Source: Ulota crispa
Lineage: Eukaryota; Streptophyta; Bryopsida; Orthotrichales; Orthotrichaceae
Reading direction: 5' to 3'
Assembly (NCBI GenBank): GCA_963920765.1
Contig: OY987248.1
Coordinates: forward strand, 13,116,539-13,180,538
DNA: 64,000 nucleotides
The notes beneath the pieces are model-generated. The model did no database searches. It was not told the DNA's origin and saw only the letters and a list, made by a program, of their open reading frames with translations. Below, one piece after another: positions 1-64,000 of the stretch (positions are counted from its first letter, which is position 1; each line of letters begins with the position of its first letter). A program made the position numbers and the translations under genes.

Positions 1-2700
1 ATGCACTCCTGGTGATGAATGATACTCGACTTACTACTTCCCTCTCAAGCTAACTAATTAACCAATCAGGCCAGGGGTGTACAGTAATTGAAAATTAGTG
101 TGCCCACAAATCTTGCCCAGTACCACCTGAGTACTCTGTACTTACTAATATCCCATTCAAACCAGAAGGTGCATCCTGAGGGTACCGAGTGTGGAAAGTA
201 TTTAACTACTGGTACTGAGAGAAGTTGAAACACATGCCAATGGGATGCCAAACTTACTAATGTCCACAGCAAGAACACAGCAAGAACTGCAGGAGTCCGT
301 TGGACTGACCATGGATGTAACGCCGTTTATTTTAAACCAAGAGCATTTGTATTCATCCACTAGGCGGTAACGTTTTTTCAGCATGACGATCTCAAGAGTA
401 CGCCTGAGAAATTTAGCAAGTGCATTAATCATGAAGTGGAGGATCTCTTGCCAAGCTTTCTCTTTAATTATGATTCATTAAGGTAAGTTTGAAAAAACAC
501 CCCTATATTTTGCCGTATTTAAAAAAAACGCATGTTTAGAATTGCAAAAATAGCCTTGCAAGGATTCTATAAAGCACTTATCTTGGAATGACACATTGAG
601 TAGCACACATTCTGAAGACGAAGATTCCATATTCAATTCTGCAAACACTTTGTTCATTGAAAGCACTTTTTTCAATTGTAAAAATGAATTTGCAAATATG
701 CACGTAAATATGAGAACCAAAAAAACATGTAAATTTATAGTGGGAAAACAATTTAATAGTGAAATAAAAAAAGTAAATGGAGAGATAGTTTCAAGCATTA
801 GCAAAAATTTGAGCCCTCCAAGAGCCCCTACAAAGTCTCTAAAGGGGTCTTAAAACATGTACTTACTACAACAAACAAATCATTAATCCTCTATTTCCGC
901 TCACCCTTTGAATTCAATGCAATCATGAAAATTATATTATTATGTTATCCCTATTGGACAAAAACTATGGGTACAAATGCACAATAGGATCATGAATTCT
1001 ACTTTACTCTATTGGAATAAATGAGTGAAGTACTTGGATAGTGAGTAGTGAGTACATTTACACAATTATGAGTACAATGCTTTTTATTATTATTTTGGGT
1101 TGTGCATTTGGCTTAAATCCTTCATACAAGATAGTTATGGGTATGAGTGCCCTTTTCTTGTAGTCAAGTTAGCCAATTAATAGCTTGGATTTTTTAAACC
1201 GTAAGGGGCTCTTGAGGGGCTCAAACTTTTGCATGAATCATGTATGGGTGGTTGTAAGATGGTTGTGTACTTTTTACTAGGCTCAACATAATTGCCCCAT
1301 GGCATTGTGGAATCCCTACAAATTTTTTTTGCAATTTCAAAAATCTCTAAAGTGATAAGTGCCATTCATTTCAATTTTATTTACTTAATTATTTTTTAAA
1401 AATTTAATTAATTAATTAATTTACTAATTTTGAAAATTTGAAGGTTATCCTTTGATACACAAAGTTTTTGATTAGAATTGCTAGCACCTTTGCATTTAAA
1501 GGGTAACCCTTTTGTTGAATTGTAGCATACTAGTGGTCTTCATCTCAAAGTTTCGTAAGAGACAAAGAGTCAACAACTAGATTTTGACATAATTGAATGA
1601 TGTCTCTATTACACAATGAAAAGCATCTCCCAAGCTTTCAATGGTTTGATGGACTTCATTTCACAGCTCATATAGCATGCAAAATTGAGTAAGTAGAATA
1701 CTAAACAACAAAGGAAAATTTTCCACAGAGTCAAATTGTAGTTTTCTTTTTGTGAATCTTGCAAATGCATACATAAGTACATACACACTGTATCCAATTT
1801 ATGAACCAATGCAAATAATGAACACTTTACGGATGAGCAAAATCGTTTGGTTATGAAACAAACCTCATTGATAACACCACAGTAATATTAAACTCAGATA
1901 ATACTCACATTCTGGGACCACCAAAAATTAAATTCAAGTTGAAAGGAAATTGTCTTATAATTTCAAGGGATGATTGTGCATGGGGTTTCTACTTTCTAGT
2001 GAATTCATAAGCTAAATTCTCACTTCATAAAATCAAACAAGTACAAATAATGATGATAGTGAAACTCGACACCAAATGTTTCTATTCTATAAAGTTTTCT
2101 TAATTTATGTTAAATGTGAATAGTGATGATTCATGACTTAATGTCAATTTTGTTAAATTGGTGGTATTTTAAGTGCCAAAAATTGTGACATGTATCTTCT
2201 CAATGACCTAGTTTCACTAGCCACAAAACTAGGACTAGCATAATGGTTGCTACTTCAAGAAGGTTAAGAACAAAGAACAAGACACGTGGGCGAGTGGTTT
2301 AGATCAAGCCACGTGGCTGTCTCGTGGATGTCCATGCTGAAATGGATGTGCAGGCATTAGGGTGTGAATGCAAGGTTGCATTTGTCCATCAACTTTTGAA
2401 TTTTTTTTGCCTATGCCCACACTTTGATTGTATGCATTTGCGTTGGATGGGCAAGCGGTTCAGGCCTCAGGGTCATCGTGACAATCACGACTAACATAGA
2501 TTTTGGGTTTAGGACACGCGGCTAAGCCATTATATTGCCTATTTCATTGACGGTATTCGCTTTATTAGAGTCATACATGTGATATGTGCATTCAAATACC
2601 CAATGCACAAAAAAACTTGAAGTTCTAAGCAGGGCTACCCATACAGATTCAGTACTGGAAAATCCACCCTATGAAAAAGCACACTGCTGTAAGTACAGTA
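1..2700. other. AT-rich intergenic DNA, no gene seen
   Basis: No reading frame here has a recognisable domain, a plausible exon series or coding-like composition. It holds poly-A/T tracts, a short TTAA tandem run near 1400-1420 and the inverted-repeat element listed at 808-1231. Two G-box cores (CACGTG) occur near 2283 and 2310, more than 1.5 kb upstream of the SWEET start; I attach no function to them. Confidence 0.6.
808..1231. mobile_element. Possible small DNA transposon with GAGCCC terminal inverted repeats
   Basis: The left end reads TTTGAGCCCTCCAAGAGCC and the right end is its near-perfect inverse, about 420 bp apart. Similarity continues a few bases outward (GCAAAAATTTG against GCAAAAGTTTG inverted), so the true ends may lie slightly outside the interval. 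There is no coding capacity and no clear target-site duplication, so the superfamily is undetermined. Confidence 0.45.
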
Positions 2701-3040
2701 CAGTTACTAACTTGCTACATTAGTGAGTAGTGATTGTGACGACAACGAAGTCCAGGGCTCACTGGTGTCCATTGTCCAAATCCTCTTTCCAAAGCTCACC
2801 AGGAGCCAACTGGCAGTTTACTAGTAAGTTCCCATGTACCGCCATGGATATGCACCATGATCGCTTCGTGATGATGCAGCCGAAAAGCACTTTGACAAAC
2901 GAAACAAAACCGTTAAGCAAGCAAGCACAGGATCAGCAGTCTCGGGAGCAGTCTATGAACAAAAGTGGAAAATTGTATGAAGCAGCAAGCCAAGGGGCAA
3001 AGGTGGGCAAAGGGTGGCAAAACTCCTAAGCCAGAGGGTA

Positions 3041-3079
3041 CCAGGCAGGGCAGGGGCAGGGGCAGGGGCAGGGCAGGCG
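3041..3079. repeat. GGGGCA-type minisatellite upstream of the SWEET gene
   Basis: Imperfect tandem GGCAGG/GGGGCA units lie about 800 bp upstream of the SWEET start codon. They stand out as G-rich in an AT-rich setting and lie in the likely promoter. Confidence 0.7.
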
Positions 3080-3125
3080 GGGAGAATGCGGGAGCAGGCG
3101 TGAAGGAAATGTGGTTGAGCCCTGA

Positions 3126-3391
3126 ATGATGAGACTCATATATTTCCCACCCACGACATGTGGCACGCAGCTGCTTCAGCAGCAACATTCTTGCCCTTGC
3201 CCCGGCACTTCTACTACTTCTTCTACTACTACTACTCAGTACAACAACAACAACTAATCTATCTCCTCATTAACTACGTGCCCCTCCTCCCCCTCGCTTC
3301 TCCTTCTTCATTCTTCACCCGATCTCCATGCATCATCTGTGCTTCAATGCAACGTTCGCACTTCCTCTTCCAAGCCGAGCTGTCGTCGTAG
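3126..3391 (+). promoter_or_regulatory. Candidate core promoter and upstream ORF of the SWEET gene
   Basis: A TATA-like CATATATTT lies at about 3137. Downstream, a CT-rich, transcribed-looking leader runs to the SWEET ATG at 3853. If transcription starts near 3165 the leader is close to 700 nt. An ATG at 3158 opens a 77-codon frame ending at 3391 that would act as an upstream ORF only if it lies inside the transcript. The transcription start is inferred. Confidence 0.3.
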
Positions 3392-3408
3392 CTGCTGCTG
3401 CTGGGGCA

Positions 3409-3426
3409 TGAGAGAGAGAGAGAGAG
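3409..3426. repeat. (GA)n microsatellite in the SWEET leader
   Basis: A run of GA dinucleotides, (CT)n on the other strand, lies within the probable 5' leader of the SWEET gene. GA/CT tracts are common in plant core promoters and leaders. A short GGT run follows near 3769-3783. Confidence 0.8.
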
Positions 3427-3852
3427 TGGTGGGGCTGCTGTGGATGCGAGAGCATATGTGAAGTACTGTTACTACAACGACGGTGATGGGGATCTTGACG
3501 GCTGTGACATGTGGAGCTCATCCACTTTGGCTTGCAGCTTACTAACTAGTGACAATCCTGCTTGTGACTCTTCACTTTCTAGCTTAGTTACTGCTGTGCC
3601 ATCTATAAGGTAGACCGCCGCGCTGCATGCTCCACGCTGGCACTGACGAGAAGAGAAGAGAAGAGGCCCCTGCTTTGAGACTCTGTTCCATTTCCCTTTG
3701 AGATCGATCTTCGAGGACCTGCTCCGAATTCCATGTTCATTGGACTTGAGTTGTGGAAGAAAGCTTTGTGGTGGTGGTGGTGGTGTTGGTGCTGATCAGC
3801 TGTAGTAGTTTGATCTTGCAAGGCGGCGACAGAGTCGATCGATCGGTTGATC

Positions 3853-6130
3853 ATGGGTCACGTGGATTTCAAAGTCATTCTTGGGGTCTTGGGTAATGCT
3901 CACTGGCTCCGGCCTCTTTCTTCTTGGTCTTGGTCACTCCGCTTTTTTGTACAATTCCGTAGTGTTTCTCTTTTGTTGCAATCAACACCATGAAAAATCC
4001 AAATCTCGGTACTTTTAGTATGTTTTATTATTATGGTCACATGAAAAAAGATGAAATATTACGCCGTAGATTAACTATGCTCATTGATCACCTCATCCAT
4101 TGATTCGACGTACTCCTCTTTGCTTCTTTCGTGCAAAAAACTTTCCCAACGTGGATGCAGTCGGATTTTCAAAATTACGATTGAGAAACTTTCAGATGTA
4201 TCTTTGAAGCTTGGCCCAGTTTATGGTGTTCTGTCAATTTGGAAAGAATCCCAGAATTTTGGTCTTTCTTTCAAAAGTCAAGAAGTCTATGGCATGTTAT
4301 TCTTACACTAGTTTTCTCCGATTAGTGCTTTTTCAGAACCACAAACTATCCCAGAGTCCCAGAAATTAGATCCAAGTTTCTTTGAAGAAGCTATGTCGTG
4401 TGTGTGTTTTTTGAGATGGGACTCTAATCGTCAGGTGCTGTGGGGTAAATGATTGTCCAGGAAACATTACGGCGATATGTCTGTTTACATCGCCCATGTA
4501 AGTGTATCTATCTTCAGGCCGCAGTTTATCAATCAAGTTTTGCAAATCTTTAGATACAAAACTGTTCTGAATTTTGCATGGAACGTTTGGTGGGCAGTAC
4601 ATATGATGATAACACTAACGGAAAGTGCGTTACAACGATGACAGAACCTAGAGTTTCTTGTGGCAAAAGTACTACATATCTTTGTGCTATTTAGAGACAT
4701 GTGAATCGAGTGCCTCTTTGGAAAACTTGAAAGAAAAAAACATGTAGTTTAATAATAAAGTCTTTGAGTTGGCATGTAAACGTGCAGTCCCACCTTTATA
4801 AACATCGTGAAGAAGAGGTCTGTGGGAGACTACTCCGGCATCCCTTACGTGTGCACTCTGCTCAATTGCCTACTTTGGGTTGTGTATGGGCTTCCGGTGG
4901 TGGAGTTCCAGGTGTTGGTGGTTTCCATCAATGCCGCTGGCATTGTTATTGAGGTTACATATATTGTGTTGTACTTGATGAACGCCCAAAAGAAAATCAA
5001 GGTACAGACAGTTTCACAAGAACAAACAACATTCAATCATACCCCCAATCTGTTCTCTCATAAGGTCATGGTTGTATCTTGTTTTTTGACATTTTATTTG
5101 AAGACCCAGGTGGACTAAGTATGAGTTAAGCATGAAGGTTAATTATTATGTCTGACTTCGGCTACAGATGAAGGTGTTGAAGATACTGGTGCCAGTGGTG
5201 ATCTCGTTTATTGCGGTAACGGTGCTCGTGCTGGAACTCGTCCACGACCACAAGAAGCGCAAGCTTATTATTGGAACTCTCTGTGCTGTTTTCGCAGTGG
5301 GGATGTACATATCTCCTCTTACTGTCATGGTAAATCAACACTCTCCATGTATTTGCAGTTTCTTTAACAGTAATCTCTTCCCAAAGCTACCATTTATTTA
5401 TAGCATAGCTTGAGTAGCTAACTTACAAGAACATTTCTTAACTTCTAAAACTACAAAAGACAGAGCATCTTGTACCGTAACTGCTATCTTACATGACCAA
5501 CGTTGCTGTTGTTGTTGTTGCTGCTTTTCTAGAAAATGGTCGTCCAGACAAGGAGCGTGGAGTACATGCCTTTCTTGCTGTCTCTCTTCAACTTCATCAA
5601 TGGCCTCGTGTGGACTGGTTACGCTTTCATTGGTGGCATCGACATCTTCATTGCAGTAAGACTTTCAAGTCCCTCGACACACTACCCTCTTTTCTGCATC
5701 TATTATAACAAGCCTCTTTGCTTCAGTTACAGCCTCTACATCTTGGACATGTGGATGTAGATAGCATGATTATATCTCATAATCTTGTCCTCATTTAGCG
5801 TTATGATGTCATTTCATAGACCTTGTGATTGAACATGAGAGTGAAGGAATGTAAGAAAGGAGAGCCTTGGTATGGAAGTAACTTGCAATGGCAGCGGCTT
5901 GCATTTTAATTGACTGGACTGAGAAAATTGTCCTGCAGATTCCCAATGGACTTGGTGCTCTATCTGGCGTGGTTCAACTGGCACTCTATGCCTTCTACAG
6001 AAACGCCACACCCAGACCGGTGAAGGACACGGATGAAAAAGGCAACCCTGTGAAATCCACGAACTCTGTCTTCATCGAAATGGAGAAGCAGAGCGCTCAT
6101 CCCAAACACGACGCTAATGGAGCGCCCTGA
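3853..6130 (+). CDS. SWEET bidirectional sugar transporter (MtN3/saliva family)
   Basis: Six exons: 3853-3892, 4461-4497, 4788-5001, 5168-5329, 5533-5655 and 5939-6130, all with GT-AG borders, giving 255 residues, a normal SWEET length. The 37-bp second exon, preceded by an exon ending one base after the GVLG codons, matches the usual plant SWEET architecture. The family forms a seven-helix uniporter (two MtN3 triple-helix bundles joined by a linker helix) in the plasma membrane or tonoplast and moves hexoses or sucrose down their gradient. The four conserved gate prolines are visible (P25 in SPIPTF, P45 in SGIPY, P147 in ISPLT, P164 in EYMPF), as are substrate-pocket residues N74, W178 and N195. 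The position equal to S54 of AtSWEET1 is W56 here. The C-terminal tail after residue 215 is short and charged. Subclade, and hence sucrose or hexose preference, cannot be fixed by eye. The start is chosen because the ATG opens [15 protein letters not shown], the standard N-terminus. Confidence 0.97.
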
Positions 6131-7393
6131 GTAAACCAGCCAGCCAGTGAGGATTGGGGTTATCCCGGCTATGGCCTCATCCATGGCCGAAAAGAAGAAA
6201 AGAAAATGAGAGTCACCGGTTTGCTTAATAGTCTCATCTTTTTAACATAAAATGTTTACTAGCGCCTGCTTTTTAAATTTTTGCACCATAGTAGACGTTT
6301 GAAAGTGAGCCCAGGGTACTGATTTGCAGCTCCCTATAGTAAGTAGGAAAAGGTTTGGGGCTTAGGTTTGCCAACCCTGCCTGACCGCTTTGATGGCCTA
6401 ATAACATGGTCGGGTTTTGAGATCCTATGATGTGACAACAACAATTGGATCATGTTTTGTGAAAGTCTCCCCCTTTTTCTTCTTATGTTGAAGCCTTGAA
6501 AAGCAAACTCATAGTGCTTGAGATCTTTTCATTCAACTAGAAGCTGACGTCGTAAGTTTGTGGATTGTTCCAAATTCACTAATTTTTCTTCTTGCTCTTT
6601 TTTTCCCGAATGCTTAGTGCTCAACTTCGTTTGTACAAGTACTTCAGGTCCAGCAGGATTGTTTTGAATCTATTACAGGAGTAAACGAAAAGCAAGCTGA
6701 GCCTGGTAATGAGAATTGACATGCGGAGGGTCACAGTCACGGATGTGATTTTCATAAACTCAATTTCATATCAGTTGACTTTACTTTCACGTTATTGAAC
6801 ATTACAGCTAATGCTGAATCTTCTTTAGTCATCCTCAATCTAAGGTTGTTATGAAGACCACCATAAAGCTAGAGTGTGAAGGTAAATTATGGGACAAACC
6901 CATCCCATGGGTGATCACACTTTGTAAAAGAGAGCAGCACACCTCCGTCATCGAAAATCTATTGAACTTGTATATTGAAAATAACATGTCATAGCATTAT
7001 TTGGGTATCGTTGGGATTGGGATTCACTTAGAATAGGATGCATGCAAAAAATAGTATTTTATGCATTGACATGAAAATTCTTGAAAAAACTATTTTGCAC
7101 TTGCTACACTTCCTCACTTCCTGAACTTCATGGTGCTAATATACCCTTGTCAAATTCTCAACCTTCAACAGTTTTGTTGTATTTTAATTCAGGGATCGGA
7201 TTCTACTTTGAATATTGTTATCTCTTTCAGTTACTTGCATTCATAGATGCATTGATTCATTTATGGAGAGTATTGTGAGTAAGCAACCATTCTTAGGTGT
7301 TGGCTTCCTCAATAGCCATGATTACTGTAGTTGCAACTGTTACTGGATTTCTGAAACAAATCCTAACAAGCTTGTATGACACTACTAGGGATT
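6131..7393. other. 3' flank of the SWEET gene, no further gene
   Basis: AT-rich sequence that probably includes the SWEET 3' UTR. I find no canonical AATAAA close to the stop. A weak open frame near 7081-7278 has no domain and non-coding composition. Confidence 0.5.
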
Positions 7394-7704
7394 TGAACCC
7401 TTAAAAGACGATAAGACATAGTATATATGTTGTTGTATAATTGGTATTTGCTACCAATAAGAAGTTTTAATTTGGGTCCTTTAAAAGACAATAAGACATA
7501 GTATATATGCTGTCGTATAATTGGTATTTGCTACCACTAAGAAGTTTTAATTTGGGATCTTAAGTAGCTCACTAGAACTTTGATCTAATCTCCAACTTTG
7601 TCATTGATCTCACATGCAATAAAGGTGTGAATCTATTCCAAATACAAGAAAAACACCTTGTATTCTATTGGTTGCAGCGGCACGCTCCGTCCTTTAGGGG
7701 TTAA
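7394..7704. mobile_element. TTAA-type MITE, group E (about 0.23-0.31 kb)
   Basis: The left end is TGAA followed by CCCTTAAAAGACG; the right end is CGTCCTTTAGGGG followed by TTAA, forming inverted repeats. It is related to the copies at 23139 and 27369: they share a GGTATTTGCTACCA-like core and an AATAAAGGT motif. This copy is longer because its first 80 bp are tandemly duplicated (7398-7557, period 80). It has no coding capacity. The TTAA border and CCC-initial repeat suggest piggyBac-type movement. Confidence 0.7.
7398..7557. repeat. 80-bp tandem duplication inside a MITE
   Basis: Two adjacent 80-bp units, nearly identical (for example TTAAAAGAC at 7401 and again at 7481), include the terminal repeat of the group E MITE. 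The second unit therefore creates an internal false terminus. Confidence 0.85.
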
Positions 7705-8417
7705 ATTCAGTTATTCAAGCTACCGTAAACTGTATCCTTCAATGGATTGATGAAGCTAGTTGCATGCAGGTTATGAACAGAGTAGTATTGGTTACTTTAA
7801 AAATGTGCATGAATTTGTGCACAATCATCCAAACTATGGCATTATCGTTTGGCTTTGATATGTTTTTGAGGGGTCATTTTCGGCAATTTATAACAAAAGA
7901 AAGGGGATATTTTTTTGGCTTCAAGAATAATGCTGAATCTGAATCCTCAATTTCATTTAGCGAACCTCTCACTTGCTACATCTTACGATGGTAAAGTCTT
8001 TTGGGTTTATTTTTGCCTAAAATAGGGTGTACACTAAAGATGCCCCAACTCTTTGTAAACAAGAGGTACATTTTGAGTTTTTCAATGTAATGGTACTGAA
8101 TTTTTTGGGTACCACAAAGGGGTAAGTTTTGAAATTGTCAATGTAATAATTTTGACTTTATTTTTTTGGGGTGGGGACACACCTCCATTTTGATTTTGAA
8201 TATACATACTTAGTCAAGTCAAAAAATGTGCATTAAAGTGAATTAGTCGACACTTCTACCTGTGTTTCAAATATTTTTTTTGAAAGAATCTTGTGCAATT
8301 GAGTTTCATTCTTTGGCACTCTAAATAATCTGTATATTTGGTATAGTAATATCAACATTAGTGTGCCCCAAATCGCCATTAAGGAAGGTAATCACCTCTA
8401 TTCTTGCACTATGATGC
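7705..8417. other. Spacer between two MITEs, nothing seen
   Basis: AT-rich sequence with T-runs and no coding or structural signal. Confidence 0.5.
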
Positions 8418-9332
8418 TTAACCCTTTAACGACCACACCCATTTTCACAGAATCCACTGAAAACAGGGGTTGTAAACTTAGATTTGGAATTGACTCAAAT
8501 ATGGACCCATTTTCAGTAATCCAACCGTACAAATGGGAAGTACACCTTATTTACGGTAAAGCACCAAAATTTCAGCTAGATCTACCATTGGAGGTGAAAT
8601 ATTATAATGATTGAGTGAGCCATATGCGGAAAATCTCTTGTGTTTCATTCTTGTTTAGTTTTGAATGTTAACCTTTCATGCAAGCTTTGATTGAGAAAAG
8701 CCTTACATTTCTAAAAAGCAGGGTTTCCCACCTTTTCAACAAGACTAGTTTCACACAAAATAGACAAGAATAGCAATCACAAGGTGTAGCTAAGTGGACA
8801 AAAAGGGTCAAAAAATCCACTTTCTTTGCTACCCTAAAACAGTTCTACAAGAAATTTGATAATTATTCTGGAAAATCGAATAGCTGAAAACAATCAAGAA
8901 TTGGCTTTAGATGAAAAATGACAAATTTTAAAGCCAAAATGTCAACAAAATTTCAGTAGATTTTCAAATACTACAATTATACTACTACTATATATGAAAA
9001 CAATACAAGTGTATTTCTTAAGCAATTTGAATTTTTTTAGAATTGTGCAATTGAAATTTGACATTCTTCTTGCATACTTGATGTATTGTGTTGTTGCTTT
9101 GATCCATCTTTGACAAAAATTGGATACGTATTTTGAAGCCATGCCGTATAAACACCATTATTTATCAACTCACATACCCAATTGCATTGTTATTTTTTTA
9201 GATGGATGCAAAATTCTTGTGATCACATGCGTACTTCAAGATCAAATTCCAAATTACTGAGCAATTTCAACCTACATGCCAAAAACCACTCCGAGCAACC
9301 AAAATATGGTCGCATGGTCCTTAAAGGATTAA
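8418..9332. mobile_element. TTAA-type MITE, group A (0.9 kb)
   Basis: Bordered by TTAA on both sides. The left end reads CCCTTTAACGACCACACC and the right end is ATGGTCCTTAAAGGA before TTAA. The copy at 52117-53017 is alignable along its whole length in the same orientation, with shared internal blocks such as CAATCACAAGG and AGTTCTACAAGAAATT. That full-length match with ends at TTAA defines the element boundaries. It has no transposase and would need one supplied in trans. Confidence 0.85.
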
Positions 9333-11664
9333 AGCTATTCTTGTGTATTCAACTTTTTAACACTTGCTGAAATCTCGTTTCAGCATAATATCGAATAAGC
9401 TTAAAATAAGATTCACTGCTTTGTAAACGGATGAGACTTGTTAGGTGTCCTAGTGCAAATGGTAGCTTTTGCAATTGATGAATGCCTTACCATATGGTAA
9501 ATGAAGCCCTTACAGACCAAGGCACAGAGTCCAAACTTTGAAAAATAATCAAATGCATCACTATGTTCCGATTGTAGACCAATAAATTAGGACTGGCTTT
9601 CAAACAAAAAAAATGTAAATAATCATTCGTAGATCATAACCTATCATTGTACTCATCTAAGATATAAGGAGTTAATGCCATATTTGTTAACTTGGGAAGA
9701 AACCCTGATATTGGGAGTAGGTGACCACCTTAGACCAAGCTCTAGGTGCAAGCTCTAGGTGTAAGGTAAGTACAACTTGAGAATCTAGTTTTCCCAATTT
9801 AATGAATATGGCGTTAGTTGCAAATTTTTGCAATTTAGTAACCAATTGGAGATTACCCCTCAGACTTTATGGAAGACTAATATATTTGTAACTTCATCAG
9901 TTTGCTATAAAGATATATAAGCAAAAACGCAATTAATAACTAAAGTTTGTGAAGAACACAAAAAAATATGTATGTGTGCATATGTGCGCATATGCACATA
10001 TACATATATAGATTTCCAAGTATTTCAATTGGAACAAGGATGCATGCAAATCAACAAGGTTGAAAGAGTTAATACACAATTTGGTATTTGATGGCAAAGA
10101 ACCACCCAAGTCAGTCAGTCACAATTAGATGATCTTATTGCACACCATAATTTCATTGGCTTAATCAAAGTTAATTGTCAGCTCCAAGAAATCTCCTTCA
10201 AGGAAGGATAACCTTCTATTGCCCTTCTATTAGTCTTTCAAATGGAAGAAATTGCAAATCTTCGCATTTTCAGGGCATTTTCTTCATGTCTGAATGCATT
10301 TGAGTTCAAAATAACTTGAATTTGATGCCATTACAAAAAAGATGACTTTCTGAACTGCAGTTGAAAATCAGCTTCAACCCCTCCTTGGCCGATCTAGTTA
10401 AGCCAAAAACTTTCTTGCCCAGCTATTACTACTCCCAAGAAAAGACCAAAGCCCTCACCCCTGGATACTACAAGGCAAGCGGATCCAATCCTAAAGAGCA
10501 AAGTTAACAAAACCTCAATCACTAAAACCAACAAAGTATCCAATTCTTTAACAAAAGAACCCTCACAAAAACTCACTCCATTGCAAAAAGAAGAGCACAC
10601 TGATCGGGACAATGATCCAATTGCTAAGGTACGACTCACAAAATGTCCACATGAAACCTGCAGCCGACGAAACAAGCTTGGCTGAGCGGGACCAACCACA
10701 GCACCTGAAAAACACTAAGCTCACAAAATAAACCTATCAAGTGTTCGCAATCTCTACAGAGAACATGTATACTGAACTTGAAAAGGAATGAAGAGTTCAA
10801 TAGTGCCTCGCTAATGGCTACTATGGTAGCTAAGTTAACTGTAGTCGTAATAGTAACTGCCTCTTCGACCATGGCACTAGAATCCCACCAATTGCAGTGG
10901 TACTCTAAACTTCAAGATCGACTACCTACAGACAAATTTGAAACTTCCTAGTGACCTTGCATGAGAAGACTAATACACACCTTCCCTGAAGATAACTTTA
11001 GAGAACACAGTTTCCTACTTTCACAGCTTTCGGTCAAGCCGTACCGGAGTCTTCTGTAAATACGCCCCATATGACGAGGCCTAGGATAATACCATGAGTC
11101 GTTATTCTGAGGCTCCTTGAGAATTGGAAGCCGTCATTGATTAACCTCTGGACCTATACCTTCAAACAGAAAATAAAAGAAAAAAAACCCTTGTTGACAT
11201 ACCCTACAAGACTCCTGCATCATATCACTCTATAAAAAGAGCATCCCAGTATGGCTAAAGATTATATGAGTGTAAGCACATGGACAAAGAGTAGTATGAG
11301 TTCAACGAACGTACTTGAATTTTCTGAGAAAGGCTGAGCAAGATTCTCAGTCACACGTACAATAACGGGACTAGAGAACAAGGGAAATACAGAGAAAATC
11401 ACAGCTACTGCAACTCACGACAAAAGACCTGCTCTACAAACCAACATTTTCGTTTCTCGGTGCGTAAGATCCAAATATCAGCAATAAAGCAACGACATCG
11501 CCAGGATGCGAGCTATCCATGTACTGGAAGTTGATTATAGAAAAGACTCTTATACAATCGCTATACATATCCCATTTAGATTCAAAACAAGCTCAAGATA
11601 GAATGAACCTTTTAGTAATTCAACAACGTCAAAGCAGCAGCAGCAGCTACATATACAGGTGCAA
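9333..11664. other. Intergenic DNA, no gene recognised
   Basis: The part up to about 10.3 kb is AT-rich. From about 10.35 to 11.5 kb composition is more balanced and C-rich on the plus strand. This may hold the 3' UTR of the minus-strand gene ending at 11665 or decayed coding sequence, but no frame longer than about 100 codons carries a recognisable motif. Confidence 0.4.
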
Positions 11665-13645
11665 TCACTCCTCGCTGATGCGACGCTTTCGAGTTCGTGT
11701 ACTAACTCCTTGATCTTTGTATTGTGTTGGCTCTGGCTTCTCGTATAAGCCTTGCTCTTTCAGCCTATTGATCTTATCCTCCTACACCATTGAACTCAGT
11801 CTTAATGACAAAAATAAAATATGTAACGAACACCACACTAACCTCAAAGAAGTGACAAGCACGGTCACACACACCAGAAATGAAACTGGTGCTGCATCTG
11901 TAAATTGTTCTACTATGAATTTCATGTACAAGCTTTAAAAAGAAGGGAAAATTTCATGGATACCCCTGAAGTTTGCAATATTTACATAATACCCCTGCTT
12001 TTTCAGAAATTGCACAAATTCCCTTGGACCAAAATTATCAGGCATTTGTTTTATTGTACATGCCACTTCCCCTCTTCCTTTGTACGCATGTTGCTTCGTT
12101 TTTGTTTCATTACATTTCCATTCTTCAACAATAGTCATGAAGGAAGTACAAGCACAACAAATAAATGCCTACAAATTATGGTCCAAGGGTATTTGTGCAA
12201 TTTCTGAAATAGCAGGGGTATCTGTGTGAATATCGCAAACTTCAAGGGTATCCATAAAGATTTCCCTTATGAGTATGACCTTACTACAAAGCGTAGCTCA
12301 TAATTCTGACATATGATTGTTTCAGACATGTGCACATCACATCACATTTAACAAGAAGGTTGTTTTCCAGTTTTCTCACCTCATCACGTTGTTCGTTGTC
12401 CACACTCATGGAAAGCAAGTACCCGCCAAATGCAGCGAAAGCGGCGAGCATTACTACCAGCGCAACTGCACTAGAAGCCGTGATCCACATGGTCTCCTCC
12501 TCCATAGCTCTGATGGGGCCCGCAACCTTCCTGCTCCTCCGTCTTCCTATTCTACCCCTCCATACGTCCGCAACAAAACCTTGCCTTGTGATACATGGCC
12601 CCATTTTCACTGCACATCAGTCAGGACCTGCAAGAGGTTTAAATCGCCGAGGAATAGATTGGTTGCCATTAAATACAAACCCTAATCCGACGAAAATACC
12701 AACCTAATTGTCTCTTTGCCTATGAAACATTGGTACTATGGTGGTCAGAATGACGAGCTAAGCTTTGAAATGTTTTAAATTTTGTATAACGCACTAAAAT
12801 TGAAGAGATCCTCAGCCGCTGCAACACATACAAAATATTAGCAAAATCCTCTATAATAAAATTTAGGGCTTAGTCGTCCACAGATGACTTCAATTGCCAT
12901 GAGAATTTAGGGCTTCTACACTGAACTTTTCGAAGAGAAAAAGTTAACCCCTGAAGGACCAAGGTTTCACCGATTAAAACAACCAGTTCGATTGGTCGTA
13001 TTGTGAAAATATAAATTAAATGAAGCAAAATTTTATATCATTAGAATCCGTGAAGAACACTGGCGAAAAAACAAAACAAAACAAAACAAAGTTGAACCAA
13101 AAAATAGTCCAAGACAGCTAATAAAAAGATATTCACAATTCAAGTCTTTCCCTAACAAGTTGGTAAAACATGGAATTTTTGAAAAACAAAGACATAAATA
13201 GAAATTCATTTATATGTTACGCTCATCAGCTTGTTGACATTGTTCAGTACTTCTATCACATTCCCTGGAAAAATTGTGTCCACTTCTATTGATTGGAAAC
13301 AAGCTGGATTTTCCTTTACTGAGGTATCCAGATACACACCAAAGAAAATTATCAAAGCAAAAACAAGCATTCTCAGAGAAGGTTTTGTAATTTACCTGCA
13401 CGGTCTCCGTAGCTTTCCTCACTGAAATTCGTCGTCAAGACATTCTGGTGACTGCTAGAAGCCATTACTACTACATTGCGCGGCAACGAGGTGCTTCGTT
13501 TCCACGTTCTCAGCTCAGCGCCATACCCGAAACTCTTCGGTGGCTGAAGTCTTCGGTGCCGACTACATTGCCATGACCAGAGTGCCGCCTCTTGTGTAGA
13601 AACGAAGCATTGGCTCGAAACACTCGCTACAGCAAGAGCTACCAT
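11665..13645 (-). CDS. Predicted plastid-targeted single-membrane-span protein, 198 residues, unidentified
   Basis: Three exons on the minus strand: 13645-13396, 12609-12380 and 11781-11665, with GT-AG borders and one continuous frame (83 + 77 + 38 residues). The N-terminal 60 residues are rich in Ser, Ala and Arg and lack acidic runs except two Glu, like a chloroplast transit peptide. Next come a basic stretch (RGRIGRRRSRK), a hydrophobic segment of about 20 residues starting at WITASSAVALVV, and a charged tail ending RTRKRRISEE. The exon joins keep a clean frame and the C-terminal exon looks genuinely coding (EDKINRLKEQGLYEKPEP). I do not recognise the family; a thylakoid or envelope membrane location is inferred. 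An in-frame ATG 24 codons upstream (13717) is possible, but the internal ATG gives the more typical transit peptide. A further small exon in the 786-bp first intron cannot be excluded. Confidence 0.7.
11943..12268. mobile_element. Mutator-like MITE inside an intron
   Basis: A 326-bp element whose two ends are about 110-bp inverted repeats starting AAGGGAAAATTTCATGG and carrying TACCCCTGAAGTTTG. Long inverted repeats beginning GGGAAA and containing TACCCCT blocks are typical of plant Mutator-like (MULE) MITEs. It lies in the second intron of the minus-strand plastid-protein gene. No exact 9-bp target duplication is visible, which suggests an older insertion. Confidence 0.75.
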
Positions 13646-13965
13646 CTCATATAAAGTGTTCCGAAACCCTAAAACAGAGCCAATCACGAGAATGAATGGA
13701 AGAAATTGAGAAATCAATAAGAGATATTAAGGAACAATTAGGTCAGACATATCGGACGAGGATGACGTAATTACACAGCTCTTATCAAGCAATGGCGCCG
13801 AAGAGAGTAAGAGCTACCATCGCATATACAGTATTCCGAAACCCTAAAACAGAGCCAATTAGGAGAATGAATGGAAGGAATTGAGAAATCAATAAGAGAA
13901 TATAAATGAATGATTAGGTCACACATATCGGGCGAGGATGATGCAATTACACAGCTTGGCGTCGA
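13632..13965. repeat. 175-bp tandem duplication across a translation start
   Basis: The block at about 13632-13790 recurs at about 13807-13965 with scattered changes; the shared run GTTCCGAAACCCTAAAACAG shows the alignment. Each unit contains the minus-strand sequence ATGGTAGCTCTT. The start codon and first residues of the plastid-protein gene are therefore duplicated 175 bp upstream, where the frame diverges after MVAL. Confidence 0.85.
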
Positions 13966-14376
13966 AGAGATTATAAAACTGGACAGTGATTTCACTAATT
14001 TCCTGTTTGCAATACCTACCCCTGGGATCTTATACGAATGAATTGCGACCGGTAGTATTGAGCTGAGGATGAGGAGCTTTGCGACATGGAGATCAATTGT
14101 TTTCTAGAATTCACGAGAGTGAGGGACATACCTTGCTCTGTGAAGTGATTGCGCGAGGGAGAAGCGGCAGAATTGCTCCTCGGGGAGATGAAGACGACAC
14201 GGATGTGAAGAGAAGAGAATGCGAAGCGGAAGGGGGGAGGCTGACTGGAGGCGACTGCCTTATCCGTCTCCTTCAAAATCTACTTCTTCTATTAAAATCT
14301 TCATCCCTGTTGTCAACTCAACCAGTAATCTTCGTTCTATTCAAAGTGGACTGCCCTAAAACCGTCATCTTAACCC
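13966..14376. other. GC-richer upstream flank of the minus-strand gene
   Basis: About 14080-14280 is clearly GC-richer than its surroundings and could be the promoter or an untranslated first exon of the 198-residue protein gene. An 86-codon minus-strand frame (14016-14276) has no recognisable motif. Confidence 0.35.
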
Positions 14377-14495
14377 TTAACCCGTGAGCGGCCAGCCCAT
14401 ATTCATCAAAATCTAAACCCACTCATATTCAATCCAACCAATGGTAGGTGAGACAAGCTCCAAAATATAAGGAAAATGACAAACAATTTGACCGT

Positions 14496-16639
14496 TGTCA
14501 GGTTGAGAGGAGCGCGCCTTGGGAACACGCAGGGTGTCTTGCTGCAATCGTGCGTTGCCGATTAAAATCGTTTTTAATCTTTATTTTCTCTTCAAATCTT
14601 CAGTCTTCAGTCTTCTGTTAACATATCCTATGGCTCGCTCTAAGGATATAAGGGTCAAGATAGGGATAAGAGCCCACTGGATACGGGACGGATAGATCGA
14701 GACAGCAGACACAAGCTGCCGTCCATATGACGGGATCCTAAAATCGAATTCACGATCTGCTGGCCAAAACTCCAGATCGTGAGAACAGAGCAAGTCTCGA
14801 CCATGTGGGTGATCAATCCCACTTCATCACCACGACAATAAATGGGGTTAAGTTTGGTTTAACCCAAACTGCCCGTAACAAGGTTTACAAAACAGAATGG
14901 AAATAAATTGACAAACGAGCTTCCAAAACCGGCTAGAAATAACAAAACCACATCCCACACATACATAAAAAATAAACCCAAAACATTCCTCTTGAAATCT
15001 TCATATCTTCAGATCTTCAAGTTTTCATGTCTTCATGTTTTAATAAAAACAATGGGGAAAATCACAAATAACAAATTCTAGAAAAGCTGCGACCTTTTAT
15101 TTAGTGCCACAGATGGCTCAAGGATCCAAATGCTAAGTGCAATAGCAATTTGAAAAGCTCTTTTAACCTTTTAACATTTGTTCAAATTTCAACTCAATTT
15201 AAGCTACTGTCCAAAAGTTATGCGGGTTCAAAGTAGAGGCTCTTCTTCCTCCTTACAAACTAAACACTGCCTCTATAAACCTCTATAACTTTTGTTCTAT
15301 ACGTCACCCATAGAAACATGATATCAATTTAGAAAGATGATATCATTGGCTATAATTCATAAAATTTTCATTTCAAAATAAAACTTTATCCGAAAGCTCT
15401 AGTCAATCAAAGTGTGGGTCTCAATTCTTTAGAGAGCACCCAAACCTCTAACTTCTATCCACTATAACTTCTTCAATAAAACTCCAAATGAAATGGTTAA
15501 AGACAATTCAAAAAGCTATGACAACAAACTATTATTTCTAAAAATTTGAGAAGAAAATCTCATACTGTCCAAAAGTTGTAACTCTTCAAAGTCTTGCCCT
15601 TCTCTTAACAAAAAGGCAGCCACCTCCAAACCTTCACACTTCCATAACTTTCTCGTCCAAGCTTCAAATCTCAAGTTTAAGGACCTTCTAGAAAGCCAAT
15701 ATTAAGATAAACACTTTTTTCAAATCTTGCTACAAAATGATATACAAATCATAAGTTATGGCTTGTCAAAGTCTCAGCCTTTCTTCATAGTTTGGCTTTT
15801 TGACTCCAAAATTCAAACACTCATAACTTTTGCATCACAACTCCAAATAAAACTTGCAAACTTATTTTGAAAAGGTAATCACACAAGGAACAATTTCCTC
15901 AAATTTCAATTCAAAATCATGTATACACAAAAATAAATCTCACATCAAAGTTTTGGGATTTTTCCCCTTCTTCCCACCAACACTCATATACTAACTTCCA
16001 ACAACTAAAGAATCTTTTTTTTCATAATTTCGACTCTATCTAAGGTAGGGAGGTGGGGCACATCAGCCCATGCTCCTCCCTATCCTAACCCCACCATAGA
16101 TGTCAAATCTTTTTTCTTTTCACACATTTCTCATTCACTTCTAAATCCTTAGTATTTTTATTCAAACAAAGGTAAAATATATGAGCCTTCCAAAATATCT
16201 AAATAAACATATGAAAATGATTAAGTTACAAAATAAACACCATCGTAAAGTGGCCACGTGCCTTTGCGAGCATATAATAGCGTCAAACGTTTATCTTCAG
16301 TCATCAAGTCGTGAACTTGGTTGGTTGGAGAAGCGGTCGTTTCTGGCCACCCGCTGGTCCGGGTTCGAATCCCATCGAACTCGTCGAGCGGTGATAGCGG
16401 CTCACGGCTTGGCAGCTAGTGAGGCAGGAAATTGGCCCAGCCAACCCGCTACCTACCCCCCTGAGCTGTGCATGTGACAAGACAGCGCAGCGCATTGAAA
16501 TCTATAGCCGCTGCGCTGTCACCAAACCGTGGTCCTCACCACGACCACTCATTTTGCCTCAACTATTGATTTATTGAAATCAATACAAACATAAATAAAT
16601 AACAAGTATTTACAGGATGGAGGAATCTCCATCAGGACA
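14496..16639. mobile_element. LTR-retrotransposon remnant: solo-LTR-like element, copy 1
   Basis: A 2144-bp unit starting TG and ending CA, flanked by a 4-bp direct duplication (CCGT). The empty site can be read from the related MITE at 56049. A second copy of identical length lies inverted at 38304-40447. It has no internal retroviral-type genes, so a solo long terminal repeat or a non-autonomous derivative is the best reading. The middle kilobase holds loosely repeated blocks around the words AACTTTTG and GTTATAAC. The strong similarity of the two copies suggests a recent age. Which end is 5' is not certain. Confidence 0.75.
16250..16606 (+). repeat. tRNA-derived (SINE-like) segment inside the LTR-type element
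   Basis: GGTTCGAATCC at 16362 is a perfect RNA polymerase III B-box. About 40 bp upstream, TTGGTTGGAGAAGCGG resembles an A-box. Further blocks (GGCCCAGCC, CTGAGCTGTG) recall the body of plant Au-type SINEs. It is present in both 2144-bp copies, so it was incorporated before they dispersed. It is not a functional tRNA gene, since no cloverleaf closes around it. Confidence 0.5.
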
Positions 16640-16729
16640 CCGTACCAATAAAAAATTTATAACATATCAAACAAACAGAACTTTTTCATTTTTGAGCGCT
16701 CCATTTTGAAGTCCTGCGGCACTCACGGG

Positions 16730-17388
16730 TTAGCCCCTAAATGCCTAGGGCACCATATTTTGGTGCCAATAATATTTTGAAGTTCAATAAATCTTTATTA
16801 AGCTGTTTTTTTAGTATTTAATATTTAGTATTTTAAAATTATTAGTTTTGAAGTCTAGTTGTAGCATCAAAAATCCGATTTTGAAAATTATTGAGTGTGA
16901 ATTTTCAATTCAAGATTTTATGCAAGGGTGTCCATTGCAATCCTGACCTTTTAGTGTTGAGAGTTCATGAAAATGAGCCTCAAATTCACTAGATCTTGGA
17001 GAAATTTTCACACTAGAAATTCATTTTAAAAAACCGTAAAAGAGATTTTGAAAAGCCGTAAATAGATTGGAGTTATGTATGTTATATCCTTTAACCTCAT
17101 ATTTTTTTGGTGACCAACATTTTAGATTTGACATGTGAAAAGAGGATTGAAAGACTTGAAGTCACTTTTGGAGTTTTAACACCTTCTTGATTAAACATTA
17201 TAATCTTTCAATCCATAAGTGGTATTATTGTGTTTTCTTTTCCTATGAGATGTCTAAAATATCTAATTTGAATTTGTACGGTTACAATTTTTTAAAAATT
17301 GATACAACTTATCAAAATGTTGGCTTTTTGTTTAGTTTAGAGCAAATTTCTAGAAGCTCAGAAAAGGCCTTGGGCATTTAGGGGTTAA
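16730..17388. mobile_element. TTAA-type MITE, group B (0.65 kb), copy 1
   Basis: The ends are TTAG-CCCCTAAATGCC and GGGCATTTAGGGG-TTAA. It is alignable with 18562-19206 (inverted) and 54547-55197 (same orientation) over the whole length. The inverted repeats extend about 20-25 bp (CCCCTAAATGCCYAAGGCAC). It has no coding capacity. It abuts the group F element and uses the same target tetranucleotide. Confidence 0.88.
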
Positions 17389-18561
17389 TTGTCTCCTAAG
17401 ACCGTCACCCAAGCCCATTACCTAAACTAGTTGCATATAGCTCACTTGCATGTGTATAAGGTAGATAGACTCATATCCAAGCATTTAAGGGTTTGGGATA
17501 CCTCAAGGTCTTGGAAAGTTTAAGAAAAAAATCAATAGGATTAGCCTTTCAACAAGCTATCTTGAAACATAATTTTTGTAAAAAAAAGTATTGTAAATTA
17601 TTTTATGTAAAATGGCAAAGTTGCAGCTCATAGGGTCCCTTTAAGCGACTCTAAACTACCCTTGAAATTGTTTGGATGTGTTCCTAGAATAACACTTGAT
17701 GGTTCCATTCCCAACCATCTTAAAATAGCTTAGCACTTGACTTGTGGCAAAATTTTCTTGTGCAAAAGACATTCACTGCTCCACTTTGAGTTCAATAATG
17801 GGTGGAGAAGCCCAAAAAGTAGGGGTCAGAATTGGGGGACGCTCGGAGAACAAACCCTCTACCTTTGTCAATTGGGGTTTTAAATCTGAGAGACAACTGA
17901 CTTTCTCTAGAAAGTCATCCTTGCCAAGTGGTTGTTTTCCATGTAAAAATGGCAAATTTTCATTGCAAGACCGCATCTTTACTTGAAAACACTAATCAAC
18001 TTTGTTCCCAAGCAAGGTGTGCAAAATTTCAAGCATGGGCTCTTGTGCTTGAGAGTACAAGAAGCATGGGCCTTCTTGTGTGAGAGGACAAAAAAAAAAA
18101 AAAAAAAAAACCTGAAACTACTTGTGAGAAATCAACAAATTCCCTGCAAAAAGTAACAAGGGGAAAATCAGATTTGACTATATATGGAATTTATAATCAC
18201 TCTAAAATCCCTTAAGGTCTATTTGCACTTTGAGTTAGGGGTGAACAGAAACTGGCATATTTGTGCGAGTGTTCCCACCAACAAGCGCTTTTACCCCCGA
18301 GCCTAGCTGGCATCCTTGTTGGCAAGGTGGAAAGAGCGGTGCTAGTTGCACAACACTCATTAACTTTGCAAGAATTTTAGCAGAGCTTGCGGGTTTTTAG
18401 TACTTGTAAATGCTCGTCAAAATAAAAATTTCAGAGATTATTGAGCTCTTATCTGCGGTCTTTTGTAATATGGGCTTTGGCCTTGAGATACAAAATAGCG
18501 CCTGCAAAATTACCAGGTGAAGTTTTGATGTTGTTTCCATTCCTACAACGGTAATTGGCTG
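17389..18561. repeat. Dispersed repeat, inverted relative to 41.7-42.1 kb
   Basis: From about 17440 to 17850 the sequence aligns, reverse-complemented, with about 41700-42110: both carry AAGTATTGT, GCAAAGTT and TGTGTTCCTA in the same order and spacing. Boundaries and class are unclear. The rest of the interval holds a 20-base A-run at 18090-18111 preceded by a short local duplication (GCATGGGC at about 18035 and 18065), and no gene. Confidence 0.55.
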
Positions 18562-19206
18562 TTAACCCCTAAATGCCCAAGGCACTTTTTGAGCTTCTAG
18601 GAAAATGTTCTAAGTTGATCAAAAAGTCAAATTTTTGATGAGTTGTATTTGTTTTTTGTAAATTATAACCGTACAAAATTAAATTAAATATGTTAGAGAT
18701 CACATAGGAAAAGAAAACACACCATGATCATTTATGGATTGAAAGATTAGAATGTTTAATCAAGAGGGTGTTAAAAATATGAAAATGATTTGAAGTCTTT
18801 TAATTCCCTTTTCATATGTCAAATCCATAAAAATAAAAACATGAAAAATATGGGATTAAAGGACATAACATACATAACTCCAATCAATTTATAGCTTTTC
18901 AAAATCTCCTCTATAATTTTTTAAAATAAGTTTCTAGTGTAAATGTTTCTCCAAGGTCTAGCCTATTTGAGGCTCATTTCCAAGAGCTCTCAACGCTAAA
19001 AAATCAAGATTGCAATGGACACCCTTGCACAAAATCTTGAATAGATAAATCATAATCAATCATTTACATTTGATGCTAAAATTAGAATTTAGAAAGAATA
19101 GTCAAAAAAATTTAAATACACTAAAAACAACAAATTATTTAAGTTTTATAGAAGTCCAAAGTATTGTCAACATCAAAATGTGGTGCCTTTGACATTTAGG
19201 GGTTAA
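18562..19206. mobile_element. TTAA-type MITE, group B, copy 2 (inverted)
   Basis: TTAA-CCCCTAAATGCCCAAGG at the left and GACATTTAGGGG-TTAA at the right, 645 bp. It is the reverse-complement homologue of 16730-17388. Both termini are well preserved, making this the clearest example of the terminal inverted repeat in this group. Confidence 0.9.
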
Positions 19207-19281
19207 ACAAATGCGTGTGCAAGGCTTTTTCTAGAAAACCATCTAGAGTTTTCTGGTACGTCTTCTGCTTCAACAATTCTT

Positions 19282-19405
19282 CACTACAAGAAAACCATGG
19301 CCAAATTTACAAAAATTTGACAAAAATTGGGACCTATGTATACTGTAGATTAGGTCCCAATTTTTGTCAACTTTTTGTAGATTCAACCATGGATTTCTTG
19401 TAGTG
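19282..19405. mobile_element. 124-bp CACTA MITE with intact 3-bp target duplication
   Basis: It begins CACTACAAGAAAACCATGG and ends CCATGGATTTCTTGTAGTG, flanked on both sides by CTT. CACTACAAGAAA is the classic plant En/Spm (CACTA) terminus and 3-bp duplications are the rule in that superfamily. The inside is a second inverted repeat (TTGACAAAAATTGGGACCT and its inverse), so almost the whole element folds into one hairpin. Confidence 0.92.
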
Positions 19406-19635
19406 CTTGTTCAATATTCTCTCCTACACTTTTGCATGTAAAATTTAGAGTACAATGGGGTCTATTTTGTTTTTATGTTGAAGCTCCCCAAGGTTGTTTT
19501 CTTTCATAGTTTTATCACTGCAATTCTGAAAGTCGTAGAATACACTTTCTTGCAATGTTTGTGCATTTGCATAGTGTGATTGTAAGCTCAATGTATACCT
19601 CTGCTTTTTGTATAAGCATATGTTTGAATTTAATC

Positions 19636-21175
19636 AAGGGAAATTATCAAAAATAGGCTTGACAATTGGCCGTATTTCAAAAACATGCCTCACAATTGAA
19701 AAATATCAAAAATAGGCCTCATGGCAAGGTCCATGAAAAGAGTATTTTTAGTTTATTTCCTTCAATTCCCAAACTGGTTCATCAAGGATGTTTTCCATTA
19801 TTTTCTCTAATTCATACTATAAATGTAAAAAAGAGATTTTTAATCAAATTTTTAGCCAATGTTTACAAATTGCAAACGGCCTTTTCTCATTTCAATCAGC
19901 TAGCTTTGAACTAGCCATGGTTTCTCCCAAGACCTTGGGCCTCATCATATACCAAAAGTAGGCCTTGCAACTAAGGTGACAAAATTTTGTGCATGTTTAT
20001 TTATGGGAATTGATATGAGCACACCCGCGGTTTGATATATGCACACTAGGGGAGGGGTAAATTTTAAATGTTTTGCCATCAAAAAGCTAAATTTGGAAAA
20101 TTTGAATTCAATTTTGGATTTAAAGACCTTGATTTAGTCTAAAACCACAATGGAGGTTCCAATTAACTCCACCCAATGGAAAAGCTTAGCTAGAAGGCAA
20201 TTTATTACTATTACNNNNNNNNNNNNNNNNNNNNNNNNNNNNNNNNNNNNNNNNNNNNNNNNNNNNNNNNNNNNNNNNNNNNNNNNNNNNNNNNNNNNNN
20301 NNNNNNNNNNNNNNNNNNNNNNNNNNNNNNNNNNNNNNNNNNNNNNNNNNNNNNNNNNNNNNNNNNNNNNNNNNNNNNNNNNNNNNNNNNNNNNNNNNNN
20401 NNNNNNNNNNNNNNCGCGGTTTGATATATGCACACTAGGGGAGGGGTAAATTTTAAATGTTTTGCCATCAAAAAGCTAAATTTGGAAAATTTGAATTCAA
20501 TTTTGGATTTAAAGACCTTGATTTAGTCTAAAACCACAATGGAGGTTCCAATTAACTCCACCCAATGGAAAAGCTTAGCTAGAAGGCAATTATTACTATT
20601 ACCCTTGTTTGTAAAGAAAGCTAAGCTTTTCCATTGGGTGGAGTTAATTGGAACCTCCATTGTGGTTTTAGACTAAATCAAGGTCTTTAAATCCAAAATT
20701 GAATTCAAATTTTCCAAATTTAGCTTTTTGATGGCAAAACATTTAAAATTTACCCCTCCCCTAGTGTGCATATATCAAACCGCGGGTGTGCTCATATCAA
20801 TTCCCATAAATAAACATGCACAAAATTTTGGTCACCTTAGTTGCAAGGCCTACTTTTGGTATATGATGAGGCCCAAGGTCTTGGGAGAAACCATGGCTAG
20901 TTCAAAGCTAGCTGATTGAAATGAGAAAAGGCCGTTTGCAATTTGTAAACATTGGCTAAAAATTTGATTAAAAATCTCTTTTTTACATTTATAGTATGAA
21001 TTAGAGAAAATAATGGAAAACATCCTTGATGAACCAGTTTGGGAATTGAAGGAAATAAACTAAAAATACTCTTTTCATGGACCTTGCCATGAGGCCTATT
21101 TTTGATATTTTTCAATTGTGAGGCATGTTTTTGAAATACGGCCAATCATCAGGCCTATTTTTGATAATTTCACTT
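19636..21175. repeat. Long palindromic (fold-back) element, interrupted by an assembly gap
   Basis: The sequence from about 19636 inward is repeated as its reverse complement ending at about 21175. The innermost arms (to 20579 and from 20620) enclose a 40-base loop. Ends AAGGGAAATTATCAAAAA resemble Mutator-like or fold-back termini. Arms are about 555 bp once the gap artefact is removed, and there are no coding genes. The identical 82-codon frames in the two arms are simply mirror images. Confidence 0.85.
20215..20414. other. Assembly gap (200 N) bordered by a direct repeat
   Basis: Exactly 200 N bases. The 187 bases before the gap (20028-20214) recur right after it (20415-20600) with a one-base difference, so the gap sits in the left arm of the palindrome. 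The true gap length may be zero or negative, with the flanking copy duplicated in assembly. Confidence 0.95.
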
Positions 21176-23138
21176 CAATCAATTCTCCACTATGTGTATT
21201 CTTTGCTCCTGTAGAGAATCCCAATCACAAAATTAAATACAAATTGGATTGTGAATGTTTTCAAACCAGCGTTAAATTTTTTGGCAAATTTTTGCCAAAA
21301 TCTTACTTCAAACTGGCCAATGCGAATGGTACATTAAGAAATTCGGGTAGAAAAGTGGATGAAATCGCAAACTCCCTCCTTGTGCAAACATCAGATTTGC
21401 CATCTTTTGGATGAAAGTAGCTTATATTAGCAAACTTGTTGGATGAATGTGGACACATCATCCATTCATTCCAATTATAACCATTTTTTCTTTACATGTG
21501 TGTGTTATGGGGTGCAAATCGCTCTACCCTGAAAAAACAAAAAAAAAACCTTGCCTGAATTGTGAAGGATGAGAATGTTTGAGAAATAAGCTTACCGAGA
21601 CTTAACAACAATTAACTATAGGATGCATGCCACTTCAAAATGACAAGCATATGCAAACCCTCTCCCCGCCATTAGGAAATTTGCCCTGCTGGCACTTTCA
21701 TGAGCAATGAAATACCAAAGTAGGAGCAAAAATGTGATTGCCCCTCACTTACAAGATATACTGAGATTACGGGATCCTAAATTTGAAAAGCTGCTCTGCC
21801 GACCCACCAGTCCTTGGTACAAGGATCAGTTTTATTTTTTCATAGCGCTCTTTACAAATGCCAAGTGCAAATGGGGCATTAGCGTGACAGTGAAAGCCTC
21901 TTCTTTACATCTTCTTCATATGGAAGGCAAACAAAAACCGCAATTTTTTTTCAAAAATTATTTGTGTTTTTAGGCATCATTTGTAGTTTCCATTTATTTT
22001 AATCTACCAATGCCAACACCTCTATGTCATTTTGGTAAAAAAAGAAAGTAATTTTGAAAATCTCATAAAATTAACATGATCACTCAAGATAGACATGCAC
22101 ATAGTGCAATACATCAGATAAGTTCCACCAAAAGAAAGGGGGATGGGGCATATGGGACTAATAAGAACATAATCTAACAATATTGTTAGTTTTTAGATAA
22201 CACCTACATCAGTTCACAAACTTCCTATTGCACATCACCAACATGCCTTTAAATTGTGTGATCCAAATTGCAAGATGTAATTTGGCGTATTTGAATATTG
22301 ACCAACAGAGCAATACAACTCATGAAGCACAAGATGACTAAGCATAAAACACACATCACCACAAGATGAATCAATACTTCAAGGAAATTGGTGTTGAATT
22401 AACAAATAATTGACAAAATCCACTGGTCAATCAATTAGAATTGGATTTTGCACTGTTCACGTTGTCAATTACAGTAGCTACATTCTTGGCTATGACTTGG
22501 TAGACACTTTTTGAAGATGCGGTAGGAAATCCATCTACCTGAACTATGGGCCATTCCTAAAAAAAGATTTTGCCATAAGATACCAGCTGATTTAGCATTC
22601 ATTGCCCGTTACTTTTGTAGTTTTACCCCACGCGTTCACTAAACAAAGAATACCTGTTTAGGCGCCTTTGCCGATATTAAAATAGAAGTCACTTTCATTG
22701 ACAATACTAGACATGTGCCATAAAGTAACTAAATATAACAATTTTGGGTGTTTTTCCTTCTGGATATTAGATATTATGAGGAAAATTACACAATATTGAA
22801 GAAATGATTATTGGCAACACTCTAGCATTCTAAAAAGAACCACAAAATACCAAAAACAAATTCATACACTCCTTACTGTTGAACACCTACAAATGCAAAA
22901 ATTTCAAACAACGCAGGAAGATTTTTTTTCAAAACTTAGAAATGTTCATCATAACAACGTTCTATTGATTTAAACTTTATTGGCTTCATTGTGACTATAC
23001 CAATGTACACGTCAATACTACATATGCATACCAATGACAAAGAAGACATCCCAATTCCTACTTGCTTCAATACCTTACTAATATTAACAATGCCTGATAG
23101 ACAACATCTTATAGAACCCTGTAACAACCTACTATAGC
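21176..23138. other. Intergenic DNA on the left side of the CACTA remains
   Basis: AT-rich, with no convincing gene. The 3' terminus of the CACTA transposon should lie here or slightly to the right, but no CACTACAAG-type end is recognisable. Confidence 0.45.
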
Positions 23139-23367
23139 TGAACCCTTAAAGGACAACGCTCCTATAATACATATGATGTACGTTGCTGGCATTTGCTACC
23201 AACAAAAAGGGATCTTCACTACCTAAATAGAACAACATTGACCTAACTTGTATTCTAAATTCCTTCTTGATCTGAAATGTAATAAAGGTATGGATGCACT
23301 CCAAATACAAGAGAATTACTCCATATTGTACTAGTTGCAATGACCTGCTCAGTCGCTCAAGGGTTCA
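23139..23367. mobile_element. TTAA-type MITE, group E, copy 2
   Basis: 229 bp, TGAA-CCCTTAAAGGACAACG at the left and CGCTCAAGGG-TTCA at the right. It aligns with 7394-7704 (minus that copy's internal duplication) and with 27369-27605. The border tetramers TGAA and TTCA are inverses of each other rather than direct copies. Confidence 0.7.
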
Positions 23368-23755
23368 ACTTGTAGTTCTAAATAGCTGCTGACGTACCAT
23401 TGTCATCATCCCTGCCATATCAGTGGAACACAATTAGTAAAACATCTTAAACATGTACCCAAATTTTTTACAACAAGTAGAGAAGCGTCCTCTTTACTCC
23501 TAAATATGCAAGTTCTAAAATCACTGTAGAATTACTGTCAGACTTTGTGTTTAGTTAATAGACTTCAACCAAGCTTTACATGTATGACGGCTGTGAACTT
23601 CATTATTGGTGCAAATAATGAGTTTTGGTTCATAACAATGTCTCATATTCAGATAGAATTTTGTCGATCACATAATTGCTTAGTTTACATCAACGGGAAA
23701 ATGACAATTACGTCGGAAAAGAAAGAGATCTCAAACCAAAACTCAAACTTATGCA
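23368..23755. other. Short spacer, nothing seen
   Basis: Lies between a MITE and the 3' end of the broken transposase gene; no coding or structural signal. Confidence 0.4.
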
Positions 23756-24430
23756 TTATTTGATGATGTTATTATCCTCGGGCACACTATCAGTAGCTGA
23801 ACTTGAATACCTGTCCGACTCCTCTAAAATTTGCAAAGCAAAATCCTTTGGCACATTTGTGTTATTTGGAAAACTGTCATAATCACCATTCACATATTGT
23901 ACTTCCCTGTCTGTCCGTCTTCTTGTACTAACACCAGGACATGCCGTTTGGAAGTTTTCTTCATCTTTTGGATCCTTCTTTCTATGGCGTCCATCAATCA
24001 CATCTTTTTGATTGCGGCATCTAATCCTACCAGTGCGTGGAAGAGGCTGCATTCTGTCATTGGCCCCACACCGGAGACCATTTGTGCGATCATCCTATCG
24101 AGAACCTCTTCTTGTTTCTCCACATACGTCTCCTTGTCCTCTTCTTGTTTCTCCACGTACATTTCCTCGTGCTCTTCATGTTTCTTCACGTACATCTCCT
24201 TGTCCTTGTCCTGCTACTCTTGTCCTTTGTTGAGTTTGTACTAAACCGCTGCGGAAAATTACATTTTGCCCAGTTAGTATAGCAACTGTTGGCGTCTCAT
24301 CTACCTCTCTATCAAGCCGTAGTCCAATGTACTGTTCATCCTCTGTCAAATGAAATAAGGAAGCATCTGTTTTGTCTTCATCATTTGGCACTATTCGTTT
24401 TCCTCTGACCTCCTTCTTGAGAACCAATCG
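23756..24430 (-). pseudogene. C-terminal tail of the tnp2-type transposase, Arg/Gly-rich
   Basis: Same reading frame as the upstream DUF4216 segment, continuing across a stop at the CLG codons (about 24431). The tail reads LVLKKEVRGKRIV and then an acidic stretch. Next comes a tandem GQGDVRxETRR-like region (about 24100-24215), made by a DNA tandem repeat of about 36-39 bp and broken by two in-frame stops. It ends with about 90 charged residues finishing in SVPEDNNIIK. Position relative to DUF4216 fits the variable tail of CACTA TNP2 proteins. Confidence 0.65.
24100..24215. repeat. Short tandem repeat coding for the Arg/Gly-rich tail
   Basis: Three imperfect units of about 36-39 bp built around TCTCCACGTACATCTCCTTG-like sequence. 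On the minus strand they give alternating Gly-Gln/Arg-Glu-Thr blocks in the transposase tail frame. Confidence 0.65.
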
Positions 24431-25075
24431 TCAACCTAAGCAATCCTTTGAAGCGGAATAAAAGACTTGCTCACAATGACTTGGAAAAGCAAAGCTATCA
24501 AGACAAATATGACTAGGTCTCCTTTCATAATTTGCTAGAGTGAAACCCCATCTATCCTTTTTTATTGTTGCATTTTCTCCAGTATAATTTGCTTTTATGA
24601 AGTCACATACCAATACCACTAAAGAATCTTGTCAATAATCTAACTCTATGATTTCTTCAATGTGACCCAAAAAATCTATCTCAGCAGTCACTTGGTGAGT
24701 AGCTTGAGCGCTGTGTTGACCAACCTGCCTAAAAGTTGCAGCGACACCACTGTTAGCAGTTTTCAAGGATCTCTCAACGCTAATTGGACAATAAAATATC
24801 CCATAGGCATACAAGTATTTGTAAAAAGTTGCCATTGGAAGAGGTCCTCTTATAGTGTCTTGTACTTCACTTACATGGAATCCAGCGGCTACATCTTTGT
24901 TTACCTTGTCCATTGCCCACTTTGAAAATAACGGCAACACATGCAAATCTCTTGGAAAGACAAATCTGGTATTACGTCGACTACAACATTGCAGTGTTTG
25001 ATAGTCTCGTCTTTCTGCGTTTCTTTTAATTACCGCCTCCTCATACCTCCTGGTTTGACAACGTTCATTTTATTA
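24431..25075 (-). pseudogene. tnp2-type transposase, DUF4216 region
   Basis: The minus-strand translation shows the DUF4216 pattern found near the C-terminus of plant CACTA transposases: NSGVAAT early, IEEIIELDY in the middle (followed by one stop), then VCDFIKANY, KDRWGFTLANY and HCEQVFYSAS near the end. The family pattern is NSGV, then EIIELDY, FKCDW, GFT-VN and QVFYV. The upstream part (RRNTRFVFPRDLHVLPLFSKWAMDK) has diverged. The segment is cut off on its 5' side by the inserted element at 25082-25726. Confidence 0.85.
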
Positions 25076-25081
25076 GTACTG

Positions 25082-25726
25082 GAATAGAGAAACACCTATC
25101 GGCGTGAAAGCACACTACGGTTGTCCAATATTGTAGTCACGGCACAAGTTCTGCATAGAGCAAAAGTTTGGAGTCTTTTTTCTTATAATCTTTCTTATTT
25201 TAAAATAAAAAATAAAATAAAATAGAGTCTTACATCTTGCATACATTGATAATTGCATAACAAAAAGTGATTTTCATATATTAATTTAATGTACAAAGTA
25301 CAAACATTGAAATGTTCATACTGTCACAGATTCAACTTTAGCATTGTTGTACTTTTTTTTGCCTAGTTTAGGGTTTGATTTTCACAATTCAAAAGCTAAA
25401 TCCAATGCTCTTATGTTTAGGTACTTAGACTAGGCATTTAATGAGTGTTTTAGAGTTTGCATAAGGAGACATCCTAGCACATGTGTGATTTTAGTACAAA
25501 GGCCAATTATTGACCTTAAATTGTTTTTTTAAGTTTGTTTTTTGGATTGTCTGATAGAAAGCATTGTGGTTGAGATGGGCCACCATTGCATTTTGGTTAA
25601 AATTGACGTTTTAGTTCCATTTACTATCAAAATGTGTAAATTTTGTACCAAATATGTACATTTTGTACTAATTTTCAGACCTTTAGGGGGGTGACCATAG
25701 TGTGCTTTCACCCTATCTCTATTCAC
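25082..25726. mobile_element. DNA element inserted in the CACTA transposase
   Basis: GTGAAAGCACACTACGG near the left end is matched by its inverse (CCATAGTGTGCTTTCAC) at the right end, with weaker similarity outward to ATAGAGA/TCTCTAT. It is about 645 bp with no recognisable gene. It lies between the DUF4218 and DUF4216 regions of the broken transposase. The repeat extends beyond an internal CACTA word, and no target duplication is clear; hAT or CACTA origins are both possible. Confidence 0.55.
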
Positions 25727-26220
25727 ATCATCAATGACTATACATCACCCCTTCCATATTGCTGTATGACAATTAAGTACAAATAATGAGTGCCACTGAC
25801 ATTCCGTATATTCTTACCACCCAATAATAGGAAATATTAATGTGGAGACTCTAGCAACAATTGGCTTTAGTAAATGACATTCATCCAAACTATAGCCATG
25901 TTACTAAAATAAACAAATTTTCCAACAAGAACCATTTCTTTTGACACTACTCTTTTATAAATGTTAAACAGGTTCTATGAACAACACTGGCCTTCAATAA
26001 TTGAAACTGCAATGAATATTAAAAAAATTGAAACTCAAACATAGGTCCTAAATACCATGGACTGTACAGAACTCGTTGAACACAAAACATTGATTATGAC
26101 ATTAGAATACCATACCAAAGTAATTAAGTAATCCTTATTAGTTATTATGGCTACTATTACTACAAAGGATAATCCTGAACCTCAATATTATCACATTCCA
26201 CTTCAGCTATATTTATAGAA

Positions 26221-27155
26221 ACACCAATCACGGATTATGAAGGATGCAACGTTTACCCTCTGTACGTCTCCAGAGGCTCCGTGTTGTCCAACACAAAAGT
26301 TTAGATAAGGTTCATGAACTTAGCAGTCATTGGTCGTTTTTGCTTTCCAACTCTGGGTAGTTCATCAGTCATTTCAAGCTCCTCATTCTCGTCCCAAGCT
26401 CTTTTTGTTGTTGCAGCATAATCCGCTAAGTACTCATTCAAGAATCCAATGGATTCATCCCATAAGTACTCTAGAACCATACTACCCTCCGGTCTGGCCT
26501 TGTTTCTCACATAGCTTTTCAAGGTTTTCATAAACCGTTCAAACGGGTACATCCAACGAGTATGTACAGGGCCACATAAAAACACCTCTTCCACAAGATG
26601 AATAGGAAGATGCATCATTATAACGAACATTGACGCTGGTAATTCCTTCTCTAATGAACAGATGGTCTCTGCCACATCCATAGTCATTTGTTCCTTCATG
26701 CTGGAATCCACAACCTTGGAACATATTCTCTTAAACAATCTACTAATACAAATTATGGCCCCCACAATTGCAGGATTTCCAATGTTCCTTAGGCACATTG
26801 GTAGAATCTGCTGCATCAAAATGTGGTAATTGTGAGATTTTAACCCCCTCAACTCACCATCTTGAATCCAATTGCCAAATGGAATGACATAATTTGACGG
26901 AAACTTTATCCCCTTCAGCATATTCAAAAATTCAAGTTGATGCTCCTTGGATAGAATGTAGGGCGTGTCTGGCATGAAATATGTATTTTTGGATGGAGTT
27001 AGTCGCAAATGCAAGTGTGGCCTATTTCCACGAGCGCATAAATCCTCTCATAATTTCACTCTGTCTGTCTCCCCAAAGAGTGTTTGAATGATGTTGTTGC
27101 AAACATTTCTTTCAACATGCATTGGGTCCAAAGTATGCCGTGCTGGCAACCCCTG
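26221..27155 (-). pseudogene. tnp2-type transposase, DUF4218 region
   Basis: A probable exon starts after an AG near 27155 with LPARHTLDPMHVERNVCNN, matching the tnp2 pattern RHNLDVMHIEKNVCDN. One in-frame TGA follows, then 237 open codons (27014-26301). These show DUF4218 hallmarks in order: GLKSHNYHILMQQILP, AVV-like IVGAI, ICSLEKELPASMFVIMMHL, VHTRWMYPFERFMKTLKSYV, and RNKARPEGSMVLEYL. The frame stops near 26301 although similarity (FVLDNTEPLETY) continues past it. Parts are still highly open, so decay is moderate. Confidence 0.93.
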
Positions 27156-27368
27156 CATCACCAAAACGTCCACATCAGCATAAGAACTACGTCATTGTAA
27201 AAAACAATACTTTGGTGTTTCAAACCATTACATGTGCTACCAAATAAAATACAAACTATGTCGATCCAGATAACCCCCACCTGTGGTAACCTTCTAGAAG
27301 CACTGCCTTGTATCTAATTATGTATGTTAATTGGAATTCTGTGGTTTGGTAGTTGTTAACTCTACATA

Positions 27369-27605
27369 TTAACCCTTATAAGACCAAACTATAGTAATAC
27401 ATATTCTGTACTACAATGTATAACCAGCCCTTGCTACAAATAGAATGTTTGACATTAGGTACCTCACTAAAAAAGCATTGACTTATAGTCCAACTTCAGT
27501 ATTCCTTTCAAATGTAGTAAAGGAGAGGATGCACTGAGAATACACTAAAGATACACGGTACTGTATTGGTCATAAATAGTTCCTTTGTTTGATAGGGGCT
27601 CAGTA
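27369..27605. mobile_element. TTAA-type MITE, group E, copy 3, in a transposase intron
   Basis: It starts TTAA-CCCTTATAAGACC and shows the group E core (CTTGCTACAAATAG, GTAGTAAAGGAGAGG). The right end is worn. It lies within the intron of about 1.27 kb that separates the tnp2 core exon (ending near 28424) from the DUF4218 exon (starting near 27155). Confidence 0.6.
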
Positions 27606-28423
27606 ATTACTATGATAATAAATTATTGTTTTGTATACATCAAAACTTGAGAAGATACTTTTACTTCATTAAATTATCAAATGCAGTGTATTCCCTTTTT
27701 GAAATCCATGTGTACAATTGCAATAAATTTCAAGTTATCCCATTAAGACTAAATAATAAGCAATATTCACTCCGGCAAGGTTATAGATATAAATAAATGA
27801 AAGAAACAATGACATTCTATACTTGTAATAGTTTAGGAGAAGTTACAACATCCTCCATAATAAAAAACAAACAAACCTGCAAAGTATGTTAAACTAAAGA
27901 TTACAAAACAAGAAGTACCTGAATTCAAGATACTCCTTGCATTTGAATGGTTTCTGGAAACCTCTGTAATTAAATGGTCGTTTGTTCCTTACATTGTTCT
28001 TTCAAATGCTATATAATCTGTAATTTTCAACTCGACATTTGCACACACACACATTCCAATAATATAACATATTCACTATGTGTCTATCTTGTGAAACTGA
28101 TTTTCATAACCACAATATATAGATATAATATAATTACCTAAAATGTACCCATTGAATTTTGCAATACCTCACATAAAACAAGGATAAATAATGTCATACA
28201 ACATCAATCATGAATTAAATGAAGATTGCCTTTGTATATTCTATGTAATAAAATAGCAAATGGTACTTGATCAAAAGTACTGACTAGTCCAAGTAAATTT
28301 CAATTCAACTAAATATATGCATATCACCACAACTGATATATAATACAATTTTTGACATATGAAGTTAAAAATTGTTAATCAAGCACTTTGATCAAGAGAG
28401 TGGGTCAGAAGACTTACCAACCA

Positions 28424-29290
28424 GTATGGCAGATTGAAAAAGATGCTCACTCTTTTCACTCCCGAGAATTTAATAGGGTCATAATCAGCATTTGCATGCC
28501 CACCCATTCTTAGAAAAGCTTCTCACCATGCACCTTTTTCAGCAATTACTTTCAGCAATTACTTTTCCACTCTGTCAAACAGGCGCTGTTCCATGCTCAG
28601 CACATCCATTAAATGCCAATTACATGAACCTCCACCTGTGTGTGGGTGACAACCACCTCCTATGTCCTAAGTATACAATCTTATCAATCTCACTGGAATG
28701 CTCCGCAAAGGTCCCATCACCACAAATAGGACAACTTGTGTACCCCTTCCCTACTTGCCCAAATATTAATGTATAGGCCGGAAAATCATTTATTGTCCAC
28801 AATAGAATGCCCCGTAATTTGAAATTCTGAGTCTCTCCCATTGGTATTGACATATCCACTGCTGGCACTCCAATCCAGAGCCTCTGTAACTCAAGGACAA
28901 GTGGCTTTAGAAAGACATTGATGGATGACTTTGATGGAGAACTAAGGTCAGGTATTATCATAGTCAATGACAAGAAAAACTTTTTTGTCACCACATAAGG
29001 GGGCAAGTTATAAAAAACCATAAGCAAAGGCCAAACTGAATGTTTTGACGATTGAATGCCATAGGGGTTCACTCCATCAATTACCAATCCCATTTTGACA
29101 TTTCTGCCTTCACTGCTGAACTTTGGATATTTGTCATCAACATACTTCCATTGCTCACTATTTATGATTAATTGCATTTTCCCATCGTTGGAGTGATTAT
29201 TGCTTTGCTATCTAAGTAGTTTAGCAATTTCAAGACATTGATATAATCTTTGAAGACTTTTTATCACAGAGAAATACCATAATACTCAAA
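28424..29290 (-). pseudogene. tnp2-type transposase core (Transposase_21-like)
   Basis: The minus-strand frame 29177-28620 (185 codons) shows the tnp2 core: SEQWKYVDDKYPKFSSEGRN, MGLVIDGVNPYG, SVWPLLMVFYNLPP, IIPDLSSPSKSSINVFLKPL, NDFPAYTLIFG and CPICGD, then GHRRWL. Upstream, IKSLQRLYQCLEIAKLLR joins this frame across one stop. Downstream, FNGCAEHGTAPV continues in another frame, so at least one frameshift is present. The exon appears to end at FNLPYWL before a GTAAGT donor near 28424, matching the family's ELPYW site. Confidence 0.93.
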
Positions 29291-29913
29291 TAGGAATGGT
29301 TTCTGAGCCTTGTAAAAACCTAAATTTGTTGCACGTGGGGCACACTCTTAAGTTCGCATTATCCTTCCAGTATAAAGTCCTCCCATAGGAGCAACAATGG
29401 ATTGTCTTGTGAGATATTCCTAGTCTCATTAATAAAGTCTTGAGTTCGTAAGAAATGCAAAGGCATTTGTTTTCAGAGGGCAACACATCTTCTTTCAAGA
29501 AGGTCAAGAGTTCATTGAGAAAACTATGGCTCACTGAAAATAAAGTACATAGTGACATGAGGATTATGGAGAACCTGAGGTAATTTGTGGATGAACTCGG
29601 ATACAATGCTTCTATAGACTTCTCATATAGTGACTCTAGAAGTGTTGCATTCTCCTCATCTTCATTTGATGAGTTCAAAACCTCAAAGTTCAAGACAGTG
29701 TCCTAAACTTCTATATCCTTGTTTATGAAGTTTGTCAACTTTTGAGAAGCAATTTTCAGCCATTTGTTGGAAATCCACTGCTGTGTTTGACTGCATACCT
29801 TCAACCTCACCATAGTCATGAGGATGTCGACCTTCCTCTTCCTCATCCTCATTGTCGCTTTCAACTTGAACAGAATCTGCATACTTTGGAACATTGTCCA
29901 CGGGTGTCTGCAC
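29286..29913 (-). pseudogene. tnp2-type transposase, N-terminal region
   Basis: The frame 29693-29286 includes LLESLYEKSIEALYPSSS, SFLNELLTFLKEDVLP, LRLGISHKTIHCCSYG-like spacing and YWKDNANLRVCPTCN, matching the region before the tnp2 core in CACTA transposases. An acidic stretch (DNEDEEEEGRHPHDYGEVEG) lies upstream at 29683-29913 in a different frame, so a frameshift or an unrecognised intron separates the two. Confidence 0.85.
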
Positions 29914-32900
29914 ATTTCAACAATTCATAAGGATAAATTATAATATAGTTCAATTCAATATGTGAATGAAACGTTTGACATCATTATTATAAATCTATGT
30001 CTTTCTCAAACAAGATTCTGGGAACCACATGGTTTTAAAAAAAAAACAAAAGTACAAAACAATTGCATATGGATTACAAAGTAGGAAATTGAATTAGCTA
30101 CTATTATTGAAAGGTCTTAGAATTGTTAGAAAATATTTCCAAACGTGATTGGAATTGAACATTTTATTTTAAATTTAAAAAAGTTATGACAGCATCTTGA
30201 AAGTGTAAAAAATTCCACATTTAATGACATGTGCTTTTAGAAGCACTCGTCACTATTCATTATATTTAACATCAAGCCATATTTAAACCAGGTTAGACAT
30301 GTACCCATACAATATTCAAGATAGTGTTTACAGTAGTTAAAATTTCTTCCAAAAAAATAACCAAACATAAGAATTGCTCATCCAGCCCAAAAATAAAAAA
30401 AAACGCAGCAGTATCTTCACCCTTTCTGTAAACTAGAGAACATGGGTGTTGGACATTTTCACTAAAAAATTTAAGTTACAGCTCTATGACATGATATGTA
30501 CAGATCACAGTGACAGAGTTAATGTTATTTTTATTTTGCAAAATCCCTTTGTGGACACTCTAAGAATGTGTACACAATTTGTCTGTAATACTGTAAGTCC
30601 CGTGTCAACTACCATATTATTGTACAGTAGTTTTTGTACAGTAATAAGAAAGAATTGAATGATAAGATAAGTAGATTGTACATGAAGATTGAGAAATTGT
30701 TGTTCATGTTCACTGAAGATGTTTTTCTAGGGAAGAGAAATACTTATAATAAGAGGTTCAATCAAGAAGACATCCCGGCCATAGCATCGATGGTGCTCCT
30801 ATATAACTTGTCTACTTTGTCTTTTCAAACTGTGGCATTTCTCATAGCCACAAAGGTATGAGAAAAGCCCTTGTTCCATTGCCATACTCCTCTCTATGTA
30901 GTACGCATTGCCCATTGCAAAGGGCCTCATTGTCTTTACAGCCCAACTATAGAGATAATCAAATACCTATTCTACTATAGTCAGACAGATGATATAATAT
31001 TCATGTGAATGTAGTTTACCAAAGAGCAAATCCCAATTCTTTTAATTTTGCTACACTTGACTTACACATTCTTGTAAATGAAAACATATCAACTATGTTT
31101 GTATTAATGTTAATGTAGCATGCTTATTTGTGTCAGCAATCTAATTAAGTATCTTGAAAATGAACCCCAAAAAGCTTTGAGGACAACTTAATTGAAATAG
31201 AGACTAAGTATGGATTTCTAGCAACTTCATTCAATGCATAATTGAATTGGTTAGTGGAATAGGGGTGATTGTTGGAAAGGAAGCTTATTGTGAAGGTGTC
31301 GATGCTATGGCAGGTACTTTTTGCGGCAATAGTTGCAATTGGGTTTTGATTGGAGCAACTTCAAAACTTAAACAATAATTCACATCGTTTAATCACAAAA
31401 TCTGCACTCATATAACATATAAAGCATTGTTGTTAGACAATGCTGTTTGCATATATTTTTGCATACATTCTCAAACCTTCAAATCCTAATTTGCACTTCA
31501 GGAGTTCCAGATAATGTGGGTATATAAGACGGTTTCACAGCTATTGCTTACAGGAAAAACCTATTTTCAGTGCCCTAAATTATAACAGATTTTTCTAGAG
31601 AGAGAGAGAGAGGTCCGTTATTCTGCAAGCTAAGCAATCGTACCAAGTGAAAACATAAACAACAGGACGCAGAAAAAGCTGTAGTAGTCCGGAATAGTAT
31701 GCAGTGACTACAAGATCAAGTGCACAACTGAATGAAGGCGTTGGAAAACCCTAAAACAATGATTATTACATTTGATAGACAATTGCAGTGCTTTGACCTC
31801 ATGCAGGATTACTTCATGATGAACTAGACGTCATCTCAATGTTTTCAGTCAATACGGTGGTGGATTTAACTGCTAGTAAATCATGGAATGTCACTTCAAT
31901 CAAAACACATAATTCTGTCATAAATTTTGCAATGATGGGTACAACACCTACGTAATTGATAATCAAGTAATGTTATTGTCTGCCTTGTAGTTTAGAGCAT
32001 CCACGATGTGCATGTACTTTGCATTACCACAGAGCTTTCCTGAAATCAGCTATGGCTTTTGACAAAAAAAAGAACCATGACGTTGAAGAAACTGTGGTTC
32101 AATAAGAGTGCTACAGTGTCATCGTTGTCACATTCTGAGAGTGCAAAGAACTAAGCGGACCTTGCAAAATGGAAGAGCTCAACAATTCAATGAAAAATGG
32201 AGCCTCTCTGCGCAACACTTCCAAGTGGGACCTCCAACTTCCTTTTCTAATTTTGGTTACCGGCAACTACCAATTGAATTCCTTCATATGAGCATTTATA
32301 GGGGTAGATGTCAATGCCATTAAGTTACCGATCTTTTTGGAGGAGAGTTATGGTTCAATGTTTGCTATTTTTGAAACTCTTAAACAGAAGTTCCAGTTTA
32401 AGCATAGCTTTCAGTTGTTGCTAAACCCTATAGAGGATGGCCTTCCAATAGTAGGTTACCAAAAGACGAATTGCAAAGCAGATCTTGTAAAAAAAGGTAG
32501 AAAGTTGAATGAGTCCATAAGTAAATTAATTATCTTTGTCATGCTTAATGCGTGGTTGTCAATTTTTCTTGGAAGCACTGTTTATTTTAGGTAATCCTTC
32601 TAAGTAAAAAAGCACTATAGTTGATAGTGGGCGCCATGTGGTTGTTGACATTAACTGCATGGCCTAAAAGTAGGATTTATTTCCTTAGTATCAGACTGTG
32701 ATACTAGGAGGACACCATCTATCTCAAGTCAACAATGTTGGTGACATTTGGTCAGAGTCACTATAAGCTAGTATGCATGTACGCAACAAAGAGTGTACAG
32801 GCGTAGTTTGGAACATCTGGAGAGTTTGAAACCAGAGATATTAGGTCACCATCCTTCCATAGAAAATAAGCATATTGTCACTGAGAATGTGATCAAGATA

Positions 32901-34571
32901 AGTGCAAGGTTTTATGTAAAATTGAAAACAAGTATATCAATTTCACTCTCAAATTGATTTAAATACTATTGTTGCACAAACAATCCTTAGCTAATTTTAA
33001 TTGTAAGTATACATGTTCTATAGAAATCAATAGCCCAGACTTGACAAAAGGAGTAACATGGACTTCAACAAGGTTGTCAGCACAGGTATGTTGAGTGACG
33101 GCAAATATACAGCCCCCTTCAACTGAATTGTTTCAATTGCTAAATAAAGCACCTTTGAGTAAACTACAACATCATGTACTATATTCTGAGGTACACATCA
33201 AGAGCACTTATGGCACACAATGGAATTTAGATAACCCGGAATAGATCCAAAAATTTGCTCCGACATCAAATGTTGTCTTTCCAAATATTTTCAGTAGGCT
33301 GCTCTGACAAGGGTAGCGTAATGTTCTTCATATGTCATATCTTACAAAAAGGTTTGGTTTTTATTGCACAAAATGCCATTGAAGTATGTATGATGTAGTA
33401 TAATAGAATATGCAAAATATACAATAAATAATAGAGAGTTCTGAACAACAGAACCAAAAATTCATATTTTATATTCATTGTTTTAGTGAAACTAACAAGA
33501 AACCCTAGATAACAATGTATTATAACTATAATATATATATCTTTACTGCTTAGTTTTGTTTAAACTAAATGACAATCAAAGTTAACTTAATTACCAATGT
33601 ACATTCACGGTCTATTAGAATTACAAATGTTCTTGAGAACTTTATGAATTTTTAGAAATTTCAATGTCAAAAATACAAGGGTACTGTAGGGAACAATACA
33701 TTCAAAGAAAAATTTGTTTATTAAAAAAACTAAGTTACTGACAAATAACATGGCCTCACTGCCCATTGAAGTGGTATTTACTCTATGTTGCATTGTAAAT
33801 TTGCATGAATGATATTATGTCGAAACAAAAGTATCCATCCAAATGGGTAATAGTATTATACAGTAAAGCACATGTAATACATGGAGTGTCGTATGTACAG
33901 TCAATTATAAGTCAAAGCCTTTTTCTTTGGACGTTAGTGGCCACGGATAGTATGTTTGCTACATATGACAATGACATAAACAAAGTCAAAACAATTATGG
34001 ATGTCATGTGAAATTGCACCATATAATTTAGTAACATGTATAATGAATTCTAAATTTATAAATGGTAACTTGTATGTATGTCATGAAGTTTGCTAAAGTT
34101 TAACCTCTTATTGAGGAGTTCCTCTTCTAAAAAAAATTTAGTCATTCCAAGTACGTCTATAGTGTCTTAAACAGGTGTCAGGCAATAGCATAACAACTTG
34201 TATTGCAACGGTTTGTGCCAGAAGTGTCAGTAAACGTTATTGTGCAACCTAGTAATCATAGTACAAAGAACTTGCAAATATCCATTGCAATATGCAAGTA
34301 CTCTTGCATGCTTTTAAAGTATACTGAAAGTACTATTGTTGTAGACATACCTCAGGATTATAAAAATTATGTATAAGCATAAAAATTACTTTGGATTTAT
34401 AATTTACAATATGATTGTTTTAAAAGATGTTCAAATGCAACACATTAAGATAATGATATCAAAAAGCATAATAATCGACATACTCTCTGAGAAGTGCTTA
34501 TTTCTAAAATAAGAGTCTTTATGTACTGCTATTGTTGATGGAGTAAAATTATATAAGTAAGGACCCATTTA
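29914..34571. other. Non-coding centre of the CACTA region
   Basis: AT-rich, with open frames no longer than about 85 codons and no recognisable domains. A short GA run lies near 31600. It probably holds the divergent promoters of the two CACTA genes and subterminal or unrelated insertions. Confidence 0.45.
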
Positions 34572-34898
34572 TTGTTAAATTTGTTAGGTCATTATCTTTT
34601 TGTTACAAAGGTAAATGTAAAGTACTTGAAAGGTATGGGATCTTGTAGCATGCAGAATATGGCGACAAGGTCTACTCTAGGTAGATACCAAGAGAAATTT
34701 TGGGAGTGGAATGTTACTGGGAAGTCCAAGGACAGTAGTGCATCCAAACAATTGAGGGCTTTAAGAAGAAAGTCTAGAACCAGAAATAAAATGGCTAACA
34801 ACGAATCACGCCCTTCTACAAATATTGATTCTATCAAAGTCTCAAATGGTCAAGTACCTAGAAGCAAAGAGAGGTTGCTGTTAATGAACAGTCACTAG
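34572..34898 (+). pseudogene. Possible first exon of the second CACTA gene
   Basis: A 108-codon frame whose second half is Lys/Arg/Ser-rich (KQLRALRRKSRTRNK), on the same strand as and upstream of the Ptta/En/Spm-like segment. Linkage to that gene is inferred from position only. Confidence 0.3.
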
Positions 34899-36215
34899 GT
34901 AGGCCACTGTCCATCCGTGATTGCAACAAAAGTGTTTGACTCAAGTAGGAAGACTCGAAGCGCCCAAGCACTGGGATTTGTAGATTTTAGAAACAATACA
35001 GGAAACCAGCAGTTCTGCATCGGCGTGATCTATTGATTATGCATATGACCGGTTTCATAGAATCAATGAGCAATCCGGCAAATCAAAATCCTACTACAAC
35101 AAGAAGTAAGTACTACCAAAATTGCCCTGCATATTATCACTTCATATATGGAAATTCATAGTAATTTGTAATTGATAGAGTAAACCATAACTTCATAGTG
35201 CAAGACTTCTGATATACAGGTGTCACTTTCAATACTATCGCATGTTCTTATAGGATAATCAAGGATGGAATGTGGTTGTACTTGTACAGTTTATGTCAAT
35301 ACAAATTGAAGTTATAAGTTCAAAGAATCTACGGTTTGTTGCAGTGGACAGATGGATTATAGTATTGAAGTAAAAGGCATCAAAAGCAGACATCATTGTT
35401 CAGCTTCATAAAATTACAATATAATAACATGAATTTATTAGTAGTGCATGGCAAATAGCTTCTAATAAAATCAAAAAAATCCTGTAGAAGCTCTGCATGT
35501 TAATTGACACATGAACCTTTATAGCGCAATGACGTTTGATTTTATTTTTCATTCATAATGTGTGTACATTTTTGGAAACTGTAAATAATTTAGTGCAGCT
35601 GCATCATTGCATTGACCTCATGTTTTTTTTCCAAGCTAAAAAGGAGCACCTAACGTATTGAGGTTGTGTATTCATGGAGAGTGCAAAGACAAGGAATTAG
35701 TCATCCCATTGCACCTGCTTCTGCTTTGTTAGGACGCCCGTCTGTAGAAGTTGGTGATGAGATATGTTTTATAGCAATTTCTGAGATGAACTCCGTCAGA
35801 ACGTCAAGTCAAAATGCATGCCATATCAATGTAGATATTCTGAATGACTTGTAATTGTACCGGTAGGGCAACTTGTAGCACCACCTACTCATGCAAGGAA
35901 ATGTATTTGTGTATGTGAAATTGTTATAAATTGCTAGGAAATCTGATGTATACATGAATTTGTCCAAACATGGTGATTATTTGGTTGTACTGCTATTAAG
36001 TGGGACATCAGTAGTGTAGATGGTAGTGAAAAGTCTTAGAGTAACAGTAATGAAGGCACATATGAAATTTTGCAATCTCCAAAATGGATGATTCTCTAAG
36101 CATAATAAGCTTGAAGAATGGTTGAAGACATGGTTGCCCACATAACAATTTTTGTACATTGCACTAAACCATTTCAACCTACTAACTAGACATTATGATG
36201 AACTTTCAAATGCAG

Positions 36216-37427
36216 CGTGATGAGCGAGTAGACCTGCAAATGCCATTTCCAACAACTCTACAATTCTTGACTGAACAACGTCAATCTATGTGCGATGCAA
36301 GCAAAGTGATTGAGACATCTACCAATATTGACAAACATGAACCAATACATGTCAATGACGGGGTACAGCAGTAGTTGGAACAAGCAGTGCAGCCTAGAAA
36401 CAAAGGACCAAAAGAGGTCATGCATGCCAACACCAAAGCGGACAAATATAGGCAGAGGAGGAAAGCTGTCTCTCTCAAAGAGAAAGAAGGTGACAGACGT
36501 CCCCGAAAGGGAAAAACTTGGAACAAACTCACAATTGACAAATACACAGAAATACCTTACGGCCCTAGTGTGTATGACTTGCAAAAAGAGATTAAGTTAC
36601 TTTTTTTATCAATGGACCGTGCCATCCAAAACATAAAAAATTAGCACCTTCAAGAATGTTTACAATGAATTGCAAACATAAATTTGCAGACGTGGGAGTA
36701 TGACTTTCCCATGAGGTTTGAATGCATTAAGGACGTTGTGGCAAGAGCAATTAGTCTAAGGCGTGCGAACTATTGGCAGATGATGGAAGACAAAAAACCA
36801 AGACCACTTGAAGTCAGTGATCATTTGTGGAACTTGCTAGCTTTGGAATTGGAGGACCCCAAAAAAATCAAAAAATCTCATGATTGTCGCAAAGCAAATG
36901 CTAGCCGCATCAACTTTAGGAGATGCGGTTCCTTTGAGGAGGTTGGTGTGCAACACTAACTAATCGATGAACTCAGGAGGTCTTCTGAACCCAAAGATAT
37001 TGAAGCCAAAATGAGGCAAGACAAAGATTATGGAGAGCGTTCAAAAAAGAAGAGAGTTTTTGACATAGTAATGCATGCAAGAAAAGATCCGGTGGCATTT
37101 TCTCCAGTAGTGGTCTAGAGATCCGAAGCAACAATAGACAGTTACGTGGAAGGAGGCCAAAGCACAGGTACAATTGCTAGACTCTTTGGATCACAAGAGC
37201 AACCTCATATCGGTCATGTGGTTGCTACAGGATTACTAATGCAGAGTACAACAACCCCCGTGAAGCAAATCTATACAATCGAAGAAGTGATAGGACATCC
37301 CTATGTTTTAGACAAGATGCACCAATTGGCTGCAATGGAGGCTTTTCAAAAAAACAAGTCCAACGGCAATGGTATACTAGAGATTCCAAACGTTAGCAAT
37401 GGCATCGATGAAGGCGGAAGTCATTGA
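36216..37427 (+). pseudogene. Ptta/En/Spm-type second CACTA gene (Transposase_24-like), broken
   Basis: One plus-strand frame runs from an AG at 36215 to 37427 with in-frame stops near 36372, 36642, 36957 and 37117; the second may instead mark a short intron ending at 36689. Visible blocks: a basic region (KADKYRQRRKAVSLKEKE), WEYDFPMRFECIKDVVARAI, RRANYWQMMEDKKPRP, then HDCRKANASRINFRRCGSFEE and LDELRRSSEPKD-like sequence. The arrangement of a W-rich motif, then KANRxN and then a Ser-Phe turn is that of the plant Ptta/En/Spm transposase-associated family. The role in TNPA-like proteins is binding of subterminal repeats. Confidence 0.6.
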
Positions 37428-38303
37428 GAAACATAGAAGCAAAAGCGCGGCATGTTGCTACATTGTCATTGTACATGTGACAAAGGGGAGCCGAGATTAA
37501 TTCCAAATGGCATGAGGTGTACAAGCGCAAGAACTATCCAAAGATATTTGAAATTTGTGGAGGGAATGCAAAGTCTACTGCAAACTTGCAAAGAATAAAA
37601 GGTTTTGTTGCAATGTTGAGAGTGCAGGTTTTGTGAAGTGTTTGTCATACATATTGTGTGTGTATGTTTTGTTTATGTGTGGTGGCCTTCTTTATAGTAA
37701 GTACATTGTCTTATTAATTTTGCAATGTTTTGGAATTGGTGTTTCTAAGAAAAGCAGGTCTAAGAGATGCAGGAAACCGTGAGTTTATACTGTCGACATA
37801 ATCAAAAGTATAGAAAACAAAATCTCCTTTGTATTAGTGTTGTTATTTGTTTAATTGTAGTGCTGTTATTTATTATGTATTACAGAATGTTCTGATTTTT
37901 GGAAGTTCCAGATTCATTACTATTGGGAATGCATGTTTTATCCATATCATGACAAGGACCCAAAGTCAAGTATGTGGAGCTTCTAGTACAATCTTGATGA
38001 ATACTATGTGCTATAAACTTAATCATGTCTAAATTACTTATAATTATATCTTACAAACAATAAGTACTGATATATTCATTTTCAAAGTTTCCTTGAATGT
38101 GTACAAACTATTATGACATTGATGTTGGCATTTTGTTCAAATCCGTGGGAGTCGATTGCGTGGTCTGGGAATTTGAATAGAATAACATAGAAAGAAATTG
38201 CCAAAGCGACTATAACATGTAAATACAAAATTTATAACAGGAAGTTGGACTTCGTATTACAAAATAATCAGTTGATCTTATAGAAGAGATACAATGAGTG
38301 CGT
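37428..38303. other. Spacer, probable right-hand flank of the CACTA element
   Basis: AT-rich and without a gene. TAGTG words occur (for example near 37858), but none is preceded by a recognisable CTTGTAGTG-type terminus. Confidence 0.4.
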
Positions 38304-40447
38304 TGTCCTAATGGAGATATCTTCATCATATGGATACTTGTTATTTATTTATGTTTGTATTGATTTCAATAAATCAATAGTTGAGGCAAAATGAGTGGTC
38401 GTGGTGAGGACCACGGTTTGGTGACAGCGCAGCGGCTATAGATTTCAATGCGCTGCACTGTCTTGTCACATGCACAGCTCAGGGGGGTAGGTAGCGGGTT
38501 GGCTGGGCCAATTTCCTGCCTCACTAGCTGCCAAGCCGTGAGCCGCTATCACCGCTCGACGAGTTCGATGGGATTCGAACCCGGACCAGCGGGTGGCCAG
38601 AAACGACCGCTTCTCCAACCAACCAAGTTCACGACTTGATGACTGAAGATAAACGTTTGACGCTATTATATGCTCGCAAAGGCACGTGGCCACTTTACGA
38701 TGGTGTTTATTTTGTAACTTAATCATTTTCATATGTTTATTTAGATATTTTGGAAGGCTCATATATTTTACCTTTGTTTGAATAAAAATACTAAGGATTT
38801 AGAAGTGAATGAGAAATGTGTGAAAAGAAAAAAGATTTGACATCTATGGTGGGGTTAGGATAGGGAGGAGCATGGGCTGATGTGCCCCACCTCCCTACCT
38901 TAGATAGAGTCGAAATTATGAAAAAAAAGATTCTTTAGTTGTTGGAAGTTAGTATATGAGTGTTGGTGGGAAGAAGGGGAAAAATCCCAAAACTTTGATG
39001 TGAGATTTATTTTTGTGTATACATGATTTTGAATTGAAATTTGAGGAAATTGTTCCTTGTGTGATTACCTTTTCAAAATAAGTTTGCAAGTTTTATTTGG
39101 AGTTGTGATGCAAAAGTTATGAGTGTTTGAATTTTGGAGTCAAAAAGCCAAACTATGAAGAAAGGCTGAGACTTTGACAAGCCATAACTTATGATTTGTA
39201 TATCATTTTGTAGCAAGATTTGAAAAAAGTGTTTATCTTAATATTGGCTTTCTAGAAGGTCCTTAAACTTGAGATTTGAAGCTTGGACGAGAAAGTTATG
39301 GAAGTGTGAAGGTTTGGAGGTGGCTGCCTTTTTGTTAAGAGAAGGGCAAGACTTTGAAGAGTTACAACTTTTGGACAGTATGAGATTTTCTTCTCAAATT
39401 TTTAGAAATAATAGTTTGTTGTCATAGCTTTTTGAATTGTCTTTAACCATTTCATTTGGAGTTTTATTGAAGAAGTTATAGTGGATAGAAGTTAGAGGTT
39501 TGGGTGCTCTCTAAAGAATTGAGACCCACACTTTGATTGACTAGAGCTTTCGGATAAAGTTTTATTTTGAAATGAAAATTTTATGAATTATAGCCAATGA
39601 TATCATCTTTCTAAATTGATATCATGTTTCTATGGGTGACGTATAGAACAAAAGTTATAGAGGTTTATAGAGGCAGTGTTTAGTTTGTAAGGAGGAAGAA
39701 GAGCCTCTACTTTGAACCCGCATAACTTTTGGACAGTAGCTTAAATTGAGTTGAAATTTGAACAAATGTTAAAAGGTTAAAAGAGCTTTTCAAATTGCTA
39801 TTGCACTTAGCATTTGGATCCTTGAGCCATCTGTGGCACTAAATAAAAGGTCGCAGCTTTTCTAGAATTTGTTATTTGTGATTTTCCCCATTGTTTTTAT
39901 TAAAACATGAAGACATGAAAACTTGAAGATCTGAAGATATGAAGATTTCAAGAGGAATGTTTTGGGTTTATTTTTTATGTATGTGTGGGATGTGGTTTTG
40001 TTATTTCTAGCCGGTTTTGGAAGCTCGTTTGTCAATTTATTTCCATTCTGTTTTGTAAACCTTGTTACGGGCAGTTTGGGTTAAACCAAACTTAACCCCA
40101 TTTATTGTCGTGGTGATGAAGTGGGATTGATCACCCACATGGTCGAGACTTGCTCTGTTCTCACGATCCGGAGTTTTGGCCAGCAGATCGTGAATTCGAT
40201 TTTAGGATCCCGTCATATGGACGGCAGCTTGTGTCTGCTGTCTCGATCTACCCGTCCCGTATCCAGTGGGCTCTTATCCCTATCTTGACCCTTATATCCT
40301 TAAAGCGAGCCATAGGATATGTTAACGGAAGACTGAAGACTGAAGATTTGAAGAGAAAATAAAGATTAAAGACGATTTTAATCGGCAACGCACGATTGCA
40401 GCAAGACACCCTGCGTGTTTCCAAGGCGCGCTCCTCTCAACCCAACA
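38304..40447. mobile_element. LTR-retrotransposon remnant: solo-LTR-like element, copy 2
   Basis: 2144 bp, TG to CA, flanked by the direct repeat GCGT. It is the inverted counterpart of 14496-16639, identical in length. The core is nearly identical by eye, while the outermost few dozen bases are noticeably more different. It contains the same tRNA-derived segment (B-box inverse at 38570-38581). An AATAAA-type signal lies near 40359 in this orientation. It has no retroviral-type genes. The age appears recent. Confidence 0.75.
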
Positions 40448-40451
40448 GCGT

Positions 40452-42961
40452 ATTGGATTTTAAATGTTTTTGTGAAAACCATGGTTTTCCCATACTCAGC
40501 GTATATAGAGTGCGACCAATGAAAATATGTGAACCGTATGTATTGAAGCCTTGCCTCAACAATTCAGGGTTCAAAGCTTATGTTTGTGTTTAAGATAGTA
40601 CAATATGTACTATTAATAAAATAATGTTATTTAATATTAAAACTTCCATATGTATGAAGAATAAAACCATATACCGTAGTAGTTTTTAAATAAAGCGAGA
40701 AAAAATACTAGTAGACGGTCAATAATACTAAAAATATGACGGTGCATATTCACTGAAATCAAATGTGCTACTGATGTATGGCACCATACATCTATTTTCA
40801 CGTGTTAATTTCTGTATAGCCACATGACCTAACAAGAAAAGAATGTGATGTGGCAGTCAAAGAGAATCGCAAGAGATGTTCTAATATTAGTGTATCTCAA
40901 ATTAGAAGAAACCAAAAAATGTACATGAAATCCCGGCGTTTTTGAGCGAATGCTATTCTAGTAATGATTGAATAAAGTTAGGCTGTTTATATGGCTCAAA
41001 AATTACGAAGTAGATGAAACTGGAATCCAACATGTCTGGAATTTTCCAACTTCTTTTGACACAGTTACAAAGCTGAGGGTGACGTGGAAGGCCGACCAAA
41101 TTGACCACAAAATTGACGAACTTCTACCAATACTGTGACCAAAACAAGGTGGCTGAATTGATAGCGTCATTGATAACATTCTCTTGGTTTTTGTTAATTC
41201 CGTCATTGCGTTTCTGGTAGTGCAAACCCTAAACCCTAAAAACTATTTGAGGTAGCCATTCCAACATACCACCTTGACTTCTTTTTGCAGTAATAGATCC
41301 CCAAATTGATCCATTCCCTCGCTCTTTTGATCAAATCACTTGAACAATCAGCCCTAGTTTGATTATGTAGCAGTCTCATCAACTACAAAGTAAAGATACT
41401 AAAATCGTTAGGACTCAATCCAATCTCCAACACCAACTCCCTTATATCGAAAGCAAATCATCTATTCATACTTTGGTTGGCAAGTAATAAAAAAATCCCT
41501 TACAAGGGAGCTTGGCTCTTGTAGAAAAATTGATCGCTTCAAAGATCTATTATACATCTCCCAATGAAAACACTCTCCAACAAAGTACATGAAGAAAATA
41601 GTGTCCTCTCTACCATAGTGTACAAAGACTTAAATGGCAACAAGTTGGGTTTGCAAAGCATAGTGACACTCTAGTGCCTTGGTGCACTCAAATTAACATA
41701 GACACACCCATTCCTGAGCGGCTCCCAATTTCATATCCTAGATTTGAGGGTTTCACCATACACTATTGAATTTAAAGTGGAGCTGTGTGCTCCTTACACA
41801 TGTGAGTCCTACCACATGTCAGTTGCTAAGCTGGTTTGGGAGGGTTGGGATTGGGACCGTCAAGTGCCGTTATAGGAACACATTCAAGCAATTTCAATGT
41901 TAGTCTACAATTGCTTTTAGGGGCCTATGAATTGTAACTTTGCCCTATAATAAAAGATATTCCACAATACTTTTTTCCACAAAATTGACATTCAATGATA
42001 GCTTATTGAAATGCTAACCCTAAAAAAAAAATCATGAATTTTCCGAGACCTTGCAGAACCCCAACCCTTGAATGCTTGGGTATGGGTCTGTTTACCTTAA
42101 TTTCTTTTGTTCCATGGAAAAAAGTTCCTACTAACCTTAATATTTTGGAGCCTTTGACCATGTGGTAATACAATAGTGCTTAGCTAAGATTAAGGGTTTT
42201 GTACAGAAATACGATTCATCTTAGGAAAAAATCAATTATAGCCAAGCTTCTCCAATACACAATAGGGACAGTAAGTGAATGGGACAGGGACAACAAGAAT
42301 TATTCTTTGAGGGATTCATCTTAGCCAGGCACTATTGTACCTCTAAATCCTTCAACATGTATAGGCCCATTTTGCAAGTATATTTGAATTAGATGTTTTA
42401 TTCTTATTTTCTAAAAATGTGAAAAAAATTCATGTCTAATATAAAACAAACACCATCGTAGGGGTCTATTATAGTATGAAACATATGACATAAACCATAG
42501 TTATATCATATTGTAATTAAAAAATTAGTTGTCCTCAACAAACGGCCCAAGGTTCAACTTGTTACATAATATTCAAACTTTAGAACATTTTAAATTAATA
42601 AATTTGAGTAATAATTAAATTGAGTAAATTTCATTTCATTAGTTGGGTTTGGTTTCAAAAAGTACTAATTTCTAATAAAACTCAAATTTAGAGCAAGGAA
42701 TTTGATGTTGTCAAGTACATTTAAAAGCAACTTTTGGCATTTGTCTATTTAGCATCTTTTTGTGTAGGAATAAAAAATAAACCCTCATTGAAGAGCTTAT
42801 ATCACCAAGACCTGCACACACACGCTTAAATAATGCTGCTTATAAAGAATTTAGATGAATAGCATCCATTTTCAATTTAAACTAGGCTTAGTTGATCATT
42901 TGCAAACCATTTTGTGGTTGCAACAACCTTTAAGACTTAGCAAAATTTCAAGTTTTATAGA
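40452..42961. other. Gene-poor DNA with one dispersed repeat
   Basis: About 41700-42110 is the inverted homologue of about 17440-17850. Two telomere-like units (AAACCCTAAACCCTAAAAA) occur at 41224. No coding region is seen. Confidence 0.5.
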
Positions 42962-43903
42962 TTAACCTCTAAAGTACTATGACTATGTTTCACCAAAAAA
43001 ACACTCAAAATGGGTCAATTTGATAGTAAAGGCAAAAACAATTGAAAATGAAATCTTGGTACAATTTATTGTGGGATCTAGTAGTACACTACTATATTAG
43101 TACACTACTATAATATGTTGTAATAAAAAGATGAAAGATCTTTACCGCACAAATTGTAAGATTATAAGGTTTAAAGTGAGAAACTAATTTTCTTAGGGAC
43201 ATTCAAATTCTAGGCAACTCTAGTTTGAGGAGGTTTTTGCACCATTGGATTTCACTTTTTTTATTATAATTTTTCAAATTTATTTTCACAATAGAGCTGG
43301 TCATATGCATAAAAAAATTCATGTCTTTTGAACTAGGGAACACGTACAAAAAAAAATACAAAACTAGCTTCAAGAAAGTTCTCATACAAAGTTGGTTTTT
43401 CAACAATTTTAGCATTCACATACAATGATCTTTTGAGAATGTGAATGGGGGAGGTTTAGATTTTAGCTAGCTTTAGAGGAGGAAAAAAAATGAAATCAAC
43501 CAAAAATTGTGACTTTGACAAGCTTGATCAACTTAGGGCCACTTCTAACAAAGCCAAAGTAAAGGGCACTAAGCAAAAACAATTGCCTTCATGGAATGAG
43601 GTTGGGTCAGATTTGAGAAGGAAATATCTTTGTTCTTCAACTTTTGGGCAAAATCTTGGAATTTTATTTGTAATAAAAAAAAACATAGCTCAAGTTGCCC
43701 CTTGAGCAAACAAAGCTACATACTCCATCATAACTTTTTTTCTACAAATCAAAATGACATAAGAATTGTTGCATTGAAAATCCACACATTGAACAGTTCG
43801 TTAAAAGATTTGTGAAATTTTATTTATTATTTTACAAGTACTTGCCTGCCCAAAAATTGCTTTGTTACCTAAAAAAAACATTGTTCAAGACTTTAGGGGT
43901 TAA
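42962..43903. mobile_element. TTAA-type MITE, group D (0.94 kb), copy 1
   Basis: TTAA-CCTCTAAAGTACTATG at the left and CAAGACTTTAGGGG-TTAA at the right, 942 bp. It matches the element at 53724-55318 once the nested insert there is removed: same length and the same near-terminal word CTGCCCAAAA before the right end. No coding region; the poly-A/T runs are typical. Confidence 0.85.
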
Positions 43904-45456
43904 ATATAATCCTTAATCTATGAATTATACCTCTCTACCAGTTATCCATCTTATCACTTGACTTACCAAGATTTCAAACCTAGTCATGTTCCTTTGCAAA
44001 ATTTGGTTCACTTTCCAATCTTTTTTGTAACAAAAAAAATGGATTCCTCACAATGGTTTCAAAAAATATTCAATTGATTTTTTTATCATATTTTTAAACT
44101 TCTCATGCAAGAAGACCCAATTGCATCCATGCTTGTAGTCTTTGCATTGCATTAGATTTGTAAAAACTTTTTGATTCTTGTTGGAAAAAAATGTAATTTT
44201 TCATGAAGAAACTTATGCTCTCTCATACAATATCATTTTGAGAAAAATTTGTTTTTCTTGTAACTACAATGCAATTATGGCCAAAGCTAGCACCTATTTT
44301 TATTTTGCACTTTTTGACAACTAAAAACACACTCATTCTTGTGGCACATAATTCCACGACTAATCATTTATCAAATTGTCAAAAAACACATTGCAAAAGC
44401 GCCATGACTTAGCAAATTGAAATGTATGGGTTTTACAAAGGCATTTACTCATAATGATTTCCCTTACACAAGGTTTTTTGAGGTTATTGAGAAAATCCCT
44501 TTGGTGTGGGATATTGAGATTTTTTTAACATTTCTTTACCATCCATTCAAACATAGCAAAACTATTTGATATCTTGGCTTCTATATATTCCATGCAATTT
44601 CAGAAATCGCATATGTAAAAACAAAGGCTTCTAATGTCAAAGCCCATGCTCAAATTCTCAAATTATAATGTCTTTAAAAGATTTGTAAATTATTTTCCAA
44701 TTATTAAAAATTGCACATTTGAGTTCTTCCTTATGCAAAATTGTGGCTTAACATTTTTCAACCAATTACAAATTCTACAAATTATCTTGTCTTTTAAAAT
44801 ATGCATCTACAAAAATGTACAATTGTATAAGCCTTCATTTTTATGGGACTTTTGATACAATAGGTTTCAACCACCTGGAATATGCTTGTCACTACTATCA
44901 TCAAACTATCGTATTGTGTTCCTAATTATGTTTCCAAGTTCAAGGTAATTGTTTGTGATGTTGAGAAGGTTGCTTTTAATATGGTAATTATTCAAATTTG
45001 CAAATAATTGTGGTAATTTCTATAGGATTATAGTGCTAAAAGAAATTACTTGGATTTTGATATTATTCTTCTGCATTGCAAACTTTATATATATATTCAT
45101 GGATGGATTTACTTGGCCAAATAAAATTTCACCATTACTCATATTAACATGCTTTTAGAATTTAACCTGCTTTAGGAATTCATGTGGTCTTTTTGGTTAG
45201 TCAATGTCCACAAAAACTTCCAACAATACTCATGTAAATAGATTAATCTACTCATGAATGCATGCTAATATGAAACTACAAGAAAAAAATGAGTTACAAA
45301 ATATAGATGGTAACAAATATATAGATAACCTGCATTTCCATTTTAGCACTTTTCTTGCTTACATTCTTCGTTATATGTTAGAATTCTCTATTTTTTGCAT
45401 TTCTCAAATTACTCTTTGCATTTAGAGCAAGGCATTATAGAACTCTAAGAATTGTC
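43904..45456. other. AT-rich spacer, no gene
   Basis: Open frames are short and Phe/Lys-rich from base composition. No structure noticed. Confidence 0.5.
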
Positions 45457-46370
45457 TTAACCCCTAAAGGACCATGGTCTTTATTTTGTCAAAAGACACG
45501 CAAAACTGCCACTTCTATGGCAAAGAGTAAATGTTTTTGAAAATTGGTCTTTTTGCATATCTGACCGTAGGATCTTGTACAAGACTAGTATGAGAATGTG
45601 TCATACAAAACTCAAGAACTTTGACCAAATAAATTGGAAGCTTTCTGCATTCAAAGTGTAAAAAACAAGGTTTTTTTGCACCTTGCATGACTAGATTATT
45701 TAACTATGAACTTTTTTGATTTAAAATTTTTGCACCACAGAGTTTGGAACTCTATTTTATTGTGGGGAGAAGCTGAGTTGGCAATTTTGGAACAAAAAAT
45801 AAAACAAAACATTCTTAATTTTCATTCTTAAAAAAAACATTAGGTAGAAGAAGGTATGAAATTGAACAAAAACTTAAATTGTTAATAACCCTGCAATGGA
45901 ATTGAATCGCAATAATCCCAAAAATAAGATTGTTCTAGAAAGCAAACTTCAGCCTTTCCAATAGTTTTTTGAATAAATGTTAAATTTGCATTCAAAATGA
46001 AGTGTATAAGTTATTTTTTCCAAAATATGCTTGAATTGCCCAAAAAACAAGATTGTCCATAACTTTCTCATAACTAGTCCAAATAGAATGAATCAAAGCT
46101 TTGGATGTAGACAAAGATATGATCTATGAGAAAAAAAAATCAAGTTTTTGTAGATTTATTTTTGCTGCCCAGACTCTCCAAGTTTGTGCTTGTTTGGGCA
46201 TAACTTTTGCTTCCTAGCATTGATTGGAATAAAAATTAGATTCCCCAAAAGCTCATGTGTTTTCCTATCTTCAAAAAAAATTCAAAAAATATGAACAAGA
46301 ATTGACGTTGTAAGTACTTGCCCAAAATCCCATTTGTCCCCTGTAGGGACAATAGTCTTTTAGGGGCCAA
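45457..46370. mobile_element. TTAA-type MITE, group C (0.92 kb), copy 1
   Basis: TTAA-CCCCTAAAGGACCATGG at the left and AGTCTTTTAGGGG-CCAA at the right, 914 bp, the right-hand TTAA being altered by two bases. It is inverted relative to 51009-51953; internal shared words include GACCGTAGGATCTTGTA near one end and TTTGGGCA near the other. Related at lower similarity to group D. Confidence 0.85.
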
Positions 46371-48678
46371 TTGAGTTTCTATCAATGTTTGGAGAGAAAT
46401 TTGTAATTAACTAGATAAAATCTATTATTTCAAATAAATAAATCAATAAATTTCTCATATTGAAGTATAGCATATTACATTTTTTTTTTGGAAAAACTCG
46501 ATTGATTTTTATCCAATATTCTCAAGTTTCAATCAATTTTTTTTGTTGTTTCAACAAGTTGAATTTGTATTAATAACTAGCTTTTCATAATCACTGAACT
46601 AAGCCTCCCTTTCATAAACTCTGACAACTTCAACCAAGTGTCTTCATAGCTAAAGAAGGGTGTGGAATATTTGTGCATAAATAAAAAATTTTAATTGTCT
46701 TGATTGCATTTGCAAGAAATTTTGGCTTTTGCTTGATTTGATTTCTATCTAATGTTTACTTTTTTACCATAAAAAATAATTTCAAATATGTCAAAAAAAT
46801 TAAAGCACAAATTAAATGTTGCAAAAAACCATAGTGTTTATTTTTATTAAATTTAACATGTTAGTTATTGATTTTTTTTGCAGTAAGTAATGTGTACAAA
46901 CTTTTCATTGTATATTACTTATGATTTTGATTGCAAAACAAATTGAAGTCATATAATATCAAATTATAAACATACCATTGATTATTTTAATAAAACAAGA
47001 AGAAACACACTTGACTATTGGGACATGTCCATTAATGAGTGCCAATCCAAAGGATTGCTTAGACATTATGACGCAAGATTTTGTCGCAATGTACACAAAT
47101 TATATGACAATCAATTCAAAGAGTTACAATAATTCACAAGGAAGTAATGAAAAAAATAAGAAACTAAATCAAATAATTGGAAATAGATTAAAACACTAAT
47201 TCCACAATTTTAGGTTATAGATACATCTTCAAAAGATAAGAAATCAAATTGGTTGATAAGTAATCTTCAACTTTTTTTTAATGCTTTATTATTTAATGCT
47301 TATTTTTTTGTTTATGTTTAATTTACCTTTGTATATTTTTATTTATTTTTAATCTACATTTGTATGCTTTTGTACAAATAAAACATTTTTAGATTTTTTT
47401 GTGCGTTAAAGTTTCATTTATAAAAAAAACAATTGACTTAAAGTTTTTTGCTAAATAAAATAAGTGTTTTTAAAAATCAAACATTTTATTGTAAAAAATT
47501 AACAAAACTCATTTTTTAAAATGTTGACATCAAATTGTAAATTTGATTGCTTTAATGATTTTGAAACTAGTAATGTTGCTAAAATCAGTATTATGATGTT
47601 GCTTCATAGATAAAGCAATGTCTTGTGATACCACTAAATAAGCTCTTGTAGTTATTAATGCCGTTTTATTTATGGTAAAACATGTTTTTTTAAAGAGCTT
47701 TTCATAAATATTGCTGTTCTACTACTTTGGTTTTGAAATTAAATTGTAGGTGAATTTTTTCAATCTTTAATATATCAACACCACAAATAAATTGTTTGCA
47801 AAAATTATTATATTAAAATTTTTTTGAAATATGATCCATTATAAATAGAAATTGTTTTTTAATGCAATATCGATTTTGTTTGTAATATATTTACATTGTG
47901 CTTATAAATTATTTAATAAAATTACAACAATTAAATACTCAAAATTCTTTCAAGACATTATCAAATACTCATTTTCATTTTGTAATTACATAATTTTTAA
48001 AGAACAATTGAAGTAGTACATTTTATGTTTGAAACTCAAGTTGTAAAAAGGCTCATATGTGCTATTAAATTGAACTAGCAACGCAATTTCATATGTAACA
48101 TTGATAAATAAAAAATTCATTTTATCTTAATTTTTCTATATTTATTCATAATTTTGCACGTTTAGACAATTACATGTCTTGTCATTTTGATGCATCAATT
48201 CTTAGATTCCTATTTTTTGCATGAGTTAATGCCCTTCTAGTTGCTACACATGGTTTTAGCTTTCTAGTTGCTTGCACTGTATCATGGCACTTCAATTGCT
48301 TCACAAGATCATAACCCTACTTGCCATTCCAACTCTATCATGTGTTGTACAAGATCATGACCTCTTTGATAATTTTTTTTCTCTGACCCTAATACAACCT
48401 CATTCCATGAATGCAACAAATTTTGCTTATTGTCATTCACTTTACCTTAAGATCTTGCCTTGTATTAATCAAGTTTGTAAGCCACAATATTGCTCAATTT
48501 TTTGTTTTCCTTCTTTTAAAGTTAGTTCAAGGTTAAAACTCCTTTGTTTATATTTTGAAGAGTTTTTGGTATATGGAAGCCAAACATTGTTGAAAAGGGC
48601 GTTATATGATTTTTCTTTGAATGTTTTCAAAAAATACTATTTTCCACTTCAAACCTAAGAATCTCACAATTTGTGCAA
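46371..48678. other. Very AT-rich spacer, no gene
   Basis: Dominated by A/T runs. A 128-codon plus-strand frame at 48272-48658 has no recognisable motif and lies beside a microsatellite. Confidence 0.5.
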
Positions 48679-49030
48679 TTTTGTTTTTGTTTGTTTTTGT
48701 TTGTTTTTGTTTGTTTTTGTTTGTTTTTGTTTGTTTTTGTTTGTTTTTGTTTGTTTTTGTTTGTTTTTGTTTGTTTTTGTTTGTTTTTGTTTGTTTTTGT
48801 TTGTTTTTGTTTGTTTTTGTTTGTTTTTGTTTGTTTTTGTTTGTTTTTGTTTGTTTTTGTTTGTTTTTGTTTGTTTTTGTTTGTTTTGTTTGTTTTTGTT
48901 TGTTTTTGTTTGTTTTGTTTGTTTTTGTTTGTTTTGTTTGTTTTTGTTTGTTTGTTTGTTTGTTTGTTTGTTTGTTTGTTTGTTTGTTTGTTTGTTTGTT
49001 TGTTTGTTTGTTTGTTTGTTTGTTTGTTTT
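48679..49030. repeat. Microsatellite: (TTTTTGTTTG)n followed by (TTTG)n
   Basis: More than 20 copies of a 10-base TTTTTGTTTG unit (to about 48890), a mixed zone of 10- and 9-base units, then about 20 pure TTTG units (48948-49030). The long open frames across it on both strands are composition artefacts. Confidence 0.97.
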
Positions 49031-49144
49031 TTGTTTTTTGCTATAGGGTAACAAAACACATTACCACTACAATAATACCTACGGTGGAGTACACCAAGAA
49101 ATCATACTTTATAATGATTTGACTTCTGTTATCAAAACAACTCA

Positions 49145-49192
49145 TTCTAAGTGTTTTTTGGTGAAACATGGTCAAAACACTTTAGGGATTAA
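49145..49192. mobile_element. Isolated end of a group D TTAA-type MITE
   Basis: CAAAACACTTTAGGGA-TTAA preceded by GGTGAAACATGGT is the inverse of the left terminus of the group D element at 42962 (ACTATGACTATGTTTCACC). The partner end is not recognisable. The microsatellite may have expanded inside this element, which would lie to the left. Confidence 0.55.
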
Positions 49193-51008
49193 ATATTATT
49201 TTAAAGCCATAAATGGATTATTCTTTACAAAGATAAAACACCCTTGTAAAGAATAAAATTGTTTAGTTTGGATTCCATGTATAGTACCCTACCAAGAAGA
49301 TTGTTGCCTTTACGTTTTTCTCACCCTTTTCAATGTCATCTTTGGCAACAAAATAAACAACATATATATATTGTTTTTTTACTTTAACAAGCTGCTTATT
49401 GGGAAGTATTGTGGCCATAGTGTAGTTTGGTGCATGTATTTTTAACCCTAAAGCTACTCTATGTAACCAAAGGAGGGTGATTAATAAAAAACAAGGCGGC
49501 AATCTTTTTGGTAGGCCACTATATAGTGTGTAATTTTTTGACATACAAGTTCACCCTAAATTATTCAATTTTCTATTTTTGGTGAACTAAAAAGATCATA
49601 TGATATTTGTTTCAACTCCAAATGTATATCAACTATCCAATTATATATTTACACAAAGTTTAGTTTATAAATTATATCCTTGTAGTGCCTCTTACCTAAT
49701 TTCTAAGTTTTATGCTAGCAACCTTCAAGTTTGATACTTTTATATCAATTAGTATATGCAATGTCATATTTGTCATTGAGAATACCTAGATTTTTCTGAA
49801 ACCTGACCTGATAAAGATTGGACGTGATAAAGATTGGAAGTCAAAAGGCTTCATTTGGAGACAATAATAAACAAACAAAACTCCAGCAAAAGTTCTAGTT
49901 AAATTTTTGGACTTTAAAACTCTAAATTAACATTCCAAGTGAAAAACATTGGAACATAAATATACTAATTGTATGAAAATTCATTATCAGATGCTATACA
50001 ACATTATAACTTGGACCAATGGTTTTATTCTCTTAAAGTTTTTTTTTAAATGTTTTTTCTTTAAATTCAATTCTTGTACATCAATTCAAAGGCTTCAACT
50101 AGAAATTGCAATGAAGTCTTATTGTTGAGCAATTTTCATTTTATTAATGTCTTATTAATGAAATCCAGTTACATTAAGAGGCCGTTAATTACAATTATCA
50201 ATGATTGCATGATTTGTTCCTTGATGTTGTCATGTGAATGCACAAAATATTTTTTTCCACTTTCATTGCAACGCAAGTATTTACACTTTATATATTCTTC
50301 CTGGATATTGATTTCAATCCAAGGAAATTGTGGGTATGATTTCTAGGTGTATTTAATTTGAGTAATGGTCACAAAAGAAAATAGTGGAGGGTCAAAACTA
50401 CTGCAATAGATGCATATATTGTTGTTACAATTAGTAAGCAACAATTTAACTTTTTTTTAAATGGATTTTTTTCTAAATTTCAAAAGTTCAATTTATAAAA
50501 TGGCCCACTAGTTTTAACGGAGTGCTTAAAAAACCACACCTTGTCACCAACTAAAAGCAAATACTATTCCTTTCTACCATAATATAGGAAATTCTTCTAA
50601 TTCTTCTAATGGCTTGTAATTTACATAATAATTGTTTTCTATTAGTTGAAGATGCTATGTGTTTGTTGCAAAACATTTAGTTGTGATATAAAGTATTTCT
50701 AATTTAGAGAATCTATCGATGAGGTTTTACTTTTATAACTTTTGCATGTGATATTCAAATATTGTTTTGAAACCCCGTTTGAAACTTCATCCAAATTGAA
50801 AAGAAGTACTTCTGCATGTGACGAAGAACTTAAACTCATCAACACAACAATCATGACGACTCGAAAAAAACCATTTAGTAACAAACACCTTTAATTGTGG
50901 TAGTTGCAACCTTCAAAGCTTTAAATAGAAAAGGAAAGTGTATTAGAATATGGCCCAAGTAAAGAACCAAAGAATTAACGGTGTTTCAAAATTGCATTGT
51001 AGTTTACT
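49193..51008. other. AT-rich spacer, no gene
   Basis: No coding or structural signal; short frames only. Confidence 0.5.
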
Positions 51009-51953
51009 TTAACCCCTAAAGGCCCAAGTAGTCCTTTGGGGTCAAGTGGGGTTTTGGGCATGTACCTATAGGTAAATTACTTTATGTGATTTTTTTAAAT
51101 TTTTATGGAAGATGGGGAATTCAAAGATATGCGTAGATATTTAATTTTTTCTTTTGTTTGACATTTATTGAAGAAGTTATGCATGAATAACTAAAAGGCA
51201 GGGGAGAAAGGGACAACCAAAAAAAATTGCATTTTTCTAAAATAAAGATCTGGAATTTGTTCTCTAAATTTTTATATATGTGGGAAGCTTTGATTCATTC
51301 ATTTTTTTATTAATGAGATGAAAGTTATGAGAAGTTTTAGTTTGCAGGTAGGTATGGGACTCCCAAACCTCCATTCCTTTTGTCCCTTGTAGAATTTGGT
51401 GCTTTACATTTTTGAGATTTTTTTGTATTTTCTTTTTTGGCTCATTTTTTTTCCAAGTCGTAATAGACTAAGATTCCTTGGTTTTCAACATTTGGATCAA
51501 AGTGATTCAGATTTCTCAATTTTACAGAAATCCTCCAATTTTGCCTAGTGTATATTTCATGGCCTTACAGCATTACAAGATGTTACAAAGTATGATCCAC
51601 ATCTCCAATTCATTTGAAAATTCTCCCACTCTCACCTAGCTTGGTCTTCTACATGGGAAAAAAAAACCTCAACTTTGCGTAGAGCAATTTTTTTAATATA
51701 GGAATGGTCAAAGGCTTTTGAAATTTTTGGGCAGCACGGAAAAAAAAAATTATTTTCACTTTAAATGTCAATATCTCACTTATGTACATCTTGAATGAGC
51801 TGATTTTTTTTCCATAAGTACCTCCCATAGTCTAGGGCAAAATCTTACGGTTGAATTTCCAAAAAAAAAAATCCTACCTTTCTACTCATTCCCCCAAAAG
51901 TGGCAGTTTTCAGTAACTTTCACAAGAAAAAAGCTTGGACCTTTAGGGGTTAA
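51009..51953. mobile_element. TTAA-type MITE, group C, copy 2 (inverted)
   Basis: TTAA-CCCCTAAAGGCCCAAG at the left and CTTGGACCTTTAGGGG-TTAA at the right, 945 bp. Both TTAA borders are intact and the terminal repeats match over about 16 bp. Homologous to 45457-46370 in reverse orientation and to 57097-58015. Confidence 0.9.
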
Positions 51954-52116
51954 GATGCCCCACTTGCATAAGAAAACTTCATTAACATAGTAAAAAAAGT
52001 TGTGGCAAATTTTAGGAGCCTAGTCACTAGTTTGTTTCATCTTCGTAACTTAGCTTATTAACCTTCAACCAATAAAAGACTCTACCTATGCAAAAGCAAA
52101 AACATGTCATTATTTG

Positions 52117-53017
52117 TTAACCCTTTAAAGACCACACACATTTTCCCAAAATCCACCAGAAATCAGGGCAATAAGATTAGATGTGCATTTGAAACATGTA
52201 TGGACCCAATTTGAATAATCCAACCGTACAAGTGTGAAGGGCACCTTGTTTGTTACAATGCATCAAAATTTCAGTTAAATTTACCATTGAAGGTGAAATA
52301 TTATAATGATTGAGTGAGCTGTATATGGAAAATCTCTAGTTTTTCATGCTTGTGTGGTTTAGAATGTTAGCTCTTCATGCAAACTTTGATTGAGAAAAGC
52401 CTTACATTTCTGGAAAGCAGGGTTTTGCACCTTTCTAGCAAGACTAGTTTCACTCAAAATAGACAAAAACAGCAATCACAAGGCGTAGCTAAGTGGACAA
52501 AAAGGGTCAAAAATCTCATTTTCTTTGCTACCCTAAAACAGTTCTACAAGAAATTTGATAATTGTTACGGAAAATCCGATTGGTGAAAGCAATCAAGAAT
52601 AGGCCTTAAATGTAAGATGGAATTTTTTTAAAAATAAATTGATAGCATCATTTCAATGGATTCTCAAATAGTACAATTGTATTACTACCATATAGAGAAA
52701 CAATACAAGCGTATTTCTTGAGTAATTTGAAGTTTTTTAAGATTGCACAATTGAAATGTGGCATTCTTCTTGGATGTTTGATGTATTGTGTTGTTGCTTT
52801 GATCCATTTTTGACCAAATATGGATATGATATAAAAACACCATTATTTACCAACTCCCAAATTTGATTCTATTGTTGTTTTTTGGGTTGGATGCAAAATT
52901 CTTGTGATCACAAGCATTCTTCAAAATCATTTTTCAAATTATTGAGTGATTTTACTGTATAGGCCAAAAACTACTCTCCCAAACCAAAATATGGTTCGAT
53001 GGTCTCTAAAAGGTTAA
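52117..53017. mobile_element. TTAA-type MITE, group A, copy 2
   Basis: TTAA-CCCTTTAAAGACCACAC at the left and GATGGTCTCTAAAAGG-TTAA at the right, 901 bp. It aligns throughout with 8418-9332, including CAATCACAAGGCGTAGCTAA-type blocks and the dinucleotide context around TTGATTGAGAAAAGCC. It lies only 163 bp from the preceding group C copy. Confidence 0.88.
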
Positions 53018-53723
53018 GGCCCTTGATATCTGTAAAAGAAAAGTACAATTTGGTAAAGTTGTATTTACTCCAAAAACTCCTTAGTCATATACATATACCT
53101 ATGGTGATAGGAGATACTCAAGCACCAGCCCTTGTTTCTTTGAAGGACATTTCACTAAATCTTCATCTCAACCATTACAGTTAACGAAATATCAAAAAAA
53201 TAAAATAAAAGATGGCATTGTGTTTACGCTTACAAACTTACAAGTATGTACTTGATATTTAAAAATAACAATCAAATGGACCTATGTAGAGCTTATAACT
53301 AAACGAGTCATTATTTAGATGCTAACAACAAGAATTGGATTTTTTCTTTTTGTTGGAATTGATGACAACTTGAATAAAACTTTGCTTATAATGATAGCAA
53401 TGTACAAATTCAAGATAAATTTGGATGATAGTGATGACATCACCAAATATGATATTCCATTATAAATTTCCTTAAGGACCCAATCAAGGACCTTGAGATG
53501 TTAACATTAGCTCCTATTAACTTATATTTTATTCAAAAGGAACAAATGTTAATTTGACTGGGGACTCAAACCTTGAACGTGCGCTTTTTCATACAAACAA
53601 AATAGCTAGCTAGGAAGGGCAAAGAGAATGTGACTTTCAGCCAAAACATAGAATGCACACTTTTTTATCCAAAAGCTAAAATTGCACTTGTTTTAGAGGT
53701 CTTTAAGTTTGGAATTCAATTGT
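53018..53723. other. Spacer, nothing seen
   Basis: AT-rich, no gene or repeat recognised. Confidence 0.45.
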
Positions 53724-54224
53724 TTAATCCCTAAAGTTTGAAGCTAAGTTCTTCACCAAAATTGCTTCAAACTTGCCATTTCTAGTACAAGTATCAAATT
53801 TTAGATTTTTTTTGACACACATAGTCGCGAGATCTTGTACTAAAATAGTATCAAAAGATGTGCAAAAAAAATAAAAATTTCCACCATGTAGATTCTTAGA
53901 TATCTAAGTTTGAATTGACAAAAAGCCATTTTTTGTCCTTGCAAAAATATAGGCAGCTCCACTTCACAAGGTCAAATTCATATGAAAAAAACTTCAAAAT
54001 GGTTGTAATTCTTTGGACTTGTTCTTCAAAGCAAGTTGAATACACACTTGAAAAATTTCAAATCATTTGGAATTGTACAACACATGGGGAAAAACATAGT
54101 AAGTAAAATGTAGAGAACGATTCAAACCACTAAATTGCTTGCTAAATTGTTAAGTACTTAATTATGAACATGAAAAATTCCAACTCCAATGGTTGAAATG
54201 TTGTTATAAACAATTTTCATCCTT

Positions 54225-54255
<31 letters not shown>

Positions 54256-55318
54256 CAAAATATTAAAAATTGAGTAAAATAAAGGGTTTCAAAATTTATT
54301 TTAGAACAGATAATTCATAATTGCCCGCAAACAAAGTCTCCTCATAACTTTCATCTCATTGATAAAACAAGAATGGTTCAAAGCTTTCCATGTATATATA
54401 AATCTAAAGAACTAATTTCAAAAAAAAGAAGTTTAACATGTAATTTTTAAAGAGTTTTTTTTGTTTGTCCGACGAGCAAAGAAAACTACATGTCATGCAA
54501 TAACTTTTGAACCATGTAGTCAAAAGCTATGAAAATTGTTGAGACTTTAAGCCCTCAACGCCCAAGGGGCTCAAATTGCGCCCCGGTAAATTTTATTCTA
54601 GGATGCCCAAAGTTTCTTCAAGATTTTTTAGTGGTTATTGTTATAATTAAATTCTTATTGAAGTCTAATTTTAGCATCAAGAATTTGATCTTGAAAACAA
54701 ATTAACATGATTTGTCTATTCAAAATTTTGTGCAAGGGTGTTCATTGCAAATCTTCACTTTCTAATGGTGAAGGCTCTTGGAAATGAGCCTCAAGTACAC
54801 TTTAACTTGGAGAAAAAATCACCTTAAAAATTCATTTAAAAAAAATGTAGAATAGATTTTGAGAAGCTGTAAATTGATTGGGGTTATGCATGTTAAACTT
54901 TACATACTCATATTTAGTTAGTACCCTCAATTTTAGGTTTGAGATGCAAAAAGAGGATTGAAAAACTTCAAATCACTTTCACCGTTTTAACACCCTCATG
55001 ATCAACATTATAATCTTTCAATCCATAAGTGATATTGTTGTGATTTCTTTTCATATGTGATCTATAACATGTCTACCTTGAACTTGTACGGTTATGTTTC
55101 AAAGAAAACTGATAAGATTGATCAAAATGCCGGCATTTTGTTCACTTTCAAGCAAATTTCAAGATACTCCAAAACTCCAAGAACGTTGAGGGGTTAAGCT
55201 ACTCTCTGGACACATCATGTGTGAAATTTTCAAAAAAAACAAAAAAACCCGTTTGTAGTGAGCTGCCCAAAATTGCTGTGTTCCCAAAAAAAACTAAGTT
55301 TAAGGCTTTAGGGGTTAA
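53724..55318. mobile_element. TTAA-type MITE, group D, copy 2, carrying a nested MITE
   Basis: TTAA-TCCCTAAAGTTTGAAG at the left and AAGGCTTTAGGGG-TTAA at the right. The gross length of 1595 bp includes a complete 651-bp group B element at 54547-55197. The net length of 944 bp equals that of the group D copy at 42962. A run of about 28 T occurs at 54228-54255. Confidence 0.85.
54547..55197. mobile_element. TTAA-type MITE, group B, copy 3, nested in group D
   Basis: TTAA-GCCCTCAACGCCCAAGG at the left and GAACGTTGAGGGG-TTAA at the right, 651 bp. It is homologous along its length to 16730-17388. Both borders are TTAA and the host element resumes directly on each side, so insertion at a TTAA in the host is visible. 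Confidence 0.88.
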
Positions 55319-56048
55319 TCAAAGAAACCAAAATTTTCAAGTTCTTTATTGCAATTTCCAAATTGATGATTATACTCTAATATAACATCAGATTGTGGCA
55401 TCCATTTTCAATTCCATCTAGAAACAAAATTTATGTGGAAGCAACTTTAGGGAGAAATGATAGCTTCTACCACCTAAAACTCTAGCATTTCCTCCAGCAT
55501 TCCTCATCTTTAGCTGGTATTTTATGGGCATGCACTAGATGTTTCTTGTGTATTTCTTATGTTTGTATTGTGATATATTATAATTGCAATTTTTTGAAAA
55601 AATAGCCGATTTCCAATAGTTTCAAGTTTAGATCTCACAATGCCGCTTCTCCCCAATCTTTAAGAGCATCCTTTTGTTGCGCTTTCAAGGTCAACACACT
55701 TCAAACATGGATGATAAGTGCTCTAGGACCCTCAAAATACTCACATGATTTTTTGTCTTAGTGTGTCATAGCAATGGCCCTTCCATACACTAATTATCTT
55801 CATTTTAGTGAACTTTATCTTATGAATGGTCAAATGATAATTTGTAACTCTCATTTGAAGTGCAAGAGTCATGTTTGAAATGCAAGAATGAAGAACAAAA
55901 AATTGAAGGGCTTTTCAACAATAGATGTAATCTCTCAAAGTGTCAAAAAATTGAAGTGCAATGTTGGAGATGTTTTGAGTGGAAGGGCTTGGTTGTGACG
56001 GAATTCTGGTGCAGTTGCAATGCAATGAAGCTGCAAACCTCAGCTTTG
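55319..56048. other. Spacer, no gene
   Basis: No gene recognised. A frame from 55860 to 56162 runs across the border of the next MITE and is not a gene. Confidence 0.45.
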
Positions 56049-56297
56049 TTAACCCCTGAGCACCTAACCCATGTCCTCCAAAATCTAAATCCAACCAAAC
56101 TCAATCCAACCAAATTGTCATCACGGACAAGATCCACAAAATCTAACTATATAGATTGGTAGGGGAGACCAGCCTTGAAATACAAAAAAAAGGACAAATG
56201 ATTTGACCATACCAATAAAAACATTATAACTATCAAACTTGCAACTTTTTGAATTGTGAGAAGCAATATTGGGGGCATTGGGGCGCTCATGGGTGAA
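56049..56297. mobile_element. TTAA-type MITE, group F, intact copy
   Basis: TTAA-CCCCTGAGCACC at the left and GGGGCGCTCATGGG-TGAA at the right, 249 bp. It serves as the empty-site reference for the LTR-type insertion in the group F copy at 14377: here ATTTGACC runs straight into ATACCAATAAAAA. Confidence 0.75.
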
Positions 56298-56365
56298 ATG
56301 CCTTATAGGATTCGGTGGGTTGCGTCAATTCTGTACTTTGCGATTTAACGATATCCAAAAAATAC

Positions 56366-56420
56366 TTGATATTTGGAGTGTATCTGGACTTAGTGTTAGT
56401 CCAGATACACTCTAAGTATT
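56366..56420. repeat. Strong hairpin around AGTGTATCTGGACT
   Basis: AGTGTATCTGGACT is followed after a 6-base loop by AGTCCAGATACACT, with weaker pairing outward (TACTTGATA against TAAGTATTA). It is too short to classify and could be the remnant of a tiny MITE. Confidence 0.7.
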
Positions 56421-56429
56421 AACAGTTTT

Positions 56430-56640
56430 TCGGATGAATTTCGTCGCATTTCGTGATTGCATGCTCATGAAAGTGCCACTAGAGGGGAGGGGGGGCAGTA
56501 TGGCATCCTGCATGGCACCCCATGCATCTGCCGATGTAAAGCTGCACGGGGTTGGAACTTCATTCGTCTGCGGTTCTGCGCGTCCGACCGACATGGCCAA
56601 ATCGTCACCAATGGCGGCACAGGCAAAGAGATAAGGTCAT
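56430..56640. other. GC-rich island of unknown origin
   Basis: About 210 bp with markedly higher GC than the flanks. It is open for about 62-66 codons in several frames on both strands, without recognisable domains or clear splice sites. It could be a decayed exon or captured gene fragment. Confidence 0.35.
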
Positions 56641-56774
56641 GAATGGGAAAGAGATAAGCTTACGACCAATCAGAGAAATATTGCTCTTACTGAACTTGTA
56701 ATTCAAACTAGATCCTGCTATTTTCATTAGTCTAGAACAAGAATTGCATTGCATCAACCACGTGTAGGCTATAG

Positions 56775-57083
56775 CTCCACCAAATAGTGCATTTAGATTG
56801 CCTTAACAATTAGGTTGTCGCACCTTGGCAAAGTTATCTCATGACTCACCTTGGCCACTTAGAGGGGCATGTAACTCTCTTTATGCTATAGTAAACCCTA
56901 ATTCTATTTAAAGTTTCAGCTTCCTTGTTTTGACACTTGTTGCTGCACCCAACCTTACCTCACTTCCTATATTTGTACCACAGTAATTATTGACAAAAGT
57001 TATTGTAGTCTTACTGAATATTTAAGTAGTGTGAAATGTCAAGAAACTAGTATGGGACAACCTAAATGCACTGTTTGGTGTAG
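56775..57083. mobile_element. MITE with GCATTTAGGTTGCC inverted repeats, copy 1
   Basis: The left end CACCAAATAGTGCATTTAG is matched by the inverse at the right end (CTAAATGCACTGTTTGGTG), about 309 bp apart. Its relative at 62318-62637 shares TTGCCTTAACAATTAG, TTTGACAAAA and the right-end GGRCAACCTAAA. No coding region. It lies 13 bp before the next TTAA MITE. Confidence 0.65.
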
Positions 57084-57096
57084 AATATAATATTTT

Positions 57097-58015
57097 TTAA
57101 ACCCCTAAAGGACCAGACCCCTTTTTTAGAAACATAGCGATTTCAGGCAGGTACTTGTGATTGGAGATTTTCATATTTTAGGCTGAAATTTTAACAGAAT
57201 GTGGGGATGAGGTTTATCTTTCATATGCACTAAATTTCATGACATTTAGAATTATGAGTAAAAAGTTACGGCCTAATAAGTTGCTTTTTACGTTCTATAG
57301 GCAGCTTGGGCAGATTTTTAAAAATCAAAATTTTCAAAAACAAAAATTTGAAATTGGCTTAGGAGATTTATGTGACGTAGGAAGCTTTAAATCATTCCAT
57401 TTTGATCAACGAGATGAAAGTTATGAGGACTTTTTGTTTGCAGGTAGTTATGGATTCTCTACTCTAAAATAAACTTTGAAGTCCTTTATTTTACTCAATT
57501 TCCAACATTTTAGAAAAAAACAAAACCAAAGGATGTAGATTGTTTCTTACAACATCATGACCATTGGGATTGGCATTTTTCATTTCCATATTTAAATTCT
57601 TAACAATTTAGTGTTTTGAATCATTCTCTACTTCTTTTTACTTACTAATTTTTTTCCATATGTTATATAACTCCAAATGATTTGAAACTTTTTTGACATG
57701 TACTTTACTTAGGTGGAATAAGGAATTTAGAGAAGCACCACCCACATGGCCTTTTTTCTTTAGGAATTTCACCTTCTGAAGGGTAGCTGCCTGATTTTTC
57801 ACAAGACTTTTTTGAATATGCAAACCATTCTAACTTCCAATCCACGTGGTAGAAAACTCTGAAATTTTTTCCACGTCTTCTAGAACCATTCTTCTACAAG
57901 ATCCTACGGTCACATATGCATAAAAATGTTTTTGTTTTCAAATTTGGTTGATGCTCTAAAAATAGCAATTTTGAAGAGTTTTGGTGAAAACTTTGCTTGG
58001 TCCTTTAGGGGTTAA
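57097..58015. mobile_element. TTAA-type MITE, group C, copy 3, upstream of a plastid-protein gene
   Basis: CCCCTAAAGGACCAGACC at the left (preceded by TTTTTTAAA) and GCTTGGTCCTTTAGGGG-TTAA at the right, 919 bp. Homologous to 45457 and 51009. It ends about 300 bp before the TATA box of the gene at 58428, so it forms part of that gene's upstream region. Confidence 0.88.
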
Positions 58016-58311
58016 ACTGGAACAAGTGTCGTTCGGAAACGTTGGGTGCGTCGCTTGCTTCGCTTTTCTGTGTCTACCTGTACATCGACTGACCATTCCT
58101 GCCAAGCCCTCATCCACAGTAGGGACCAGAGGTAAGCGCATGTTCGAGTTGGGATACCGCATCTACGTATTACTACCTCCCTGGTGGGCCAGCGTCGTGA
58201 TAGTCTGACAGATGTTCTTCCCTTATCGTCACACCAACACGACAAGTGGACTGCATGCTTCTTCATTAGCCTTCGAGAAGAAGAACGTTTCGCCCAAAAC
58301 CTTCCCTTCCG

Positions 58312-58318
58312 TATATAT
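58312..58318 (+). promoter_or_regulatory. TATA box of the plastid repeat-protein gene
   Basis: TATATAT followed by GCAGG, 110 bp upstream of the ATG at 58428, in a GC-richer promoter stretch. It implies a transcription start near 58345 and a leader of about 80 nt. Confidence 0.65.
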
Positions 58319-58427
58319 GCAGGCCATCTTCCCCAGTCGGCAATGTGAGTCCAGTACATTTGATATACCAGAAGTAGTCACAGCTTGTTAATAATCAAAC
58401 TCGTTGTTTCGTATTAGTTTTTTGACA

Positions 58428-60076
58428 ATGGCGGCATCCTCTGCATTGCATCTCGCTGGGTCAGCTGTAGCAGCAGCAGCTCCAACCAACCGCCTCTCAT
58501 CCAGTGCAGCTTTCGGATCCTCGACAGTGCAAAGAGTAGCTGTGCGACCTGCAACCAAGGCTTCATGCAAAGTTGGAGAGGCAAGAGCCAGTGTGAACGA
58601 TGAGGTAAAAAACATGCACATACTTGTGAAGATTTCGAAGTAAGATTTATATGTGTATGTACGTTTCATTGTTGTCATCTGAGTCTTTTGCTTCCCAGTG
58701 ACTTGTTGTTGGAGATGGTGGTGATGTTGTTTGTAATGTATACGATTTGGAATTGTTGTGTGTAGGAGCGAAGCGTTGCAGCCAAGCCACAGATGTTGGT
58801 GGCTATGGTGGCTGCTGGTGCGGCATTGGCAGTGAACGCTGCGGCACCCGCGCCTCCCGCATTGGCTGGACTCTTCGGTAATGAAAGGAACTCATCCAGC
58901 CTGTTTGGAAACGAAGGGACGGGTAACAAGGTTGGCAACAACTCCGCTAGCCGAGAGTCATCTTCATCCGGCACTTCAGTCGGAGAAGGCAGCCAGAGCG
59001 GGTCTGGCGTGAGCTTGAACGGCCTTTCAGCTCCCGATGTAGGGAGTGCTGCTCAGAACTTGAAGGACTCTGTGCAAGGAGCTACTCCCAATGCTGATCC
59101 TTTGAAGGGTATTGGAAATCTGAACCCCTTCAAGAGTGGAGGAGCTCCAGATGTCAGTGGTGCTGCTCAGAACGCGAAAGATTCTGTGCAAGGAGCCATT
59201 CCCAAGGCTGACCCCTTGAAGAACGTTGGAGATTTGAACCCATTTAAGGGTGCAGGAACTCCTTCAGTTCCAGATGTCGGTGCTACCGCTCAAAAGGCAA
59301 AATCTTCAGTGCAAGGGGCTGATCCTTTGAAGAACATTGGAGACTTGAATCCCCTTAAGGGTGCAGGAGCTCCTTCAGTTCCAGATGTTGGTGCTACCGC
59401 TCAGAAAGCAAAAGCATCGATCCAAGGGGCTACTCCAGGTGCTGACCCCTTGAAGAATATTGGAGATTTGAACCCTTTTAAGGGTGCAGGGACTCCTTCA
59501 GTTCCCGATGTTGGCGCTACCGCTCAGAAGGCCAAAAGTTCAGTGCAAGGTGCCAACCCTTTGAATAACATTGGAGATTTGAACCCCTTTAAGGGTGGAG
59601 GAGCTCCTGATGTTGCTGCCGAAGCGAAGAAGTCTGTTGGTGGACTTGTTGGTGGATTTCCCAGTTTGGAGAAGGGCGGTTCCTCAGACGTTCTGTCAAA
59701 AGAAGGAACTGGCAACCAGGTGGGGAACAACTCTGATGTGAGGGGGTTAGCTGGAACACCTCTTGGGGAGGGAGCGGGTAACAATGTTGGTGACAACTCG
59801 TCAGCGAGATCGTCATCTTCATCAGGTACTCCCTTGGGAGAAGGCAATCTGAGTGGGTCGAGCGTGAATGTGGGTGAGCTCTTCCAGGGAGCTCCCGATG
59901 TTGGTGGTGTTGCTGAGAAGGCGAAGAGCTCAGTGCAAGGAGCAGTACCGAGTGTCGATCCTTTGAAGGCCACCATTGGGAGTGGGAATCCATTCAAGAG
60001 TGGAACTCCTGATATTGCTGCTGATGCTAAATCTGCCTTGGGAGACCTTAAGAGCAAGCTTCCAGGTGGAAACTAG
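58428..60076 (+). CDS. Predicted chloroplast, probably lumenal, tandem-repeat LEA-like protein, 495 residues
   Basis: Two exons, 58428-58604 and 58766-60076, joined at a phase-0 GT-AG intron of 161 bp. Residues 1-59 are Ala/Ser/Arg/Val-rich with few acids, like a chloroplast transit peptide. Residues 69-93 form a hydrophobic Ala/Val segment ending PPALA then G, like a Sec-type thylakoid-transfer signal with an AxA cleavage motif. The mature part opens with a Gly/Asn/Ser-rich block (GTGNKVGNNS) that recurs near residues 370-410. From residue 150 to the end there are eight degenerate units of 34-41 residues plus one interruption. The typical unit is DVGATAQKAKSSVQGA, then DPLKNIGDLNPFKG. The A-x-x-A-x-AK helix-like part resembles group 3 LEA or lipid-surface proteins. 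I do not recognise a named family; a structural or stress role in the thylakoid lumen is inference. The start is the first ATG after the TATA box giving a transit peptide. Confidence 0.85.
59036..60076 (+). repeat. Coding tandem repeat, eight units of about 102-123 bp
   Basis: Units begin at a GAT codon (Asp of the DVG motif) at 59036, 59150, 59273, 59384, 59507, 59609, 59897 and 60011. Units 2-5 are the most alike at DNA level and alternate 41- and 37-residue lengths, through presence or absence of a short TPGA-type insert. The outer units are more diverged, as expected if the centre expanded last. Confidence 0.88.
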
Positions 60077-60205
60077 ATACCTTTAGCGAACTTTGTAATT
60101 GTTCTTGCCAGATGTGCATGTCACTCGATGGTAAGAAAGTAGCTATGAAGATATTCTGAACTATTAATATTGCTGTTTGGTTCATTGATGTGAGGTTGCC
60201 CTGAA

Positions 60206-61840
60206 TCATCTTTCAGCGAAGAGTTGTATCCAATTTTCAGCAACTTTGTGATATGGCATGTTGAACTGTTGTACACAAAACCTTTGTCCCTCATCTCGTA
60301 GCATAAGAAAGTTTTGCACATTGCTAAATACCTCGAGAGCATGTTGTAGGTACCAATCGCTAGTGTGTCCAAGTAAACAGCGACGTTCTACCACCTCGCT
60401 GTTGACAAAAATTCAATGCCCCTGTTGCAAATAGCCTCAATGCACTGATATTGAAGTAGACAAATTTTCTGGTACGTTAATACAAAGTCTGGAATACACA
60501 GTTGAATCTTTTGTTGATGACGTTCACAGAAAGATTTATAGTCTTGCCATTCACTCGCCGCAGCATGTGATTGTCTGAAGGTGGACCTGCTGAATGCAAC
60601 CCCCCACTCGTTAAAAGCTGAAAGCATGCGGCAACACGTTTTGCTAGAAGTGATGTACTACATGAAATATGGTAACATAATCAATACTTTCTGCGTGGAC
60701 AATTTGGATACTGACATAGAAATCCTGCCATTAGAAAAAATGTGAACCTCTTAATCTTCTGAGTTAGGGGTGGCGTTCATGTAAAAAATGTGGCAGATTG
60801 GTGACTTTATCAAAAGGTTTCTTCGTTTGCTTCGACTTGGCTGAAGGAATGACTTCCGTCGATGTCTAATGGGAAGATTGAGAAGCTCAGACATGCTGCA
60901 AAGTGGTTCCAATCTATACGGGATGATTCATTGACACTTGATCCCCTCAATTTGCGCTCTGCCGAATCTTTCAAGCGCCAGGGTGGTTGATTCTCAAACC
61001 TGAAAGATCATGCGTAGCTGGTGTGGTCTCGCTCAGCATATCCTTCATATCCCCCATAAACGATGATAGAGTCATTCCGGATGCAGGTTTCTTAACCCTG
61101 GGGAACTCTGCTTTGAGTTTCTCATCCAGGAACAACGAAGGCTTTTCCTGTTTTCAATTGCATTGCTTGTCACTCCTATCGATCAGTCAAAAAGTGCTTG
61201 TAAAACACCTCAAAAAGTACTCAATCTGCGCATTAAAATCGCCACGGGAATCAGAAGCACAACAACCAATAGTGCATTGCTTAATCAGTTCATGCAGAGA
61301 AGCCAATACCATGAAGGCTTATATCAGAAAGTAGCCATACCTGCTCAGTGGTGACGAGAACACCGAATTGATCAACAACGTCTCTCCCCGAAGTATAACA
61401 TGTGGACAACGCCACGTGAATGCATAACATTTTCAGATTGGCTATGGCGATCCAATCCAGAGTCTCCAAAAGGTTATCCTTGATAGCTGGCTTGCTCGAT
61501 TCCCTATGTTGTATATATATTTGTAGAGCCTCGAGACCAGTCGACAAAGCCTGCTGCACACTCTTACGCTATTGTACTGCAGATCAGTGCTCACAGAATG
61601 TGCCTTCATTCTGCAACACTTCTTCCAAAAATGTGAACAAATCTGTGTTAAGTTTGAATTGTTTGCAAATTTCGCTGTGTTTTTCTAGCCTTTTGACCTA
61701 TTTGCGAAAATCACGTTTAAAATCACTCATCCAGGTGTGCAAGTACACAATTTTATCTGCAAAAAATGCTGGCGTACCTTGCCATCGAAGCAGTTTCGTT
61801 ATACAAATAACCCTAAACGTACTATGAATTTTGCCGCGTT
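60206..61840 (-). pseudogene. Unidentified multi-exon gene or gene remnant, minus strand
   Basis: Several exon-like minus-strand stretches occur in order: KRLEKHSEICKQFKLNTDLF near 61680-61600; QALSTGLEALQIYIQHRESS to VDQFGVLVTTEQ at 61556-61346 between an AG and a GTATGG donor; DEKLKAEFPRVKKPASGMTL near 61155-61030; EWGVAFSRSTFRQSHAAASE to GIEFLSTAR at 60627-60390; and QHALEVFSNVQNFLMLRDEG to VAENWIQLFAER at 60394-60206. The last two are in different frames and need a frameshift or tiny intron. Coding-like composition and conserved-looking Leu/Arg patterns argue for a real gene family, but I do not recognise it. The 61.3-61.8 kb exons are duplicated in inverted form on the right arm beyond 63.2 kb, where an in-frame stop also appears. 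Confidence 0.45.
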
Positions 61841-62107
61841 GTTAACTTGTTATGGGAAGAAATTCCAGCACAAGAAGACGATTAGACGTTCAGATTATGT
61901 GCAATGAATGCATGTTAAGTAGTTTCCATGGAATCCGTCAGAAGCTTGAGTTTTCATCTATCTATATGTTCGTAGATTTATACCTTGTAAGTTCTGTAAA
62001 CCTCTACAAGAGTAGGTGTCCACTGGGTGGACAATGAGTGAATTTGAATGCTTATTGTTGCCCAAGATGGAAGTTCATCCTAAGTTTTTGTGACTCCCAT
62101 CGCACAC
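61316..62107. repeat. Left arm of a large inverted duplication
   Basis: About 790 bp reading AGAAAGTAGCCATACCTG at the outer end and GTGACTCCCATCGCACAC at the inner end. The reverse complement, with a few percent mismatch and one extra insertion, forms the right arm. The 730-bp spacer holds a MITE. Confidence 0.9.
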
Positions 62108-62317
62108 ATGATAGTATGTATGACAAGCCACAAAGTTTCCAAATCCATTGACTTAATTATACATGAGACCAAATATTTGGGAACTCGATCTATTCTAAAC
62201 ATGAACTTGAATCAATATTTACTATTTGGACAACCAATAAATAGCTAAGTTATAGGAGGTTGTGTCTTTATAGCATTGGTTGGTTTTGTGAGTAAGGTAC
62301 TTACTCAAACTTTGTTA

Positions 62318-62637
62318 AGGTACACTAAGTATTGCATTTAGGTTGCCTTAACAATTAGATTGCCTTACTTCGGTAAGTTATAACTTCATGACTCTTCATT
62401 TGTGCACTTGGAAGTGCATGCAACTCTATAGATACTTGGATTTCACATGATATATGACTTGGATGTCGCTAGTTTGTTATTATGCAGCTTCATTGTTGTT
62501 GCTGAGTCTTTTAAAATTTGTTTGTTGCAAGTAATTTTTGACAAAAATTATTGTAGCAGCAAAGCATATTTATTGAGTTTAAAATATCGAGAGATTAGTG
62601 CGGGGCAACCTAAACGAACGCAATATTCAGTGTACCT
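62318..62637. mobile_element. MITE with GCATTTAGGTTGCC inverted repeats, copy 2
   Basis: The left end AGGTACACTAAGTATTGC and the right end inverse, GCAATATTCAGTGTACCT, enclose 320 bp related to 56775-57083. It forms much of the spacer between the two arms of the inverted duplication. Confidence 0.65.
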
Positions 62638-62837
62638 TTTTTTATTGCAAAGTATCCTTTTGTGCTACTAAGAGCCAAAAAATGTAGTATTGAAGGTGAG
62701 CTAAGCATACTTGTTGCCATGAGAATCTTGGATGTCAAAGCACAAATTGAGACAGGATATGTTAAAGGGTCTATTCTTTTTTTGTTTATCGAAATGAAAG
62801 GTGGTATAAGTTGCAAATATATACCCTTGTGTGGAAT

Positions 62838-64000
62838 CGTGTGTACGATGGGAGTCACAAAAACTTAGGATGAACTACCATGTGAGGCAACAATAAGCAT
62901 CCAAATCCACTCATTGTCCACCCAGTGGACACCTACTCTCGTAGAGGTTAATAGTACTTACAAGGTAAATCTACGAACATATAGATGGATGAAAACTCAA
63001 GCTTCTGATTCCGTCCATGGAAACTGCTTTACATTCATTCATTGCTTATAATTTGAACGTCTAATCGTCTTCTTGTGCTGGTATTTCTTCTCAGAACAAC
63101 GCGGCAAAATTCATCGTACGTTTAGGGTTATTTGCACAACGAGACGGCTTTGATGGCAAGATACGCCAGCAATTTTTGTAGATAAGTTGTGTAACTTACT
63201 TGCACATCTGGATTCCTGATCCGAACGTGATTTTCGTAAGTAGGTCAAAAGGCTAGGAACACTGCGAAATTTGCAAACAATTAAAATTTAACACAGATTT
63301 GTTCACATTTTTGGAAGAAGTGTTGCAGAATGAAGGCACATTCTGTGAGCACTGATCTGCAGTACCATAGCATATTAGTGTGCAGCAAGCTTTGTCAACT
63401 GGTGTCGAGGCTCCACAAATTATTTACTCCCTGTCCCTCTAAAAAGCTCCAAATCAGACACATTTCTTAGACACGTTTCTTATAACACTGAAAAGCTCCC
63501 TTTTGCTGATTTCAAGCGCTGAGAGAGCAAGCTTGGCCTTGCCTACATAAGATACCATTGTTGCTCTTATCCTTTAAATCATCAGTACTATGGAGCGGGC
63601 AACATGCACAAACATGATACTTTTTGCATGGAATTTGGGTGCCTAAACGGCGACATCAAAGCTGAAGATTTTACATATATTTAGCAGATGGTATACTGAT
63701 TCTAGAATGCATGTGTCACTAGCTCAAACACTAAAAACAAAGTTAATCATTCGGAAGGAAGCTTTTAGGACATTTTTAGAGGGATAGAGGGCGTATACAA
63801 CGTAGGGAATCGAGCGAGCAAGCAAGCAAGCTATCAAGGATAAGCGTTGGAGACTCTGGATTGGATCGCCATAGCCAATCTAAGATGTTATGCATTCACG
63901 TCACATTGTACACAAGTTATACTTCGGACGGAGACGTTATCAATTAGGTGTTCTCGTCACCACTGAGCAGGTATGGATGGCTACTTTCTGGTTTAAGCCT
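62838..64000. repeat. Right arm of the inverted duplication, running off the window
   Basis: Reverse complement of 61316-62107. Without the 367-bp MITE at 63427 it is about 796 bp, so the arms correspond almost base for base, and homology continues to the last base of the window. The arm therefore probably extends further. It carries the second copy of the exon fragments (FLEEVLQNEGTF region near 63310-63350). Confidence 0.9.
63427..63793. mobile_element. Stowaway-like (Tc1/mariner) MITE with empty site in the opposite arm
   Basis: 367 bp flanked by TA. The left terminus is CTCCCTGTCCCTCTAAAAAG and the right terminus inverse reads CGCCCTCTATCCCTCTAAAA. The CTCCCT start, inverted repeats and TA target are Stowaway hallmarks. 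The matching position in the left arm (near 61510) lacks it and reads an uninterrupted TATATATA stretch, so the insertion postdates the inverted duplication. Confidence 0.9.

Follow-up and report, generated by a model that had tools for sequence, protein, structure and literature searches.

Very probable non-autonomous piggyBac elements in a moss nuclear genome, with DDE_Tnp_1_7-encoding relatives as their presumed mobilisers

The window (the whole stretch of DNA that was analysed, 64,000 nucleotides) lies in a moss nuclear genome of 274.8 Mb in 157 contigs and carries a series of short repeats bounded by CCC-initial inverted repeats. The assignment to mosses rests on an organelle contig: the plastid accD matches, at 93% identity, a cluster whose representative is the moss Timmiella anomala, while Sphagnum, Physcomitrella and some entries from liverworts reach 85%. 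The genome also encodes a radial-spoke protein (PF04712), the gene for which is expected in plants with swimming sperm, and a zygnematophyte or seed-plant host was rejected on the strength of this gene and accD. The rbcL gene, whose protein was ambiguous as to lineage, is on the plastid contig C157, and a partial RuBisCO large-subunit match was also seen on a small contig (G000:C97:118173-118940, L095), within a 964-aa open frame. The elements of the window were as follows, the letters denoting groups.

7394..7704, E1: MITE with borders TGAA and TTAA and an 80-bp tandem repeat inside
8418..9332, A1: MITE with TTAA at both flanks, 80% identical to A2
12944..12964, plus strand: further single end, TTAACCCCTGAAGGACCAAGG, for which a partner was looked for and none was found
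14377..16733, F1: short MITE with a TTAACCCGTGAGCG end and a 2153-bp insert (14493-16645) that divides it, the right border TTAG being common to B1
16730..17388, B1: MITE with CCCCTAAATGCC ends and borders TTAG and TTAA
18562..19206, B2: MITE with TTAA at both flanks, inverted relative to B1
23139..23367, E2: 229-bp MITE with mirror-image borders TGAA and TTCA, without TTAA
27369..27600 (end approximate), E3: E-type copy closed on the left only, with TTAACCC
42962..43903, D1: MITE with TTAA at both flanks
45457..46370, C1: MITE with TTAA on the left and CCAA on the right, at most 86% identical to the genome copies compared
48390..49192 (start approximate), D3: D-type copy closed on the right only, by GGGATTAA at 49192
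51009..51953, C2: MITE with TTAA at both flanks, matching both ends of the transposase-bearing L046y
52117..53017, A2: MITE with TTAA at both flanks
53724..55318, D2: MITE with TTAA at both flanks, with B3 inside it
54547..55197, B3: MITE within D2, with 42 unoccupied paralogous counterparts among the matches listed
56049..56297, F2: MITE with TTAA on the left and TGAA on the right
57097..58015, C3: MITE with TTAA at both flanks, 89% identical to a copy in L020

A scan of the window with TTAACCCYTAAARGRC, a pattern picked after inspection of the data, gave 27 sites at up to 3 mismatches, whereas 20 first-order Markov sequences averaged 4.95 sites (maximum 12), and four of these sites (1194, 52065, 59488 and 59599) fell outside the elements. 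Thirteen elements could be delimited on both sides; with the nested B3 and the 2,153-bp insert of F1 subtracted, they span about 9.2 kb. F2 is a fourteenth closed element, left out of the border tally that follows, while D3 (end at 49192), E3 (27369) and the single end at 12944 could be placed on one side only. The first-pass annotation had described MITEs, about fifteen in number and covering roughly 9-10 kb, that have TTAA borders and CCC-initial inverted repeats, and this observation was confirmed. Self-BLAST of the window bore out its further statement that copies align within groups, and also aligned D2 with C3 at 69% identity across about 700 bp. Groups A and E have ends which start CCCTT, and those of groups B and C start CCCCT.

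TTAA was found at 20 of the 26 sides of the 13 closed elements, with eight elements having it on both, so that the description of the borders as mostly TTAA stood, but not for every element. The six other sides were the left of B1 and the right of F1 (TTAG), the right of C1 (CCAA), the left of E1 and of E2 (TGAA) and the right of E2 (TTCA), and in C3 an additional A separates the left TTAA from CCCC. E2 is the clearest misfit, having no TTAA on either side and mirror images in place of a TTAA repeat. A CCTTTAGGGG at 25680 was considered as the right end of E2 and dropped, as by eye it adjoins other inverted ends and E2 closes at 23367. No longer flanking duplication was visible by eye at the 13 closed elements, as the first-pass annotation had also said.

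Other features of the window lie in or between these elements. The insert of F1 is one of a pair of inverted 2,153-bp copies (14493-16645 and 38298-40450) with 99% identity; by eye, the copy within F1 runs from TG to CA between repeats of CCGT, and is perhaps a solo LTR. A broken CACTA-like transposon on the minus strand (26301-29702), with matches to Transposase_21 (2.9e-55) and DUF4218 (1.6e-31), spans E3, and D3 contains a long low-complexity TTTTGTTTG-like tract (48620-49050) in which several frames are open. Nested inverted repeats of 98-100% identity flank a run of Ns at 19626-21185, perhaps as an assembly artefact, and a large inverted repeat with arms 84-87% identical runs from 61315 to the window edge at 64000. 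A partial gene for a SWEET-type sugar transporter (PF03083, 1.4e-14) lies at 4780-5115, and an Rfam search of the window gave zero matches at gathering score.

The ends of the window elements are abundant in the genome. The C-type 14-mer CCCCTAAAGGACCA has 8,876 genome copies, its reversed control having 0, and is directly preceded by TTAA in 7,555 of them (85.1%); the 12-mer end of group B, CCCCTAAATGCC, has 5,148 copies compared to 6 for its control, and 4,241 of these (82.4%) have the TTAA, forming the 16-mer TTAACCCCTAAATGCC. When 17 C-type copies were compared, 13 had a partner across at least 80% of their length, with best identities of 75-90%. A much smaller element of 79 bp, running from TTAA to TTAA, was seen at G000:C1:241512-241590 (L007 2645-2723) with group-B ends that are perfect for 14 bp past the TTAA, and facing end pairs 72-79 bp apart also occur at C1:531562-531640, 3324724-3324795 and 3362792-3362870; all of these are possibly minimal piggyBac MITEs. 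In L026, where 3.4 kb lie between C ends, the longest ORF found was of 99 aa.

Matches to the profile of the piggyBac transposase (DDE_Tnp_1_7, PF13843) numbered at least 120 at no fewer than 116 places in the host genome (best E 1.3e-73), a lower bound since 116 of 528 candidates were scored. No match was found in the 14 control genomes, a weak control because its five named members are prokaryotes. Four host ORFs exceed the Pfam cut-off for DDE_Tnp_1_7. Two ORFs match the piggyBac and piggyBat transposases of known structure, with E values from 5.8e-17 to 2.6e-24. Three aligned Asp residues, which we take to be the catalytic DDD triad of piggyBac, were all kept in 22 of the 33 host loci and not in the other 11. 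Most of the 120 matches listed hold stops, 10 rows being stop-free.

Of 30 loci scanned to a distance of 1.5 kb from the transposase, 26 lacked any end with 2 or fewer mismatches, and the remaining four showed 2-mismatch sites only. Six of the 30 loci, selected for DNA similarity that runs far between copies, were extended outward, and for five of these both ends were located; their inverted repeats begin CCC and, TTAA excluded, measure 11-16 bp with up to 2 mismatches.

L032x, 5,746 bp: transposase-bearing element with B-type ends, closed on both sides
L042x, 5,456 bp: transposase-bearing element with B-type ends, closed on both sides
L029x and L038x, about 5.03 kb: transposase-bearing elements with CCCCTCATCGCC-like ends, closed on both sides
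L046y, 8,530 bp: transposase-bearing element with C-type ends and an 11-bp repeat, closed on both sides

TTAA was present at eight of the ten sides of these five elements, the exceptions being the right of L042x (TTGA) and the start of L038x (TTCA). The homology between L029x and L038x (90%) and that between L032x and L042x (77%) end at, or within 2 bases of, the element ends. The sixth locus, L054, has a left end only, and its homology to L046y stops at 6728, near a TTAACCCTTGAGCG end at 6740. Three piggyBac-bearing loci (L054x 6253-6659, L032x 2542-2946 and L042x 6095-6476) contain a palindromic element of about 400 bp, which in L054x has TTAGGAATT at both flanks by eye.

The genome search that the first-pass annotation had proposed, for elements with the same ends that encode a DDD transposase, thus led to DDE_Tnp_1_7 in five closed elements, and its question of whether this is a plant piggyBac-like system can be answered with such elements in a moss genome. 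Transposase-bearing relatives elsewhere in the genome were found for some of the groups: among the window groups, only the B- and C-type ends also enclose DDE_Tnp_1_7, while comparison of A, D, E and F with the transposase-bearing elements read gave no match, and no parent was found for them. The idea that one transposase serves all the groups did not hold, as end sequences differ among the three sets of transposase-bearing elements (CCCCTAAATGCC, CCCCTAAAGGA and CCCCTCATCGCC-like), and there appear to be several transposase lineages with different ends and not one.

It had also been proposed that the groups share little but their ends because one transposase recognises the ends alone; C2, however, shares more than the ends with its parent. 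The left end of L046y is matched by positions 504-945 of C2 (73%) and the right end by positions 1-177 (76%), the orientation being consistent, and 357-945 also align to L054y (74%), so that C2 and its parent have hundreds of bp of subterminal sequence in common beyond the ends. Being collinear with both ends of L046y, C2 reads as an internal deletion of this 8.5-kb transposase-bearing element. The B elements gave no match to the interior of L032x or L042x and thus have only ends in common with them. The activity is probably old, because most of the listed transposase matches carry stops and the identity between C2 and its parent is about 75%; the C-type copies, a small sample of 17, and the window copies (at most 89% identity) give no sign of recent movement, which may nonetheless have occurred.

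The first-pass annotation had looked to a single TTAA at orthologous empty sites as support for a TTAA duplication. When the flanks of B3 were joined, at least 42 places matched across the junction with 82-90% identity (40 of 3,967 candidates scored); these are other D-type MITE copies, so the sites are paralogous and not orthologous. A single TTAA was found in 19 of the 20 unoccupied sites inspected (18 TTAAA and one TTTAA), but the remaining one (L084) reads TTCAA. The TTTAA copy, L091, reads T-TTAA-gcta and has the arrangement expected prior to insertion into D2, its single TTAA corresponding to the two that flank B3 in D2; the TTAAA of the other 18 is one base off the D2 arrangement. The other 13 of the 14 junctions submitted had no spanning match among the 40 scored of 3,967 candidates, a scoring depth at which they may have been crowded out. 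TTAA appears to be the target, duplicated upon insertion, with E2 not fitting this rule.

A tree was made of 50 proteins, comprising 32 of the 33 host loci and 18 of 25 database proteins from a single search with L039, shorter ones being dropped. The 32 host transposases group with four environmental proteins (P0001-P0004; support 99/96), apart from the 14 others, which include one ant and one moth protein. P0001-P0004 are nested within the host diversity and so the branch is not restricted to the host genome. L032/L042 and L046/L054, with ends that begin CCCCTAAA, fall in one seven-row subclade (98/93) with L029/L038 elsewhere, which suggests, for three end types only, that the ends and the transposases diverged together.

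It is very probable that the window repeats are non-autonomous piggyBac elements (MITEs) in the moss nuclear genome, mobilised by relatives that encode DDE_Tnp_1_7. A DDD transposase of the piggyBac superfamily, encoded by the 5-8.5-kb relatives, would recognise the short ends, cut the element out at TTAA and insert it at another TTAA, which would become duplicated, and MITEs can originate from transposase-bearing elements through loss of the middle part, as the alignment shows for C2 only. The common ends, the transposase homology and the unoccupied sites with one TTAA are results of this analysis; the cutting chemistry and the mobilisation in trans are presumed from known piggyBac biology, and we infer the same explanation for groups A, D, E and F from their ends.

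A TTAA target is also used by Sola3, and the MITEs could on this account belong to that superfamily; elements with B- and C-type ends, however, carry DDE_Tnp_1_7 proteins which match the solved piggyBac proteins, and both ends of C2 are in common with the DDE_Tnp_1_7-bearing L046y. Sola3 is unlikely for groups B and C, and as an explanation of the MITEs we consider it highly improbable, although Sola3 elements may be present elsewhere in the genome. Stowaway-like Tc1/mariner MITEs that duplicate TA, prefer TTAA and start A-CCCC would be written T-TA-[ACCCC...GGGGT]-TA-A, which is formally identical; neither an empty site of TTAA nor the sequence by itself distinguishes a TA duplication inside TTAA from duplication of the full TTAA. 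What decides is the piggyBac transposase of the parents together with the TTAA context: a bare TA target leaves the outer bases free, whereas the full TTAA precedes 85.1% and 82.4% of the C- and B-type ends. This makes a Stowaway-like origin extremely improbable.

It is also conceivable, though unlikely, that groups B and C are piggyBac and some of A, D, E and F are unrelated to them, with ends alike by convergence or chance. The missing parents would agree with this, as would ends which differ past CCC(C/T), the TGAA/TTCA borders of E2 and the single TGAA of both E1 and F2. Against this, other E-type and F-type copies adjoin TTAA (L015 and L010), variety of ends exists among the transposase-bearing elements themselves (L029/L038), and D2 aligns with C3 across about 700 bp (69%).

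The piggyBac elements are a cut-and-paste family that is best known from, and described mostly in, animals, and a major tool of genome engineering. In animals, piggyBac-like MITEs are short elements that keep the parental ends and TTAA, and the Tourist and Stowaway MITEs of plants are short, non-coding and numerous with inverted repeats, but have 3-bp or TA duplications and other transposases. The moss MITEs are similarly short and numerous with inverted repeats and differ from Tourist and Stowaway in duplication and transposase; they differ from the animal piggyBac-like MITEs in that several groups coexist in a land plant with two end types in thousands each (counted in this genome alone). 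The moss system is like the piggyBac superfamily (PDB 6x67, piggyBac; 9c0f, piggyBat) in transposase homology, TTAA target and short CCC-initial inverted repeats, and presumably also in the Asp triad, and differs in that its host is a moss and its transposases lie on a branch with four environmental proteins.

In the parts of the literature seen, piggyBac elements are given inverted repeats of 12-19 bp beginning CCYT and TTAA duplications (PMC10175614), compared to which the B- and C-type ends of the moss start CCCCT with one extra C and the repeat of L046y is 11 bp, and the five closed moss elements are longer, at 5.0-8.5 kb, than the 2.23-3.52 kb given for the piggyBac elements of bees (PMC10140906). 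The fern Ceratopteris is also a land plant with PiggyBac-labelled sequences, the repeat table seen giving 1,230 copies, 122,417 bp and 0.00% in a row without element anatomy (PMC6890710), and the portions seen of three papers name plants among piggyBac hosts only in passing (PMC8086355, PMC10140906, PMC10813416). None of the full-text literature matches listed described piggyBac elements from a moss, a scope outside which most subscription papers fall and which leaves absence unproven; the matches to the word in one moss genome paper were to "piggybacking".

What surprises is the host and the scale, not the mechanism. We put at about even the chance that mosses have a piggyBac lineage of their own, deep and diversified, whose transposase subfamilies and end sequences co-diverged, with elements down to 79 bp and among the largest piggyBac MITE populations of plants. 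A moss with more than 100 transposase matches and thousands of ends shows that piggyBac has thrived in a land plant. Annotators of plant genomes gain concrete ends as search targets, and the moss system supplies naturally matched transposases and ends with which the evolution of recognition can be studied.
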